This document shows, in pieces, positions 1 to 64,000 of a stretch of 64,000 nt of DNA. The translations under genes and the position numbers were made by a program. The number at the start of each line of letters is the position of its first letter. Within the stretch, counting starts at the first letter, position 1. The DNA comes from Pelagomonas calceolata (taxonomy: Eukaryota; Sar; Pelagophyceae; Pelagomonadales; Pelagomonadaceae), in NCBI GenBank assembly GCA_918797485.1, contig CAKKNE010000005.1, forward strand, positions 682,001-746,000. The letters run 5' to 3'. The notes under the pieces are model-generated. The model did not search any database and had not been told where the DNA came from. It saw only the letters and a list, made by a program, of their open reading frames with translations.

Positions 1-116
1 AACTCCGACCCGACGGCGTCAATTTCAAACTCCTGCTGCATGATCTCTTGCAAAGCGGCGGCGGGGCCCGCACTCTTCTGGGGTGTGGCCTTGCGGCCAT
101 AACCAAAAAACTCCAT
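1..116 (-). CDS. 5' end of an unknown gene (runs off window start)
   Basis: Reading leftward from an ATG at 116-114, the frame stays open to the window edge for 38 codons. The peptide starts MEFFGYGRKATPQKSAG and continues LQEIMQQEFEIDAVGSE. The composition looks like a real N-terminus, and the divergent kinase gene begins at 685, which fits the head-to-head layout common in this window. I do not recognise the family. The rest of the gene lies outside the window, so neither function nor exon structure can be judged. Confidence 0.5.
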   Translation of the reverse strand, partial: MEFFGYGRKATPQKSAGPAAALQEIMQQEFEIDAVGSE

Positions 117-383
117 GCTGATGCCTGGGCAGCCCCTTGCTCTTGCCGCGCGCGGGGCAGCCGCAGCGCTCGCGACGGCGGTCGTGGCCGTCCCGGCGTG
201 TCGTTCCGGATCCGTGCGGCCTGCGCGACGCGTGAGAGTGCGCCTGCGGCTCACGGCTGCCTGCCAATTTTCATTTTTTGACACGGGTTTTGCCCGTTTG
301 CCTCCACCCGTTTGGAACCGCATCTGCCCTGCTTGATGAACACGAAGAACGCTACCCGGACGGTTGGCCGTCTTAGGACGAAT

Positions 384-403
384 GCTAGTGTCTTACAGCT
401 AGC
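384..403 (+). promoter_or_regulatory. Palindromic promoter motif, copy 1
   Basis: GCTAGTG, then TCTTACA, then GCTAGC: a 20-bp short form of the repeated promoter palindrome. It lies in the 568-bp divergent gap (117-684) between the partial gene at 1-116 and the kinase at 685. That gap also holds a perfect 9-bp hairpin at 538-566; I see no gene in the rest of it. Confidence 0.7.
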
Positions 404-537
404 CCACTCCCAGCTGCGCCTTTGTCTTTCGCTCCCGATCGCCCTTGTTGGAGGCCGCTGCGACATATCCGTGGCTCGGTATACCTTCAAGGCTGATCCG
501 CTCGAAAACCGGTGCAGCGACGGCACCCGCACTCCAT

Positions 538-566
538 AAAAGGGCCCTCAAGTAGGAGGCCCTTTT
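538..566. repeat. Perfect 9-bp inverted repeat (hairpin)
   Basis: AAAAGGGCC at 538-546 pairs exactly with GGCCCTTTT at 558-566 across an 11-base loop. It sits about 120 bases before the kinase start, so it would lie in a 5' leader or promoter. It looks like a bacterial intrinsic terminator, but nothing else here is bacterial. Function unknown. Confidence 0.6.
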
Positions 567-684
567 GCTCGGTGCTCGCTCCCACGCGCGAGGCGCCGCG
601 CGTCAAAAGACGGCCAGCGCGCAGACGCCACGGGACCGTGCCCCGCACGGAGACCCGCCCGCGCCACCACAAGCACACCGAGGC

Positions 685-2143
685 ATGAGCGCCGCGACGC
701 CCCGAAGACTAGCCCAGCGCCTCGGCTGGACGAAGGCGAGCGACGGCAAGGGCGGCGACTGGGAGGCCTGCGGCGGCGCGGCGAAGTTCAACCTCGAGAA
801 GCTCGTTGGAAGAGGCAGTTACGGCCAGGTCTGCGCCGCCACTCAAATTAGTGATGGGAAGCAGGTCGCCGTGAAACGAGTGGTAGGAGCCTTCGACTCT
901 CGCAGGGACGCGCTGTGCATCATCCGCGAAGTGCGCATACTCGCAGCCTTGCCGCGGCACGACAACATCGTGAACCTCCTAGATGTGAGGACGCCGCTCG
1001 AAGACCCCAGTGATGATGCGGACGTGTTCCTCATCTTTGAAAAAGCAGCCACGGACCTGGAGAAGGTCGTGGCCTCGAACCAGTACTTCACGGGCGACCA
1101 CATCCGGTGGCTCTCGCTCGACTTGTTGCGAGGCCTGCGGTGGCTCCACAGCGCGGGCGTCGTCCACCGCGACCTCAAGCCGGCGAACACCGGTGTCCGT
1201 ATTTCAAGGGGAAGGGGGTCTGCGGCGGTTTCACGCCATCGACGCGCGTCGTCTCCAGGAGAGGAGGCCGTGGGTGGTCTCTTTTCCGATTTTGAGGCCG
1301 TTTTTGACTGAGACGGTTCCGTCCGCACAGGCGAACTGCCTCCTGGAGGTCAAGCCCGTCTCCTTGAAGATCTGCGACTTTGGTTTAGCGCGAACGCTAC
1401 CTCGACAACACTTACAACGTTCTGTGTCATTACGGGCGGCGGACGACGACGACGCGGAGTCGCCCAAAGTGTTGCATGCGCGGCCGCCCTTGCGGCGCCA
1501 GATGACCACGCACGTCGTGACGCGGTGGTATCGGGCGCCCGAGTTACTGCTGCGGGCGCCTCAATACAATAGTAGTGTCGACATGTGGGCTTGTGGGTGC
1601 GTCCTAGCTGAACTTTTGTCCATGGAAAAGGCGTCGGTGAAGTGTTATCTTGATAGAAGACCGTTGTTCCCCGGGGACGCGTCCGACCTGTCGCCGAGAA
1701 CGAGGGCGATCGAACCGGGCGACGACCAGCTCGCTACCATAGTCCGAGTCGTTGGTTGTTCAGTACAGGACGTGGCAGCTTTATCGTCTTCGACAGAGGT
1801 GGCTCAAAGACTAGAGGCTGCGAAACGGGCCGCCCCTACAGGCAGGAGGACCTTCGCCGCGCTGTACCCGGGCGCGGAGAAGGACGCCGTCGACCTGCTG
1901 GAGAATTTGATCAAGATGGACCCGGCACAACGGTACTCGGCGGATCAATGTTTGGATCACGCCTACCTGAAGCCGATCCGCGGTGCAAATGATTTACTGG
2001 CGCCGCCGGACGCGCTGGACTCCGTGGACCCCGGGCCGTCGCTAGGGTTACCGCAGATCCGGCGGTTGATTCGGGACCACGCTCGCGGATTTGCCCAAGT
2101 CGCGGAGGCCGTCGAGCCGGCGGCGAAGAAGCGGCGCACTTGA
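685..2143 (+). CDS. MAPK-like CMGC protein kinase, TTH activation loop
   Basis: A two-exon Ser/Thr kinase of about 436 aa (exons 685-1182 and 1331-2143). The glycine loop GRGSYGQV is at residues 42-49, the lysine in VAVK at 64, HRDLKPAN at 161-168, DFG at 182-184, and the TRWYRAPE P+1 segment follows near 230. The spliced join restores HRDLKPANCLLE, which supports the intron. In the MAPK position usually TEY/TDY/TGY, residues 225-227 read TTH, so canonical dual phosphorylation on Thr and Tyr is not possible. About 40 residues rich in Asp and basic residues are inserted between DFG and the TTH. The C-terminus ends in a basic KKRR segment that may be a nuclear signal. The group is clear; the exact MAPK class is not. 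Confidence 0.88.
1183..1330 (+). mobile_element. Introner-type intron (GC-AG) in kinase gene
   Basis: The left flank GCGAACAC and right flank GCGAACTG form a partly decayed target duplication. Splicing from the left GC to the CACAG at the right end (148 nt) gives an uninterrupted kinase subdomain VI. The body contains the ACGCCATCGACGCG core shared with the other introners in the window. The donor is therefore GC, supplied by the duplicated target. Confidence 0.75.
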
Positions 2144-2349
2144 GTACTTGACCCCGGACGCGAGGCTAGTGCCCCTAAGGACCGCTGTGTTTTATCACCG
2201 CGACCGTCGACGGCGTTGGGGGGGGCGCACGAGTCGTACAAATCTTACTCGCGGAGACCGCGTCTTCTTCTGTGCAGGGGTGATGGTGATGGTAGAAAAG
2301 GGGGGGGCGGTGGTTCATTCCGCGGCGAGCTCGGCCTTCGCCGCGTCGC

Positions 2350-2535
2350 GTGCGTTCTTACAAGGACGCCAGCGCCTCGCTCGACGATCGCCGCGAGGCC
2401 GTGTCGACGCTCGATGACACGGCGCGGGTCGCGCGGCGCGTGCTCGGCGGCTCACACCCTACCACAAAGGGAATTGAGGGCGAACTGCGAAACGCGCGAG
2501 CCGCGCTCCGCGCCCGCGAAACGCCGTCGGCGTAA
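2350..2535 (+). pseudogene. 3' fragment of the TPR family (5'-truncated copy)
   Basis: About 60 codons match the C-terminal end of the MYND/RING-CH/TPR family: SYKDASASLDDRREAVSTL, then ARRVLGGSHP, ending ALRARETPSA and a stop. The copies ending at 59076 and 57714 have the same tail blocks. There is no ATG in frame and no upstream family sequence, and a G-rich, low-complexity stretch (about 2215-2310) precedes it. It looks like a dead or 5'-truncated duplicate lying between the kinase and the patatin-like gene. Confidence 0.65.
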
Positions 2536-2568
2536 GACTGGGCGCGTAATATACCACAAACAATTACA

Positions 2569-3573
2569 TCACCGCCGCCGCAAAACCCCCACGACCGCCC
2601 CCGCCACGCCGGCGACGAGCGCCGACAGCGCCAGCGCGTCCACGGCGCCGGCGACGCGTTTTTTGGGAGACACGCGGCAGACGTAGTGGCCCGGCGCCAC
2701 GCGCTCCAGCGGCCGGTCCAAGGCGGCGACGACGGCCTCGCGCGCCCCGTCCAGCGCCGCGGCGACGCGGACCCGCGCGCCGGGCGGCAGCGGCACGACG
2801 CGCGTGTTTCCTGTTAAAACGACGGAGCAGACCTCGCGCACACCTAAAGACGAGGGCGACTCGACGACCCAGGGCCCGTTGAAGGGCACGTCGGCGTGGC
2901 AGACCTGCAGCACGCGCGACTCTGGAGACGTCTGAAGTCCGCGGCAGCCCGACGCGTCCGTGAAGAAGGCCACGTCCGTGTATAGTGATGAGCCGATGTG
3001 CACGGGCGGGAATAAGGGAGGAAACGCTCCCGAGGCAAAGCACACGAGCTCGAGCGGGCCCTCCGACAGGATGTCTGAGCGCATGCTCTTAAGGTCGAAT
3101 GCTGTCGTAGAGAAGGGCAACATATCTAAACTCTGGACGTCGCGCCCACCCACGAGCCCCGAGAAGTGCTTCCGGAACGTCGAGAGTCTAGCCCAGCCGC
3201 CCTCATATAGAGCCAAGTCGTCGAAGTCCAACAGAGCGTCGCGAAACCGCATGCGCTTCACCAGGGCCTCGAAGGCCTCCAGCGGGCAGTTCGGCGCCGC
3301 TAAGACGGCAGCGACCTTCGCACCGCTTGACGCCCCGGCGACGCCGTCCAAACGCTTGCGCAATTGGCGCGGCCCGCCGACGCCGTCCGCCAGTCCTAGA
3401 GCGACCCCAATCGACGCCGCCTCGCAGCCGAAGCCCTGGGAGAAGGCCGCGCTGAAGGTGTCCTTCTCGAGCCATTCGCGGAGCGTCGGCGCGTCTTCGC
3501 ATGAGGCCGTCGTGATTGTTGTAACGGCGGCTGCTTTACGGGCGAGGTGGCGGATGTTCTGGGCGAAGGCCAT
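2569..3573 (-). CDS. Patatin-like / RssA-like acyl hydrolase
   Basis: About 334 aa from the ATG at 3573 (another in-frame ATG lies at 3660). The N-terminus MAFAQNIRHLARKAAA is basic and amphipathic and could target mitochondria. A glycine-rich stretch (GFGCEAASIGVALGLADG) is followed by GASSG, fitting the patatin GXSXG nucleophile elbow, and later by DASG, which may hold the catalytic Asp in the place of the usual DGG or DGA. The final 20 residues are hydrophobic then basic, so the protein may be membrane anchored. The expected role is hydrolysis of membrane lipid acyl chains. The degenerate oxyanion and Asp motifs make substrate and activity uncertain. Confidence 0.65.
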   Translation of the reverse strand: MAFAQNIRHLARKAAAVTTITTASCEDAPTLREWLEKDTFSAAFSQGFGCEAASIGVALGLADGVGGPRQLRKRLDGVAGASSGAKVAAVLAAPNCPLEAFEALVKRMRFRDALLDFDDLALYEGGWARLSTFRKHFSGLVGGRDVQSLDMLPFSTTAFDLKSMRSDILSEGPLELVCFASGAFPPLFPPVHIGSSLYTDVAFFTDASGCRGLQTSPESRVLQVCHADVPFNGPWVVESPSSLGVREVCSVVLTGNTRVVPLPPGARVRVAAALDGAREAVVAALDRPLERVAPGHYVCRVSPKKRVAGAVDALALSALVAGVAGAVVGVLRRR

Positions 3574-3761
3574 CGCTGTCGTCGCTCTGCGCGATGGCGT
3601 GCAGAGTGCGCAGCCTGCAGGCTGCTGCTTTAGGAGTCTAGGCGTGTGAGCAATGCACAAATGATAACGCAGCGCAGAGCACTGGTGTGAGCTTGCAAGC
3701 GTGTGCCAAATCTGATTGTTTTGAGCTGCGTGAGCCCAAGTCAGCTGTGAGAGCTCCGCTT

Positions 3762-3784
3762 GCTAGTATCTCTATAACGCTAGC
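3762..3784 (+). promoter_or_regulatory. Promoter palindrome, variant copy
   Basis: Arms GCTAGTA and CGCTAGC flank TCTCTATAA: both outer arms are kept but the centre differs from the consensus. It lies about 100-190 bp upstream of the patatin-like gene start. The surrounding gap 3661-4020 has no gene I can support. Confidence 0.5.
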
Positions 3785-4020
3785 CCGAATCGCACGAAAT
3801 CGCACGCCTTGTTTTGAGCCTTCCAGAGGAGTCCCGCGGGGAGCATCAGTGTTGCGCGCGCAATGCTCCAAGGCGGATCTAGGCCTGCCGACTTGGTCTG
3901 CAGCTCAGAGCCACAATCCGCGCGCGGTAAGCTAATTGATAAAGGTCTGCGCGTGAATACCGCACATTTCTTCTAACTTCACGGCGGGTCAGAGATTGAT
4001 TAGAGTTTTACCGCTCCTGA

Positions 4021-4560
4021 TACCTTTTTGTAATTTTTTGGGCTCTCCCAATTTTTCACAATCGGGCCGCGGCGGCCGGTCGCGCGCGCCAGGTCTCCGA
4101 GGATCGAGCTACGGCGGCCGACGCAAACCGCTCCGATGCCGCGGCCGCGTTCTGTGCGCACGCCGCCGCTCTACGCGCGAACGCGGCGGCTTTGGGAGCC
4201 GCGACGTACGCGGCGCGGGCTCAAGCCCTGGCCGAGTCCGCAGGAAACGAGGCCACGCGCGAGACGCTCGCCACGGAGCTCGAGGCTGCTCTGGATGATG
4301 CGGACGCCTTGCGCGACGCGCTCCGCCGCCGCGCGCCGCCGCCGCGACCTGTCGCCGACCGGCGCTCCGTCTCGGCGCCAGTCGAAGCCGTCGCTTCACT
4401 CGAGGCCGACCTCGACGCGCTCCGACGGGACGTGGCATCTCTGCGGCCGCGCCAGCAGGCGTCGCGCCCCACATGGCTCCTCTTTGCCGCCGCGGGCGTC
4501 GTGCTGACGGCGTGGATCCTGACGCCCGAAGACCCCTACGCCGCGGCGCTCGCGAGCTAA
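4021..4560 (+). CDS. Small coiled-coil protein with C-terminal TM segment, start unresolved
   Basis: The frame is open from 4021 to the TAA at 4560. The well-behaved part starts near 4081, is rich in Ala/Arg/Glu with coiled-coil character, and ends in a hydrophobic helix, PTWLLFAAAGVVLTAWIL, followed by about a dozen residues. That is the plan of a tail-anchored membrane protein. There is no ATG in frame, so the start is probably in an upstream exon; GCGCCAG before GTCTCC near 4092 could be an acceptor. I do not recognise a family. Confidence 0.4.
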   Translation, partial: YLFVIFWALPIFHNRAAAAGRARQVSEDRATAADANRSDAAAAFCAHAAALRANAAALGAATYAARAQALAESAGNEATRETLATELEAALDDADALRDALRRRAPPPRPVADRRSVSAPVEAVASLEADLDALRRDVASLRPRQQASRPTWLLFAAAGVVLTAWILTPEDPYAAALAS

Positions 4561-4580
4561 AACGAGCTAAACATGTCAAG

Positions 4581-5441
4581 TTACATTGGGTAGGACGCCC
4601 CCGTCAGCTCCTTCAGGTCGTCCCAGAGCTTCTTTCGGGCCGCGGGGTCCTTCGCTTCCCGGTTCAGACCCGTGCCCGCGCACTCGCCCGACGACCGCCC
4701 GTAACTCTCGTCCACGAGCATGTGGTAGGACCGCGTCGCCTGCGCGACCGGGATGCCGCAGCGGCCCCAGCCCGCAATTAGCATTTTCGTGTTGACCGTA
4801 CCGGGGTCCATTGTATGAATACAAAGCGAGGGCGGGTCGCCGTAGCGCGCGTCGAGCTCCATTGCGATCATGGCGCAGCAGAGCTTGGAGAGGGAGTAGG
4901 CGCGGTGCTCCGACCAGCGCTCGCACTGGAGGTCGTTCAACGCGTCCGCCGCGCCGGCCGACATCGACGACGTGACCAGGATGCGACCGGCGCCCGAGGC
5001 CCGGACGCGGTCGAGGAGCAGCGAGGTCAACAGGAAAGGGGCTAATACGTTGACGGCCAACGAGTACTCATTTCCCTCGGCCGTGACGACGCGTTTGCCG
5101 GTGTAGTCTCCACTAAAGGTTCCTGCGTTGTTGAGGAGACCGTCGATGCTGTCATAAGCTTCCGCGATCTCGGCGCCGAGACGCCTCACGTCTGCCATCG
5201 AGCTCAAATCGGCCACGAAGCCTCGCGCGCTCCCGCCGTTCTGCTCGACCTCGGCTACTACTGCGTCGACTTTCGACTTCGTTCTGCCGTGCACGGCGAC
5301 GTGGAGACCGTCCGCGCCCAGCTTCTGGGCGGTGAGCCTCCCTATGCCGTCCGTGGCCCCAGTTACGACGTAGACCTTGCTCGGTTTCGCGGCGGCAGCT
5401 ACGGTCGCCATCGCTGCGAGTCTTTGGGCAGTGATGCGCAT
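4581..5441 (-). CDS. Short-chain dehydrogenase/reductase
   Basis: 286 aa, single exon. Classical SDR features are all present: the cofactor motif TGATDGIG near residue 28, NNAG near 105, an active-site Ser in VTSSMS near 155, and the YSLSK Tyr/Lys pair near 182. Spacing and the GRTKSKVDAV segment resemble retinol dehydrogenase/WWOX-like SDRs that use NADP(H). A second ATG at residue 11 (MATVAAAAKP) is an alternative start. The gene runs head-to-head with the 5602 gene across only 160 bp and tail-to-tail with the small TM protein 20 bp away. The substrate cannot be told. Confidence 0.88.
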   Translation of the reverse strand: MRITAQRLAAMATVAAAAKPSKVYVVTGATDGIGRLTAQKLGADGLHVAVHGRTKSKVDAVVAEVEQNGGSARGFVADLSSMADVRRLGAEIAEAYDSIDGLLNNAGTFSGDYTGKRVVTAEGNEYSLAVNVLAPFLLTSLLLDRVRASGAGRILVTSSMSAGAADALNDLQCERWSEHRAYSLSKLCCAMIAMELDARYGDPPSLCIHTMDPGTVNTKMLIAGWGRCGIPVAQATRSYHMLVDESYGRSSGECAGTGLNREAKDPAARKKLWDDLKELTGASYPM

Positions 5442-5601
5442 CTCTGGACAGCCGCACAGAGTGTTTTGCCGCCCCCAGCCGGCCGGAGAGCAAACTTGCT
5501 CTGGCTAAGCTGGCAGGCTGAAAAGAGCACCGGAGAACCACAGGGCTCGCTCAGTGCTAACAGAGGACAAGCCTGAACGTCCCATAAACTTTCCTCGAAT
5601 T

Positions 5602-6555
5602 ATGGCGACAGTACGGCTGCTAACCATGCTGCCACTCTGGTGGAGCCTCTGCGTAAGCAGTGCGCTCACGCCGGTACGGCTGCGAACGCTGCCACTCTGG
5701 TGGAGCCTGTACATAAGCAATGCGCTCACGCCGCAAGCCCTTCTCGCCGAATGGCAAGCGGCGAGGATCAAGTCGCTGGACGTCGACGCCTCGCGCTACC
5801 ACGCGCAAGTCCTTTTCGTGGACGACGACAACGCGCGCGCGCGCATGGCCGAGAGCTGCGCGGACGCGCTGGCCCATTGGGCAGATGCGGGATGGTGGAT
5901 CTATCCACATTCCTGCAGCCTCACAGAGGACCAGGCGCTCATCGAGAACCCGCGCCAAGAGGCAATTCTCACATCTCTCGGGTTCGACGGCACGCGGGTC
6001 ACCGCCGCCGGCGCGGCGCTCGCGAAGGAGGACCTGGACGCGTACGACCTTGTTATTTGCGCCGACGCGGCCGTCCGCGACGCGGTCCTGGCCCTCGGCG
6101 AAGAGAGCTACGAGACGTCCGTGCGTCTCCTCGCTGATTTTGCGACGGTCGCGGACGCGCGGTCGCGGGCGCTCTTCGACGGCCTGGATGTCGCCCTCGC
6201 GGAGCGCGCGCGCTCACGTCAGGACGGTGGCGAACTTGTGGTTGAGGGAGCCGACGCGCAGAGCGACCGCGACGGCTTCGACGCCCTGCTGGAATCGACG
6301 CTCGTTCTGACCGCGGCGCTCGTCGTGTTCCTCAAAGATTCGTTCGACGCTTCATTCACCGACAGCTTCAACGGCTTGTTGCGCACCCATTTCTACGACG
6401 AGCGCCACGTCGACGCACGGTGGGCGGACGCCGAGCCGGCGCTGCGCCGCCACATCGTCACCGGGGCGCTCGACCCACGCGAGCGCGAGCGCCTCTTCGA
6501 CGCCCACATGACCGGGCTTCGGCAAAGGCTTAGCGGCGACGGCGTTTCGTCGTGA
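5602..6555 (+). CDS. LMW-phosphotyrosine-phosphatase-like protein without catalytic Cys, duplicated signal peptide
   Basis: 317 aa from the ATG at 5602. After the leader, VLFVDDDNARARMAES aligns with the LMW-PTP/arsenate reductase P-loop VLFVCxGNxCRSPMAE, but the nucleophile Cys is Asp and the second Cys is also lost. Further on, YDLVICADAAVRDAVLAL corresponds to the beta-strand that follows in that fold. The enzyme reaction is thus unlikely; a binding role is possible. The leader holds two near-identical signal peptides in tandem (LPLWWSLCVSSALTP and LPLWWSLYISNALTP), each ending in an A-L-T-P that resembles the stramenopile plastid ASAF site. Family assignment is by motif only. Confidence 0.6.
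   Translation: MATVRLLTMLPLWWSLCVSSALTPVRLRTLPLWWSLYISNALTPQALLAEWQAARIKSLDVDASRYHAQVLFVDDDNARARMAESCADALAHWADAGWWIYPHSCSLTEDQALIENPRQEAILTSLGFDGTRVTAAGAALAKEDLDAYDLVICADAAVRDAVLALGEESYETSVRLLADFATVADARSRALFDGLDVALAERARSRQDGGELVVEGADAQSDRDGFDALLESTLVLTAALVVFLKDSFDASFTDSFNGLLRTHFYDERHVDARWADAEPALRRHIVTGALDPRERERLFDAHMTGLRQRLSGDGVSS
5611..5733 (+). repeat. Tandem duplication of the signal-peptide-coding segment
   Basis: Unit 1 is 5611-5673 (63 nt) and unit 2 is 5674-5733 (60 nt, one codon shorter). They share long identical blocks such as GCCACTCTGGTGGAGCCT and TGCGCTCACGCCG. The copy keeps the reading frame, so the protein has two consecutive hydrophobic leader segments. Confidence 0.9.
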
Positions 6556-6598
6556 TGTGTGATATCTGTCCTAAAGTATGTGTGATTCATGTTTCGGA

Positions 6599-6618
6599 GC
6601 TAGCGTATCGACACTAGC
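6599..6618 (-). promoter_or_regulatory. Promoter palindrome, GTATCGAC variant
   Basis: GCTAGC, then GTATCGAC, then ACTAGC. It keeps both arms, but the usual TGTAAGAC centre is GTATCGAC, exactly as in the copy at 30413. It lies 133 bp before the DUF285 gene start. Confidence 0.6.
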
Positions 6619-6750
6619 TTATGGCGCTTGGGGCGGGGAGGGGTCCCGCAAGACCGCGCGCAAAACCCGTCGGTTAAGCTGAGGCTAGCGCTGGCTAGGC
6701 GCTGTGCTTCAGCCGTCGGGCAGCCTCACGACGGAACCAGGCAGCATACC

Positions 6751-8001
6751 ATGGAGGAAGAGGCACCAGCGACCGAGCCCGGCGAGGAGACGTGCGAGGC
6801 GGCGCCCCTCGTCGTCGACTGCACTGCCTTAACAAATGAGACCCTGCGACTAGCCTTAAAACAATGGTCCAGCGACGAAGAGCGAGCGGCGTTGCCGCCC
6901 ATGGCGACCTGGAACACGAGCGCGGTGACGAACATGTCGGCGCTGTTTTGTGTGCGCGAGGACTGGATGGAGGGCCGGCCCGAATGGGACCGCTGCGTCC
7001 TCTCAAAACTCGACGCCGGCTTCGACGAGGACATCAGTGCGTGGGACACGTCTCGCGTGACAACGATGGACCGGATGTTCAGCGGCCAGGCTGCATTTAA
7101 TCAATCAATTGGATCCTGGCGCGTCGATAATGTTGTGGATATGCGCTGGATGTTCCACGGCGCCTCGTCTTTTAATCAAGACCTTAGCGGCTGGAAGTGC
7201 GACAACGTCACGGATATGCACTCGATGTTCAACGGCGCCAAGGCGTTCAACCAGGCGATCGGCAACTGGGACGTGTCTTCTGTAACGGATATGAGCTGCA
7301 TGTTCGCTGGCGCCGCGGCGTTCAATCAGGAGCTGGGCGACTGGCGGGTCGACAAGGTCGAGGATACGAGCTACATGTTCTGGGAGGCGTCGTCGTTCAA
7401 CCAGCCGCTCGGCGCAGTGTCGAAATCAAGCGCGGAGAGTAGACGCAGTACAACATCGCATCGATGGCGTGGGGCGCCTGAAATTCGATTTCCACGCAGG
7501 CTCGGCGACTGGAACGTTGAAAGCGTCACGGACATGAGCTGCATGTTCTGCGGCGCCGCGTCGTTCGACCACCCTCTTGAGGCCTGGAAAGTTGACAACG
7601 TGACGAGTATGCACGCGATGTTCAACGGCGCTTCGTCGTACAGGCACCCGCTCGCGGAATGGAGGATCGACAACGTCACAAATATGGGCCACATGTTCGC
7701 TGGTGCCTCGGCGTTCATTCAACCCCTCGGTAATTGGAAATTGCGACCAGGCTGCCAGACTACATCCATGTTTGCCGCGACAGATTTCAATAACAGTCGT
7801 CCCGTCGAGTCGGAGGCGCCGGCGCCGGCGCCCGCTTCACTAGTTCCTGAGGCCGAAATCGCGAACGGGCTGCCGGACCCCGCGGGAGCGGCCGACGCCG
7901 TCGAGGCCGCCGTCGCGGTGGCTCACGCGGAGATCGCGGAGGCGCGGCGCACGGGCGCGTTAGACGAGGAGGCGGCAGCAGTCGCGTGGGCTGCTGCATA
8001 A
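6751..8001 (+). CDS. DUF285 (BspA-like) repeat protein
   Basis: 385 aa in two exons (6751-7406 and 7500-8001). Residues about 50-320 are about eight to nine copies of a 24-25 residue repeat of the form W-x-V-x-x-V-T-x-M-x-x-M-F-x-x-A-x-x-F-N-Q-x-L, the DUF285 family common in Mycoplasma, Brachyspira and many algae. The introner removal joins FNQP to LGDWNVESVTDMS, recreating a perfect repeat. An Ala/Glu-rich tail follows. There is no signal peptide on this start, although bacterial relatives are surface proteins. Role: probably a protein-protein interaction scaffold. Confidence 0.85.
   Translation: MEEEAPATEPGEETCEAAPLVVDCTALTNETLRLALKQWSSDEERAALPPMATWNTSAVTNMSALFCVREDWMEGRPEWDRCVLSKLDAGFDEDISAWDTSRVTTMDRMFSGQAAFNQSIGSWRVDNVVDMRWMFHGASSFNQDLSGWKCDNVTDMHSMFNGAKAFNQAIGNWDVSSVTDMSCMFAGAAAFNQELGDWRVDKVEDTSYMFWEASSFNQPLGAVSKSSAESRRSTTSHRWRGAPEIRFPRRLGDWNVESVTDMSCMFCGAASFDHPLEAWKVDNVTSMHAMFNGASSYRHPLAEWRIDNVTNMGHMFAGASAFIQPLGNWKLRPGCQTTSMFAATDFNNSRPVESEAPAPAPASLVPEAEIANGLPDPAGAADAVEAAVAVAHAEIAEARRTGALDEEAAAVAWAAA
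7407..7499 (+). mobile_element. Introner with perfect 8-bp target duplication
   Basis: GCTCGGCG occurs at 7407-7414 and again at 7500-7507. Between them the element has ends CAGTGTCGAAATC and GATTTCCACGCAG (inverted) and a CGATGGCGTGG core. Splicing uses the GC of the left duplicate and the terminal AG. It is 93 nt long with no stop in frame, so retention would add 31 residues. Confidence 0.92.
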
Positions 8002-8198
8002 TATATCACTGCGAAAAAATCTGCTTTGCTTAGAGCTAGGCCGCCTAGCCACCACGACCGCCGCGGGGTCTGCGTGACCGCACGCCCGCCCCGCCCCCGG
8101 CCCTCCGCGCCCGCCGTCGCCCGGAGTGTTAGCTCGGAAGCGACGACTACGAGGGGGGAGCAGACCGGACGCCGGAATCTCAGGACTTTATGGAAGCA

Positions 8199-11100
8199 TT
8201 AATCAGCGGGACCCTGCGACAGCGGGCTCATCGCCCCGCTCGGCATCGCCGACGGCTGCACGTAGGGCTCCGCGATCGGCACGTCCTCGAAGTCGTCCTC
8301 CTGTTCGGGCGGCGCGAGGCTGATCGGGCGCAACGCCCCTGGTCGTCCGTTCGGGTACGACGCGAGCACCAGTTGGTTCGGGGGACTGTCGAACGTGCGC
8401 TTCACAAGATTTGGATCGTACGGCGGTGCCGTGAAGCCGGGTGTGGTCGCCGTCGCGGGCCGTCCCTGGGTCGTCATCGCACGTGTTTGACCAGGAAATA
8501 GCACGGGCTGGGTGGTGGGTCCCCTTATGGTCGACAGCTTCTCCACGTCCTGTATCGCCAGTCCCAGGACGGCCGCCGAGGCGGCACTCGCGGCCCACTT
8601 AGCTGCGTTTTTTAGTTCAGCGGGCTCCATGCCAGATTGCACTGATGTCAAGTCGGCGTCCATCGACTCCGTAACACTTTGGGCAATCGCGCTGAAGATC
8701 TCCTTGGCCGCGTCGGGCCTGATTGCCGTTGCGGTGGTTTGCGCGACCGTGCGAGGCCGCGCCAAGGTGGTAGACCGCCCGAGCGTCGCGGACGTGGCGC
8801 CGGGCGGCAGTCCTTTTTGTGGTAAAGTAGCATCATGCAAAAACGCGTTGATCCGCGCGCCGCCGCCGGCCTTGGCCACCTTCTCCAGGCGTTTTTCGCA
8901 TTCGTCGATGGAAGCTTCCACAATTCGAATGACGTCCTTCCGGTTGAGCTTGCGACTGACTTCCCCATGTATTCTCTCAACTAAGAGAGATAAAGCAGCC
9001 CCATCACCGCAGTGCATTCTGAGAGTAGCGTCGAGCTTCCGCAGGAGCATCTTCACGCGCGCCTCATCAGGTTTTTGATCCACAGCGGTAGCTAATCTAT
9101 TCAGCCGTTCCTCGAACCAGCCGCTCCGACACAACTCGCTCCTACAGAAGTCCCAGAGCTCCTTTTCGCGCTTCTTCTGATCGTTTATTAACAGAGGCAC
9201 ACCATTATCAACTTTATTGGCCGTCGATAAAGCTTCGTTGGCGGTCTTCTCCACCGCCGAGACCCTCTCACCTAAAACACCAGACCCCTTGAGCATGTCC
9301 CTCGAAATGACTTCTAAAGCAGCGGCCATGCGCGCGTCCACCAGACTTTCGGCATTCTCGCCCGCGAGAGCTACTGACTTTGCTGAGTAGGACGCGGCGG
9401 CGGCGACGGCCGCGTCCCTCGCCGTAACGGCGTCCTTGGCCCTCTCTTTACTCTGGGCCTTGTCCTGCTTCCGTCTCTCTGCAGACTCCTGCCGTAGTGC
9501 GGCGTCGCGCGCGGCCACAGCTTCTTTGAGTGCTGCCTCGAGCTGTTCGATGCTCGTCGAAAGTTCATCGCACCTTGAGCGCGCCGTCGAGTCCTGCGTC
9601 TCGGCATCCACAAAGTCCACGGCCCGCTTCACGCCCTCGGACATGACGAAATTGTCGTCCTGTGCAGTGACCAGGTTGATCGTCGCTAACGACTCCATGA
9701 ACTTCCTCTGCAGGGCCCGCTCGTCGACCTTCTGCGGCGCGTTCCCGATTAGGCCCAGTCGAGCCGCATTTTCCGCGACCAAGTCGAGGATGTTCTGCGC
9801 GAACGCGTCGTGCTTGACGGCCGTCAGCGTGGCCACGGCCTCCGTTTGCACACTTAAGTCATCATTGAAACCCTCTATCGTTGTTGAGAGGCCGCCGAGT
9901 TGCTTGTCGACCATCGACACCTGTTCACCTAGCGCCGTTTTTGTGCTGTCGATCTTCTCATCTATCAATGCTTTACTGGAGGCGATCTCCGCGTTGAGCT
10001 GCTGCGACTTTTGGTTCAGTGAGTCGTGGAGCTGCTCCTTCGCGATGCCCAGGGCTTCGTTCGTCGTCCCGATGCTATTCTCGACCTCGACCACCCTTCC
10101 TAATAACTCTTGCAGCTCCGTCGAGTCGCGAGCCCGTTGCGCCTCCGCATCCAACGCTTCGAAGTGCGCTGCATGACCGGCGACCGTCTCCTCCAGCGTT
10201 TCGACGCGTTTCGTCAGTGGTTGATCATTGTACGGGGGAGCGCCCTCGCCGCCGGTCAGCCCCAGCCTCGCGGCGTTCTCCGCAACTAAGGTCAAGATGT
10301 TCTCCGCAAACGTGTCGTGCTTCACGGCCGTCAGGGCTCCCAGAGCTGTTGATGTGACAGATAATTCATCGTTGAACTCTCCGATCTGTTCACCGAGCTG
10401 CGTCTTGGTCACATCGAGCTGCGTCTTCGTCGTGTCAATCTGGGAACCCAACTGCGTCTTCGTCACGCTTAGCTCGTCGTTGAACTCTCCCAATTGTTCA
10501 CCTAAGGCTTGAGATTGGGCCGCGAGCTCCGCAGATCTTTGTTGGGCCTCGGCTAATTGCTCCCTGGCAATCCCAAGCGCTTCGTTCGTCGTGTCGATGG
10601 AATTCTCCGCGGCCGCTACTCTATCGAAGCACCGTTCCAATTTTTGACTCAAAGCTTGTAGTGCCTCGCCCGAATCACCTGAGACAACCACGGGCGCCTC
10701 CTGGTGCTCCAAATAGTCAATGTGCGTCTTGAGCTCCATCATCGTCTTCTCCATGTCCGCCAACCGATTGGCGACGGAATGCCGAGGGGCACATCTAACG
10801 GAACAGCCGTATTTGTTGAGTTTGCGTTTCGACTTGATGTAGTCGAAGGCGCGGTGCCATCGTTGCATGGCCGCTGGATTTCTAGGTGTCCCATCGGTCC
10901 TAAACCCGAACCCGAGGTCCTCGCCACTTTGTTCTCTAGCCGGAGCTGGCTTATCTTCCGCGCGCGCCTCAACTTTCTCTCGGTACGCGGCGCGTTCTTC
11001 TTCCTGCTTCGCCAGTCGTTGTTGGTTGTCCGCGAATCCTGATAAATTGTGCGCCAACGCGTCCAATCGCGACTCGATGGTCACGAGCCGAGCTTCTCTT

Positions 11101-11507
11101 GCTGCTCGTCTTTCCGCTTCTAATGCAGCCTCCTCCGGCGATAAACCGGCGTTCATGGCGTCTATTCTAGCTTCTAAATCGGCTCGTAGCTTCTCCAAAG
11201 CTTGGTTCCCTTCCTCTCGGACTCGTCGCAACTCCGCTTCATGTCTAGAAGCTTGCGCCTGCAAGGCCACGGCCAACGCATCCGAAAGTTGTTTTGAGGT
11301 TGTGACCCCAAAGGCCCGCTTCACCCTTTTCGAGGCCTTGCGACGCACGGCGCCGTCCACACCTAACAATTGCCCGAGCTTGTCCAGATCGGTGTCCACA
11401 TCACCTAATAAAGCGGCGACGTCCTCGCTGCGGCCCGTGTCCAATTGTGAGGGTGTTGCCGTTCCATCTTTGTCGGCGAGGGGCAGCGGTTCTACTACCT
11501 CGGCCAT
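8199..11507 (-). CDS. Large coiled-coil protein with internal duplication
   Basis: 1102 aa in one uninterrupted frame. Most of it is heptad-rich coiled coil (residues about 75-190, 250-400, 430-560, 640-760). Two blocks of about 115-120 residues are clear duplicates: 301-423 and 476-590, each with a TTNEALGIA segment and later AVKHDxFAxNIL followed by LVAENAARLGL. The centre also has QLG-x-QID/QLDVTKTQLG repeats. A globular part near 830-900 (MLLRKLDATLRMHCGDGAA) precedes a low-complexity Pro/Thr-rich C-terminus. It looks cytoskeletal or centriolar in style, but I do not recognise a family. It is convergent with the DUF285 gene 198 bp away. Confidence 0.85.
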   Translation of the reverse strand: MAEVVEPLPLADKDGTATPSQLDTGRSEDVAALLGDVDTDLDKLGQLLGVDGAVRRKASKRVKRAFGVTTSKQLSDALAVALQAQASRHEAELRRVREEGNQALEKLRADLEARIDAMNAGLSPEEAALEAERRAAREARLVTIESRLDALAHNLSGFADNQQRLAKQEEERAAYREKVEARAEDKPAPAREQSGEDLGFGFRTDGTPRNPAAMQRWHRAFDYIKSKRKLNKYGCSVRCAPRHSVANRLADMEKTMMELKTHIDYLEHQEAPVVVSGDSGEALQALSQKLERCFDRVAAAENSIDTTNEALGIAREQLAEAQQRSAELAAQSQALGEQLGEFNDELSVTKTQLGSQIDTTKTQLDVTKTQLGEQIGEFNDELSVTSTALGALTAVKHDTFAENILTLVAENAARLGLTGGEGAPPYNDQPLTKRVETLEETVAGHAAHFEALDAEAQRARDSTELQELLGRVVEVENSIGTTNEALGIAKEQLHDSLNQKSQQLNAEIASSKALIDEKIDSTKTALGEQVSMVDKQLGGLSTTIEGFNDDLSVQTEAVATLTAVKHDAFAQNILDLVAENAARLGLIGNAPQKVDERALQRKFMESLATINLVTAQDDNFVMSEGVKRAVDFVDAETQDSTARSRCDELSTSIEQLEAALKEAVAARDAALRQESAERRKQDKAQSKERAKDAVTARDAAVAAAASYSAKSVALAGENAESLVDARMAAALEVISRDMLKGSGVLGERVSAVEKTANEALSTANKVDNGVPLLINDQKKREKELWDFCRSELCRSGWFEERLNRLATAVDQKPDEARVKMLLRKLDATLRMHCGDGAALSLLVERIHGEVSRKLNRKDVIRIVEASIDECEKRLEKVAKAGGGARINAFLHDATLPQKGLPPGATSATLGRSTTLARPRTVAQTTATAIRPDAAKEIFSAIAQSVTESMDADLTSVQSGMEPAELKNAAKWAASAASAAVLGLAIQDVEKLSTIRGPTTQPVLFPGQTRAMTTQGRPATATTPGFTAPPYDPNLVKRTFDSPPNQLVLASYPNGRPGALRPISLAPPEQEDDFEDVPIAEPYVQPSAMPSGAMSPLSQGPAD

Positions 11508-12117
11508 GCTTGCGGGGCGCGGGGCTGCCCTGGTGCCACTGTGCTTGGCGTTGAATGGGCTCGGCGCCGCTTCGTCGCTTTTGACTCGTCAAAGGGTGCT
11601 ACGAGCTGTCCGTTTCGAGACCTTGGGGCTCTGGCTGCACCGCCGCCCGCCTTCCCTCTGCTTGAGATGGTGCTTTGGCGCTGCGCTCTCCCGCGCGGGC
11701 CTTCGGATGGGTTTTAGACTTGGAAAATGCGTAGGCGCAGTCCCCGAGGGGCTCTGCGACGTGTCGTGCCTCGCTCTGATGCTTTCGCCGCGAGCCTGTA
11801 AAACCCGTACATCGTCGAGCATAATCGAGTCGACCATCTTGTGGCCGCAATACGAGCTGTTGAGCTCTTACGAACTGCACGTTGCAGCGCTTATCAATCA
11901 CTGATGCTGCGACAGAGAGATGTCGCTTCGCGTTACCGCCGTGGACTCGCCTCTCGGAGAGCACACTTGCCTCGCCCGCTGCGGCGGCGCGCGCGAGCCG
12001 CAAGAAACGACACGAAGGCGTCCCGCACGCACGTCGGCCGATAGGCTGCACGACGCCGCGACGCGAAACGCCCGCGCAGGTAACGCCGCCGAGAGACGCC
12101 GAGCGCCGCGCACCGGC
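11508..12117. other. Divergent intergenic region
   Basis: 610 bp between the start of the coiled-coil gene and the start of eIF1. Long frames occur on both strands but are unlike the neighbouring proteins and look like GC-driven chance frames. The promoter palindrome found at most other divergent gaps is absent here. Confidence 0.5.
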
Positions 12118-12450
12118 ATGACGGAAGCGGAGATCCAGAACTTCGACGCCTTCGACGCCTTCGACGACGCCGACGAGAAGCAAGGAGACCAGTCGAAGGT
12201 CCACATCCGCGTGCAGCAGAGAAACGGGCGGAAGTGTATTACGACCGTGCAGGGTCTGGCCGACGACCTCGACGTGAAGCGCATCTGCAAGGCCTTCAAG
12301 AAGAACTTCCAGTGTAATGGAGCGGTCACCAAGGATTCGGAGATGGGCGAGATCATCCAATTGAGCGGCGACCAGCGGACGAACGTCAACAGCTTCCTCG
12401 TGGACCAGGAGATCTGCCTGAAGTCGCAGGTGGTGATCCATGGGTTCTAA
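12118..12450 (+). CDS. EIF1: Translation initiation factor eIF1 (SUI1)
   Basis: 110 aa, the normal eIF1 size. eIF1 binds the 40S subunit near the P site and enforces AUG selection. The acidic, Phe-rich start (NFDAFDAFDDAD) and the core KVHIRVQQRNGRKCITTVQG, then KKNFQCNGAV, and the end VDQEICLKSQVVIHGF match the family closely. Single exon. The start at 12118 is chosen because family homology begins directly after it. It is followed 52 bp later by a promoter palindrome that serves the F-box gene. Confidence 0.97.
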   Translation: MTEAEIQNFDAFDAFDDADEKQGDQSKVHIRVQQRNGRKCITTVQGLADDLDVKRICKAFKKNFQCNGAVTKDSEMGEIIQLSGDQRTNVNSFLVDQEICLKSQVVIHGF

Positions 12451-12501
12451 GAGTTGGTAGTTAATCTTGTGTCGCGGCGATGGCGTCGCGGCCAGCTTAG
12501 T

Positions 12502-12525
12502 GCTAGCGGCCTGTAAGACACTAGC
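12502..12525 (-). promoter_or_regulatory. Promoter palindrome, consensus copy
   Basis: GCTAGCG, then GCCTGTAAGA, then CACTAGC (reverse orientation). It is 140 bp before the F-box gene and 52 bp after the eIF1 stop. Confidence 0.75.
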
Positions 12526-12664
12526 AAGCGGCTCTGAGAGCACAACAAACTGGCCAGGTCTCACGCTGTGGCTAGGAACACATCGCGCCAAAGCGCGGAA
12601 GTACGCTGCATACCCCCCAGAGCGCGTGCCCTAACGGAAAACGCCTGTCGACGTCACGCAGCGC

Positions 12665-13357
12665 ATGGACCCCATCGTGATCGAGCGCTCCTTAGCCTTC
12701 CTAGACGTCGCGGCAGGCGGCAGTAACGCTTCAGTCTCAAAAGCCTGGCGGAGCGTCTGCGGCTCGTGGGCGCTCTGGCACGACCTCAGCCAGCCCCTGC
12801 GCAAGTGGCGCAACATCGCCGTCGACGCTAAGCTCCACCCGCGCGAGTTCTGCCGCCTGTCCATCGCGGACTCAAAGCGCACTTCCCTCACGCGCGACGA
12901 GCTCTGCAGCCAGACCTGGCGCTTCCGGTTCAAGCGGGCGGCGGGCGAAGAATGGCTCGCCGTCGACCCCTACTGGACCGACAACAACCCCGCGACAATC
13001 ACATTCTGTGGAAATGGCAGCACGGAGCGGGCCGGCACCTGGGAGCTGGAAGTGGAAGTCAAGTGGCGCTGGGGCCACGCGCGCAAGGCAAGGCGCCAGC
13101 CCGGCGTCGCCGGCGGCGAGAGCGGCTCGTCGGTGAGGGTCGTCGTCGACGGGCGAGATGTCCCAACCCTGAAGGTCGCGCGCCACCCCGTCCACAAGGG
13201 CTTCATGATGGAGTCGTGCTGGGCGCTCTACACGGCCTTTCCCATGCCTGCTCCTGGGCAGGGCTTAGACGATGACGATCTACACGTGACGGTAGAGGAT
13301 CAGGTGGACGAGGTCGACGAGTGGAACCGCCGCGCGCGCACCGTCTTCGCGCCCTGA
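12665..13357 (+). CDS. F-box-like protein
   Basis: 230 aa. The first 45 residues look like a short F-box (VIERSLAFLDVAAGG, then SVSKAWRSVCGSWALWHDL), the Skp1-binding module of SCF ubiquitin ligases. The rest (TWRFRFKRAAGEEWL, then TITFCGNGSTERAGTWELEVEVKW) is a beta-rich putative substrate domain, probably of the FBX-associated type common in algal genomes. Acidic loops lie near the C-terminus. Single exon, starting just downstream of a promoter palindrome. The substrate is unknown. Confidence 0.6.
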   Translation: MDPIVIERSLAFLDVAAGGSNASVSKAWRSVCGSWALWHDLSQPLRKWRNIAVDAKLHPREFCRLSIADSKRTSLTRDELCSQTWRFRFKRAAGEEWLAVDPYWTDNNPATITFCGNGSTERAGTWELEVEVKWRWGHARKARRQPGVAGGESGSSVRVVVDGRDVPTLKVARHPVHKGFMMESCWALYTAFPMPAPGQGLDDDDLHVTVEDQVDEVDEWNRRARTVFAP

Positions 13358-13406
13358 GGACGACGTGGCCGCACTGGCCAAGCCGCGCGGTCAGAGAACC
13401 GCACCG

Positions 13407-13441
13407 CCACGCCGTCGAGCAGGCGTCGCGTCGATGGCGTG
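13407..13441. mobile_element. Introner relic between genes
   Basis: CCACGCCGTCGAGC and GCGTCGATGGCGTG are the inverted core sequences of the introner family, here without the terminal repeats or a target duplication. It lies in the 150-bp gap between the F-box gene and the end of the cyclophilin/MsrB-like gene, so it may be a decayed insertion in a 3' UTR. Confidence 0.55.
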
Positions 13442-13507
13442 AAGGTCATGATGCCCTCTCCCTGGAATAAGCCTCCCATTCACAAACAACTAATTACACG
13501 AGCGCTG

Positions 13508-15374
13508 CTAGACAAGCGCCGCGTCCTCGTAGCTCTCGTCGGGGTCGAGGGGCGGGATCTCGACCTCCGTCGGCGCGTACTTCGACCGCCGCCCGCACGC
13601 CGCGAACGTGACCACGAGCGCCGCCGAAGCTGCGAGCAAGGCGAGAACAAAAGTAACAGGCAGCTGCTGCGATGCGGTCTCATCGGTCCCGATTAGCTGC
13701 GGGCCGCACGGTTTTGGGTTATCGGCCGGCGGGCCCCAGTAGGTGGTGTCAATCTTCACGACGTCGTCGGCGCACGCTCGTAAAACGCCCGTCACCGGGT
13801 CGAAGCGATCGTCGGCGTCGACGCCGCCGCGGACGTAGACGGGGCAGCTATCGTAGGTGACGCGGACGTAGCGGTGGCACGCGTCGGGCGGGCCCGGGAG
13901 GTGGCAGCCGCTCCCGGGCCCGCTCCGGTGCACGTAGACGCAGGGCGCCGTCAGGTTGTACTTTCCGCAGAATTCCTCGGGCACGTCCAGGTCCACAATG
14001 GTCGTCAACAGGTCGTCAGAAGAAGCACCAGGACCGAACCACTCGTCGCAGGACCGGCCCGCCACCGACACCAGGTTGATGCAGTATCTGTTGCCCGCGT
14101 CGTCGGGCAGGTTGTGGCCCAAATGCGTCCCGTCGACGGACACGGTCTCGCCGTTCGCTAACACGCGCACGTTGTCCCAGTAGACCTCGGCATCTCTAAA
14201 CGACGGCCAGCCGTGGGCCTTGCTCTCCGCGAGGAAGTCCGCCCGGGAGCGGCCGACGGGCGCGCGGAAGAGCGGGCGCCCGGTCACGGGGTCGTAGTAG
14301 TCTTGTGGCGCCTCCGTGACGTCGGCGGGCCACGACGTGCCCCAGGCGTAGCCCGTCGGCTCGGCGTAGTTTCTGTTAAAACAACAAATGTCGTCGGCCA
14401 GGTCGCGGTCGCAGCCCCATCGTAATTTGGCCTGGACCGGCGCCGGGCAGGTGCCGTGCGCCTTTTGGGCCATGATCGCGTCGTCGGCGTCTGACATGGC
14501 GTAGCCGCTCCGAATGCGCAGGGCCGTCGGTGCTTGTGTCGCCTCGTCCGCGTCTGTGGGCGCTATCGTGGGCCGCGGCGTGGGCCGCGGCTTCGGCGCG
14601 GCTGTCGGTCTCGGCGCGGGTTCGGGCGTCGGTTCGGACCTGTGTGCATGGACCACGTTACGCCGTCGGCTCCGGCAGCCCGCGCGACGGGGCCGCGTCG
14701 ACGGCGTGGCGCGCGACGCCGTCGTCGCGGCGATGGCGTCGCGAAACGGCTCAAAATCGAAAGACGCGGACGACGCACGTCGGCTCCGGCACGACGACGC
14801 GTTGAATAGACTCGATGACGACCGGCGTCTTCGGCACGTCGTCGAACTTGGTGCCGTGGACCGTCACGGAGTGGGTCGCGACGGTGGCGATGGCGTCCAG
14901 GACCGATAATCCATCTATGACGTAGCCGAAGACCGCGTAGCCGTCGCTGCTCTTGCTCGCGTCGAGGAATTTGTTGTCGGCGTGGTTGATGAAGAATTCC
15001 GATGTAGCCGAGTCGGGCTGATTCGTGCGCGCCATGGCGATCGTGCCGCGCGTGTTACTTAACGACGTGGCCGCCTCCAATTTTATGGGAGGAAATAATG
15101 CGGGCTTCTCGTTCAGACTACTGTCGAAGCCGCCGCCCTGCGCCATGAAGCCCTTGATGACGCGGTGGAACGTGAGGCCGTCGAAGAACTTTGAATCGAT
15201 GTAGGCCAGGAAGTTGTCCACTGTTATCGGCGTGTGATCGGGCGTGAGTTCCAAACGCAGCGTGCCCTTGCTTGTTGTTATTTCGATTTGGGGTTTTGGT
15301 GTTTTTGCATCTGCGATTATGAGCAGGAGCGCTAGGGCTGCGCAGCAGCGGTGGCGAATCATCATGCAAATCAC
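13508..15374 (-). CDS. Cyclophilin - MsrB-like membrane protein (probable single fused gene)
   Basis: Proposed exons 15374-14779 and 14639-13508 give about 575 aa. The first exon is a secreted cyclophilin: signal peptide MMIRHRCCAALALLLIIADA, then FHRVIKGFMAQGG, AMAR, SEFFIN and GYVIDG, the peptidyl-prolyl isomerase core. Then comes a Pro/Thr linker (PTPRPTIAPT), an MsrB-like domain (GWPSF, THLGHNLPD, RYCINL with the catalytic-type Cys), Cys-rich loops, a TM helix (VTFVLALLAASAALVV) and a short cytosolic tail. The second half has no ATG or leader of its own outside the intron, and splicing keeps the frame, so one gene is more likely than two. Donor choice is uncertain. Expected topology: catalytic domains outside or in the lumen. 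Confidence 0.65.
14640..14778 (-). mobile_element. Introner-type intron joining cyclophilin and MsrB-like exons
   Basis: On the minus strand the intron ends CATGCACACAG just before GTCCGAAC, the usual introner acceptor. The body carries GACGCCATCGCCGCG and CACGCCGTCGACGCG, versions of the introner core. The best frame-keeping donor is the GT at 14778; GC donors at 14784 and 14790 also keep frame. Target duplication is weak, so this is an older insertion or a shifted donor. Confidence 0.55.
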
Positions 15375-15543
15375 TGTGCTGTGCAGCTTGCCAGGCTCAT
15401 CTCATGCGATATTTTTCTGGCCGCTGTGCCTGAGGAGCTGCACGCGAGCGATGTGTGGTGACACTTTACACTGCTACGACCACGTCTGCAGCGACCACGT
15501 CGACACGTCCTAAAATGCCCAAGTTTCAAGGTTAGTTTTTCGA

Positions 15544-15569
15544 GCTAGCGGGCCTGTTAAGACACTAGC
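15544..15569 (-). promoter_or_regulatory. Promoter palindrome copy
   Basis: GCTAGCG, then GGCCTGTTAAGA, then CACTAGC. It lies 170 bp upstream of the cyclophilin fusion start, in the gap 15375-15729. The same gap contains a G-run cluster at 15674-15698 (four GGG tracts) that could form a quadruplex. Confidence 0.7.
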
Positions 15570-15729
15570 ACGGGAAGCGTCTGAACGCCTAGAACGACCG
15601 TTTGAATGGCGATCGCGTGGGGACGTGGATTCACACGCCGTGACACGCCAAATATAGAGTGGTATCTTTAGTAGGGAGTGGGAGGAGGGAGTGGTGGGAG
15701 TGTGGCGCCGGTGGGAGTGTCCGGAGCGC

Positions 15730-15879
15730 CTAGGCGACGAGCTCCGCCGCGTAGGCCGCGAGCGTGCCCGAGTTCTCGCCCGTCGTCTTGCCGTTCGACG
15801 CGACGGCGGCCTCGTTCGCGGCCCAGAACATGATGCCGCCGACGCGGTCCTTGATGGCGGCGATGATGGACTTAGGCAT
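15730..15879 (-). pseudogene. Short fragment, possible glycosidase-like C-terminal tail
   Basis: An ATG-to-TAG frame of 49 codons: MPKSIIAAIKDRVGGIMFWA, then NEAAVASNGKTTGENSG, ending YAAELVA. The block GGIMFWA followed by a Ser/Asn-rich end resembles the last beta-strand region of GH18-type chitinase-like enzymes. Nothing upstream in frame continues the domain. It is flanked by G-rich tracts (15674-15698 and about 15896-15920). It is either a very small gene or a leftover 3' end; the family hint is weak. Confidence 0.35.
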
Positions 15880-16261
15880 GATGTTGTTGTATGATGTTGG
15901 TGGTGGGGGTAGGGTGGTGGTGACCTGCGGACGTGCGCGGGTTGCGGACGGTTACGCCGCGCCGCGCCTCATGTGTGTTTAAATAGAGTTGCGTCGCGCA
16001 CTCGTTGCGCGGCGCGGTCAGCGCGTTGCGGAGACACACTCTCGAGAGCGCGCGCGTTAAAAAATTGCTGCATATCTCCAGAGCAAAGGTGAGATCGCTT
16101 GCGGTGGCGCGTTTCTCGCTCTCTCGACGCCAGGTATGCAAGCTGGTATGTTTGCGACACGGATGCGAACGTGAGACTTGCGTGACGACAAGTTCCGCCC
16201 CGGTTGCGCACGGCGTCCGACGACACGACACGCCGTCGGGCGTCACTCCCCCGCGGCGCAG
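15880..16261. other. Region upstream of MscS fragment, no gene supported
   Basis: 382 bp with frames that encode no recognisable domain and no membrane helices, although the MscS domain starting at 16262 should be preceded by them. It ends in CGGCGCAG, a good acceptor for the exon at 16262. No donor can be assigned. Confidence 0.4.
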
Positions 16262-16728
16262 GCGAGGAGATTATGTTCGGCGACGTCGCGGGCATCGTCA
16301 CGCAGATGGGCTGGTTCGACACGAAGATACGACTCTACTCGGAGCGGACGGTCGTCGTGCCCAACGGCCAGATCATGGGTGTTCCCTTGGTCAACTTCTC
16401 GCGCATGCGCTGGGGGCAGTACAAGACGGAGCTGCGGTTGCGGCTCGAGGACGTGTCCCGCGTGGAACAGACCATCGCAAACCTCAAGGAGGCACTGGCG
16501 CCGCACGTCATCACGAACGGGCGGAACCTGTGGGTCCACTGGCGGCGCATCGACAAGGATGCCTTAGTTGTCGTCGTGGACGTCAAACTGCCCTACCCGG
16601 GCGGCTCGACGGCGTACTACGACGCCGTCGGGCAGTGCAACGTCCTCATCGCCAAGGCCATCCAGGACGCCGGCGCCGAGCTGTGCCTGCCTACTTCCCG
16701 GCGCGTCGATATCAAGAAGACGGAGTAA
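16262..16728 (+). pseudogene. MscS-family channel, cytosolic domain only (5'-less)
   Basis: About 155 codons, starting EEIMFGDVAGIVTQMGWFDT, then YSERTVVVPNGQIMGVPLVN, which is the MscS beta-domain that follows the pore helix (in the family: G-x-V-x-x-I-x-x-R-x-T and PN). The alpha/beta C-terminal vestibule domain follows and ends at a TAA. The pore and all membrane helices are missing upstream. A splice acceptor (CGCAG before GCGAGGAG) is present, so either the upstream exons lie beyond a rearrangement or this is a truncated copy. It ends 22 bp before the tail of the CS-domain gene. Confidence 0.65.
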
Positions 16729-16750
16729 AATATCAACTATTGTTATAACA

Positions 16751-17908
16751 CTAAAGATCCTCCTTCGAATCATCCTTCTTCTTTTTCTTCCGTTTCTTCT
16801 TCTCGACGGGCTCTCCCCTTTTTTTGGCGCGCCGCCTCAATAGAGAATCCGCCTCGGGCACGTCGGGCATGTCCACCGGGACGCCGTCACCCACAACAAC
16901 CCCGCCAATCCCCGCGCTCTCCTTCTTCGCGTCCGCGTCGATCTGTTGGATCGCGTAGGTCAGCCAGTTCTCCACGTCCTCCAACGCGAGCTGCGTCCTA
17001 GCCTGCTCCTTGACCACGGCCTTTTTCCCGTCCTCCTCGGCCTCCTTGCGTTCGCGCGCTGCTTGTTTCCGACATAGAGCCTTCCTTCTCTCAGCTTTGA
17101 CCGAGGCCTCCTGGGCTTCATCGGTTAAGATAGGGGGCATTTCTTCGGCCAGTTCCAATTCTGCTTCGTCTTCTTTGAGCTTCGCTTCTACCGTCTCCGC
17201 GAGCTGTTCGTTGGGCGTTTTTTCTCGTTCTTCCCGTTGTTTTTTAAGTCGTTCCCTCTCGACCTTCTCGACCTTGTCCCGCTCCTTGTCATACAACTCC
17301 TGCTTGTCCCACCACACACCTTGATTGGATGGTTTTACTTTATCTCTATTGAGCCGCGGCCACCACGACTGGTTCTGCGCTTTAGCTAGTGTTAATGTTA
17401 ACCGACCAACGGACGCCGAGACCCAGGACGAGTTTTGAGGATCGATCGGCCTTAGTGGAACGATCTCGAGGTCGAAGCGCTTCGAGCCCTTGCGCGCGCG
17501 GACCGTGACCAGCTCCTCCTCGAACTGAACGCTCTCGACGTCATTCTCCCCAACAAGAGTGGCCGGCGCGTCCCACTTGTGCGCGAACTTGACCGAAACA
17601 AACAGCTCGTCGCCGGACTGGGCCCACTGATGCGCGGGCGCCATGCCTTTGCCGCTCGAGGCCTCGGACGTCCGTAAAGCGTCGCGCACGTCTTTGAGGC
17701 GCTGTTCCGCCGATCTTAGTTCCAAGAGAGCTTCGTTGACCGCTAAATCGGTAGCGTCCACCGCCGATGCTAAAGTTGCCGCGCAGCCGAAATCTCCTCG
17801 CCGTAGCGCGCTCACGAGCGTTGCCGCCGACGCGTGCTTGACGTCGCAGTCGCTTATTGTTGTGGAGGCGGCCACCGCTGGGATGATGAGGAGTAGGCGG
17901 CGCATCAT
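16751..17908 (-). CDS. Secretory-pathway CS-domain (p23-like) protein with KEDL end
   Basis: 385 aa from the ATG at 17908. Signal peptide MMRRLLLIIPAVAAST, then a helical segment, then a CS domain (residues about 105-205: GDELFVSVKFAHKWDAPATL, a later ASVGRLTLTLAKAQ, then WWPRL). A long charged coiled coil follows, then a Lys-rich tail ending SKEDL. The signal peptide plus a terminal KEDL, close to KDEL, suggests an ER-lumen chaperone or co-chaperone; related CS proteins in other protists share the DAPATL block. An upstream in-frame ATG at 18034 would bury the signal peptide, so 17908 is preferred. Confidence 0.8.
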   Translation of the reverse strand: MMRRLLLIIPAVAASTTISDCDVKHASAATLVSALRRGDFGCAATLASAVDATDLAVNEALLELRSAEQRLKDVRDALRTSEASSGKGMAPAHQWAQSGDELFVSVKFAHKWDAPATLVGENDVESVQFEEELVTVRARKGSKRFDLEIVPLRPIDPQNSSWVSASVGRLTLTLAKAQNQSWWPRLNRDKVKPSNQGVWWDKQELYDKERDKVEKVERERLKKQREEREKTPNEQLAETVEAKLKEDEAELELAEEMPPILTDEAQEASVKAERRKALCRKQAARERKEAEEDGKKAVVKEQARTQLALEDVENWLTYAIQQIDADAKKESAGIGGVVVGDGVPVDMPDVPEADSLLRRRAKKRGEPVEKKKRKKKKKDDSKEDL

Positions 17909-18090
17909 CTTTGAGTCGACGCGTCGGCGTCGAGTGGCGACGATTCGGGTGCAGGGCCGCTGGCGCCGGAGCCGCCTTGAAACGTTAGCGAAGGTGACGG
18001 CAGCAACTGTAGAGCTTCCAGCGATGCCTTTCACCCGCGGAACAGCACGTATGCCACAAGCACAGTCAAAAGAGACTCGACGGCCCGCTT

Positions 18091-18115
18091 GCTAGTGTCT
18101 TACAAGGACGCTAGC
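18091..18115 (+). promoter_or_regulatory. Promoter palindrome in a divergent promoter
   Basis: GCTAGTG, then TCTTACAAGGA, then CGCTAGC. It sits in the 396-bp gap (17909-18304) between the CS-domain gene (minus) and mS34 (plus). I see no other feature in the gap. Confidence 0.75.
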
Positions 18116-18304
18116 TAGCGCGACCAAGCAGCCAGCTCACGCGATCACAGCACTGCGCGACCGCGCAAGCACCCCTTCTGGACGTCTACTCGCTGCGCGC
18201 TGCACGCCTGGGATCGCTGCGACCTGTAGCTGCGCGGCGCCTGAAACCACTGCGGGTGTGCAAGCGCACTATACGCCTAGCCGACGTGCGATAGCGTTAG
18301 AGGG

Positions 18305-18664
18305 ATGGGCCGCCTCGGCCCCGGCCGCCGCCTGCTGGAAGTGCTCTGGCCGCTGCGCAACTACGGCATTGGGGCGCGCGTGACGAAGCCGACCTGGACG
18401 GGCCCCGACTGCTTCTGGCAAATCACCAAGCTCAAGTATAATAAGAGAGCGGTCCGCGACGACGGCAGCATCCGCCTCGGCAAGGCGTGGGGGACGCTCC
18501 ACTGGCGTGGCCAGCCGGTGGGCCGGCCCGACCGGCGCGTGCCGGGCCACTCCAAAGCGATGTGGCAACTCTTCGGCGACGCGCCGCCGCCCGCGACCGA
18601 CGCGGACCGACCGCACCTGACGAAACGGCTGCACAAGAAGTACTACGTCGTCGTCGACGACTAG
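18305..18664 (+). CDS. MRPS34: Mitochondrial small-subunit ribosomal protein mS34
   Basis: 119 aa. The sequence LLEVLWPLRNYGIGARVTKP, then W followed by CFWQITKLKY, and later GKAWGTLHWRG fits the MRP-S34 family (NYGxGxxVxRxxW, YWxITxVK, GxxxGxLTxRG). It would sit on the mitochondrial small ribosomal subunit. Very basic, single exon, with no long presequence, although the Arg-rich N-terminus can serve for import. The C-terminal acidic tail VVVDD is unusual. Length fits the short plant and protist forms. Confidence 0.8.
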   Translation: MGRLGPGRRLLEVLWPLRNYGIGARVTKPTWTGPDCFWQITKLKYNKRAVRDDGSIRLGKAWGTLHWRGQPVGRPDRRVPGHSKAMWQLFGDAPPPATDADRPHLTKRLHKKYYVVVDD

Positions 18665-18793
18665 GTGCTTGCTGCTCGTGTGTGTCGTAACTTTAGGCTT
18701 GCTATCCAGTTTCACATGGAGCCGATGTCTCAAACAAGACTCAGTTCGTTCAGCTCGGTACGTTCCAGGGCTCCCGCGTCGGGAAAACCAGCG

Positions 18794-18816
18794 ACTAGCG
18801 GCCGTAAGACACTAGC
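18794..18816 (-). promoter_or_regulatory. Promoter palindrome copy
   Basis: ACTAGCG, then GCCGTAAGA, then CACTAGC. It is 162 bp before the SNF2 gene start, in the gap 18665-18977, which holds nothing else I can identify. Confidence 0.75.
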
Positions 18817-18977
18817 AAGCTCCAGGCTGGACGGCGGACGGCCGTAGTGCTCGCATCGATCGCGTTCGGCGCACGCAAGTCGCGGCATAGATCATCGTGA
18901 GTCGTACCGCGCAAACTCCGCGCATCGCTGCGAGCGTAACGGCCCCTCAGCAGCCAGGCTGCAGCACCCGAAAAAAC

Positions 18978-21965
18978 ATGTCCTCAGCCGCGGAGCGCAG
19001 CCGTCGCCGCTGGTCGCTGGCACCCGTCACAAGCAGCACTAATACTGCGATCGCGACGACACCACCGCTCTCGGCCGCCGAGCGAGCGCTCGGGAACGCC
19101 TTCGCCGCGTGCGCAAGACGCGACGAGGAGGCGTGGCCGCCCGCGCGGCCCGCGGCAGGAATCGCGGCGAATGAAATCATCTGGCGCCTCGTGGCCCAGT
19201 TCTGCGACGCACGCGCGCTCTGCGCTCTAGGTGCGACCGCAACACCTCTATACACGGCGTCGTGCGACGTCGTCCCGTTCCTCGCAAACGACGTGACTTT
19301 GTTCCCGCACCAAAGGCGCGGCCTGCGTTTTATGCTTCGGAGGGAGAGAAGTGGCAAAGGCGGCGGGCTTCTTTGCGACGAGCCGGGGACGGGCAAGACC
19401 CTCACGGTCGTGGCGCTCCTGCTGCGCACGGCGCGGCTGCGCGCGGCGCGGCCGCCGGAGCCGGCGCGGCGCCTGAGCGGCCGCGTCAATGCGCGCCTGG
19501 CGCGCCCGAAGGAACTCAAAGTGCGCCTCAAAGTAGGTGGCAAGACCGCGCCCGGGACTTTGATCGCGCGCGACCCTGAGCAACGACGGCGCTGCGGCGG
19601 GACCCTGATAGTCGCGCCCACGGCTTTGGTGCGGCACTGGCGGGACGAGCTGCTGCGGCGCGCGGGCGGACGAGCTGCTGCTGCGGATGAAGTCACAAAG
19701 AAGCTCTGCTGCCTCCACGACGCCTACGGGTTCATGTTTTTCGACCTCCACGGCCGGGAGTGGGGTAATAACATCGAGAGCGACCGCCCGCCCGACGTGC
19801 TGGTGGTGAGCGAAGAGCGCCTGTCGCGCGAGTTCAGAAGCGTCACGAAGAAGCGCTACTCGCTCGACGATGACGCCGAGGACGCCGCGGACCAGAGTCC
19901 GCTCTTGAAGCACGCCTGGCGGCGCGTCATCGTCGACGAGGGCCGCCACGCCGGCGACGCGGCGTCGACGAATCGCCTGCGGCTCATGTCGGCGCTGACG
20001 GCCGAGAGCGTCTGGATCCTCACGGGCACGCCGACGCGCGGCGAGCGCGGCGAGGCGCGGAGGGGCGAGGCGGCACTGAGGCAAGTCGGTCGTTTGCTGC
20101 GCACGGTGCGAGAGAGTTCACATGCAACGGACTTGGACGGCTCGCTGTGGCAGGCTAGGGTAGTGACACCCCTCGTCTCGGGAAGCGGCGACGCGGCCGC
20201 GGCCGGCGCGTTGCGCGACGCACTCCGAACGTGCTGCGTGTGCCACTCGGCTGCCGACCTGCAACTACCGGCACCCATCAGGATCGTGAGCCGCCTCCGA
20301 CCGTCGCGCTCCGAGGCTCGCTCGCTGAACGCGTTCTGCGCGTTCGTCCAAGCCAATTTGTACCTCACGACGCTCGAGGTGGCCGACGTCGCGTCGATGG
20401 ACGACGGCTACGGCGCGTCGCTGCTCAACCCGCGGAACCGCCGCGCGGCCAAAGAGGCCATCGACAATATATTGCTGTGCTGCGCCGGCGGCGGCGAGAT
20501 GGTTAAATTATCCAGACCTGAGGTGCTGGGCGAACTACGGTACCTGCGCGAGACAGTGTGGAAATCAAATTTCGGGCGCCCGACGCCATCGACGCGTCGT
20601 TGTCCCAGTGATGGCATGGAGGTTCACAAACCACGCAGGCTCGAAAAGGTCCACAAAACTCCGCAACGGAAAACGGACCGCGCGGTGCGCTTCTTCGCCG
20701 ACGAGACGTCGTCGCTGCCGTGCGCGAAGTGCGCCCTGTCTCTCTCGTTCTTGCTGGTCGCGCCGTGCGGCTGCCTGTACTGTCCCGAGTGCGCGGCGAA
20801 GGCGTCGCCCTCCGCCTGTGCGGTCTGCGCGAAGACCTTTGTCGACGTCGAGGACGACGTGTCCGACGATCGCTGGGAGCATCCTGTCGCGAAGCGCGCC
20901 GACGGCACGCTCCGGTGCCGCTTCTGGCGCGACACGGACGACGGCCGCACCATCGGCTGCTCACACGTTCATACGTCGTCGAAGAAGCAGAAAATGCCGG
21001 GCGGAGAAGCGTTTGTGTGGCTCCAGCCCGGCGTCGAGCTCCAGTGGCGGGAGGCCGTGCTCGAGCGGGACACGGCGGCGCGGGCGGCGGCCTTCCAGGC
21101 GTCGGGGACGGCGTCCGCGGCGCCGGCGCGGACTCCGGCGGGGACTGCATTCGCGGCGCCGGCTTGGACTCCCACGGTGGTGGACGACGCCCACACCAAG
21201 GCGCGGCACGTGCTCGATCGGCTCGAGTCCGCCGTCGCCGCCTTCCGGTCAGGAGGGTCGCGGCCCGTGCGGGCCATCCTGTTTGCCGAAGATAGGAAGA
21301 TTTTGGATTGGGTGGGCCACTACCTCATCATGCGACTTGGCCAAGACGCCGTCGCACAACACTGGGGCACTCATAGAGCCGACGAGCTGCGCAAATTCCG
21401 TAGCGGCCTGGTCGCGTACCGGACGTGCTTGAGCTGCGGCGCCGCGAGCGAGGACAAGTGCAAGACGTGCGGCCGGCGCGTGCTCGTGCTGACGGCCGTC
21501 GAGGACCTGCCGACGCGGGTCTTCGAGGAGAACGTCCGGGACCACCGCCTGGGACGCGTCTACTCCGTCGGCGAAACGGTGTCGCTCGTCGCGGGCGGTC
21601 CGCCGCGCATCATCCGGGCGATCGCGCGCTGCGGCGGGACGTACGGGGCCGAGCGGACGCGCCAACTCGACCGCGGCGCGGCGCGCGTGTTGCTTTTGCA
21701 CCACGACGGCCGTCACGGTTTAGATCTGCCCTTCGTGACGCATATCTTCCTCTTGCGGACGATCTGGGAGTCGGGATACGAGAAGCAGGTCGTGTCCCGC
21801 GCGTGCCGCCTCGGTTGCGAGGGGCCCGTCGTCGTCGACCAGGTCCTCGCCCGCGGCACGGCCGAGGAGGCGCTCTTCGATCGCGTCGCGTCGCGGGCCG
21901 CTCCGGCGTCCGAGGCGGAGAAGATCGACTCGCTGCTGCGGGGCCTGCGGTTGTTGCGGTCGTGA
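18978..21965 (+). CDS. SNF2-family ATPase with embedded RING finger (Rad5/SMARCA3-like)
   Basis: 964 aa in two exons (18978-20545 and 20639-21965). The helicase front half has FPHQRRGLRFMLRRE, motif I DEPGTGKT, VIVDEGR for motif II and LTGTPTRG for motif III. A C4-type RING (CAKCA, later CGCLYCPEC and CAVC) lies between the lobes, as in Rad5/Rad16/HLTF. The second lobe has ILFAEDRKILDWV and motif VI QVVSRACRLG. An extra zinc-binding cluster (CLSCG then CKTCG) is inserted in lobe 2. Motif II is DEGR rather than DEAH or DEGH. Expected role: DNA-damage tolerance or chromatin remodelling coupled to ubiquitin transfer. The start follows AAAAAAC before the ATG. Confidence 0.88.
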   Translation: MSSAAERSRRRWSLAPVTSSTNTAIATTPPLSAAERALGNAFAACARRDEEAWPPARPAAGIAANEIIWRLVAQFCDARALCALGATATPLYTASCDVVPFLANDVTLFPHQRRGLRFMLRRERSGKGGGLLCDEPGTGKTLTVVALLLRTARLRAARPPEPARRLSGRVNARLARPKELKVRLKVGGKTAPGTLIARDPEQRRRCGGTLIVAPTALVRHWRDELLRRAGGRAAAADEVTKKLCCLHDAYGFMFFDLHGREWGNNIESDRPPDVLVVSEERLSREFRSVTKKRYSLDDDAEDAADQSPLLKHAWRRVIVDEGRHAGDAASTNRLRLMSALTAESVWILTGTPTRGERGEARRGEAALRQVGRLLRTVRESSHATDLDGSLWQARVVTPLVSGSGDAAAAGALRDALRTCCVCHSAADLQLPAPIRIVSRLRPSRSEARSLNAFCAFVQANLYLTTLEVADVASMDDGYGASLLNPRNRRAAKEAIDNILLCCAGGGEMVKLSRPEVLGELRYLRETVWKSNFGRPTPSTRRCPSDGMEVHKPRRLEKVHKTPQRKTDRAVRFFADETSSLPCAKCALSLSFLLVAPCGCLYCPECAAKASPSACAVCAKTFVDVEDDVSDDRWEHPVAKRADGTLRCRFWRDTDDGRTIGCSHVHTSSKKQKMPGGEAFVWLQPGVELQWREAVLERDTAARAAAFQASGTASAAPARTPAGTAFAAPAWTPTVVDDAHTKARHVLDRLESAVAAFRSGGSRPVRAILFAEDRKILDWVGHYLIMRLGQDAVAQHWGTHRADELRKFRSGLVAYRTCLSCGAASEDKCKTCGRRVLVLTAVEDLPTRVFEENVRDHRLGRVYSVGETVSLVAGGPPRIIRAIARCGGTYGAERTRQLDRGAARVLLLHHDGRHGLDLPFVTHIFLLRTIWESGYEKQVVSRACRLGCEGPVVVDQVLARGTAEEALFDRVASRAAPASEAEKIDSLLRGLRLLRS
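20546..20638 (+). mobile_element. Introner, 93 nt, open in frame
   Basis: The left flank GCGCGAGA and right flank GCTCGAAA are an imperfect target duplication. The element begins CAGTGTGGAAATCAAATTTC and ends CACAAACCACGCAG; the core is GACGCCATCGACGCG. It is a GC-AG intron. It has 31 codons and no stop, so a retained form would only add residues between lobe 1 and the RING. Confidence 0.88.
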
Positions 21966-22069
21966 CCGCGTGTTGTTTATAAGTACAAGTGTGTAATCAA
22001 ACCTGTCTAGAGTGAGCCCAGTCTGTAGAGCCAGCCCTAGACGTCACGATACGGCGTGCCACCCTCGGC

Positions 22070-22969
22070 ATGCTTGTGCGCGGGTCGCCCCAGCGCCGCG
22101 GCATCGAGCGCTGTGGCAGCCCCAAAAAGGCGCTGCAGAAGCGCTGTGGCAGCCCCACGCTCGACGCAGACGAGCAGCAGGCTCCGGAGGCGACGCAGAC
22201 GAGCAGCCGTCGCTCCAAAGGCAGCCCGCGCGGCGCGAGTAGAGCTTTGCTGGGGAAAAGCGTGAGGCCAGCGCCCGCGCCGTGTGGCAGCAGCATGGCT
22301 AAGCTGGGCAAATCGTTCAAGGGCCGGCCCGCCGGCCTCGTCATGGAGAAGAAACCGGCCGCGACGGTGCCCGCAACAAAAACTAAGAAGAAGCCGAAGC
22401 GCCCGAAGAACTACGCCATGCGGCCCACGACGGCGACGCTTGCAAGGCGCACGACCAAATTTGAAGAAAGGAAGCCCGCGCCGCCGCCGTCCTATCTAGG
22501 ATTGAAAGGGAGGGCGAGAGGCCCGTCGCTCCACGACCGGCCCCAGTCGCGGAACGGCGTGCCCGGCGCGTTCAATCCCAAGGTCTTCAACACGCAGCGG
22601 TTGGTACGGGGCACGGACACGCGGGAGTGGACCAGGGGCGAAGCCGCCTTCGCTAGGAAAACCGCGTGGTACGCCGACCTGGCGACTGGTGGAGACGCGC
22701 CGCGGCCGCGCTCGGCGTCGCTGCCGAGCGGGCCGCGCAGTGACGCCGGCGTGCATAATCGGCGGGCGCCCGACGGTCTGTGGTACACGCACGTCGAGCC
22801 ACCCCTACCGGACGAGGATTTGGATGATGAACGCGCGACGGGCAAGCCCCACTTCGTCCCGTATCAGCGGCCGCAGACGGCGAAACGGAGGAGCTACGCC
22901 GATCAACTGCGCGCGGACAGCTATCGGGCCGAGGAGTATTCGGTGAAGACGCTCGTAATTCAACGATAG
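22070..22969 (+). CDS. Basic protein of unknown function
   Basis: 299 aa from the first in-frame ATG, or 224 aa from the ATG at 22295 (MAKLGKSFKGRPAGL), which I favour because the upstream 220 bp is built from short direct repeats (GCGCTGTGGCAGCCCCA twice; GACGCAGACGAGCAGC twice). The protein is Lys/Arg/Pro-rich, with RPKNYAMRPTTATLARRTTK, a Trp-rich middle (DTREWTRGEAAFARKTAWYA), and a C-terminus with RPQTAKRRSYADQLRADSYR. The RPxTAKR style recalls axonemal or microtubule-associated small proteins, but I cannot name a family. Its stop overlaps the 3' end of the next gene on the other strand. Confidence 0.65.
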   Translation: MLVRGSPQRRGIERCGSPKKALQKRCGSPTLDADEQQAPEATQTSSRRSKGSPRGASRALLGKSVRPAPAPCGSSMAKLGKSFKGRPAGLVMEKKPAATVPATKTKKKPKRPKNYAMRPTTATLARRTTKFEERKPAPPPSYLGLKGRARGPSLHDRPQSRNGVPGAFNPKVFNTQRLVRGTDTREWTRGEAAFARKTAWYADLATGGDAPRPRSASLPSGPRSDAGVHNRRAPDGLWYTHVEPPLPDEDLDDERATGKPHFVPYQRPQTAKRRSYADQLRADSYRAEEYSVKTLVIQR

Positions 22970-23511
22970 ATTAGTAGGTTCCCACAATTCAACGTCTGGC
23001 AGTACGCGTCCGTCGACTCGACGAGCTTCTGGAGGAGCGGTGCCGCGTCCTCCGGCGTGCCCGCGGCCTTCAGCTTGGCCGCGTCTGCAGAAATCTTCTG
23101 GGCGATGAGCTCGCCGTACTCGTACTCGGCGTTGTACCTGTGCGTCGAGGCGTCATCATCCGCTCGATGGCGTGGACGTTGTGCGGTCTCTCAACCGCCG
23201 AGGTTGCTTCCTGGCGCGGCTCGCGACGGGTTCTTCCGCGCGGCGTTCTCGAGCGGCACGACCGTCGCGACGTAGCCCTTCTGGAGGGCCTTGGTGCTCG
23301 CGGTGCCGGCCTGCGCGGCCTTGTTCAGCGCGCCGAGCTCGTCGACCAGAGTTTTGAATTGTTCAAGGCCGGCGGCGTTGGCATGTTCTTTTGATGTGGC
23401 GACTAATGCGGCAGCCGCGCCACCTAGCAGCGCCCGGCGCTGCACAGAGACCGGCTGCAGCGCTGATGCAGCATGAGCGACGAAGAGCAGGACGGTCGGA
23501 GCGGCACGCAT
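22960..23511 (-). CDS. Plastid (thylakoid lumen-type) small protein
   Basis: 153 aa in two exons (23511-23228 and 23137-22960). The leader is a signal peptide (MRAAPTVLLFVAHAASALQP, with the A-S-A-L site in place of ASAF), then a short basic transit stretch, then RRALLGGAAAALVATS, a twin-arginine lumen signal. The mature part is helical (GLEQFKTLVDELGALNKAAQ, then EYGELIAQKISADAAKLKAA and a Cys pair near the end). Size and helicity are compatible with PsbQ-like or other lumen proteins, but I cannot assign one. Its stop (22960-22962) lies inside the last codons of the plus-strand gene. Confidence 0.7.
23138..23227 (-). mobile_element. Introner-type intron, 90 nt
   Basis: On the minus strand it ends CGACGCACAG before GTACAACG. 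The 5' side reads GCCAGGAAGCAACC, a decayed version of the usual TGGAAATCAACC, and the core CACGCCATCGAGCGG is present. The GT at 23227 keeps frame and joins ENAARKNP to YNAEYEYGEL. Target duplication is weak (GTCGCGAG versus GTACAACG). Confidence 0.65.
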
Positions 23512-23610
23512 CGTACTGCGAGTTGTCTGGATCGAGAATCGATGCTCGAGCGGGTCTGTTATCCCCGGTTTTGACTACTGCAGCTGATTCAGTGCGAAGA
23601 GCAAGCGCGG

Positions 23611-23632
23611 GCTAGCGCTGTAAGACACTAGC
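23611..23632 (-). promoter_or_regulatory. Promoter palindrome in a divergent promoter
   Basis: GCTAGCG, then CTGTAAGA, then CACTAGC. It lies midway in the 247-bp gap between the plastid lumen gene (minus, start 23511) and the ELMO gene (plus, start 23759). Confidence 0.78.
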
Positions 23633-23758
23633 AAGAAGCCTCTCTGCCCATGTTGCGGGGGCCCACGGGCGCATGCCTCACAATTAGCAAGCTCTGAGAC
23701 TGCTCTCGTATACGCTGCCGCTGCGCGCTCGAGACCTACGCGCGCGCGGAGCTGTAGG

Positions 23759-25114
23759 ATGGACCAACTCCAGGCCCGGCTCGGCAGCCTGCTGAATCGA
23801 CCATTGATGGAAGACGCCGCGACGAAAGAACTCGCGGAAGCGGCCCGAGCGCGCGTCGACGTTTTAAGATCATTGCTCCGCACACCAGCGGTGGTCGGCG
23901 ACGACGAGTACGAACGTTTGCTGAAGGAGGTGTTTGACGCCACGACTAAACTGCTCGGCCGCGCGCCGACGGCGCACCGCGGACCCGAGAGCGAGGAGGG
24001 CTGGAAGCTCGCTGGGTTTCAGGCTACGGCGCCGGACCGCGAGTTTCGAGGAGGCGGGCTGCTGGGTTTGCACTGCTTGCTGCACGCGCTCGAGCACCAC
24101 CCGGCGACGTGCGCGAAGCTGCTCGAAGGCCCGTTCCCCTTCGCCGCCGCGTCGATAAACATGACGCTCGTCGCGGCGCGGTTAGCCGGCGTCGCGTCGG
24201 CCGACGACGCTCTCAAGGCCTCGATCGGCGACAAGAGTCCACAAAACGCCCCGCGAGACTGCCGCTCGCTCCTCGCCACGAGCCACGCCGGCTTCTTCGA
24301 GGTCCACGCGTTGTGTCTGGACGCGCTCGAGCGCGCCCGTAGTGATGTGGACGCGGGCGCGATGGACTTCATGGGCTGCGCCGTCGCCGCGCGGGAAGAG
24401 GTCTCCCTGCTGCTGTCGCACGCGCCGCGCGACGTGGAAGCTTTGAAAAAATTAGCACGGGCCGTGCCTCGCAGAAGGAGCGGCTTCCTGACGATGCACG
24501 CTTCCTCCAATTTCCTGATGAAGCGCGAGCCGGTGCGCCGCTTCTTCGTCCTCTCGACGTCGAGACTGAAGTGGTACGAGGAGCGCGACGTGCACTCGTC
24601 GACGCGGTCGGCGGCGACCTTATTGGCGCCTGGTAAACCAGCAGGAAGTTTGGTCCTCCAGGGCGACGCGACGGTGCGGTTTCGGGTGGAGGAGCGGAGC
24701 TTTTCGATTGTTTCTAGTAAGGGAAAGCAGTTACTTTGGTTGGTCGCGGACGAAGCGAGAGACATGGAAAAGTGGTGCGTGGCGCTGACGGAGCACTGCG
24801 CCCTGGCCGCGATCGACCTATCACAACGCCTAGAGGCGGGGACCGTCGTGTCGTCGGAGACGTTCGAGGCAGTGCCGTACGTCGTCGACGCGGCCGTGGG
24901 TATTTATGTGCGCGAAGCGCCGGACGTCGCCGCGCCGCGGACGGGCCGCGGCCTCATGCCCGGCGAGGAGGTGGAGATTGTTGAAAGGGTCGTCGTCGAC
25001 GACGCGAAGGGCGGGCGGACGTTCCTTCGCTTGGCGGACGGGGGCTGGGCCATGGAGCGGCACCCGTCGTCGGGCGTGCCGATCTTGCGGGTGTCGAGCG
25101 GGGACAGTGTTTAA
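23759..25114 (+). CDS. ELMO-domain protein with PH and SH3-like C-terminus
   Basis: 451 aa, single exon. Residues about 40-215 form an ELMO/CED-12 domain: TAHRG, then WKLAGFQ, then DREFRGGGLLGLHCLLHALE is the family signature. A PH domain follows (about 235-345: SGFLTMHASSNFLMKREP, then RRFFVLSTSRLKWYEE, ending with a Trp helix in MEKWCVALTEH). The last 90 residues (PYVVDAAVGIYVREAPDV, then GEEVEIVERVV, WAMERHP) look like an SH3-like barrel. ELMO proteins regulate Rho/Rac exchange or act as Arf/Arl GAPs (ELMOD). This domain order resembles animal ELMO1-3 (ELMO then PH) in a shorter form. Confidence 0.85.
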   Translation: MDQLQARLGSLLNRPLMEDAATKELAEAARARVDVLRSLLRTPAVVGDDEYERLLKEVFDATTKLLGRAPTAHRGPESEEGWKLAGFQATAPDREFRGGGLLGLHCLLHALEHHPATCAKLLEGPFPFAAASINMTLVAARLAGVASADDALKASIGDKSPQNAPRDCRSLLATSHAGFFEVHALCLDALERARSDVDAGAMDFMGCAVAAREEVSLLLSHAPRDVEALKKLARAVPRRRSGFLTMHASSNFLMKREPVRRFFVLSTSRLKWYEERDVHSSTRSAATLLAPGKPAGSLVLQGDATVRFRVEERSFSIVSSKGKQLLWLVADEARDMEKWCVALTEHCALAAIDLSQRLEAGTVVSSETFEAVPYVVDAAVGIYVREAPDVAAPRTGRGLMPGEEVEIVERVVVDDAKGGRTFLRLADGGWAMERHPSSGVPILRVSSGDSV

Positions 25115-25150
25115 GTGATTGTTTTTGTGGGTTACATGAGTCTTAACACA

Positions 25151-26815
25151 CTACATCATCATCTCTCGCGCCACGGCCACCATGGCAGTCAAGAGAGCCG
25201 CGCCGACGAGGCGCCACGCCTTTCGCCGCCTTTCATCCACGACGTGGTCGTCGTACGCGCTCGCCGGAACGTGGACGCCGTGGTTTTGCAGGAGCGCCGC
25301 GAGCTCTTCGACATTCACATCGACGGCCCGCGCTACGTCCGAGTCCGGCGCGACCACGGCCGCCAGCGCCGCGGCGACGGGCAGCGCGCCGAGGCGCGCC
25401 GACGGCACGGCGGCCTCGACGTCGCGTCTGGCTCGCCGCGCGGCGTCGCGCGGCGCCACGCCCCTGCTCGCGAGCAGCGCAGCCCGTGCGACCGCGTCCG
25501 TGCGCAGCGCCTTTTGAGGATCCACCGACGGCGAGAACGTTTCGAGGAGCGCCCGGTCGTCCAGCATGCTCGCCAGGAACCTGTGCGGAAATCAAAATTT
25601 ACGGCGCGTTCGTGCTGAATCGCCGCGTCGTCCTCCACGCCATCGACGCGACGCCTGCTCGATGGCGTGGCGATGCGGTTCCTGCACCGCTCATCGCAGC
25701 GAAATGACTTAGTGAAGAATTATCGGTGCACCCGACACACTGGTTGATTTCCACACAGCCAGGAACGGGAACCGCGCCAGCGCCACGTCCAGGCGCGCGT
25801 GGCGGGCATCCGCGTAGGCGCGGACGCTCCTATCTGAAAGCGCCTTGCGGAGCGCCGCGCCCTTGGAAGCGAGGGCACCACCATCCTCAATATGCTCGGC
25901 GCCGCGCTGCGACTCTATTTGTAAAGTGACGGCGTCGACGCGGGGCACTGATGAAGCGGCGATGCGCGTTTCTTCGTCTACATAGTAGGCGCCCGGCCCC
26001 TTCCCAACGGCAAAGGGCTCGACGGGCGCCGCGTCCCGATATAAATACAAAGCGCCGCCGGCAAAGAATAAGACTGCCGGCGCCGCGAGCCACGGAGACC
26101 CCGCGATGGCCGGCTTGAGGACGGGCCCGAGCAGCGCCCCCGCCACGAAGCCCGTCGGCACCGTGACCGGGACGAGGCGATCCACAAAACGTGCCGTGCT
26201 CGGGAGCTCGACGCCGAAGTGGAGCTCCGTCAACGTGGCGTACGTATACGGAGCTATCAGAGCCGTCGCGAGGCCGATCCCCGCGCCGACGACGGCCGCC
26301 GGGCCAGCTGCTTTCAGCCAAATAGGAGCAAACCGCGGCAGCATGTTACTAGCGCGGTCGAGCAGCTTCGCGGGACCGCCATTGATAGCTTCCAGCGCGC
26401 CGTACGAGACCGCCGCCACCGCGCCGTTCGCGAGGGCCATCGGAGCCATCAACTCAGCGTGGTCTACGAGGTAGGGCAGCGCGTCGCGAATCGCAAAGCT
26501 GAACACGCCCGCCGCCGAGCCCACTATTATGAATCGTGCGCCCTTGTTCGGCACCAAGTAGCACGCCAACCGATAGCTGCCGATGACCGGGAAGAGCGGT
26601 GTCGCCACGGCGGTGGCCGCGCCGACGATCGTGCATCTTACGGGGAATGGAGCCACACTGCTCCGTGGTGTCGCCGCTGCATCGCTGAGGCGCCGCGCAG
26701 GCCTGAGCAGGAGAGTGTGTTGCTTATGCGGTGCCTTTACGGCACAGCTGCGCAGCGCACCGCTGCGCAGCGCGAACCCTCGCATCAATGGCCGCGCCCG
26801 AGATATCAATAGCAT
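25151..26815 (-). CDS. Multi-pass membrane protein, probably mitochondrial
   Basis: 492 aa in two exons (26815-25767 and 25580-25151). The N-terminus is Arg/Ala/Leu-rich (MRGFALRSGALRSCAVKA) and fits a mitochondrial presequence; the ATG at 26785 is an alternative start. Hydrophobic helices lie about 60-85, 95-115, 125-150, 170-195, 230-250 and 260-275, and one more close to the end (WRLVGAALLTAMVAVA). The soluble C-terminal half is Ala/Arg/Asp-rich. Splicing across the introner joins ALARFP to FLASMLDDRALLETF. I recognise no family. Its 5' end abuts the divergent MYND gene. Confidence 0.65.
25581..25766 (-). mobile_element. Long-form introner with perfect 8-bp duplication
   Basis: CCAGGAAC is at 25573-25580 and 25759-25766. 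The element (178 bp) starts CTGTGCGGAAATCAA and ends TTGATTTCCACACAG, near-perfect inverted ends. On the coding strand the GT of GTTCCTGG is the donor. Its interior closely resembles the element at 37241, including GGCGCGTTCGTGCTGAATCG and GAAATGACTTAGTGAAG. Confidence 0.95.
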
Positions 26816-26871
26816 CGTTGTGCAGTGTCTGTGACGACTTACAGCCTTCCCACGCTGGCGGCAGCCAGTTT

Positions 26872-26895
26872 GCTAGTGTGTTACAGCCCGCTAGC
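26872..26895 (+). promoter_or_regulatory. Promoter palindrome between divergent genes
   Basis: GCTAGTG, then TGTTACAGCC, then CGCTAGC. It is 112 bp before the MYND gene and 57-87 bp before the possible starts of the minus-strand membrane protein. Confidence 0.75.
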
Positions 26896-27006
26896 TATCG
26901 GCTGCGTCGCAAAACGCAGTCGCTGCGTATTGACAAGCCCCGCAGCACAAATTCGTCGCCGCACGTTTCACCGCAACCCGTACGCCAGCCGCCGCGACGT
27001 AAAACG

Positions 27007-28116
27007 ATGAATGCCCTCGCCCAGGAGCAGCTCCAGCGCCAGGCTGAGTCCATCCCGCTCCTGAAGCGCGAGATCGAGCGCGAGTTCTACGCATCGATCA
27101 AGTTCTGCAACTCCTGCCAGCGGCCGGGTGAGTGGAAGAAGTTTTGTGGACGCTGCAAGGAGGCCTACTACTGCTCGCGCGAGTGCCAGAAGTGGGCCTG
27201 GCCGGTCCACAAAAAGCACTGCTACGCGCCGGGCGCGGAGCGGCCGCCGCGGCCGCCGCCGAAAAAGCCCGTTCCTAGGCCGAAGGCGGACGTGGTGCGG
27301 GAGGAGCAGGTCGACCTCACGGACAAAGCCTTGCGCGTCTTTTATCTCGAGGGCTGTGGGTGTGTTGATGCGGCGACGGAGAAGTGTCGAAGAGCGCTTC
27401 CCTTGACTTTTGAAAGAGCCTTCGTCACCGGCGCGACTGGTAGTACAGTGGTCCTCGAGGCCCCGGACAAGAAGCCACTACAAAGGGAGGACGTCCTCAC
27501 TTTTCATGTCGCCAAGGTGTTTGTTGAAATGAAGGCGAAGCCCTTCTCCTTACCAGAGAAATTCATTGTCCCACTCACAAAGACGCCTCCCGTGTTACCT
27601 CCCGTGAAGTTGGACGAGGCGATTCCCGTCGCGTTCGCGGGCTTCTGTGGGCTCGGCGAGGCCTTCGTCAAGGCTATAACCTCGGACAAGACGCTTCTAT
27701 CAAAACTTGCGGGCACGGGTGCCGTGTCTCGATTAGCAGGCTACGATGAAGGCGACGTCCCGACGCCGTGCAAGGGCATGCCTAGTGCGTGTCTGATCTT
27801 CTTTGCCGGTTTGCATGATGAATTTCCGGACCTACCGAAGTTGTTTGCTCATGTACACGGTTCTTGTCGGAATAATATTGTGGCCGCGGCGATCGCCCGA
27901 AAGGCGCTGTTCTATCGGGTGGAAGCTCCCGGCGAGTACGCGTCGCCCGTCGCCTCGAAGGAGTGCATCGTGAACAGCCGAGGCGTCGCCATCGACTGCG
28001 CGCGCGCGTTCGCGTCGGCGACGTTGTGTGAGCTCGCGGCGTTAAATGAAAGGGAGCTCGAGGCGCGGTACGCCGTGGAGGTCGCGTCGACGTTGGATTC
28101 TTCGGGTAAGTTGTGA
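27007..28116 (+). CDS. MYND zinc-finger protein
   Basis: 369 aa, single exon. A MYND finger occupies residues about 38-78 (CNSCQRPGEWKKFCGRCKEA, then YYCSRECQKWAW and HKKHC), with the full Cys/His set. A Pro/Lys-rich linker and a globular domain without recognised homology follow (GCGCVDAATEKCRRALPLTF, then PVAFAGFCGLGEAF, then CLIFFAGLHDEFPDLPKLF). MYND fingers bind Pro-rich peptides and often serve as adaptor modules. The start is taken at 27007 because the upstream frame is promoter-like and carries the palindrome. It ends 14 bp before another palindrome copy. Confidence 0.8.
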   Translation: MNALAQEQLQRQAESIPLLKREIEREFYASIKFCNSCQRPGEWKKFCGRCKEAYYCSRECQKWAWPVHKKHCYAPGAERPPRPPPKKPVPRPKADVVREEQVDLTDKALRVFYLEGCGCVDAATEKCRRALPLTFERAFVTGATGSTVVLEAPDKKPLQREDVLTFHVAKVFVEMKAKPFSLPEKFIVPLTKTPPVLPPVKLDEAIPVAFAGFCGLGEAFVKAITSDKTLLSKLAGTGAVSRLAGYDEGDVPTPCKGMPSACLIFFAGLHDEFPDLPKLFAHVHGSCRNNIVAAAIARKALFYRVEAPGEYASPVASKECIVNSRGVAIDCARAFASATLCELAALNERELEARYAVEVASTLDSSGKL

Positions 28117-28129
28117 GTAGTCTTCATAG

Positions 28130-28153
28130 GCTAGCGGCCTGTAAGACACTAGG
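28130..28153 (-). promoter_or_regulatory. Promoter palindrome copy
   Basis: GCTAGCG, then GCCTGTAAGA, then CACTAGG. It lies just after the MYND gene stop and about 250 bp before the start of the surface-protein gene at 28404. The gap 28117-28403 has no other support. Confidence 0.7.
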
Positions 28154-28403
28154 AAGCGGCAAAAAGTTGGGATTGAAGTCCGATCCGCCCGCTCCTGCGT
28201 AGAATTCAGGATCAGACGTGCACCCGAGCACGCTTGATTCAGGAGACCGTCCCAGCCATTTTTTCGGCGCTCGAGACAGCCCTGGACCACAATAAAAAAT
28301 TTCCGATCTGTAGAGGACGCCGGACGCCGCCTCTTGGACGCACGACGCGCTGGGGGCCAAATGAATGACGCCGTTACGACCTCCACGCGCAGGTCAAAAA
28401 ATC

Positions 28404-29299
28404 ATGGCCGAAGTCGCTACGCAACCCGCGACCGTGACTGGCACCGTCGTCGCCCAGCCGGCCGCCGGCGGCCTCACGCGCCGCATGCCCACGTCCACGC
28501 TCGGTATGGCCGGCGACTGGTCGTGTCCGCCCACGGCCGACCGCAAGCTCGACGCGTCGAAGAAGGACTTTACTTTGTGCGGCGCGCTCTGCTGTTCGTG
28601 GCCGGCGTCTTCGTTCTTCGAGACGATGGTATGGCCGTCGGCTTCACTGCAGCGACCGCAATCGTCGTGCTGACCGTGGCCCTCTCGGCGAACGTCACGT
28701 TCTCGCGCCGCGCGGCCAAGGCGCAGACGAAGGTACCTCGAGTCCCGAAAACCGTGACGGATCTCAAGTCGCACAAGTTCCCGCCCGCGGACATGGGCGT
28801 GAACGGCACGGACGGCCACGTCTGCTGCAAAAAGCTGTGTTCCAATTTCACGCCAGCCTCCACGCCATCGACGCGGCGTCTGCTCGATGGCGTGACTGGT
28901 TGATTCCACACAGGCAAAAAGCCGTGGACCGCGTTCATTGACCCCATGGCGGATGCTTGCAATTGTGCCCCATGGATGATCTACAAGCCGACCAATTTCT
29001 GTAGCCAGACGGAGGGCGCGTGCACGATGACGTGCGGGGGGGCTTGGTGCGTGCACGACGCCATACCCACCGCAGCGCCGACGAGCGCGCCGACCTACGA
29101 GCCAACGATCAGCGCGGCGCCGACGGCATCGCCGGCCACCTACGCGCCGTCTCCCGCGCCGACGGCCTCACCGATACCCGCTCCGACGGCCGAGCCCATA
29201 CCGGCTCCGACGGCGTCGCCGATATCGGCGCCATCTCCGTCGCCGATACCGGAGCCGACGAAGCAGCCCACCATCGACCGCACCGTCGGGACTCCGTGA
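28404..29299 (+). CDS. Type II membrane protein, Cys-rich with Pro/Thr-rich tail
   Basis: 249 aa with proposed exons 28404-28593, 28653-28826 and 28914-29299. A short cytosolic part (MAGDWSCPPTADRKLDASKK) leads into a single TM helix made across the first splice (TLCGALCSTAIVVLTVALSA). Outside is a Cys-rich domain (HVCCKKPWTAFIDPMADACN, then TEGACTMTCGGAWCVHD), then about 70 residues of APTxxP repeats that look like a mucin-type O-glycosylated stalk. No enzyme motif. The 28594-28652 intron is inferred from frame and from the TM helix it restores; the introner is clearer. Probable cell-surface protein. Confidence 0.6.
28827..28913 (+). mobile_element. Introner, 87 nt, perfect 8-bp duplication
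   Basis: GCAAAAAG at 28827-28834 and 28914-28921. The element starts CTGTGTTCCAATTTC and ends GGTTGATTCCACACAG, with the core CACGCCATCGACGCG and CGATGGCGTGAC. GC-AG splicing joins HVCC to KKPWTAF. Confidence 0.95.
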
Positions 29300-29433
29300 A
29301 GTGCACATAGACCCGGTCCGAGCCCCGCGATGTACATAGTCTCCCCAAGGCGCGCGCTCCCGGTAATCATTCTTGTACTGTTGTCGTGTTGTCGGTTTTT
29401 ACGTGGCGGGTGGTGAGGTGTGTCTAGAACGAA

Positions 29434-30324
29434 CTAGGTTATCTCCAACCCCCATTCCTCCCCGTCGCGTGGCGCCGACAACACGCTATCACTGCGCTCG
29501 CCACGCGTCTTGCGCCGCTTTGGAGCCGTCGCCCGCGCCGCACGGACCGCGTTACCTAAAATATCAAGTCCGAGGACGCAAGCCGGCTCCGACGCGACGC
29601 CGAGAGCCGCCCACTGCGGCAGATCGCCGACGAGCACCGTCTGCGACGGCCGCTGCACGGACCCGCCCACGAGTATGCCGGCCGCCCGACACCGCCGCAA
29701 CGCCGTCGCCGCGCCGCCGAGACCCGTTGTGGTTGTCCCCTGTTCATCCTCCGCGTCCTCGATGGCGAACAAACCCGCCGCAGTCGCGAGGGCCTCGTTC
29801 ACGATTGTGGCGGGCGAGCCGGTGTCGACGAGCGCATCCACTTCGCAGGCCAGCGCGCCGTAGAACTCGCACGTCGTCACGGGATACGGCGCCGTCGCCG
29901 TCCCCAGCGCTTTGGCCGTGAGCACGACCGACGACGCTGGTGAACCAGTCTCATCGAGCCTCAGTTCATTAAGCGTCAGCTCGAAGGACGAACCAGCGCC
30001 TAGCGCGTCGAAGCCCAGGATGCCGCCCGACGCCCCGGGAAACGCGAGACCCGCCGCCTCGCACGAATTCTCGGCTCCGACTGACCGCGCCCGCGCCGCA
30101 AGCGGGCCATCCTGGTCAAGGACCGCCTGCGCGAGATAGCTGCGCCCTGCGCCGCTGTCTATTAATACGTCGAGGCCCTGCTCGCGCACGTACGGTAGAC
30201 CGTTGTTGTAGGCGAGCGGGAGAATTATTGAGAGCAGCATGCTTCTGCTGCGCCGTCGATGGCGTGCTTTGCAGCAGTGTGCAGCTGTGCAAGGCTGTCT
30301 AGGCAGCAGTGGCAGCAGTGCCAA
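29434..30324 (-). CDS. Aspartic protease-like protein
   Basis: 296 aa (212 or more from inner ATGs; the one at 30240 gives MLLSIILPLAYNN, a possible signal peptide). Two Asp motifs occur: VLIDSGAGRSYL early and ALVDTGSPATIV in the second half, followed by a hydrophobic VLGLDILG flap-like end. That is the arrangement of a two-lobed aspartyl protease, or a duplicated retropepsin-fold domain such as the Asp_protease_2 group. Length is short for pepsins. Nothing around it suggests a transposable element. A basic tail (APKRRKTRGERSD) follows. Substrate unknown. Confidence 0.65.
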   Translation of the reverse strand: MALLPLLPRQPCTAAHCCKARHRRRSRSMLLSIILPLAYNNGLPYVREQGLDVLIDSGAGRSYLAQAVLDQDGPLAARARSVGAENSCEAAGLAFPGASGGILGFDALGAGSSFELTLNELRLDETGSPASSVVLTAKALGTATAPYPVTTCEFYGALACEVDALVDTGSPATIVNEALATAAGLFAIEDAEDEQGTTTTGLGGAATALRRCRAAGILVGGSVQRPSQTVLVGDLPQWAALGVASEPACVLGLDILGNAVRAARATAPKRRKTRGERSDSVLSAPRDGEEWGLEIT

Positions 30325-30412
30325 AATCGATGCGCACGTACGTTGTATTGAGAGTATCGATCTATCGGCGCTCTAGGCACTGTCGCGCCGCAGTTTCCCC
30401 TTGCTCATGCTA

Positions 30413-30434
30413 GCTAGCGTATCGACGCACTAGC
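30413..30434 (-). promoter_or_regulatory. Promoter palindrome, GTATCGAC variant
   Basis: GCTAGC, then GTATCGACG, then CACTAGC. It has the same variant centre as the copy at 6599. It is in the 348-bp gap (30325-30672) between the protease gene and the small ORF at 30673. Confidence 0.6.
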
Positions 30435-30672
30435 TTTGCTCGAGCACGGCAAGTGCACGGCAGCCAGAGTTGCAGGCGCAGGAGCAGCTCAAAATCACGC
30501 TGCGGATCGCATCCGTGCAGCGCAATCACCGGGCGCCATACCTCGTGACCCGTGCGCCTCTGAAGCGGAGTGCCGTAGCAGAGTCAGTGCCGGCAGACGT
30601 TCGTCGAAGCGCATTGGTGCGAAAAAGTATCACCGCTCGTCGCGCGTGGCTCACAGACCCACATAAAGCGAC

Positions 30673-30891
30673 ATGGCATCCACCAGCACAAGCAGTACTT
30701 CGTCGACGCCAGATGACGCCGCGCTGCCCGACCCGCGCCGCCTCTTCCCGCCCATCGCGACGGCCGGCCTCGAGACGCTGCCCTCGACCCACGACGTCTC
30801 GGGCCTCGAAGCGCCGCCGCCGCCCGCCGCGCCCCTCCAGTCGCCCAAGAAGACGAAGAGGCCGCTGTTGTTGTTCTGTTCGTGTACCTAA
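30673..30891 (+). CDS. Small protein with Cys-ending C-terminus
   Basis: 72 aa: Ser/Thr-rich start (MASTSTSSTSSTPDD), a Pro/Ala-rich centre, then SPKKTKRPLLLFCSCT at the end. The basic patch plus hydrophobic Cys-containing end would suit lipid attachment (S-acylation). The ATG lies 240 bp after a promoter palindrome, and the gene is convergent with RsmH 18 bp away. No family recognised. It is short enough that it could be chance. Confidence 0.45.
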   Translation: MASTSTSSTSSTPDDAALPDPRRLFPPIATAGLETLPSTHDVSGLEAPPPPAAPLQSPKKTKRPLLLFCSCT

Positions 30892-30909
30892 GTCACACAC
30901 ATTGTATAC

Positions 30910-31944
30910 TTACGAAGGCGACCAGTCCGTCCGCTCCGCGACGCGCAAGCGGGCGGACCTAGCGCGAGGGTTCGCCGCCACCTCCTCATCCGAAGCCGTC
31001 TCCGCCTTGCGCGTGAGCGGTCTGAACGGCGTCAACCGATTGCCGTACGCGTCCCGCGCGGCGTCGCCCCGAAATTTCCCGTCCCGAAAAAACCGCTTCA
31101 CGCGCCGGTCTTCCAACGAGTGGTAGGCCAACACCACGACGCGCCCGCCCTCCGCCACGACAGAAGGTAAAAGCTCTAGAGCTCTATCCAGCGCTCCGAG
31201 TTCATCATTCACCTCAATTCTAAGAGCTTGAAAGACGCGCGCCACGGCCTTGGAGCGGCGCTTCGCATCCAGATGTGGGGGTGACGTCTTTGGTATTGAC
31301 TCAGACACAATGGACGCGAGGTCGCTTGTGGTCGTCAAAGAGGCACTTTTGACGGCCTTGGCAATCCTCGACGCGTGGGGCTCGTCGGCGTTCTGCCTCA
31401 GTAATCGTGCCAGGCCCTTGGCGTCCAGATCATTTATCAAATCCAGAGCGGTTTTCCCAGACGCGCCCATCCTCATATCAAGCGGTCCATCAAAACGAGT
31501 AGAAAAGCCCCGTTCGGCGTCGTCGATCTGGTGCGAAGAAACCCCCAAATCCATGAGCACGCCGGTGAACTTCCCGTGCTCCTGAAAAGCTCTCTGCAGC
31601 CCTTCATCGAAGACGCCCTCGATCGTCGAGAAGCGGGCATCTCGTATTCGTGCTGAGGCGGCTTGGATGGCGTCCCTATCTCGGTCCAACCCTATGACTT
31701 TCGCCTTTTCTCCGACTTTGTCCAGTAATAGTGACGAGTGGCCGCCGCCGCCCAGCGTGCAGTCGACAAACACGCCGTCGTCTCTCGCGAGCCAGTCGAT
31801 GCATTCATTTCCTAATACGGGCACGTGGTAGTCCGACGCGCCCGGCAAACTATAAAGGCGCGTCGGCTGGCGTCGCCGCGGCGCGAGCAGTGCGACGGCT
31901 CTGCGTGCCGTGCAGAAGAGCATCACTGCACCCCAGCGGCGCAT
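30910..31944 (-). CDS. rsmH: Organellar RsmH, 16S rRNA m4C methyltransferase
   Basis: 344 aa. RsmH/MraW uses AdoMet to N4-methylate the equivalent of C1402 in small-subunit rRNA. The core is complete: YHVPVLGNECIDWL, SAM site VFVDCTLGGGGHSSLLL, GLDRD, VLMDLGVSSHQIDDAERGFS, then PLDMRMG, and the C-terminal AYHSLEDRRVKRFFRD. A 35-residue Arg/Ala-rich N-terminus (MRRWGAVMLFCTARRAVALL) indicates import into mitochondria or plastid. Length matches bacterial RsmH plus a presequence. Single exon, promoter palindrome 126 bp upstream. Confidence 0.95.
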   Translation of the reverse strand: MRRWGAVMLFCTARRAVALLAPRRRQPTRLYSLPGASDYHVPVLGNECIDWLARDDGVFVDCTLGGGGHSSLLLDKVGEKAKVIGLDRDRDAIQAASARIRDARFSTIEGVFDEGLQRAFQEHGKFTGVLMDLGVSSHQIDDAERGFSTRFDGPLDMRMGASGKTALDLINDLDAKGLARLLRQNADEPHASRIAKAVKSASLTTTSDLASIVSESIPKTSPPHLDAKRRSKAVARVFQALRIEVNDELGALDRALELLPSVVAEGGRVVVLAYHSLEDRRVKRFFRDGKFRGDAARDAYGNRLTPFRPLTRKAETASDEEVAANPRARSARLRVAERTDWSPS

Positions 31945-32069
31945 CTGCAGGCGCCGTTACCACTGGCAGCGATCGACCAGCGATGCGAGGAGCAGCTGTA
32001 CTGAGCTTCTTTGCTGGAGAACGGTCGTAACAGCAACTGCAAGCGCTCTAAAGCTGAAGCGCGGCGCGA

Positions 32070-32093
32070 GCTAGCGGTGCGTAAGACACTAGG
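32070..32093 (-). promoter_or_regulatory. Promoter palindrome copy
   Basis: GCTAGCG, then GTGCGTAAGA, then CACTAGG. It is 126 bp upstream of the rsmH start. Confidence 0.72.
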
Positions 32094-32222
32094 AAGCAAA
32101 CACGCCATGCAGCCGTTTGGGTATCGTTCCGTTCGCTAATGGTCCAAAGAGATCAATGGGACACTTACTGGGGGCCGAAAAACTAAATTTTTTAATTCGC
32201 GGCCGAGGAGCCGCCACAGGCC

Positions 32223-32882
32223 ATGGCGGCCGCGCCGGTGGAATCCTGTCAATCCGTGGTCCCGAGGTCTCCCTGGGGTCGGTTCGGGTCGGTTCTATAC
32301 ATGGTTAGTCGCCTACACCGCACGCGCCGCCGCTTCCAGCATATTTCGGCCAATTCTCTCAGCGCTGCGGCCCACAAAACCATGAATTACTTGGCATGGG
32401 CGATGCACGGCTACCTACGGGACACGGACGAGTTGCCGGAGAGGGCGGTGTTGGTCTTCAAGGCTTCGAGGTACTTCATGACGGTGGACTGGCTCCTGCC
32501 GGTGCTGGACCTGGTCCCCAGCGAAGCGATCCGGATCAAGGCGGACGCCGGAATAGGGGAGGGCGAGAGCCGGAGAGGGATGATAGCGGACGGAGTCGAG
32601 GCCCAGACGCTCGAGGCGGTGGTCGACCAAGCCGTACTGGTGGCGGTCAAATTGGACGCCGACTTATCGATGTGGTTACGGGACTACGCGACGGCCGGGG
32701 CGGACGGAGGGTTCCCGGAGATTGCATATCTCCGGCACGTGACCCCCCATAGCCGGGCGCGGGTTCCGAGCGAGGAGACGTGGACCGAGCGCGGGCCGTC
32801 GGCTCCGGTTCCGTCGATTGTGGATGAAAACTGGGCTGGAGTTGATATAATGTCCCATTTGGACGATAGATGGCGGCGTTAA
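32223..32882 (+). CDS. Orphan ORF in a stretch of atypical composition
   Basis: 219 codons from the first ATG; an inner ATG at 32382 starts MNYLAWAMHGYLRDTDE. The inner part looks protein-like (LVFKASRYFMTVDWLLPVLD, later VVDQAVLVAVKLDADL, MWLRDYATAG), with a C-terminus ending IMSHLDDRWRR. No motif is recognised. The DNA from about 32110 to 33060 is less GC-rich than its surroundings and uses codons such as TTG and CTA more than its neighbours. It may be an orphan host gene or belong to an old inserted element; I cannot decide. Confidence 0.4.
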   Translation: MAAAPVESCQSVVPRSPWGRFGSVLYMVSRLHRTRRRFQHISANSLSAAAHKTMNYLAWAMHGYLRDTDELPERAVLVFKASRYFMTVDWLLPVLDLVPSEAIRIKADAGIGEGESRRGMIADGVEAQTLEAVVDQAVLVAVKLDADLSMWLRDYATAGADGGFPEIAYLRHVTPHSRARVPSEETWTERGPSAPVPSIVDENWAGVDIMSHLDDRWRR

Positions 32883-33199
32883 TCGCTGGCCTACTTTGGC
32901 AACCCGTAAGTCTCATCTGCGAATGTCGCCGGCGGTGCCTTCCGGGAGGCGCGAGGGTATGTTATCGGGCCGCTACTCTAAAATATTTGGCCTCGGCGAA
33001 CGACTAGGATGTATTCTGAATTTTGGTCATTCTTTTGACGCTATCCGGGCGTATCTTTGACATTGCTAGTATGTCGCTACGCTAGGTGTTGCACGTGCTG
33101 GCCAGCGGCTCCTCGGAGCCTCCTGGAGCCACTAGAGACGGCGCAGCGATGGCGTGGAGCCCGACGCCATCGACGTGACCTAGAAGATTACTATGAACG
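32883..33199. other. Gap with a degenerate palindrome and an introner relic
   Basis: At 33065-33086 arms GCTAG and CGCTAGG surround TATGTCGCTA, a degenerate promoter palindrome, the only copy not placed before a gene start. At 33146-33178 CGATGGCGTGG and GACGCCATCGACGTG form the introner core without its ends. No gene is supported here. Confidence 0.45.
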
Positions 33200-34168
33200 T
33201 TACGCGGCCAGGTTCGCCGCCGTCCGCCGTTGTGTTTCAGCGATGTCCTCCGCGATGTGTAATTCGCGCTCGATGGCCCGCGCCGAGATCGTCCTCCTTC
33301 TGAGAGTTGCGTGGTGCTCGCGCTCCAGCCGTTCGAGTCGGTTCTTTTTACGTGTGGGATTCGCCCAATAAGTCACGCCCGCGAGGTCGCCCTGCAGACT
33401 TTTCAGTCGCAGGAATTCTTTATCAGATAATCCCTGAGAGCGTTTCTGCTCTTTGAGGGCAGCGACCTGCTCCTCGATGTCCTGCTTCACTTGGAGTCTT
33501 TCATGAGCCGGCATCGACTTTAGGGTCCGAAAGCCCAGCGACCGAAACCGCGGGTTCCCGATGCCCGTCGGATACCAGCACTCGTCCTTGCCCGCCATGT
33601 CATCAACGAAGGGAGGCGGAGGACCACTCACTTTAGCTAGAGCGTCCCTAATATGATTCAAGGGTGGAGGCGCCCCGGCTTGAATACGAGTCCAAGCACA
33701 GCCGCCCGGCGGCATCAACGACACGTTGAATAATGAGTCGTGCGTCGCGGGTCTCATCTCTGAAATCCGCTTCTGGATCGCCTCCTTACGTCTTAGTTCT
33801 CGTTTTTGTTCGTTCTCGGCCCTTTTTGTTTGAGAAAAGGCCCGCTTGACGGCCGTCATGCTCGCGAGAATGTCCTCGAGCTCGCCGCCTCTCATAAAAC
33901 CTAATGACACGGGCCTCCTCCCTTCCAGGCGCTGCACGACGTCTTGATACGAACCAGCATCGCCGTCGTCGACGGTCGTGACGGCGTCGCCACTAATGAC
34001 GCCCGCTACGCTAGCGGCGCCGTTCGGCACCACGCTCACGACGACCGCTCTATTATCACTCTTTCTCCGCGCCAACGAGAGACCAATAGCGCCGCCGTCA
34101 AAGACGACGCGTTGCGGTGCGTGTGTGGGCGCGGGAATGGGGTCGGGCTTCGACGAGCGGCGGCCCAT
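33200..34168 (-). CDS. PDZ-domain protein, possibly N-myristoylated
   Basis: 322 aa. The start MGRRSSKP has Gly2 and Ser6, a fair N-myristoylation signal. A PDZ domain spans residues about 20-95 (GAIGLSLARRKSDNRAVVVS, then ASVAGVISGDAVTTVDDGD, then VVQRLEGRRPVSLGF). A charged helix (KRAENEQKRELRRKEAIQKR) and a conserved-looking basic C-terminal half (ECWYPTGIGNPRFRSLGFRT, then TYWANPTRKKNRLERLEREH) follow. A scaffold at a membrane is the likely role; no enzyme motif. Single exon, divergent from the plastid gene at 34461. Confidence 0.72.
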   Translation of the reverse strand: MGRRSSKPDPIPAPTHAPQRVVFDGGAIGLSLARRKSDNRAVVVSVVPNGAASVAGVISGDAVTTVDDGDAGSYQDVVQRLEGRRPVSLGFMRGGELEDILASMTAVKRAFSQTKRAENEQKRELRRKEAIQKRISEMRPATHDSLFNVSLMPPGGCAWTRIQAGAPPPLNHIRDALAKVSGPPPPFVDDMAGKDECWYPTGIGNPRFRSLGFRTLKSMPAHERLQVKQDIEEQVAALKEQKRSQGLSDKEFLRLKSLQGDLAGVTYWANPTRKKNRLERLEREHHATLRRRTISARAIERELHIAEDIAETQRRTAANLAA

Positions 34169-34354
34169 TGTTGCTGCCTTGTCTGCTGCTGCCCGACGCG
34201 TTTCGCGGCCGGCTATTCCCAGCGTTTTGGGGCTGCCCTCTCACGGCGCTGCAGCCGGAGACGCTTTTCAAGGCAGCACGGCTCCCCACGAGGGGGGAGC
34301 GATAGGTCGCCGTCGGGACGGATCGTGGAGCATCCGCACGCGTCTTCAAGAATT

Positions 34355-34378
34355 GCTAGTGACTTACAGGCCGCTAGG
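34355..34378 (+). promoter_or_regulatory. Promoter palindrome in a divergent promoter
   Basis: GCTAGTG, then ACTTACAGGC, then CGCTAGG. It is in the 292-bp gap between the PDZ gene (minus) and the plastid zinc-finger gene (plus, start 34461). Confidence 0.72.
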
Positions 34379-34460
34379 CTGGTTTTGTGGCAGCCCAAAA
34401 AGACTAGCTATGCGTCCAAGCAACGCATTAATCTGAGACTTCAGTGCAACCAACTCACAC

Positions 34461-35540
34461 ATGATGAATATTCAAGCACTCATCGCTAGCTGGCTGCTGC
34501 ACCAGACCACAGCATTTCTAAGGCCACCACTGCCCTCTGCAGCTGTACGCAGAGCGTTATTGGGCGAAGGCGTCATCGGCGAAGGCGTCCTCGACGCCGC
34601 CGCAGCGCCGCAACGAATCGGTGAAGGCATCATCGACGCGGCGCCGATCGTCGAGGCGCCACGACTCATCGGCGAGGGCGTCGTCCTCGACGCCGTGCCC
34701 GACGCATCGCCGATCAACGCCGGCAGCCTCTTACTTCTCGCGGCCGTCGCCGTCGCGGGGGTCGCCGCCTTCGTGTCGCAGAACTTCGAGCCGAACCCAG
34801 ACATGCAACGCGTCGAGCCGAGCCCGAGCGCGTACGACGCGCCGCAGCCGGAGATAATCTTCGCCGACAGGACGGCACCGCAGCCGGAGGCCCTCTTCGC
34901 CGACCGGACGTATTACGTGGTAAGGTGGCGGTCGCGCCGCGACACGGTCTACGAGGGTTTGAATTCGGTCGCGGAGTCCGCCAAGGCCGGCACGGACGTT
35001 TCAGTAAGATGCATCTCACTCATGGAGGCGAACGCGTTGACGCGGCGCCTGGTCAAGGCCGATCCGGGCGTCGCGGCCCAAACCTTCAAGATCACGGGGT
35101 CGACGGTGACGGCGCTGGCCCCGGGCGGCGGGAGCTCCACAGGTAGCGCCGAGGACGAAGCCTGGGTCGGCGATTTTACAGATATCGTCACGGGCGCGAC
35201 CCCGGCACCGGTCGGCGGCACGGTGCCGGTCCCCGGCTCGGCGCCGGTCAGCACCGACGACGACCGGCAAGCGATCTGGGACGACCTGGCCCAGGACGAG
35301 GCCGAGCGCGAGGCAGCTGAGGCGCGGACGGACGTCGACGAGCAGTGGTCGAAGTACCTCGAGTCGCTGAGGGTCACGAAGGGCGAGATCGATTCTGTAG
35401 TCATCGGCGGCGTCGACGGCCCGGCGCCGTGTCGTCTGTGCAACGGCAAGGGCTACCGCGTCCTGTTCGGCGGCAGGGGCGCGAAGGAGGCGCCGTGCGA
35501 GTGGTGCGGCGGGCGCGGGTACGAGGAGGAGGACTCTTGA
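34461..35540 (+). CDS. Plastid membrane protein with DnaJ-type zinc finger
   Basis: 359 aa. The leader MMNIQALIASWLLHQTTAFL ends in T-T-A-F-L-R-P, a good stramenopile plastid presequence site. Then come EGVIGEGVLDAAAA-type repeats, one TM helix (SLLLLAAVAVAGVAAFV), a soluble domain (TYYVVRWRSRRDTVYEGLNS), and at the end two CxxCxGxG units (CRLCNGKGY and CEWCGGRGY). Half-DnaJ zinc fingers of this kind occur in plastid BSD2 and similar assembly factors. A role in plastid membrane-complex or Rubisco assembly is a guess from that. There is no J domain. Single exon. Confidence 0.75.
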   Translation: MMNIQALIASWLLHQTTAFLRPPLPSAAVRRALLGEGVIGEGVLDAAAAPQRIGEGIIDAAPIVEAPRLIGEGVVLDAVPDASPINAGSLLLLAAVAVAGVAAFVSQNFEPNPDMQRVEPSPSAYDAPQPEIIFADRTAPQPEALFADRTYYVVRWRSRRDTVYEGLNSVAESAKAGTDVSVRCISLMEANALTRRLVKADPGVAAQTFKITGSTVTALAPGGGSSTGSAEDEAWVGDFTDIVTGATPAPVGGTVPVPGSAPVSTDDDRQAIWDDLAQDEAEREAAEARTDVDEQWSKYLESLRVTKGEIDSVVIGGVDGPAPCRLCNGKGYRVLFGGRGAKEAPCEWCGGRGYEEEDS

Positions 35541-35653
35541 AGTGTAATTTTGTGTGCGTTTGTTTCCGATGCCCACCATCACAGGGGACCTGTGGACCAA
35601 TATTAGTCGCATGTAGCTCGCGCTACGGGCGTAGACGCGCTTTGATCATCGAG

Positions 35654-35677
35654 GCTAGTGTCTTACATGCCGCTAGT
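35654..35677 (+). promoter_or_regulatory. Promoter palindrome copy
   Basis: GCTAGTG, then TCTTACATGC, then CGCTAGT. It is 190 bp before the start at 35868; the gap 35541-35867 has nothing else I can support. Confidence 0.75.
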
Positions 35678-35867
35678 TACGCGACGCGCGCGCGCCTCAG
35701 TCGTGGATTGCCAGCGAGCGACGTCTGTGCGCGATTTCACCACCTCAGCGACGACCGCTGCGACCCGGCGCAACGACGTTTAGAACGGCTGCGCCGCCGG
35801 ACAGGCCACCAGCTGCCATCCAGGCAAAAGGCTATCAGCCAAGCGAGCCGCGGCCGCGGGCGCAGAA

Positions 35868-36809
35868 ATGAGCAAACAAGTGGAAAAGGCCGACAAAGCA
35901 GCGGTCAAAGCCGCTATCCAAAAAATGAGCAAGCAGGTCGAGCAGCAAGACGCGGCCGCGGCCGCGGCACCGGCGCCAGCCGCCTCTCAAGGACCGCAGC
36001 TCCCGCCCTTCGCCGTCAGCTACGACCCCAAGGACGTCGCCGAACTCGCGTCACGATTATCCCTGGAAGAGTACCCCGTAGTCCAACTCGAAACGGGCGA
36101 ATTAAGACTCGCACCTCAATTCCATTTGATAGGACGCTGCGGCAAGGGCTTCATCTCCTGCCAGTGCGAGACGGAGCCGCGCGGGGCGGATTATGTGTAT
36201 ACGAACCTACCGGACCCGATCAACACATCCATGGACGCCCTCGTCAGAAGGTGGTGCTGCCTGGTCAAAAACTCACCAGCCATGGGCGGCTTTGCCGCTG
36301 ACCAGTGGTATAATGCGCATGGTAGTCGAACTTTACAGGCTATTGAGAGGAAGCAGGCAACACTAATAACGTGCGTTGATGGATTTGTGGACAACTTGCT
36401 CGAGGATCCCAACTTAGCTACTTTAGCTCGATTGGCGGGCCTGCCGGACGGCGTGCAGACTCAGCATGCTATCTCAGTGATTAGTAGAGAAGCGAAGCAG
36501 GCTCGCAGTGCCTTCTTAGCTGGAGACTGGGCGCTCGTTACGAGGCTGGGGGGCACGCTGCTGCACATCTCCATCCAGACGTCGGATCCCGCGGACGTGC
36601 CTTCTGATGATGAGGATATTCAGAGGTTGTTCGCCGCCGTGGACATCCTCCAGAGCGTGTTGAGTTCGGGCTATTCCAAAAATTGTTGGCGCCTCGCGCC
36701 GGAGAGCTCGCGCGCGGGCTACGGCTTCGCGTGTGCGACCAAGCGGTTGCCGGAGAAGCCGGACTGCCCCATCGGGGAGAAGCCCGAGGGCTATGACGAT
36801 GTGGATTAA
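35868..36809 (+). CDS. Conserved-looking protein of unknown function
   Basis: 313 aa, single exon. It starts with two copies of a short charged motif (MSKQVEKADKAAVKAAIQK, then MSKQVEQQDAAA) and an Ala/Pro linker. The body (PQFHLIGRCGKGFISCQCET, then DALVRRWCCLVKNSPAMGGF, AADQWYNAHGSRT, VVDILQSV-like helices) is globular, with many Cys and no TM segment. The C-terminus is acidic (EGYDDVD). I recognise no family. It ends 59 bp from the tail of the convergent DnaJ gene. Confidence 0.7.
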   Translation: MSKQVEKADKAAVKAAIQKMSKQVEQQDAAAAAAPAPAASQGPQLPPFAVSYDPKDVAELASRLSLEEYPVVQLETGELRLAPQFHLIGRCGKGFISCQCETEPRGADYVYTNLPDPINTSMDALVRRWCCLVKNSPAMGGFAADQWYNAHGSRTLQAIERKQATLITCVDGFVDNLLEDPNLATLARLAGLPDGVQTQHAISVISREAKQARSAFLAGDWALVTRLGGTLLHISIQTSDPADVPSDDEDIQRLFAAVDILQSVLSSGYSKNCWRLAPESSRAGYGFACATKRLPEKPDCPIGEKPEGYDDVD

Positions 36810-36868
36810 GTTTGTGTGATTTACTTAAGCCTGGAGGAATTCTGCTCTCCTAGTGTGGCGCCCCTCTA

Positions 36869-38491
36869 CTACATTTGAGAACATCCGTCCGGCACGAACT
36901 CCGGCGGGACGCGCTCCCGGGGCGTCTCTGGGGGCTTGTCGAGCTCGTAGGGGTAGACGTAGGCGTCGGCGCCGTCCGGCGGCGCGGCCTCGGGCGCCGC
37001 GCTGCCGCCGTCGGTCGCCGCACCGGGATCGCCGTCGAGCGCCTTCGCAACACTAACAGCCTGCGCCTCGGACAGGCGCGCGGGAAACTCGACGTCGAAG
37101 CTCACGACGAGGCGGCCCCGCAGGTAGCCCTCGTGCGCGGGCAACCCTAAGCCCTCGGACGCGTAGAAGCGCCCCGGCGCCACAACGGTTCCCGGAGAGG
37201 TCCGGATGCGGACTGATGCGTCGAGGGTCGGCGCCGCCACCTGTGTGAAAATCCAAATTTTATGGCGCGTTCGTGCTGAATCGTCGCGTCGACCTCCACG
37301 CCATCGACGCGGCGCTTGCTCGATGGCGTGGCGATGCCGATTCCTCGCCGCTCGACGGGGCCAGCACGGCCGCGTCATCGCCGAGAAATGACTTAGTGAA
37401 GACCCGACACACTGATTGATTTCCACACAGGCCGCCACGTCGACCGTGCCTCCGAGCGCGTCCCGCAACGACACTTTCAGCGGCGTCTTCAAAATAAGGT
37501 CGGCGCCTCTTCTATAAAATTGGTCGTCGTCCTCGACCCGAATGATAGCTACCAAATCTCCTCTCGTCCCACACACTCCAATATCGCCTTCATCCTCAAC
37601 AGTGATGCGCGCACCGTCCTCGGCACCCTTCGGAATTTCTATAGAACATGATCCCGCCTCGACCCGGAAGCCGGCGCCGCAGCACTCGCGGCACTCCGGC
37701 GCCCGCACGCCGCACCCGTCGCACGCGCCGCAGGGCAGCCGTTCCAGCCGGAACCCGTCCGTCGGCATCACCAATACACCTGACCCGTCGCACGCGAGGC
37801 ACGGCTCCGCTCTGTCGAGACGCGCACCAGTACCTCCACAACAAGCGCAGCCGACCCGTCTCCGAAACTTGAGAGCAGCAGCACCCCCGCACGCGATATC
37901 CGCCAACGTCGCGGAGCAGACGACGACTTTCGGTTGGGGCTTCACCACATCGTACTCCTTCGTCTGCAGCACCTCCTCAATTTTTTTAAGTCCTCGGTCG
38001 CCCTTCGCGTCGTAGACCGCCCGCTTCTGCGGATCGCTCAACACGTCGTGGGCGTCCTTGACCTTCTGGAACGCTTCTGCATCCCCTCCTTTATCGGGGT
38101 GGTGCCGGAGGCACTGCTTCCGGTACGCCTTCTTGATGTCCGTGTCTGAGGCGTCCCTTGACACGCCGAGCGTGTCGTACAATTGGCGAGGCGATGGTGG
38201 TGGCGGCGGCGGCTTGGACTCGGCGTACGCGCGCTTGGCCGCGGCGCGCTCGGCCTCCAACCTCGAAATCTCTTCTCGTAATCGCGCGGACTCCGACTGC
38301 AGCTCGGCCTCGCGCGCCTCCCTCAAAATATCGTCGCAGCTTTTTCGCCGCTGCGCCCGCCGCGCGTCGTTGATGAGCTCGCTCAGGGGCGAGCGCATGT
38401 AGCGTTCGGTGGGCGACTGGTGTTTGCGGGGCGGGCTGCGCGCGCCGCTCAGGAGGTCGTCGATCGTGTCGCGGCCGTAGTAGTGGGCCAT
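36869..38491 (-). CDS. DnaJ (Hsp40) co-chaperone, type A-like
   Basis: 474 aa in two exons (38491-37439 and 37240-36869). Order of parts: a charged N-terminal extension of about 100 residues with a coiled coil; a J domain ([20 protein letters not shown], with HPD in RHHPDKGG); a central zinc-binding region with CxxC units ([30 protein letters not shown]); and the C-terminal substrate domain ([19 protein letters not shown], then [19 protein letters not shown]). Splicing joins GGTVD to [12 protein letters not shown], the expected DnaJ CTD sequence. It delivers clients to Hsp70. The N-terminal extension before the J domain is unusual for DnaJA proteins. Confidence 0.92.
37241..37438 (-). mobile_element. 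Long-form introner with perfect 8-bp duplication, open in frame
   Basis: GCCGCCAC at 37233-37240 and 37431-37438. The element (190 bp) starts CTGTGTGAAAATCCAAATTT and ends TTGATTTCCACACAG. The donor is the GT of GTGGCGGC on the minus strand. It is 198 nt long with no stop in the host frame, so a retained form would insert 66 residues in the DnaJ CTD. Close relative of the element at 25581. Confidence 0.95.
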
Positions 38492-38699
38492 GCTCGTATG
38501 TTGTGCGCCGCACGTGCGTCACTGCGACGGCGTAGCGGCTGCCTCGATCCGGCTGGGCCTCTTGCGACGGCGCTTAGCGTGGGGGGGGGCAGCAACCAAA
38601 CGATTTGTTGCTGTACCCGCCCGACAGAAGGCACTTGTCATTGCGGCTTTTAGAGACGTACGGGAGGCCTCGTAGGCGTCGATGAGTCTCAACTTGGAA

Positions 38700-38720
38700 G
38701 CTAGTATGTTGCACGCTATC
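38700..38720 (+). promoter_or_regulatory. Degenerate promoter palindrome
   Basis: GCTAGTA, then TGTTGCA, then CGCTATC. It lies midway in the 459-bp divergent gap (38492-38950) between the DnaJ gene and the F-box-like gene; a run of ten G lies near 38580. No other feature is supported. Confidence 0.45.
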
Positions 38721-38950
38721 AACTGTCAGCGTTGCGTCGGTGGTTCGGAGCCGCTCAGTGCGACTCACATCGTTCTAACAGACATTAGTAACGGCGGAGA
38801 GTGGCGCAGAGCGCTTCGGTACGGCGTCAGTGAATTGCTGCGACGTTCCAGCGCTTGTGCGTGACGTTTGCGGCTTCAGCACGTTAAGCAACTGTTTCAG
38901 ACTACGTCGCAGCTGTTCGGACTGAGCGCAGCAGGCACCCAAGATTACAA

Positions 38951-40137
38951 ATGGCGCCGCGCGACATCACAAACTGCGTGCGACCGGCACCGACGAAACA
39001 AATCACGCCGACGGCCCCGCGCCGCGCCGTCACGAAGGCGCCGGCGGACGACTGCGCACTGACGGCGATTGTCACGCCGGACGGCCGCACGAGCGCGTGG
39101 CGCGGCGACCCCGCCACCCACCTGCCCGAAGAGGTCTTTCATTTGGTACTGGCGCTGGCCGGCGGGCGCGCGTGCGTCGGCGCCGCATCAGTCCGACGGG
39201 CGTGGCGCCTCGCCACAGCAACAACGCTAGATATATTACCGCCCTTCGCTTCATCTACAAACTCGTCGCTCCGCCTCACCTGGGCCGGCCACCGGCGTCA
39301 CCGCCACCTGGTCGAGGCGAGGGACGGCGCGCACGGGACGTACGCGGCGGCGCCGGCCACGCGGAAACGCCGCGACGTCGACCTCGCCAAAGAGCTGCGA
39401 CGGACGGGGTCGGGTTGGGGCTGCCTCGGTGCAAGCTTCGGCGGCGCGCGCGCGCTCGACGATTGTATTATAGTCATGGACCTCGCGGGCCGGGAATTTG
39501 AAAAAAGGAAAGCGTGGCACGCGCGGGACCTGCCGTCGCTGTCCAAGCAAGGCGCGGGCTTCCTCGAGTTCGACTGCGGCTGGTCGCTGCGCGACGATTT
39601 CGATGAAGAGGCCCGGGCGAGGTGTCGGGACCTCTCGGCGCGCGGCGACGACGCGACGGCCCGAGTCGTGTTCTTCGAGAGTGTCGAGGCGTTGAGCATC
39701 GACCTCGTGGCGTACTCATTGAGTGAGGACGTTGTGATAGATTTGTGCCACTGGAACCCGGACTCGCGCGTCGACGAGATCCACACGATCGGGAGGTCGC
39801 TGGTCATCGTCGCGGAGAGCGACGGGCTCTCTAGAGACCCCGTGAACGCCCTGGGATCGCATGTATTGGTCCCGGCGTCCCTTTGGGTTATTTTCTGTCG
39901 CGTCGATGGCGTCGTACGCTCACCAATCAATACGCGCAGGTATACATGGGCGCCCAGATCCAGGCGTCCCTGGCTACTGGCGAGGGCATCGTGTCGCTCC
40001 AGGTCAATTTCTGCGACAGCGAGGGCCTGGAACTTAGAGGGGTGCACGAAAAGCACGGGGCCGTGACGGTCACGGATTGCTTGGGGGCAGCGCTCGACGC
40101 CGTCGAAGCTAAACGGCGGCTCGCGCGGAGTCTCTAG
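38951..40137 (+). CDS. F-box-like protein
   Basis: 369 aa in two exons (38951-39862 and 39940-40137). After a basic, Pro/Thr-rich N-terminus, residues about 58-95 (HLPEEVFHLVLALAGGRACV, then ASVRRAWRLATAT) look like an F-box. The remainder (GSGWGCLGASFGGARALDD, then CIIVMDLAGREFEKRKAWHA, then NFCDSEGLELRG) is a beta-rich domain resembling that of the F-box gene at 12665 in general style. It is probably an SCF substrate receptor. The second exon restores HVYMGAQIQASLATGEG. It converges on the glutamate-cysteine ligase gene, 51 bp away. Confidence 0.6.
39863..39939 (+). mobile_element. Introner-type intron, 77 nt (shortened)
   Basis: GTATTGGT (left) and GTATACAT (right) are a decayed duplication. 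The body holds GTCGCGTCGATGGCGTCG, an introner core, and ends CAATACGCGCAG. Removing it shifts into the downstream frame that continues to a sensible stop at 40137. Confidence 0.7.
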
Positions 40138-40188
40138 TGCACATACATAAGATAGATGTACAGGCATAAGTTATACTTGGGGTACAGT

Positions 40189-42643
40189 TCAGACGCCGTC
40201 GCCGGCCGCCGGCTCGAGGGTCTCGCTGATGCCGCGCATCCTTTCCAACGTCACGGCGAGGTTCTCGCCCTCCTCGGAATGCAAACGGTTGAGGGAAGGC
40301 GACCGTTGCACGCCGTTCGACGGCTCCAGCGCGTCATTTAATTCCTTGAGCTCCTTCTCCTTCTCGTCTAGTTCATTTCTCAACCGAGCGACGTCTTCCA
40401 CTACACTTTTGCGCTTCTTTACTAACAATGCTCTTTCAGCATATTGATCTAACAGCGTACAAAGTGAAGACGACGTCTGGAAGTGCACCCGCGACAATTG
40501 GACGTTGTAGGCGTTCTCCTTGCGCACGGGCGCTACGACGTTCTCACCGAGCAGCGACGGCTCGTGGACGTCGCCCACACCTATAGAATGGCACCGCTGC
40601 AGTAGATCTCTGGCGATCGTCGGCGACACCACAGAGTCCTTCTTGTAATCTGGATGCGTACAAACGAAGTCGCGCTGCCACGCCGCCGCCGTCTGCAGCT
40701 CGCCCGACGCTCGCTTCACGATCAGATCGACGTAGGCCTGCACCCGCGACGCCGTGTCGGGATCGCATCCTATACTATCAAGGTACACGAGCACCAGCGG
40801 CACCAAGCCCGGATAGTAGCCCCCCTTGCCCGTCAGGATCTCCAGCAGCGTCATCTCGACGACGGAGTCCTCCCTGTCGCCCGCGCAGGGCTCGCCCGGC
40901 ACGACCATATGCGACCTGTGTGGAAATCAAATTTCGGGCGCCCCACGCCATCGACGCGACATTGTCCTTGTGACTGCGTCTGCTCGATGGCGTAGAGCTT
41001 CTACGCCATCGACGCAACGTTGTCCACTGGTTGATTTCCACACAGTGTGCGACCGCCACCAGAACTTTTGTTGGGAGGCCGCTCCTCGACTATGGGCCCG
41101 GTCCATGTTCTCGTGGACCTTCGACATGGGCACATAAATATTCAAATCGAAGGACAATAACACCCTAAGTACCAATACACAAAAGACGGTAAAAGCAGCG
41201 TTCTCGAAGTCCGTGAGCTGGACCTCCATCGTCCTGAGTTCGACGCGCCACCCTATGTTCGAGTCAGCCGGCGGGGGCTTCCACCGCACCGAGTTCCAGT
41301 TCGTCGACTGCAGGTTTTCGAAGTGGTCCGTTTGTGTGTTATCATCTACCTCCTCGCAGAGCCCATCAAAAATGACTAACGGATCTCGCACGAATAAATG
41401 AGCTACATGCGTCGCTAGTAAGTCATCAATGCCTTCTTTTTTTAGTTTCTGTAGTGCGGATTCATCTACTTCTACCTCGACATCATTATATCGCGCCGCG
41501 CACGAGTGTAAGTCGCATCGTCGGCAGACGTACGAAGCCGCTGCACTATACCGAGAGGTTCGCAGCTTCCTCGTGCCACTGCCAGCCAAACGTTTATCGC
41601 CCTTCGACGAGGACGACAGTGAAGTTCTCCGCTCGTCAGTGGTCCGATCGTCAACGGACTGCGAAACGATGTCCCACCGACAATCATGATCTTGTAACTT
41701 GCCGGCCAAGATGGGCGTCGCCGCCGTGAGAGCCATCATGATGGGAGCTAAAACAGCCAACTGGTCGTAGACATGTCGCGATTCGTCAACGTCGCGGCAC
41801 TGGAACGTGACCTGGAGGCAGCAGCAGCCCATGCCGAAGGCCATCGCGTCCGCCTTGATAGCATCACCCGTCGTGTTATCATCTTGGAAGAGCGGCGCTA
41901 TTACCTCAACGTTGGAACCGCGGCGCTCGCGTATGTTTTTGGTCAGGGCGCCAAATCTAGGATGCGGATTGATGACGTCGTCGGGCACTAGTACGGAAGA
42001 AGCCACGGGCCCGTTTCTCGGTAGCTCGTCGTTCGAGGCACCTAGTAATGGAAATGCTACGACTGTCGGCGCCACTTCGTTATCCTTGAGGGCCATCAAT
42101 AATCTCGCCCTTCTAGAACGCATCGACGACTCGACTCTTCTCAGATCGTCCGTATATCCACTGTAAGGTTTCTCGGGCGTCGACTCGACCATCCAGGAGC
42201 CTGCGCGGAACGACGCCTCCGTTCATGCTCTGATGATCATGAAGACGGCGTCGCGGCGACGTGACGTCGCGCCGACGCCATCGACGCGACCTTGAAGTTC
42301 GGAAACGTTCGGAAACGGACGCTGAGTCAGCGCCATACTCCGGGTGCCACGTCACTTTTCCACTTTCCGGGATCGCCCGTCGCTCCTCCGCTTCTCGGTT
42401 CGAGAGTAAACTTCTCACTTCACCACCTCGTAAAGACAGGGAAGCACCGTCGCTCGAGAGCTTGAAGAGGCCGTACTCGATCTCGTCGCCATACAACAAC
42501 GTGTCCCTTTGCTTCGTCTCGTGTCTGCGGTAGTGCTGGATGAACTGGTCGACGCCGTGCTGCCTTACGTATGTTAGTTTATCTTTTGCTTCTTGCCAGG
42601 GTAAAGGGCGGCCTACGGTGAGGACGGCGCCGCCTTTGCCCAT
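40189..42643 (-). CDS. GCLC: Glutamate-cysteine ligase, eukaryotic GCLC type
   Basis: 727 aa in three exons (42643-42334, 42200-41054, 40915-40189). It joins Glu and Cys with ATP, the rate-limiting step of glutathione synthesis. The start MGKGGAVLTVGRPLPWQEA, then GDEIEYGLFKL, then VTWHPEYG + SWMVESTPEKPY across the first intron, INPHPRFGALTKNIR, DAMAFGMGCCCLQVTFQ, CRWDIVSQSVDDRT and VQLTDFENAAFTVF match animal and fungal GCLC closely. That is the non-plant type. It is longer than human GCLC (637 aa), mostly by a charged C-terminal tail (about 60 residues, KEKELKELNDAL). There is no plastid leader on this start. Both introns are introners, and each splice restores conserved family sequence. 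Confidence 0.95.
40916..41053 (-). mobile_element. Introner with 15-bp perfect inverted ends
   Basis: CTGTGTGGAAATCAA at the left end is the exact reverse complement of TTGATTTCCACACAG at the right end (40916-41045). The duplication is TATGCGAC/TGTGCGAC (one mismatch). The interior contains two copies of the CACGCCATCGACG/CGATGGCGTAG core. The donor GT comes from the duplication on the minus strand. Confidence 0.96.
42201..42333 (-). mobile_element. Introner-type intron 1 of GCLC (GC-AG)
   Basis: 133 nt. On the minus strand it begins GCGCTGAC and ends TTCCGCGCAG before GCTCCTGG. The core ACGCCATCGACGCG is present (plus strand 42276-42290). Splicing gives EYGSWMVES, the conserved GCLC sequence. 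The target duplication is poor, suggesting an older copy. Confidence 0.8.
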
Positions 42644-42646
42644 GTT

Positions 42647-42865
42647 TTAGCTGTGCTTCACAGGCTCTGCTTTGGGTGGTTTCGATGGGACGCGTGTAAT
42701 TCGTCGCTTGGACTTGCGCAGCGCGAGTAGCGGTATAGCTGCGAGTGCTGTCAATCCTGCTGGCGGCTCCCGCGGCGTGAAAGCGCGTGGCCGAGCAAAA
42801 GGCCTGCGCTCTGCATAATCAACTAGCGGCATGAAGACACTAGCATTCGAGGCAAACACCCGCAA
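42647..42865 (-). other. Upstream ORF of GCLC, in frame, one stop before the start
   Basis: A 72-codon ATG frame (MRVFASNASVFMPLVDYAER..., ending AEPVKHS) whose TAA is followed by AAC and then the GCLC ATG in the same frame. It overlaps the promoter palindrome at 42822-42844. If transcripts start upstream of it, it could act as an upstream ORF; it may equally be untranscribed. Confidence 0.25.
42822..42844 (-). promoter_or_regulatory. Promoter palindrome in a divergent promoter
   Basis: ACTAGCG, then GCATGAAGA, then CACTAGC. It is 179 bp upstream of GCLC, in the 501-bp gap (42644-43144) shared with the surface-protein gene at 43145. Confidence 0.72.
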
Positions 42866-43144
42866 CGCAAATTATGGTACCACCCGTCGTTTCCGGAGTG
42901 CTTTGAGGTTATGACGAGTGGTACCTGCCTCCCGGCACAATCGCCTTGGCCTTCATTACCAGTCCGTCTGGCACTTGCCTGCGCATGCCTGTGCGATAAA
43001 AATATTCGCGCGCGACTCTCTGGCCGCGCTACGCCCCCTACGCATCGAGCGCGCACCAGAAAGCCGCTCGCTTTTAGCCGTAACCGCTCTATTTTGCAGG
43101 TTGCAGCATAGAACTGCACTAAACTCGCCGCGACGAGCACAAAA

Positions 43145-44234
43145 ATGAGCCTCAACGAGAACAAGCCCACGTACGGCACCGTCGAAGCGGCGGGCGCCAC
43201 CAAGGGCTCGCGCCGCGGCGTCGTCGTCGGACTCGTGCGGCCTCGCGCGCGGAAATCAATTCATGTGCACCGGTGCCTTTGAACATGCTGGATCATCGCA
43301 TCGAGCGCCACGCCATCGACGCGACGTCTGCTCCTCGCAGGCGGCGGCGGCCTGCTTCGCGCTCGGCTTCTGCGTAGCTTCCGTCGGCACGTCGACCCAA
43401 GGCCTCCGCGGCGCCGCGCTCTACGTCAAAGACGAGTCGAAGGTGTGGAGCAACGAGGGCGGGATCGACAACGTCGACGTCGGAGACGTTCCCGCCGGCG
43501 GCTGCGTCGGCGGCGGCTGCGGCGACGGCTCCGCGCCGGCGGTCAAGCCCGCGCCGGTGGTCAAGCCCGCGCCGGCGGTCAAGCCGGTCGCCGGGGTGGC
43601 GGGCGTCCCGGGCCTCGGTGGCGCTACGCCGCCCACGCCGCCCGCGCCGCCTGCTACGCCGACGACGCCCACCACCATCGGCCCCGTCGTCCAGACCGGC
43701 GACAAGCCCATCACTATTGGCGGACCAACGCAGACGGACAACTGCTGCCAGGTCTTTGGTAGCTGCCCGGCCGGGTATTCAAACTCGGGGAACTGGGATG
43801 CCAATCAGATTTGCTGCAAAGACCTGAACAAAGGCGTCTCCATCAGCAACGACATACCTACGTGTCCTACCACGCCGGCCAATGACCCGTTCCCGAACCC
43901 CAACTGGACGACGGGCGACGGCATCGGCCCCATCACGACGCCCAAGATCGGACCGATTCCGACGCCGCACACGGAGACGAACGGCATTTTCGGTCCGTCG
44001 GGCTCGGTCTTCGGCCAGTCGGGCTCGCCTTTTGGCCAAGGAGGCTTCAACGGCGGCAAGCCTCTGATGGGCCCAGGCTTCCCCTTCGGCGGCGAGTCCA
44101 CGGGCGTCGGCGCCGGCCCGGCGGTGAACCCCGGGGCCGGCATGCCAGGGGCGGGCGGCGAGGACGTGGGCTTCGGCGTGCCGCACTCGCACAAGACTAC
44201 GCCCGGCGGCGGCGTGGCGGCGCAGGGCTACTAG
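43145..44234 (+). CDS. Signal-anchored, Pro/Gly-rich surface protein
   Basis: 327 aa in two exons (43145-43234 and 43341-44234). A cytosolic start (MSLNENKPTYGTVEAAG) and a TM helix built across the intron (GVVVGL + AAAACFALGFCVASVG) are followed by an outside region: a Cys pair (GGCVGGGCG), KPAPVVKPAPAVKPV repeats, a TPPTPPAPPATP segment, a small Cys domain (DNCCQVFGSCPAGYSNSG, then ICCKDL) and a long Gly/Pro/Phe tail (GPSGSVFGQSGSPFGQGG). The plan matches the protein at 28404. It is probably cell-surface or wall-associated; no catalytic motif. Confidence 0.65.
43235..43340 (+). mobile_element. Introner-type intron interrupting a TM helix
   Basis: 106 nt with GT at 43235 and CTCGCAG at the end. 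The left part contains GCGCGCGGAAATCAATTC, close to the introner end, and CACGCCATCGACGCGACG is its core. A GC donor at 43237 would break frame. Removing it fuses the two halves of the hydrophobic helix. Confidence 0.75.
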
Positions 44235-44312
44235 CCGCGCCGCGCCGGCGCAGGCCTCGAGACGAAGCTCGAGCCTTCCCCCATCCTAACATCGTATATA
44301 TCGAACAAACAC

Positions 44313-45368
44313 TTAGCACAAGCCCGCATAAGTCCCCGCCTCCTCGAGCAGCTGGCTCTCCCGCAAGTCGAGGTAGCGTCGCCGCCAGGGCCCGCTAGCC
44401 ACTACACACCCAAACTCGCGGGTGACCCGGTCCTTCCAGAGCGCGTCGGGCGCGACCCACTCCTTCGCGACCGCACTACACGCCGCCAACGCCTCGGCCG
44501 GCAAGAAGGGCAGGACCGCCGGGAGCGCCTCGTGCGGCAGCGACGGGCGAGGCAATAATTCGTAGTAGAGGACGTCGGACGCGCCATTTACGGCTCGCTC
44601 GTGCGTCCGCATGCCGCCTCGCCGCAAGTCCGCGAGGAACGTTGCGGGCGTCTCGTCCCTTTCGCGGATCTCCTGCGCCAGAATTCCGAACGGCGTGCCG
44701 CGCCCCAGGACGTCGCCGACGACCCGCGCCAGCGCGGCGGCGCCTTCCGCGTTCGCCGCGAAGCACAGGTCCGCGCCGACGATCGCGTCGTACCCGCGAC
44801 CGAGCACTCGGGGATCGGGCGCGGTCCAATCTAACGCCGCCGACTCGATCGTCCCCCCACTCTTTTTGACAATCGCCGCGTTCGCCTCTACATTCTTTGC
44901 GAGCAGGGGCAGCGCGATGGCGCGCTCCGTGGCGACGACGTGCGCGCCTCGACACGCGAGCGCGAGTGCGACGAGCCCGCAGCCGCTGCCCAGCTCCAGC
45001 ACGCGGAGGCCGCGCCAGTCGGTCGTGGCGGCGAGCGAGTCGTCGCCGCGGCTGCAGACCGCTTCGGCGAACGCCAGCGCAGAGTCCCAGCATGTGGCAC
45101 CGTTGCCGCCGGCGAGCGTGCCGCGCGGGTCCTCCCAGATGCGCAGCTCGTCGCCACCGTCCAGCGGGAATGGCCGCAGCCAGAGCGTTGGCGACTCTAT
45201 TGGTCGCATCGATGGCGTGACTGGTGACGGAGTCGCTGCCGCAGAACTCCGACGGCGCGCTTGCCGCAGCAGCTTCACGGCATCAACCATGCTCCTTAGT
45301 TTGAGAGAGCACTCGCTGAGTATTGCCGCAGAACGCTTTCCAGCGCAGCGTACGGTCGCAGTGGTCAC
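44313..45368 (-). CDS. Methyltransferase-16 fused to a C-terminal F-box
   Basis: 351 aa from the first ATG, or about 325 from the ATG at 45290. Residues about 75-265 form a seven-strand SAM methyltransferase of the METTL21/METTL23 (MT16) group: WDSALAFAEAV, motif I VLELGSGCGLVALALACRGA, VVATE, then AIVGADLCF. These enzymes methylate lysine side chains of chaperones and translation factors. The C-terminus (LPHEALPAVLPFLPAEALAA, then CSAVAKEWVAPDALWKDRVT) is an F-box. The pair suggests recruitment to an SCF complex, or F-box-guided methylation. Single exon. Confidence 0.75.
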   Translation of the reverse strand: MTTATVRCAGKRSAAILSECSLKLRSMVDAVKLLRQARRRSSAAATPSPVTPSMRPIESPTLWLRPFPLDGGDELRIWEDPRGTLAGGNGATCWDSALAFAEAVCSRGDDSLAATTDWRGLRVLELGSGCGLVALALACRGAHVVATERAIALPLLAKNVEANAAIVKKSGGTIESAALDWTAPDPRVLGRGYDAIVGADLCFAANAEGAAALARVVGDVLGRGTPFGILAQEIRERDETPATFLADLRRGGMRTHERAVNGASDVLYYELLPRPSLPHEALPAVLPFLPAEALAACSAVAKEWVAPDALWKDRVTREFGCVVASGPWRRRYLDLRESQLLEEAGTYAGLC

Positions 45369-45513
45369 TCAGCTAGATGCTGACAATGCATGCGAACCGG
45401 CAAGCCGCTTTTTGGGGCCAAATTTGCAAATCACGCTGGCGAAAAACCCGTCACAATGGCCGGGGGCGACGAGAGGAAGGGGCTGGAACAAGGACGGTAG
45501 GGCAAATACTTAG

Positions 45514-46932
45514 TTAGTGCCCCTGGATCAGACTGCCATTCTTCGTCACGCCCTTTTTCAACTCGGTCAAATCCATGGACCGGCGCCAATCCGCGGCGAG
45601 CTCACCGTGCGCGGCCTCGTGGATCAACCGCCGCGCTTCCCGGTCGCGGGCAACCAAAGCCATGGACGTGGCCAACGCTCGAGCGTCGGCCGCGCGTTCG
45701 TGGGCCTTGGCCTTTCTCTGATGCTCCTCTGCTGCTCTCACCTGCCCACTCAGTTCCTTGTCATACTCAGCAGCCTTCTTCCGCTTCCCAATGTGGTCCG
45801 GCACGTAGTTCAGGAACGGAAACGCTTTGGTGGCTTCCGCCATGGTCCAGGGTTCTGACACGCGATCCAGGGCCTTTCTGGCGCGGGCCTCGTCGGCTTG
45901 CAAGAGCACGTTTTGGGCATTTTCCAACTCTAACGTATGATGGGCGGCCATACGCGCGGCCTGCCTCCTTCGGTCCTCGTCTCTCACCCGAACCATTTCC
46001 CGCTCTTCATACTCGGTTTTTTTGTGGGCGTTCTGGAGAGCGCGCTCGTAGGCGTCGTACTGCTGGGCGACGTTCTGGCGCCTCGCGGTCTTTAGTAAAG
46101 GTTTAATAGCGTCGTCGCGGCCCATTGGTGCTAATAGCTGATCGAGTATTCCTAATACTTGTCTCGGTTCGGGTTTGCGGCCCGGCGTCAAATCTTCATA
46201 GCTCCCTTTCTGGCGCGCACTCAACCGAGACGAGGCGAGGGCCGACCGCGCCGTCACCGCCGCGCGGCTGCGGGCGGTGGAGCGCGCCGTCGCCGGCGGC
46301 TGGGACCGCGCCGTCGCCGGCTGTGAGCGCGCGGTCGACCGAGCCGACCGGACGGTCGAGAGGTGGTCCGAGCGGCCCGTCGAGAGTCGCGCCGTCGATG
46401 GTGCTACTTCAATAGGTGCTTTGGAGACTTGTGTAGGTTGAGGCGCCCGTGCCCCATACACGAAGCGGACCACCCGAGCATCGCAGCGCAGTTCCCCTAT
46501 AGATCCGATGGGCAGGCGCACCTTCCGCCCTAAAGCTGCCGCCGCTCCTACATATCTAGCCACAGCAGCGACAGTAGCCTTGGCCTCGTCCTTCGACAAA
46601 CCGGCGTTCGCCGCCGCGGCAAAACAATTCAACGCAGCACAAGGCGCGACGAGCTGCGACCGGGGCGGCTCGTTCGGCGCGAGGCCGTTGATTCGCAAGA
46701 ACTGGGGGTCCGCCGTAAACAAGGGTTTCCTAATCCCAAATTCCTCGTGGACGTTGGAGGTTCTCAAGTAAGTCCACCTCCCGAGTCCCGGTATGGACAG
46801 GCCTTTGCCCGCGGCGAGCGTGCCGTCCGCGAGGCGGCCGACGGCGGACCACAGCCGTCGCGTCTTCTCCGCACCCAAGCCTGTCACAGCTCCCACCTCC
46901 TCGGCCAGCTCCCTCGGGCCGTAGGTGGCCAT
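45514..46932 (-). CDS. CCDC81-like protein with HU-type domains
   Basis: 472 aa. Two N-terminal domains of the CCDC81 HU type: LWSAVGRLADGTLAAGKGLS then IPGLGRWTYL, and VAPCAALNCFAAAANAGLSK then GRKVRLPIGSIGELR. A Ser/Thr/Arg repeat linker (TARSQPATARS style) follows, then a long charged coiled coil (EYEEREMVRVRDEDRRRQAA; EHQRKAKAHERAADARALAT). CCDC81 proteins are centrosome or cilium associated in animals; the HU-like fold there is not thought to bind DNA. Single exon. Family assigned by recall of the domain pattern. Confidence 0.7.
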   Translation of the reverse strand: MATYGPRELAEEVGAVTGLGAEKTRRLWSAVGRLADGTLAAGKGLSIPGLGRWTYLRTSNVHEEFGIRKPLFTADPQFLRINGLAPNEPPRSQLVAPCAALNCFAAAANAGLSKDEAKATVAAVARYVGAAAALGRKVRLPIGSIGELRCDARVVRFVYGARAPQPTQVSKAPIEVAPSTARLSTGRSDHLSTVRSARSTARSQPATARSQPPATARSTARSRAAVTARSALASSRLSARQKGSYEDLTPGRKPEPRQVLGILDQLLAPMGRDDAIKPLLKTARRQNVAQQYDAYERALQNAHKKTEYEEREMVRVRDEDRRRQAARMAAHHTLELENAQNVLLQADEARARKALDRVSEPWTMAEATKAFPFLNYVPDHIGKRKKAAEYDKELSGQVRAAEEHQRKAKAHERAADARALATSMALVARDREARRLIHEAAHGELAADWRRSMDLTELKKGVTKNGSLIQGH

Positions 46933-47200
46933 GAATGCCGGGGCTCCCTTGCTTACAGTGTTTTTTTACCGGCGCCTGCTACGGCGCGTGCGGCGCTGCT
47001 TGGTCCTGTTGGTTGGTTTTACGCACGCTCCCTCGCGCTTTGCGTTGGGCAGCGTTTCAGCGCTCCCAACCCAGGCACGGAGAGGCTCGCAGGCGGCGCT
47101 GTGTCGCGGTCTGGCCTAGCAAGTCGCGGGGCAGCATGAATCGCTCGCCGGCGGCGCCGGGAGGGTTCGCGGCGGCCACGCACGTATCTCGCGCTTGTTT

Positions 47201-47225
47201 GCCTAGTGTCTTACAAGCCGCTAGC
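47201..47225 (+). promoter_or_regulatory. Promoter palindrome in a divergent promoter
   Basis: GCCTAGTG, then TCTTACAAGC, then CGCTAGC. It is midway in the 513-bp gap (46933-47445) between the CCDC81-like gene and the SET gene; no other feature is supported there. Confidence 0.75.
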
Positions 47226-47445
47226 CCAGCTTGGCTGCCGCTCTTTTGACGCTCGTAGAGCTTGAATTTTGCAGCATTTGCATCGATTTCATACTGCACG
47301 GCTTCCCTGCTGCGTGCCCTGAAGCGTTCATAGCTTGCACTGACGTAGCACCAACCCTGAGCAGCCGAGCAGCCACAACTAGCCTAGCACACTTGGAGAG
47401 CGCTCAAATGCAGCAGGACTAAACAAGTGCTAATCAATTCCTCAA

Positions 47446-48036
47446 ATGCCGCTCCGCAAGCTGCGCACCGCTGCGTACGCCCTCGCCGGTGCCGCCGTCG
47501 CCGCGCGGCTCGCCCGGGCCTACCGCCAACGAAAACGACGGCGGCGCCAGCGGGCGCGCGAGGCGGAGTATAGGGTGGGCCCGGCCTGGCGCCGGCTGCG
47601 CGTCGCGCCGTCGACCGTTAAAGGCGCCGGCGAGGGCCTCTTCGCGACGGAGCGCATCGCCGCGGACGAGACGATCGGTTTTTATAGAGGCGAGGTCCTG
47701 ACGTTAAGGGAGGCTTTACAACTGAAGGACCGCGACTACCTGATGGGCGGCTTCGGGCCGAACGCCCACGTCGACGCCAGTAAGGCATTTGCGATGCCGG
47801 GGCGGTACGTGAACGACGCCTTCGATCCCACGAGGCTCAACGCGCGCTTCGACAAATCAAGGAAGACGCGCTCCGCGCGCGTCGTCGCGCTGCGCGATAT
47901 TGTAGAGGGCGAGGAGATCTTCGCGAGTTATGGAAGGAGCTACTGGAGCGCGCGCGGCGTCGACGTTGACGGAAGGAGCCTTCTACCATTCAAGGAGAGG
48001 TGGCGGGCGACCTTGCTGTGGCTGTTGTTCGGGTAA
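47446..48036 (+). CDS. SET-domain protein
   Basis: 196 aa. A short hydrophobic/basic N-terminus (LAGAAVAARLARAYRQRKRR) could be a membrane anchor or targeting signal. The SET domain is compact: VAPSTVKGAGEGLFATERIA, then DETIGFYRGEVL, then GRYVNDAFDP and NARF (in place of NHSC), then ARVVALRDIVEGEEIFASYG, then RSYW. Domains like this occur in lysine methyltransferases that act on histones or other proteins. There is no pre-SET or post-SET zinc cluster. It is tail-to-tail, 8 bp from the next gene. Confidence 0.85.
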   Translation: MPLRKLRTAAYALAGAAVAARLARAYRQRKRRRRQRAREAEYRVGPAWRRLRVAPSTVKGAGEGLFATERIAADETIGFYRGEVLTLREALQLKDRDYLMGGFGPNAHVDASKAFAMPGRYVNDAFDPTRLNARFDKSRKTRSARVVALRDIVEGEEIFASYGRSYWSARGVDVDGRSLLPFKERWRATLLWLLFG

Positions 48037-48043
48037 GACTATA

Positions 48044-48634
48044 TTAACTAAACCCCGCCCCCTTGCGGCTTTTTGGCTTCGCGCCCTTCCCCCGTTTCCG
48101 TTTGACCGTCTTCCGCGCCGGCTCCTCGAACACGACGCGCTCCTCTGGTATTTGAACATCATCGTCATCTTTCCGCTTCGCCTTCGACAGCACTCCTTTG
48201 TCTTCCAGTTGTTTGTTCAGCGCGACGGCCTGCGCGTAGCCCATGGCGTCGGCCTCGTCGTAGACGTCCTTGAACGCCTTCATGACGCCGGCGAAGGGGT
48301 TGTTGTTGCTCGGCGGCGTCTCCGGTTGCTCCGTCCGCTTCGGCGGCTTCGCGCCGCTCGCCTGCCTTTCCCTTAACTCCTCCCAGATCCGCAATTGATT
48401 CTGCTCGATCGCGTTTTTGTCGAGGCCCCAGAGCGCCGCGCCGATCTGGCCCTTCTTTTCTCTTGATTTCTGCTCCGCCTCCACAATCCGTTCCCAGACC
48501 TCCTCGGGGCAGTCGTCGGGCCGCGCTCTTAGAAGCGTCGGCGGGCGCGTGCTGCTCTGCAGCCGCATCGGCGGGCGCGTGCTGCCCTGCAGCGCGTTGC
48601 AGGTTGCGAGGGCGAGGAGGAGCGGACTGTGCAT
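48044..48634 (-). CDS. Probable plastid-targeted protein of unknown function
   Basis: 196 aa. The leader MHSPLLLALATCNALQGSTR looks like a signal peptide with an N-A-L-Q site, followed by an Arg-rich transit-like stretch with a small tandem duplication (STRPPMRLQS and STRPPTLLR; about 26 bp repeated in the DNA near 48537-48590). The mature part is charged and helical (DDCPEEVWERIVEAEQKSRE, then NNNPFAGVMKAFKDVYDEAD) and ends in a very basic tail (KRKRGKGAKPKSRKGAG). No known family. It may bind RNA or membranes. Confidence 0.6.
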   Translation of the reverse strand: MHSPLLLALATCNALQGSTRPPMRLQSSTRPPTLLRARPDDCPEEVWERIVEAEQKSREKKGQIGAALWGLDKNAIEQNQLRIWEELRERQASGAKPPKRTEQPETPPSNNNPFAGVMKAFKDVYDEADAMGYAQAVALNKQLEDKGVLSKAKRKDDDDVQIPEERVVFEEPARKTVKRKRGKGAKPKSRKGAGFS

Positions 48635-48825
48635 CTCTTGCTGCGGCGGCGTGCGACGGCGTCAGTCAAGGTGTGCTCTCACAGTCGGAGAAGCTTGCTG
48701 TGCGTAACTGCCGCCCTTTTTTCACAAGAGCGTATCTGCCGCAAGTAAATCGTCGCGTTTAATACCGCTTTGGCCAGCTGTGTGCATGCAGGGCGGCTGC
48801 GCGCGCAAGTTGCAAGCAGAGCCGA

Positions 48826-48848
48826 GCTAGCGGTGGTAAGCCACTAGC
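48826..48848 (-). promoter_or_regulatory. Promoter palindrome in a divergent promoter
   Basis: GCTAGCG, then GTGGTAAGC, then CACTAGC. It is in the 423-bp gap (48635-49057) between the plastid-protein gene and the WWE gene. A run of ten C lies near 48937. Confidence 0.72.
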
Positions 48849-49057
48849 TTGAGCGCGGATTTTGCAGTGCGCTGCATATCCGAAGCTGCCCCAGCGGCAC
48901 CACGCGACGAGCTCGGCCGCCCGATGCGCTCGAGTCCCCCCCCCCAGCTTCCTCAGCCTCACTGGCAATGATTTGCCAAAGCAGTCGACCAGACCGGAAA
49001 GCCTAGGGAGAAGACACTGCGCAGAGCAGCCGTACGCCGCAAATTAAAAAAAAGAAA

Positions 49058-49705
49058 ATGGCACAATACGAACACAGAGATGCGAACAACGAATGGCACC
49101 CGTTTTCCCACATGGAAAATGACAAAATAGAGCGCGCCTACCGCGCGAACGGGTGTAGGGTTCACCTCACGATGCCCCTGAACCCGGTTGGATTCAGAGA
49201 ATTTGAAATACGGTTCGGCGACAGCGCGCGGAGCAAGAAAATGCCGCGGCCGCCTTCTACCAAGATCATTCAGGTCAACGTCGCGAGCGGCGCGACAAGG
49301 GTCGTCCGGCGCCTCGGGCCAATTGACCAGCCGACGACGGCGCCAACATTACAATACCATGGTCCCGCGACAAAAAAAAGGAGCGTCGTGCCAATTGACC
49401 AGCCGACGATGGGGCCAACAGATGCAGCTCCCGATTGGGCTGCTGCAAAAGGTGCAGCACCTGGAGGGCGTGTTGAGACAGAAAAACACTGTGGCAAATA
49501 TACTTGGTGTTACGCGATCCTCTTCTGCTGCTCGTGTACCCCTTGTTTTATATGCGGGCAGTGCCGTTGCGACGAACGCTTATTATACATTGATCCAAAT
49601 GGAAATCGGTACCAAGGCCCAGACATCCCCGTCTGCACGGATTATTTATGCAAACCCCGGGACCCTTACTGGGGATCTGATCCAGGGGGGGGAGGGGGGT
49701 TTTAA
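49058..49705 (+). CDS. WWE-domain protein with Cys-rich hydrophobic segment
   Basis: 215 aa. Residues about 8-85 form a WWE domain: NNEWHPFSHMENDKIERAYR, then VHLTMPLNPVGFREFEIRFG, closing with TRVVRR. WWE domains bind ADP-ribose chains in ubiquitin ligases and PARPs. A duplicated linker (PIDQPTTAPT and PIDQPTMGPT) precedes a Cys-rich hydrophobic stretch (KYTWCYAILFCCSCTPCFIC, then GQCRCDER), which could be palmitoylated or bind metal, and a Gly-rich end. It is AT-richer than its neighbours, and the A-rich ATG context is strong. Confidence 0.72.
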   Translation: MAQYEHRDANNEWHPFSHMENDKIERAYRANGCRVHLTMPLNPVGFREFEIRFGDSARSKKMPRPPSTKIIQVNVASGATRVVRRLGPIDQPTTAPTLQYHGPATKKRSVVPIDQPTMGPTDAAPDWAAAKGAAPGGRVETEKHCGKYTWCYAILFCCSCTPCFICGQCRCDERLLYIDPNGNRYQGPDIPVCTDYLCKPRDPYWGSDPGGGGGF

Positions 49706-49910
49706 GATTTCAATGCTCCGAGTCGCTTCCACACATGCAGCAGCCTCCGCCAGCGACGAGGGTGCTCCGCCAGCGACGAGGGTGCCTCAGGACTTCTCTC
49801 GTCTCTCGGTGAGTGCATTGGAAGTCGAGGCGTAGGCATCCGACAAGAACCCTGTGCGGCCCTCCGAGTCCATACCCAACCACAATACTGTACTTGTACT
49901 ACAAACAAAC

Positions 49911-51194
49911 CTACACAGGCGCCCCGCCGCCAGCAGCCTTCAAAATCCACGCGACGGCCGGCCCGTCGCCGCCGGCCACGTCGTCGCGCAGCGCCGCCAG
50001 GACGCCGCGGTCCGCGCCCGCGGCCAGGGCGCACTTGCTGAGGTAACACCGCGCGAACGCGCCCCGGGACGCGTCGCCGAAGCCGCGGGCAACCCTCGCG
50101 AGCCGCGCCGCGACGGCGTCGACGGCCTCGTCGCCGAACTCGCAACAGCCCAGTAGCGCACTTTCCACATAGAACCGCGGCGCGAGGAGCCGCAGCGCGT
50201 GGACCTTCGCCATCCAATTCCCGTGCGTGTCGCGCGCCGTCGGCGTCGCGCGCTGGTCCTTTTCTTTTTCCCGCAAGCGCGCGAGGACCAATGCGGCGAA
50301 GGTATCAAGCGTCCGCACGGCCGACACGAAGTCTTGAGCCGTCGCCGCCATCCCCGCGACCTCGTCCGCGACGAGCTGCAGGCTCTCCACGCGGTCGCCG
50401 CGCGCCCAGACGGCCTCGAGGCGGCCGTCGTCGGGCGCGGCGGCTACGTGCGCCCAGTGCGAGGCCCAGTCGGGGCGGCTCGCGTCGACGGCGACTGTCT
50501 TGGGCGGCGCCGCGAGCGGATGAGAGTCCATGGCGACACGCTCCCGCCCCGAGGGCCGCACGAGCAGCACCTCGAAGCGCCTCATTCCCCCATCGTCGCG
50601 GAGGAGGACCTCGACGGCGTGCCTCCGCAGCGCGGCGGCAAGGGAGGCGTAGGCTATTGGCTCGTGCCGCTCGCACGCGAGGAGAGCGGTGGAGCCGGCC
50701 GCGATCGCCGCGTCCACCAACGAACACAGCGCCTGTACACTGTCCTGGTGGTAGCAGACGTCAGCGCCCAGCACGAGATCGCAGGCCGGCAGGGCATCCG
50801 TATTCCAATCGAGGGCCGCCACCGACACGTCGCACCCACACAGGGACTGGACCCAGCCGTTGCGCGTCGCGTTGCGTCGGAGGAGGGCGAGGTTTTCTGG
50901 CAGATCTGTGAGCACGACGCGGGCGGCGCCGAGCGCCGCGCACGCGAGGCCGGCGATGCCCGTCCCGCTTCCCAGCTCGACGATGCGTTTGCCGGCGACG
51001 AGCTCCCGGCGCGACTGCAAGAGTTCCACGAGCCGCTCGCCGCCCTTCCACACCGTGCAGGCCGTGCCTAATGGATCTGTGCCGCCCAGTGTTGGTGGTG
51101 TTTGCTCCAACTCCAGCGCCGCGGGGCCGACGGGCACGGTCCTGTGCGCGATGAAGCGCTGCTCGAAGGGCATGTCGGCGGTGTCGTCCCACAT
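49911..51194 (-). CDS. Methyltransferase-16 joined to a VPS35L-like segment
   Basis: 427 aa from the ATG at 51194 (MWDDTADMPFEQRFI); an upstream ATG at 51395 would add an unlikely Arg-rich start. Residues about 15-220 are an MT16 lysine methyltransferase: WKGGERLVELLQSRRE, motif I IVELGSGTGIAGLACAALGA, VVLTDLPENL, ACDLVLGADVCYHQD. After a linker, residues about 270-425 (SLQLVADEVAGMAATAQDF, then APRFYVESALLGCCEFGDEA, then GFGDASRGAFARCYLSKCAL) resemble the N-terminal part of VPS35L (C16orf62), a Commander/Retriever subunit, but stop early. It is either a true fusion or a gene whose 3' part was lost; further 3' exons are possible. Confidence 0.65.
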   Translation of the reverse strand: MWDDTADMPFEQRFIAHRTVPVGPAALELEQTPPTLGGTDPLGTACTVWKGGERLVELLQSRRELVAGKRIVELGSGTGIAGLACAALGAARVVLTDLPENLALLRRNATRNGWVQSLCGCDVSVAALDWNTDALPACDLVLGADVCYHQDSVQALCSLVDAAIAAGSTALLACERHEPIAYASLAAALRRHAVEVLLRDDGGMRRFEVLLVRPSGRERVAMDSHPLAAPPKTVAVDASRPDWASHWAHVAAAPDDGRLEAVWARGDRVESLQLVADEVAGMAATAQDFVSAVRTLDTFAALVLARLREKEKDQRATPTARDTHGNWMAKVHALRLLAPRFYVESALLGCCEFGDEAVDAVAARLARVARGFGDASRGAFARCYLSKCALAAGADRGVLAALRDDVAGGDGPAVAWILKAAGGGAPV

Positions 51195-51436
51195 TTCTAC
51201 GACTGCGCCGGCTTGCTTGCGTTGATGCCCCCCGTCCCTGCGATGACTAACGACTGCACGGGTACAGGCCGCACGAATGGCGGTAGGGTGCTCTCCTGCA
51301 GCCTGTCCACTCGGCCGCAGCAGGACTCGCACGGCTCGCCGCAGCTGCAGCAGGAATACCAGTCGCCGACTCAGACCTCGTTCAGCTGCTCGCACGATCC
51401 AATGTTGCTCGTAGACGCGCGCCGAGTAGTCCAGTT

Positions 51437-51460
51437 GCTAGCGGCATGTAAGACACTAGG
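51437..51460 (-). promoter_or_regulatory. Promoter palindrome in a divergent promoter
   Basis: GCTAGCG, then GCATGTAAGA, then CACTAGG. It lies in the 521-bp gap (51195-51715) between the methyltransferase gene and prefoldin 3; nothing else is supported there. Confidence 0.75.
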
Positions 51461-51715
51461 CATCCTGGACAAGTTTTGCCCGCGCCCATTGCGGCACGCC
51501 CTGCAGCATTCCACGTGCAAGAGCTGCCAAGACAACGCCACTCATACACACAAGGCCATACGCAGTTGCCGCGCGCAACGCCACCGTGCAAAGGAAAAGG
51601 GCTGTCTCGCCGCCGCCGCGACTTCTTAACACGCGCGGCGCGACGGTGCAGCGCCACGCGCCCGCAGCACCCTAAATAGCACAGCCGGTGCAGCGCCCCA
51701 CACTAAACCGCAGCC

Positions 51716-52366
51716 ATGGCCGAGGAGTCCAAGGGCGACGCGGAGACCACCCTCGATAAAAACTCCGCGGCGACGGAAGATGCCAGCGAGCAGTTCAAGA
51801 ACATCAAGATGGCCACGATCTTGTCCGGGGAGAAGAACGCTAGAGGTATACCCTACGTGGCGTTCATCGATAGCGTTGAAGGCACGCTGGCTACGACCAC
51901 AGATGGCACTGTTGAGAAGCTGATAGGAGCCATGAACGAGCTCCACCAGAAGTTCAAGATTCTGGAGGGCCACAAAGCGCGAACGAAGGCCTCCATGAAG
52001 CTGAAAATCCCCGAGATTAAAAGAACACTACAATTAGTGAGACACATCCAGGAGAAACACGAAGCCTCAGAAGACTTCGGTGCTCATTATTCTCTCTCGG
52101 AAATGCTCTATGGTCGCGCCAAAGTCACGCCCGACGGGACCGTGTGTCTATGGCTCGGTGCGAACGTCATGGTCGAGTATCCCTACGATGAAGCTATATC
52201 TATCTTGGAGTTATCTCTGAAGAATGCTTGTCTGAGGAGAGACATCTGCGAGGAGGACCTGGACATGGTGCGCGACCAGATCATCACCGTCGAGGTGAAC
52301 ATCGCGCGCGTCTTCAACCATGATGTGGTTAGAAGGCGGCAGGCCAAGGGCGAGGTCGAGGCGTGA
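51716..52366 (+). CDS. VBP1: Prefoldin subunit 3 (VBP1)
   Basis: 216 aa. An alpha-type prefoldin subunit of the hexamer that hands nascent actin and tubulin to the CCT chaperonin in the cytosol. Features: ARGIPYVAFIDSVEG near the start, a coiled-coil arm (NELHQKFKILEGHKARTKAS, KLKIPEIKRTLQLVRHI), the beta-hairpin core (VCLWLGANVMVEYPYDEAIS), and the second arm (DICEEDLDMVRDQIITVEVN, IARVFNHDV). Length is normal (human 197). Single exon; AT-richer than the surroundings in the coiled-coil part. Confidence 0.95.
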   Translation: MAEESKGDAETTLDKNSAATEDASEQFKNIKMATILSGEKNARGIPYVAFIDSVEGTLATTTDGTVEKLIGAMNELHQKFKILEGHKARTKASMKLKIPEIKRTLQLVRHIQEKHEASEDFGAHYSLSEMLYGRAKVTPDGTVCLWLGANVMVEYPYDEAISILELSLKNACLRRDICEEDLDMVRDQIITVEVNIARVFNHDVVRRRQAKGEVEA

Positions 52367-52403
52367 GTTGGGTGGTTGGGGGGTAACTAGTTTTCTCGTT
52401 ATT

Positions 52404-52417
52404 GCGTCGATGGCGTC
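52404..52417. mobile_element. Introner core relic after prefoldin 3
   Basis: GCGTCGATGGCGTC is all that remains of the introner core, 38 bp after the VBP1 stop, without inverted ends or duplication. It may be in the 3' UTR; a chance match cannot be excluded. Confidence 0.3.
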
Positions 52418-52573
52418 GGGCTGGGTAGTCCTCGACGGACGCGCCGCCACCACGGCCGCGCGTCAGCCCCCGGGAGCTGGCGATCGGCCCGTCTCAGCGC
52501 GGTGACTCATCAGACTAGCATAGAGGGCTCCCGCGCACTACTCCAACGCTGATCGCTGCTAGAAAAATGCTAG

Positions 52574-52590
52574 GCTAGTGTGTTACAGGC
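52574..52590 (+). promoter_or_regulatory. Half promoter palindrome
   Basis: GCTAGTG then TGTTACAGGC is present but the right arm is lost. It is 204 bp before the 1637-aa gene, in the gap 52367-52777. Confidence 0.5.
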
Positions 52591-52777
52591 ACAAAAACAG
52601 AGTCGCGCGCCAGCCAGTTTACGGCTCTGCTGCCGCTTCGGCGTGACACGAGAGGTCGCGGACCGCTGCGTGGACGCCTTCACAGCCGCGGTGACGGCGT
52701 GCGAGCTGGCCACACGCCCTCGAAAGCTTGTAACCGAGGGCGCGCTCTCAGGCGCTTAAATAAAAAAATTAAATACG

Positions 52778-55700
52778 ATGCCGCCGCTGCGCGAGAAGAC
52801 GAACGCCAAGCCCACGACGAGCGAAGATAGGGTCGGCGCGTCCCTGCCGCCGAGGATCGAAGGCGCCACGCGCGGCGAATTGGACGTGCGCGTCTCCGAG
52901 CTACGAGGCGCGGAGGGCTTGACCCTGGTCCTAAGGTGGTGGGGCGAGGGCGATCAGAGTGGAGGCGTGGCCTTCGACGTGACGCGCAAGAACCAGAAAA
53001 GGGGCAAGGCGCAGTGCCTGTTTCCGAGTCGCGTCGACGGCGCGGGACTAGGCCGATATCTCAAGGACGCTCGAGTGCTGAGGTTCGACGTCGTGGCCCA
53101 TGGCCGCGTCGTGGGCGCCCTGAAAGTCCCTCTGTCCAAGGCGCCCGTCGGTGCTATTCAAGATGACGGCGAGAAGTCACTGGTCGATGCAAGGTTCAGT
53201 GCAGCCCAGATCCAGGAGATCGGACTGACACCAGCTCAATTGGCGCGACGACCTCCCAGAAAGCAGCTCGGCTCGGTGCGCGTCAAGGTCGTGGCCAGGA
53301 TGGGCAAGGCTTCCAAGGTGAAAAACGCGACGACCGTCCAAGGCGCCCTCAAGCAGTCCGTCGATCTACCTCCTACAACAGACCACAAAGACACGATGGA
53401 AGGGCGGCTCGCGAGTGCGGGGAACCGCTTTTATAGGGACCCGGAGGCGCTCGGCGAAGCGATGCCGGTGGGCAAAGCAGGCGTTCGTAGGAAACAACCT
53501 TCACCGGAACAGGTCTACAAGATGAGGCAGTCGGAAGAGAACCCCTGGGGCGCTCCGGAAGAGCACAAGACGGGCGGTTTGTCCAACGAGCCGGCGTCGG
53601 TCTTCGCGGGGCCATCGACTACGGAGACGACTCCAGCATCAGTGTTTGGTGGCCCATCCTCGGCGGGCTCCGCCGTGGGTTCCGCCGTGGCCGCGGCCTT
53701 CGGCGGACCCGGGGGCTCGGCGGCGTCGCCGGAAACCTTCGGCGGGCCGTCTACGGCGGCCTCGGCGGCGTCGCCCGCGGCCTTCGGCGCGCCGGGCGAC
53801 GAGCTCACGACCATCGACGAGCGCACGACGCCGCCTTCGTCGAAGACGGCCGTCGCGCGCCACGACATGCAAGAGGCACCACCGGCGACGCTCGAAGCGT
53901 TGTTAAGAAGGGGCGAAGCGCTGAGAGAACATGTCTTACAAGTCGAGCACGCCTCGGGCCTCAAAGACGACGGCGCCGCCGTCGCCGCATTTCTAGATGA
54001 CGAATTGATAGCAGCAACAGAAAGCACCAAGCCGCCCGAACCGCCGCCATCATCGCAAATCGGCAAGGCGCCCGCCGAGGAGGCTCCGGCGCCGGCGGCG
54101 GAAGGCGTCCCCCCGGCGCCCGCTCTAGAGGGCGGTGGCGTCACGGCGCCCCTCGCCACGACCTTCCCTTCATCAGCCCCTCTAGAAGCTCTGGAACGAA
54201 GGGCCCAGGCCCTCGCCGCGGACGTCGAGGACGACGCCGCTGAGTACTTAGCTCACGAGGACGACGCGTTAGTTGATGAACTTTTGAGAGATCCGGAGAT
54301 CCAGCGGGCCATCGCGCCGTCTCCACAACAAGTTGTCGAGGCGCCGCCGCCGCCGCCTCCACAAGAACAACCTGTGGTGGAGGCATTCACGACGCCTGTT
54401 GTTCAAGAACCTCTAGACCCGCGGCAGCTGCGATGTCTGCTGCGCGTGCGGAGCGGGTTGCTCAACCGGGAGACGGCCGCCGCGTCGTCCGCGGCGCGCG
54501 TCGCGCACCACTGGGCCCTGCCTAATTCTGTAGACCGCTCCTACAGGAGACGCGACGGCAAGTACGGGAGCGACTACGTCGCGGGAGAGCGGCAGGGTTC
54601 CCGAAGTGTGTACGCCTTTGCGTATGACTGCAGTTCCCCTTACTCGACGTCGTGCTCCTTCAACGCTTTACAAATAGTAGAAGTGTGGTGCAAAAGTTAC
54701 GATGGAGTGACCGATAGTCTAGTAGGCGTCGCGAAGGTACCTCTCTCCCAACTCTCATCAAAAGTGCAGGCCGCGTCGCGACGAGTCAGCCGGGCCCACC
54801 GGCTAACGGAGACGGCCTTTTCTCGTGTTGATGACTGGTTAATCGACGAATCGCGAGCGTTAGTATCAGATTCAAGTATTGATATCGTGGACCCGTTATC
54901 CGCACAGAAGAAAGGGACCATCCAAGTCTCATTAGCTGTAGGAACACCTACACAGCTACGCCACCTAGACGACGCGCGCACGTACGACGCGGCGCGGCTC
55001 CTCCAAGCGAACCACCGGGGAAGAGCTTCTCGACGAGCCCATCGAGGGTTATTCGACGACGGTGCCACGGAACCGCTCTCGAGGGCCGTCGACGAGGAGT
55101 TCTTCGCCCCCGAGGAGGAAGAAGGCAATCTCGCGGAGTCGATACCCATCCAGGGCGTCGTCCAGCACACGCTCGAAGTGTCCCTGACGGGCGAGTGTTC
55201 GTTGCCGACGGACTCGGGGGCGTCGGTGACGTATCGCCTGGCGAACGCGGACCAGGAGCTCTGGTGGGATTCAGATAGTGCGAGACTGAACTCTAGGTTG
55301 CGCCACGACTTCTCGACGCCTCTTGCGTCAGTAGAGGTGGCTGCCGTGCGCTGTCTGGTCGGGGATGGGTCGTCTGGTGTTGACTTTAGTGTTGAGGTCG
55401 AGGGCGATGCATATGTTGCTCGATTACCTATCAGGGACGTGAAAGCACTAGTGCGGAGGGACGTGCGGGACTTTGCTTGTACGTTGCCTTTGACGAGACG
55501 AGGTCAAAGTACACCATTCACTTTACCCTTGACTTTTGGCTACAGGCGCGAGCCGGACGCCGTCGCTAGGGTGCGGGCGTCGCGCGAGTCTCTGACGGTA
55601 GCGGAAGAATCATTGGTCGAGGAGGAGGAGGAGCCCACGGTCATCGTGCGCGCGCGGCGCGCCTTCCTGCAGGACGAGGCTCCGGCGCCCCGCGACGACA

Positions 55701-57691
55701 ACAATGACGAGACCCTCTCGCTCACGGTGAGCGGCGCTAGAGGTCTAGGAGCCGTGCTACGGGCCTGGCGCACGCAGGGCCGCGGCTCTGGCACGTTCCC
55801 CCTCGAGGAGACCGCTCACGTGACGTACGCGGCCGATCTCGAAGTGCGCGTTCTAGATGCGAACGACGAACTGCTGGCGACCATGACGTCGCCGTCGTTC
55901 TCTTTTTCAGGAGCGGACGAGGAGAACGACGTGCTGGATTCGACCGTGTTGTTACCTCAGAGGTCAGTATCGATCGATGCCGCGGCGTCGCTGGACTTTG
56001 CTATCCGACTAGTAGATGTCCGCGCGGGCGCGGCGTCCGCGGCGGTGGACGGGCCGTTGGGAGTGCCCATCGCTTCCGGGCGAGCTTCGCTGCCGATCGA
56101 CGGCTGGGTGCGCATCAGTGGTGATGGCAACTACCGAGGCGCGCTCCGCGTGCGTGCGGCGTACACGTCTGACGTCGCTCCACCATTGTCGCCCGTCGCG
56201 CCTGCCTCGCCCGTCGCGGCACCACCAGCACCGGTCGCGGCGCCTCCGCCACCGACCATGGCCGACGCCGCGACGTCGCTCGATGCGGACCGCTTGACGG
56301 CCATCATGCGCCAAGCTTTGCAACCGGCTATCTTACCGTCGACGGAACCTTCCATATATACGGATGAAAATACTTCAGTGCGCATAGCCATCGAGAAGGT
56401 CGAGGGCTTGCCTAACGAGGACTGGAGGTGGACCGTGGCGTGGAAAGTGGACGGCAACGACTACGCGACGCCGCCCGTCGCCGGTGCTTCATCTGTCGAT
56501 TTCGGGGGTTGGGCGGCCGTCGCCAAGATCCCTACTCGTAGATTAGCGACATCATCGGTAGTGTTCGAGGTCCTCCAGGGCGAGGCCAACCGGCCGACGG
56601 CGTCGATCGTTGGAAAGACGACGGTGGATTTGGGAATGCTGGCCTGCGGCTTGTCCTGCGTCGACGGCGCGTATCGGTTGTCCGATGATTTCTGCCGGGA
56701 GAAAGGTGTCTTAACCGTGAAGATCGGAACCGTGTCTGAGGAAGAGGAGGCATCCCTGCCGCCGCCGACGCCGTCGCAGGAGGTGCAACTGCCGCCGGAC
56801 CCGCGCTCGGACTCGCCCGACGCCTTCGCCCGTCAAAGGGAACACGAGCGGAGCGAAGCTTTGAGGCGACGAGCCCACGCGCTCGAAGCTGCGGTTGGGG
56901 AGGAGGCTAGACGACTCGGCGATCTGGGCAGCATGCTGCGGTCCCTGGAGAACTTGGGAGGGAGGCTGCTGACCTTTGGGCAGGAGGCATCTGAATCATC
57001 GGAGGACGATAATGATGATGATATCGAGGTCGAGGCCGTCGCCCAGTCGCCGGGCTTTTTGGCGCCGCCGCCCTGGGAGCGGCCCCAGGAGGAAGAAGAA
57101 GACGACGCCTGGTCTGACGCGCCGCCGTCGCCCGAAGAACCGGAGTCGCCCCAAAGGGTCGCGCACGCGACGAACGCCCTGGCGGAATCTTTAAGGAAGA
57201 AATACGACGCGGACGCGGCGGCTCTCGCCGCGGAGCGCGCGGCGGCGTCGCAAGAACTCCAACGAGCCGCCGCGGAACGGGAGGCGTTAGCTGCAGAATT
57301 GCGCAAGGCCGCGGAAGAACGGCGGAAACTTGAGGAACGGACGTCGTTACTAGAACAGCGGGAAGCGCAGCATCGTTTAAATGCGGAGAACGAGGCCAAA
57401 GAACGCGCCGAGGCGAGCGCGGCCCTCGCGGCGCAGGCGGCCGCGGCGGCGGCCGAGGAAGCGGCGAAGGCTGTGCAACCGACGCGCCTCGCCGCGATAA
57501 ATGACGAGGTCCACGCGGCCGAGGACGAGTTGCGGGCGGCGCGCGCGGACCTGGTGCGGCACGCGGACGAGCAGCCCTCGGACTCGGGGGCCTCGTCGAC
57601 GTCCTCCGGCCGGCGCTACCGCGACCCGCGCTTCGCGGCGGCCGAGACGGAGCGGATCGCGCGGATCATGCGGGGAGCGCTGTCCGCGTAA
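52778..57691 (+). CDS. Large multi-C2 protein, C2CD3/CEP120-like (centriolar)
   Basis: 1637 aa in one exon. At least five C2-like units: about 30-150 (GELDVRVSELRGAEGLTLVL), 545-690 (RCLLRVRSGLLNRETA), 790-930 (HTLEVSLTGECSLP), 975-1120 (LSLTVSGARGLGAVLRAWRT) and 1190-1310 (SVRIAIEKVEGLPNEDWR). Between them are FGGPS-rich low-complexity repeats (about 265-345), acidic helices, an IQ-like site (LLQANHRGRASRRAHRG) and Pro-rich linkers; the last 250 residues are a Glu/Ala coiled coil. Multiple C2 units plus a C-terminal coiled coil fit centriole assembly proteins such as C2CD3 and CEP120. The C2 Ca-binding Asp pattern is not obvious. Confidence 0.7.
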   Translation: MPPLREKTNAKPTTSEDRVGASLPPRIEGATRGELDVRVSELRGAEGLTLVLRWWGEGDQSGGVAFDVTRKNQKRGKAQCLFPSRVDGAGLGRYLKDARVLRFDVVAHGRVVGALKVPLSKAPVGAIQDDGEKSLVDARFSAAQIQEIGLTPAQLARRPPRKQLGSVRVKVVARMGKASKVKNATTVQGALKQSVDLPPTTDHKDTMEGRLASAGNRFYRDPEALGEAMPVGKAGVRRKQPSPEQVYKMRQSEENPWGAPEEHKTGGLSNEPASVFAGPSTTETTPASVFGGPSSAGSAVGSAVAAAFGGPGGSAASPETFGGPSTAASAASPAAFGAPGDELTTIDERTTPPSSKTAVARHDMQEAPPATLEALLRRGEALREHVLQVEHASGLKDDGAAVAAFLDDELIAATESTKPPEPPPSSQIGKAPAEEAPAPAAEGVPPAPALEGGGVTAPLATTFPSSAPLEALERRAQALAADVEDDAAEYLAHEDDALVDELLRDPEIQRAIAPSPQQVVEAPPPPPPQEQPVVEAFTTPVVQEPLDPRQLRCLLRVRSGLLNRETAAASSAARVAHHWALPNSVDRSYRRRDGKYGSDYVAGERQGSRSVYAFAYDCSSPYSTSCSFNALQIVEVWCKSYDGVTDSLVGVAKVPLSQLSSKVQAASRRVSRAHRLTETAFSRVDDWLIDESRALVSDSSIDIVDPLSAQKKGTIQVSLAVGTPTQLRHLDDARTYDAARLLQANHRGRASRRAHRGLFDDGATEPLSRAVDEEFFAPEEEEGNLAESIPIQGVVQHTLEVSLTGECSLPTDSGASVTYRLANADQELWWDSDSARLNSRLRHDFSTPLASVEVAAVRCLVGDGSSGVDFSVEVEGDAYVARLPIRDVKALVRRDVRDFACTLPLTRRGQSTPFTLPLTFGYRREPDAVARVRASRESLTVAEESLVEEEEEPTVIVRARRAFLQDEAPAPRDDNNDETLSLTVSGARGLGAVLRAWRTQGRGSGTFPLEETAHVTYAADLEVRVLDANDELLATMTSPSFSFSGADEENDVLDSTVLLPQRSVSIDAAASLDFAIRLVDVRAGAASAAVDGPLGVPIASGRASLPIDGWVRISGDGNYRGALRVRAAYTSDVAPPLSPVAPASPVAAPPAPVAAPPPPTMADAATSLDADRLTAIMRQALQPAILPSTEPSIYTDENTSVRIAIEKVEGLPNEDWRWTVAWKVDGNDYATPPVAGASSVDFGGWAAVAKIPTRRLATSSVVFEVLQGEANRPTASIVGKTTVDLGMLACGLSCVDGAYRLSDDFCREKGVLTVKIGTVSEEEEASLPPPTPSQEVQLPPDPRSDSPDAFARQREHERSEALRRRAHALEAAVGEEARRLGDLGSMLRSLENLGGRLLTFGQEASESSEDDNDDDIEVEAVAQSPGFLAPPPWERPQEEEEDDAWSDAPPSPEEPESPQRVAHATNALAESLRKKYDADAAALAAERAAASQELQRAAAEREALAAELRKAAEERRKLEERTSLLEQREAQHRLNAENEAKERAEASAALAAQAAAAAAEEAAKAVQPTRLAAINDEVHAAEDELRAARADLVRHADEQPSDSGASSTSSGRRYRDPRFAAAETERIARIMRGALSA

Positions 57692-57713
57692 GTTTTTGGG
57701 AGAATTTCTGAGT

Positions 57714-58586
57714 TCATTTAGGCAGCCTCGCAATCGCGTCGGCGAGCGTCTTGGCGAGCTCCGCCCGCTCTTGGGCGAGTTTCGCGCGCGCCGTCCGAAA
57801 CGCGTCCCGAGTTTCTTCCCGGTCGCGGAGCGCGTCTCGAGCGTCTTGCAAATTATCCTCAAACGCCTCTGTGATCGGATGCACACCACCGAGCACGCGC
57901 CGCGCGATCCGTTCCGCGTCCTCGAGCGTCTCCACGGCCTCGCGGAGATCTTCGAGCGTGGCGCCGTCGTCCTCGTAGAGCGCCCGCGCGTAACTCGACC
58001 TCATTCTGAGCGTATATTCATGCGAATTTCCGAGAACGCGTCGCGCCACGGGGATTGTTTTGCGCGTCAGTGTCTTGGCATCGTTGAAACGACGAGAGGC
58101 GATGAGCACAAGAGCGTAGCAGAGCGCTTCTCTAATGGTTTCTACATGTTCCTTACCTGATAGCTTCAAGCGTTGGGCGTAGACCTCTCGCCGTACGCGC
58201 AGAGCCTCTTCGTGCCGTCCAAGCATATGATACGTATTCGCAAGATTGCCCTGCGCGGCGAGAATGTTACGTTCCGATGCGCCAAGGCGCCGCTCCGTAG
58301 ACAAGTGGGCCTGTTTCACGGCCAACGCGTCCTCGTGGTGGCCCGCGGCGGACAAACTGTTCCCAAGCTGCACCATCGCCATGCGCCGATCTTGGTCCGA
58401 ATCCGGCCGTCCCAAGTACGTCTTCCAGCAAGCCCACCCGAGCGCGCCCCGCACGACGCCGTGGTAATTTTGTTCGCACAGACTACACGAGTACCACCGT
58501 TTCCACCTCTCATCGAACGCCTCGTCGCCCAAATTATTCGCCTCGACCTCGTCCGTCAAAATCTTGACCTTATAAGAATTTATCAT
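57714..58586 (-). CDS. TPR (kinesin-light-chain-like) protein, 5'-truncated family member
   Basis: 290 aa from ATG 58586. It begins inside what is, in the full relative at 62777, the last CxxC of a RING-CH finger: WYSCSLCEQNYHGVVRGALG. About five TPR units of the kinesin-light-chain type follow (MAMVQLGNSLSAAGHHEDAL; AQGNLANTYHMLGRHEEALR; TLRMRSSYARALYEDDG), then the family tail DLREAVETLEDAERIARRVL. The MYND and most of the RING are missing. The DNA upstream (58590-58790) is unusually AT-rich. It may still be expressed as a TPR-only protein or be a dying copy. Confidence 0.65.
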   Translation of the reverse strand: MINSYKVKILTDEVEANNLGDEAFDERWKRWYSCSLCEQNYHGVVRGALGWACWKTYLGRPDSDQDRRMAMVQLGNSLSAAGHHEDALAVKQAHLSTERRLGASERNILAAQGNLANTYHMLGRHEEALRVRREVYAQRLKLSGKEHVETIREALCYALVLIASRRFNDAKTLTRKTIPVARRVLGNSHEYTLRMRSSYARALYEDDGATLEDLREAVETLEDAERIARRVLGGVHPITEAFEDNLQDARDALRDREETRDAFRTARAKLAQERAELAKTLADAIARLPK

Positions 58587-58794
58587 ATTTACCAAAGTGT
58601 GTAACTTTTAAAGTTAAGAGAAAACTACCAAACAACCTTGTCGTAGCATACGGCACCGAAGGTTATCCTGTGAGATTTCACAAATATCAACTAGACGTAA
58701 ATGCAGACTGTTCCTATAATTTTAGCAGGATTAAAAAAAGAAGTTGAGAAAAAAATGACTCCACCTCCTCCACCTCCTCAGTCTCGAAGAAGCC

Positions 58795-59076
58795 ATGTCG
58801 TTGCTTCGCAAAACGCTGCCCGTGGCGCGACGCGTCCTCGGGGATATGCATGATCACACGATCTATATGAGGCGGAATTACGCGATGGCGCTCTACAGAG
58901 ACCCCGCGGCCTCACTCGACGATCTCCGCGAGGCCGTGACGACGCTCGAGGACACGGTTCGAACCGCGCGGCGCGTGCTCGGCGGCGCGCACCCGCTCGT
59001 AGTGGGGATTGAGCAACATCTGCGAATCTCGCGAGCCGTCCTCCGCGCCCGCGAGACGCCGCCCCCGAGCGCGTAA
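58795..59076 (+). pseudogene. 3' fragment of the TPR family
   Basis: 93 codons from ATG: MSLLRKTLPVARRVLGDMHD, then YAMALYRDPAASLDDLREAV, then ARRVLGGAHP, ending RARETPPPSA. It matches the last two TPR units and tail of the gene on the opposite strand at 57714 and of the fragment at 2350, with no upstream units. It starts directly after a CTCCACCTC repeat and a 180-bp AT-rich stretch. A short product is possible, but a truncated duplicate is more likely. Confidence 0.6.
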
Positions 59077-59087
59077 GAATTTCATAA

Positions 59088-60756
59088 CTAAATTTCTAAC
59101 GCCGCCCCCTTCTCGTACGACGTCACGGCGAACCGCCTTCGTCTATTCAAGTGGTCGCCCCGCGACATCCCCCGGATCAGGCTCATGTCCATGAAGTCCG
59201 CGCCCGCCGTCGACGGCCGCCGCCCGCGCGGGTCGTCCCAGATGGCCGCCGGCGCCGAGAAGACGGAAGGGTTCCCCTCGACATTTCTAGCGCTTCCATT
59301 TTTCCGCCTCCTACATCGAGTATCAACAGACGCGGACGCCGTCACGGGTCGTCTAACACGCGGCCGCCGCACCGGAGAAATCAGCTTCTCGGGCTCCAGT
59401 TCCTTCAGGCGCTTCTTCTCGAGGATCTTCTCGAATTTATATAGAGGATCCTTCGACGACATCGACGCTAATTCGGCCTCCCTCACGCTATCTTCTTCAC
59501 TCAACCGTATGGAAGGTACCAAGCGGATGGGCCCCTCTCCTTTAATAGAGCGCAGCATGTTATTGAGTTCTTCATCATTGGGCTGCAAGAACCGCTGAGC
59601 TACCGTTAGTCGTCGGCCGCCCGTCCGCCCGTCACTAATCACTCGTTCGAACTCGACCTTGTCCAAAGCTAGGAGCGTACAATCGGTCACGGCCGACACG
59701 GTGGCCGTCCTCAGACCTCTATTAGCAAACGCCAGTTCCCCGAAGCACTCGCCCTTTTTTTATGGGCTTCTGCGGTACTAATTCGTGGCTACTTCGACCG
59801 ACCGTCTCCCACGTATTGATAGAGGTAGGCCACCGGTTGATGCCCTGGCGCACGACGTCCTTGACCACGGCACATTCCCCGTCCAAGATGAAGAAAATAT
59901 CATGGGCCACATCCCCTTGTGTAACTATAACGGTACCCTTCTTGATCTCCAGCCTTCTTACTAGTTGACAGATGCGCTGCACTCGCCGCTTCGCCCAGGT
60001 CATGAACAGGGGCGTATTTCGCAGTAAAAAATACGCTCGTCGCACTTCCCCTTCCCTGTAGGTCTTGAGGAGCTCGTCGTATTCCGTTTTTCTCAACTCT
60101 AGTAATTCCAGGAACTCTGACGTGGCCATCACGGTAGCGTTTCGAGGCGACGCGCCTTCATCTAGAGCTGCCTCGCCGAACGAATCACCGACCCTCAGAG
60201 AAGCGACCTTCGTGCCCCCTCGTAGTTCGTGCTCGCCCGTCAACAAGCCACCCTTGATCACGGCAGCTTCCCCATTCACCACAATGTAGAACGTGGCCCC
60301 GACGTCGCCTTCCCGTACAACCAATTGCCGTTGCGCAAATTTTCGTAAGCAAGCCATCCGCGCGACTCGTCGCGTGCACTCCCCACCCAATTCTCTGGTT
60401 TTCGGCCAGACCTCATAGAGAAAAGCCATGATAATGGCAATGTCCTCACTCGATCTTGCGAGCGGTGCCCTTCTCATCGCCTCCATCACTAAGTAGTTCT
60501 GGACCACGTCGCACGCTTCTTGGTAGTCGTCCCTTTCTAGGATGGTGGAGGGATAGATGTCGGCCTTGTCGTAGCCCTTCGGCATGGGATGTTTTGGGTT
60601 TATATATCGTTCTCGCTTTTCGCGCTGGGTCCGGCGCATGACGGGGCTTACCATGCTGTGGTCCGAGAAGCGCGACCGGTCGCTTCCGAGGGGTTGGGCG
60701 TCTGCATAGGGTGGGGCGTCTTGCCAGAGCTCGGCTTGGAGGGTGCGGTCCTTCAT
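59088..60756 (-). CDS. Protein with two cyclic-nucleotide-binding domains (one-base frameshift)
   Basis: About 555 aa if one base of a seven-A run (59755-59761) is skipped; as written the frame breaks there. Domain 1 (residues about 130-245): VVREGDVGATFYIVVNGEAA, then GDSFGEAAL with Arg in SPRNATV. Domain 2 (about 260-385) starts VTQGDVAHDIFFILDGECAV and continues after the A run as ECFGELAFANRGLRTATV. Both phosphate cassettes keep the Arg that contacts cyclic phosphate. There is no kinase or channel part, so it resembles PKA regulatory subunits or CNB-only proteins, with an extra basic C-terminus. The break is most likely an assembly error. Confidence 0.82.
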
Positions 60757-61237
60757 TTTGCGGCGCTGTGGGTTGTTTAGATGTTGTTTGGTTGCAGCCG
60801 AGGTCCTGGAGCGGCGCCGGGCGCTGTGGTGGCTGCTGGGCTTGTGCGGTCCCGGCCCGGTGTTGGGGCTGCACCGCTTGTGCGGGCAGCACGGCGGGCA
60901 AGAATGGAGCGCGTGTGGCGCGTGCCGGGGCTCCCGGGCTGCCGCAGCGCCGCACGACTCTCTGTGCTCAAATGCGCTGCAGAGCTAGAGCCGAACCCGC
61001 GCCAAGTGCCGCTGCGAAACCAGAGGCCTCCGGAGCGATGCGGCACCGCGACGACGCGCTGGGGACGGCTGGTGCGTCTCCAAGCCGGCCGCCGCGACGG
61101 CGCTCTGCAAAGCGCCTCAGCCTCAGCCCTCCAGCCTCGGCCGAACGGCAGCGAGCGCAGCGATGCCGCCGCGGAGGTGACCCATCAAGTACGACCGCTG
61201 CTGCCCGAGACCGCTGCCGTCGCGACCGCAGCGATAC
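60757..61237. other. Divergent intergenic region
   Basis: 481 bp between the cyclic-nucleotide-binding gene and the GT31 gene. Open frames cross it on both strands, but none has domain-like sequence. No promoter palindrome is seen. Confidence 0.5.
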
Positions 61238-62668
61238 ATGGCTGCCCGCATAGCACTCTGGTGGTGCCTCACCACCGTCGCAGCCGCCCGCGAGTGGGCC
61301 GTGAGCGACCGCTTCACGGGCCCCGTCGAGCACAAGCCCGGCGACGTCAGTCTCGGCTTCCGCATCCCGCGGAACAACTCGGAAACGCTGCCCAACGTCG
61401 AGCCGGAGATCGATTTGTGGGTAGATGATCATGCGAGCTTCATGGAGTCGGTCGGGCGGTACGCGGAGCTCTGTTGCCGGTTGGATGGGATGGACCTGGG
61501 CTGCGACGAAATTGGAAGCACGCGCATCACGTTACCTCCCAAGTTATCTCTCGGTCTGCATGAACTGGCTTGTGATTTAGTGGATGTCGCGACGCGGAGG
61601 GAGCTTCTCACGTACGGCACGACGCTGTGCCGGTGGACGGTCGTAGAACACGTCAACCAGACCACTGAAGGTAGGCGGTTAGTCGAGCTCGCTGATGAGC
61701 AACGTATGATGGATGAGCCTCTCTATCGGTGGTGGCGCGGGCAGGGCCCTCTCCCGTGGTCCCTTCCACAGTACCCGTGGGCCTTGTCACGAGTGGAGAA
61801 GCCTCTACTTATTGTTGGAGTCAAGTGCGCGGCATCGGCCATCTCGCAGCGCGACGCGATGCGCCGGACCTGGCTGAGTGACGCGCCGGCCGACGGCTCG
61901 CTGGTCGTGAGGTTCGTCATAGGACGCGCCGAGGACCCCTACGTCGCCCGAGCGTTACAGAGGGAACTCGAAGTCTACAACGACGTCCTCATACCACCTT
62001 TTCTGGACCTCGAAGACGGCTACAAGTCGCTCGTGCCGAAGACCAAGGCCTTCGCGTCGTACGCCTTCACTCAATATCCATCGGCGTCCTACGTCATGCT
62101 CTGCGACGACGACGTCCTCGTGGACGTTGAAAGATTATTGGAGGCGATGACCACGGGCTCGCTCCCTTCGCGTCGCTTCTACGCGGGCCAGGTCTGGGCC
62201 GAGCACTTCCGGAAGCCGACGCTGCCGCAACGGTCGACGACGCATCGGAACTATTTGCCGGAAGCCGTGTACCCCATGTCCCAATTACCACCATTTGCCA
62301 TCGGGCCTCACTATTTATTGTCGATGGACTGTGCTGAATTTATCCATAAAAACAAAGATGATCTAGCGGGCGTGGGCACGCTGGAAGACGTCTCCGTGGC
62401 GCTGTGGTTGCTCGCCTTGCAGGTGCATCCGCAACATAGTGAACAGTTCACCAATGCCCGTTTGTTCGGCTGCGAGGCCTATTCCGTCTCCATCGCCGAC
62501 CTTACGTCGAGGGGCATCCGGGCGATCCACGCGAACCGAAAGAACGGGCGCGATGCGTGCGAGGGCTACGAGGAGCTCGCGTGGGTCAAGACGCCGCGGT
62601 TCAAGCTGCAGACGCCGGACGCTCTTTATGCGGTGCCTGTGGGGGCGGATGGTCTCGCGCCGGATTAA
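61238..62668 (+). CDS. GT31 beta-1,3-glycosyltransferase
   Basis: 476 aa. The N-terminus MAARIALWWCLTTVAAA is a signal peptide or short anchor. A lumen stem domain (LWVDDHASFMESVGRYAELC) precedes a GT31 catalytic domain: LLIVGVKCAASAISQRDAMR then RTWL, FLDLEDGYKSLVPKTKAFAS, the metal-binding YVMLCDDDVLVD, RRFYAGQVW, and GTLEDVSVALWLLAL (the EDV motif). The enzyme would transfer Gal, GlcNAc or GalNAc in beta-1,3 linkage in the Golgi. Length is slightly above typical animal B3GALTs because of the stem. Single exon. Confidence 0.9.
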   Translation: MAARIALWWCLTTVAAAREWAVSDRFTGPVEHKPGDVSLGFRIPRNNSETLPNVEPEIDLWVDDHASFMESVGRYAELCCRLDGMDLGCDEIGSTRITLPPKLSLGLHELACDLVDVATRRELLTYGTTLCRWTVVEHVNQTTEGRRLVELADEQRMMDEPLYRWWRGQGPLPWSLPQYPWALSRVEKPLLIVGVKCAASAISQRDAMRRTWLSDAPADGSLVVRFVIGRAEDPYVARALQRELEVYNDVLIPPFLDLEDGYKSLVPKTKAFASYAFTQYPSASYVMLCDDDVLVDVERLLEAMTTGSLPSRRFYAGQVWAEHFRKPTLPQRSTTHRNYLPEAVYPMSQLPPFAIGPHYLLSMDCAEFIHKNKDDLAGVGTLEDVSVALWLLALQVHPQHSEQFTNARLFGCEAYSVSIADLTSRGIRAIHANRKNGRDACEGYEELAWVKTPRFKLQTPDALYAVPVGADGLAPD

Positions 62669-62776
62669 TAAGGTTGTTTATGATACTGAGGGGTCCTACT
62701 GAACGAACGGGTTTTACACTGAATTTTTACATTTTACGAGCAAGATACCCGCCAGGCCTCACGAATCGACCGGGAA

Positions 62777-64000
62777 ATGTACCTCCTCACGACCTGTGCT
62801 TCCTGCGCGGCGCCTCTGGGCTCCAAAAGAGCCAAGCAATGCAGTAGATGCAAGACTCGCTACTGCAGCGCGACTTGTCAGCGGGACCACTGGGCGCGCG
62901 GCCATCAATCTCTCTGTAAGAAGATAAAAAAAGCAGGCGACGCGGAAACGTATCACGCCAACGAAAAATATAAGGTGGCCGTCGCGGTCGCGGTCGCGGC
63001 GTGCGCGGAGGACACTAAAGGCCAGACGTGCTACATCTGCAAGGAGGCCATCCAAAGGGTTAACGAGGAGGGCCTCGTGAGCGGGCATTGTGCGTGCCGT
63101 GGACCGGCGGGCTTTGTGCATGTGGGGTGTTTGGTGCATCAGTCGGTCACTTTGATTCATGATGAGGCAATGGATAAATCGGTAGCCGCAACAAAGAATG
63201 CGGCTTACAGAAAGCTTGGCCCCAAGTGGAGGCGGCTGTGGTTCAACTGCCCAAGGTGCAAGGGAGAATACTGCGGCGACGTGCAAATCGCTCTCGGATG
63301 GTCGTGTTGGTGTAGCCACCGCTTAAATCAGAGGGATGAGATGGTGAATCAAGAAGCCTATTCTATCTTTGCTCGGATATCGGTGCGAGCACTCGCGTTG
63401 CGCTTGTTCGCAAAGAAACACTTCGAGGAAGCACGCGCGTTGTATTTGGCATTGCTCAACTCGGTCCCCCCAGGTACTCTTACGATGGACACCGGTTCTA
63501 CCGAAGCCTCACTTGAAAGGGAAGAGACTATCGGCGATATGGATAAATTGGCAATATGCCACGGAAAACTCGGCCGAGCCGACGATGAGCTCACTGCCAG
63601 AAAATTGGTTCATCATGCGACGAGATCACTTTTCGGCCGGAGGGCCACATACGCTACAGCTATAAAATTAGCTTCGGTACTCCTCGACCAGCATTATGTC
63701 CACGACGCGCTGGAACTTTTGTCTGATATCTGCCCCGACGTCGCGGGGGACCTGGGTTTCGACCACCATCTCACCGTCGAGCTGTTTCATCTCTTATGCC
63801 GTGCCCGCTGGATGCATCACTTTTATGGACGTGAAGGCTACCGCGACGATCTTCGAGAGGCGGTGACCGAGCTGTTGGGTTTGCTCGGGTTAAATCTGAC
63901 CTGGGAAGTGTCCCAGCCAATCCGGAATACGCTACGTCTAGCGCTGACGCATCAGCTCGATTGGAGCTTAGAGGATCTCAATCTCGACCCTTCCGAGCTT
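62777..64000 (+). CDS. MYND - RING-CH - TPR protein (runs off window end)
   Basis: 408 codons from the ATG at 62777, open to the window edge. A MYND finger comes first (CASCAAPLGSKRAKQCSRCK, then YCSATCQRDHW and HQSLC). A RING-CH finger follows: CYICKEAI, then CACRGPAGFVHVGCLVHQS, then FNCPRCKGEYCGDVQ, with the C4HC3 spacing of MARCH ubiquitin ligases but no TM helices. After ALGWSCWC come helical repeats (ALRLFAKKHFEEARALYLAL; KLAICHGKLGRADDELTARK) and a family-like segment YRDDLREAVTELL. It is the only near-complete member here of the family whose fragments are at 2350, 57714 and 58795, though its TPR part is diverged. Confidence 0.85.
   Translation, partial: MYLLTTCASCAAPLGSKRAKQCSRCKTRYCSATCQRDHWARGHQSLCKKIKKAGDAETYHANEKYKVAVAVAVAACAEDTKGQTCYICKEAIQRVNEEGLVSGHCACRGPAGFVHVGCLVHQSVTLIHDEAMDKSVAATKNAAYRKLGPKWRRLWFNCPRCKGEYCGDVQIALGWSCWCSHRLNQRDEMVNQEAYSIFARISVRALALRLFAKKHFEEARALYLALLNSVPPGTLTMDTGSTEASLEREETIGDMDKLAICHGKLGRADDELTARKLVHHATRSLFGRRATYATAIKLASVLLDQHYVHDALELLSDICPDVAGDLGFDHHLTVELFHLLCRARWMHHFYGREGYRDDLREAVTELLGLLGLNLTWEVSQPIRNTLRLALTHQLDWSLEDLNLDPSEL

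Follow-up and report, generated by a model that had tools for sequence, protein, structure and literature searches.

A bipartite, asymmetric sequence element upstream of many predicted genes in Pelagomonas calceolata

The 64-kb stretch of the Pelagomonas calceolata genome analysed here (G000:C5:682001-746000, below called the window) raises the question of why one long sequence should recur in front of many different genes. The initial annotation had listed 21 copies of what it called a palindrome that marks most promoters, and had suggested that it might be a core promoter or initiator, a site for a bidirectional-promoter factor, or a chromatin boundary. All 21 sites are indeed present and 20 of them have both arms; the site at 52574 lacks the right arm, and the one placed at 47201 starts at 47202. 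The sites, with the type of intergenic region in which each is found, are:

384..403, plus strand: element, 20 bp; divergent region 117-684
3762..3784, plus strand: element; divergent region
6599..6618, minus strand: element, short-core form with a GTCGATAC-like core; tandem region
12502..12525, minus strand: element, exact consensus GCTAGTGTCTTACAGGCCGCTAGC; tandem region
15544..15569, minus strand: element, 26 bp; tandem region
18091..18115, plus strand: element; divergent region, 185 and 189 bp to the two ATGs
18794..18816, minus strand: element; tandem region, upstream of an SNF2-domain gene
23611..23632, minus strand: element; divergent region
26872..26895, plus strand: element; divergent region
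28130..28153, minus strand: element, outer G of left arm changed to C; tandem region
30413..30434, minus strand: element, GTCGATAC-core form; divergent region
32070..32093, minus strand: element; divergent region
33065..33086, plus strand: weaker element, PWM score at least 14 bits; the sole sampled site between convergent genes
34355..34378, plus strand: element; divergent region
35654..35677, plus strand: element; tandem region
38700..38720, plus strand: weaker element; divergent region
42822..42844, minus strand: element; divergent region
47202..47225, plus strand: element; divergent region
48826..48848, minus strand: element; divergent region
51437..51460, minus strand: element; divergent region, 242 and 255 bp to the two ATGs
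52574..52590, plus strand: half element, left arm and core only, PWM score 3.6 bits; 181 bp before the ATG at 52778

Window genes that adjoin these sites include SNF2, SET, DnaJ, prefoldin, ELMO, patatin-like and methyltransferase genes; 45 genes are predicted in the window, and 21 of 30 ORFs or exons matched Pfam at E<=0.001 (one below the curated cut-off).

Sequence and copy number of the element

In the window sites GCTAGTG or a near form is followed by TCTTACA or a variant, and this by CGCTAGC or a near form (except at 52574); a GTCGATAC-like core is found in a minority of elements, for example those at 6599 and 30413. The consensus with its flank is TTGCTAGTGTCTTACA-n(0-4)-CCGCTAGC, and its two blocks carry about 31 bits of information, a value that is biased upward by site selection. 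Total length is 20-26 bp, and 36 of the 61 sites with an arm/core score of at least 14 (see below) are 24 bp long.

We scanned the whole assembly (32,445,274 bases in 8 contigs); for strain RCC100 the available text of PMC9481584 gives 32.4 Mb in six nuclear contigs, besides one contig each for the plastid and the mitochondrion. The match counts are complete totals. Exact GCTAGTGTCTTACA occurs 1,177 times (581 forward and 596 reverse) and never in a reversed control, GCTAGTG-N(8-14)-CGCTAGC 2,333 times (1,175 and 1,158) against 6 (3 and 3) when read backwards, and the 24-mer with up to three mismatches 2,149 times (1,102 and 1,047) against none in the reversed control. In the window plus 200 kb from elsewhere (264 kb in all), 61 sites reach an arm/core score of at least 14, as against 1 in reversed DNA, and 67 against 9 reach 13.5; at looser cut-offs the control approaches the real count (88 against 38 at 13, and 142 against 122 at 12.5). 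The 61 to 1 excess and the genome-wide counts exclude chance, as the initial annotation had maintained from the density and placement of its sites. The window is somewhat rich, with 19 sites of at least 14 in its 64 kb and 12, 10, 8 and 12 in four 50-kb blocks, and if the 42 sites in the 200 kb outside it are typical the genome would hold roughly 6,800 elements. Among the matches listed there is a double element (G000:C1:575887 and 575924, 37 bp apart). A viral contig collection gave no match to the element pattern.

The word "palindrome" describes the element only in part, for although the arms resemble an inverted repeat, one difference between them, T in the left arm and C in the right, is nearly fixed: the 2,333 genome-wide places have mixed T/C arms, and symmetric arms are much rarer, TG/CA being found at 36 places (1 in the reversed control) and CG/CG at 18 (6 in the reversed control). 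The element is an asymmetric, imperfect palindrome. In the outermost arm pair, the one pair tested, CC occurs 573 times and GG 222 times genome-wide, and the compensated CG combination occurs 45 times where about 55 would be expected from independent variation; compensatory change is absent from this pair, and the outer bases vary singly. A double-stranded DNA site for an asymmetric, flexible putative protein would fit this anatomy best, and a symmetric homodimer, a cruciform or an RNA hairpin would fit less well. GC content has its minimum (0.555) directly beside the site, and A/T tracts are most frequent within 20-30 bp of it on both sides; beyond these tracts no word stands out for keeping a constant distance to the site.

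Placement relative to predicted genes

Genes were called with an order-4 coding HMM with introns, trained on the window and four 50-kb blocks (C1-C4, 1.00-1.05 Mb), which predicts 165 genes and 46 introns in the 264 kb; the available text of PMC9481584 gives 16,667 genes and 0.45 intron per gene for RCC100. Since these are our own models without transcript support, all distances given here run to predicted ATGs.

Placement upstream of genes, as first described, is confirmed: 20 of the 21 window sites precede at least one predicted ATG, the nearest start being at 78-268 bp and the flanking starts as a whole at 78-310 bp; none lies in a predicted coding exon, and 33065 is, as had been noted, the exception. 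Among the 61 sites with scores of at least 14, 36 are in divergent regions, 21 in tandem regions, 3 in introns and 1 at an edge. Thus 57 of the 61 lie in regions with a gene start, and none lies in the 204 kb of predicted CDS or in any of 54 convergent regions; an exon motif, which would have spoken against the original proposal, is rejected on this count. Lowering the score to 13.5 gives 38 divergent, 22 tandem, 1 convergent, 3 intron, 2 CDS and 1 edge site, of which the two in CDS (scores 13.5 and 13.8) may be chance matches, since the reversed control yields 9 at that level. In an ORF-only view two of the intron sites, C2:8696 and C3:5389, lie between complete same-strand ORFs and upstream of one of them, and look like mis-merged gene pairs; the third is C2:571.

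With a PWM threshold of at least 9 bits and regions of at least 100 bp, the element is found in 42 of 56 divergent, 24 of 47 tandem and 1 of 18 convergent regions (the last being 33065), as against 1 of 121 reversed copies and 1 of 121 CDS pieces of equal length. Promoter-bearing regions therefore have it in 66 of 103 cases and convergent regions in 1 of 18 (Fisher p=2.6e-6), and it is present in the upstream region of 93 of the 165 predicted gene starts. Because this PWM was scored on the regions on which it was trained, we also give a tally free of the window, in which 38 of 42 sites with scores of at least 14 are divergent (23) or tandem (15) and the others are intron (3) and edge (1) sites. 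At nine further loci that have the exact core and lie outside the training regions (L001-L008 and L031), the ORF-only method places no element inside an ORF and finds a predicted start within 301 bp at seven, and none within 700 bp at L003 and L005. The claim that the element marks most promoters thus holds for divergent regions, and for tandem regions it holds for about half. Since the element is missing from 14 of the 56 divergent regions and from 23 of the 47 tandem ones, it is not required by every promoter.

Sites in divergent regions occupy the middle, at a mean relative position of 0.52 (SD 0.115) and a median of 200 bp from the ATG on either side; the mean absolute deviation of relative position from 0.5 is 0.094, compared with 0.234 in simulations, and none of 20,000 simulations gave so low a value. 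Tandem sites lie a median of 199 bp from the next ATG and 73 bp from the upstream stop codon. Of the 106 divergent and tandem regions, 57 have one site each and none has two, where independent placement would lead one to expect 11 two-site regions among 103. Both orientations occur, as originally reported, and they are random with respect to the genes (49 of 93 gene-ward flanks, p=0.68; in tandem regions 13 in the same and 8 in the opposite orientation, p=0.38).

A second word, AAACCCGT, is found in 9 of the 37 promoter-bearing regions without the main element and in 2 of the 66 with it (Fisher p=0.0015, an optimistic value, since these data also served to select the word, out of many that were scanned). 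Its excess in the window is weak (5 copies, a number that 4 of 100 shuffles attained, against 1.7 expected). In the whole genome there are 856 copies of AAAACCCGT, as against 316 in the reversed control, and three copies of the second element lie near the centre of divergent regions. It may resemble telobox or Reb1-type Myb sites.

Possible functions of the element

These properties lead us to consider it likely that the element is a double-stranded, bipartite, asymmetric putative site for one abundant protein that serves as the alga's general promoter organiser. One copy would mark the centre of the promoter region, the element and the A/T tracts beside it would keep that region open, and transcription would begin on one side of the element or on both, allowing a pair of divergent genes to use one copy. 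What this proposal infers is the protein, the loss of nucleosomes and the role of the element in placing transcription starts; centrality, single copy, random orientation, near-absence between convergent genes and A/T tracts match the traces expected of a promoter-opening factor. As might be expected of a general regulatory factor, the element is independent of orientation and lies in the promoters of many unrelated genes, outside coding and convergent regions with the exception of 33065. The suggestions of a promoter marker and a bidirectional-promoter factor site are supported by the same distribution. Several observations count against the proposal: the variable spacer length (the element being 20-26 bp) is unusual for one rigid protein, 33065 lies between convergent genes yet has a PWM score of at least 14 bits, a part of the divergent and tandem regions have no element, L003 and L005 have no predicted start nearby, and a double element exists.

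A stronger form of the idea is possible, and we put it forward tentatively. More than half of the promoters of this globally abundant alga would be built around one protein and one asymmetric element of about 24 bp, the element alone would define the bidirectional promoter and set both divergent starts, and the largely exclusive AAAACCCGT would serve part of the remainder, making a two-key code that replaces the varied core promoter of other eukaryotes.

Of four rival explanations, a boundary, insulator or road-block between neighbouring transcription units, which might also stop read-through from upstream, is contradicted least clearly, although we regard it as unlikely. The element does lie between divergent genes, tandem sites are closer to the upstream stop than to the next ATG, and the convergent site at 33065 exists; the near-absence of the element between convergent genes, both by score and by PWM, nonetheless gives a plain chromatin boundary little support. 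This argument is weakened by the shortness of convergent gaps, the median of which is 67.5 bp.

We think it similarly improbable that the element is a core promoter or initiator that places polymerase II directly at a fixed distance. Its presence 5' of the ATG in more than half of the promoter-bearing regions would suit such a role, but an asymmetric initiator should be directional, and the orientation of this one is random; moreover, the distance from site edge to ATG is scattered from 51 to 374 bp (sites of at least 14), and no word other than the A/T tracts stands at a fixed distance. Judged by predicted ATGs, the element has neither the direction nor the fixed spacing of the INR class.

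Selection for arm pairing in a DNA cruciform or RNA hairpin is very improbable. In one orientation all seven arm pairs are possible, one of them as G-U, but perfectly symmetric arms are rare, the lack of compensation in the outermost pair disfavours a hairpin, and random orientation counts against an RNA. A known RNA family was rejected for the window, where an Rfam scan of the 64 kb gave no match at the gathering threshold.

Finally, imperfect terminal inverted repeats and thousands of copies might suggest that a tiny mobile element has inserted in promoters and that its ends or footprints are what is seen, but we give this hardly any credence, for no target-site duplication was found (a 4-bp match at offsets 0-5 in 0, 0, 0, 0, 1 and 1 of the 61 sites), no body like that of a MITE or other terminal-inverted-repeat element is shared (common sequence fades about 4 bp outside the arms of sites of at least 14), no sampled region has two copies, and placement is central. 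When the 300-bp flanks of the 67 sites of at least 13.5 were compared, 8 pairs aligned, with 9 alignments in all; these involved 9 sites and were mostly 22-37 bp long (one was 149 bp). A few flanks have other repeats in common, yet the element seems not to be the terminus of a single repeat family; had it been one, the original description would have been undermined.

Returning to the putative promoter site itself, its conservation could be followed at a single locus, in DNA from this species or one close to it. Over 1 kb, part of a marine MAG contig (L029) is 96% identical to G000:C1:2154808, and in it the 24-bp element is unchanged; directly next to the element there is a 3-bp insertion on one side, and on the opposite side there are substitutions 9 and 12 bp off and then a 2-bp indel. 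This is the single match in a bacterial collection, where the contig is filed as a Spirochaeta MAG contig. The surrounding 1.6 kb or so shares 90-96% identity with P. calceolata, a bacterial-type MgtE gene lies beside it, and the contig is probably chimeric. The rest of that MAG genome has no further two-arm match (1, against 10 reversed).

Relation to known promoter elements

Metazoan housekeeping promoters also have long or information-rich sites that recur in many promoters (ZNF143, BANP/GFX and DREF), and we know of no sequence resemblance between them and the Pelagomonas element. The closer analogy is with the yeast general regulatory factors Reb1 and Abf1, and by that analogy the element would probably work as their sites do. 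The element differs from the yeast sites in sequence; it is longer, with a variable spacer, and occurs in the majority of promoter-bearing regions noted above. Like it, the yeast Reb1, Abf1 and Rap1 sites are tied to divergent promoters: the available part of PMC7618759 reports an enrichment of the Reb1 motif and of Reb1 binding where a polyadenylation-site region contains divergent promoters, and refers to the proposal that Abf1 and Reb1 organise the nucleosomes between two initiation complexes. Among stramenopiles, the oomycete INR, FPR and DPEP elements belong to promoters without a TATA box (PMC3599244); they are situated close to the start site, and INR plus FPR reportedly occurs in about 13% of genes. 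The Pelagomonas element, in contrast, is free in orientation, lies about 200 bp 5' of the ATG and has another sequence.

The literature searched for the element's sequence or for promoter motifs of Pelagomonas, pelagophytes or stramenopiles contained no such element, and the string CTAGTGTCTTACA has no occurrence among the literature matches listed. In the accessible text of the Pelagomonas papers searched, nothing on promoter sequence was found, and the term "motif" does not occur in that of the P. calceolata papers, PMC9481584 included.

One long element 5' of more than half of the sampled gene starts would open a direct way into the promoter code of a eukaryote that is abundant in the ocean. 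Such an element may be of use in predicting start sites, as bait for one master promoter protein and in building bidirectional expression cassettes, and it would allow a clean test of how divergent genes in a compact genome come to share one control site.

Short words of intergenic DNA

Words matching AAACCCGT, belonging to the second element (a short word commoner in promoter-bearing regions that lack the main element), are found at five intergenic places in the window:

283-290, (-) strand, AAACCCGT word
6663-6670, (+) strand, AAACCCGT word
11801-11808, (+) strand, AAACCCGT word
45444-45451, (+) strand, AAACCCGT word
62707-62714, (-) strand, AAACCCGT word

This is a weak excess (5 against 1.7 expected), and 3 of the 5 lie in regions without the main element; genome-wide, AAAACCCGT occurs 856 times, against 316 for its reversed control. 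Intergenic DNA of the window and of the four 50-kb C1-C4 blocks is also enriched in GGCTGCCC and ACGCCATC words, many of them in the neighbourhood of gene ends.

Repeat beside element sites and a probable chimeric contig

Two loci that hold element sites share an intergenic stretch close to the site, identical at 147 of 149 bases:

L023, 7254-7402, 149 bp
L024, 7749-7897, 149 bp

This stretch is an interspersed repeat of some kind. The marine contig with one main-element match, labelled in the database as an uncultured Spirochaeta MAG, contains the following:

L029 (CAJWEZ010000013.1), 2043-3615, algal-like stretch of ~1.6 kb

The stretch is 90-96% identical to P. calceolata over that length and has a bacterial-type MgtE gene near it; the contig is probably chimeric or contaminated.

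Element sites away from predicted gene starts

Two exact core sites, L003 and L005, lie less than 70 kb from the beginning of contig 1, and gene prediction from ORFs only places no gene start within 700 bp of either. One window site has convergent genes on both sides:

33065-33086, main-element site

Perhaps an unannotated transcript starts there.
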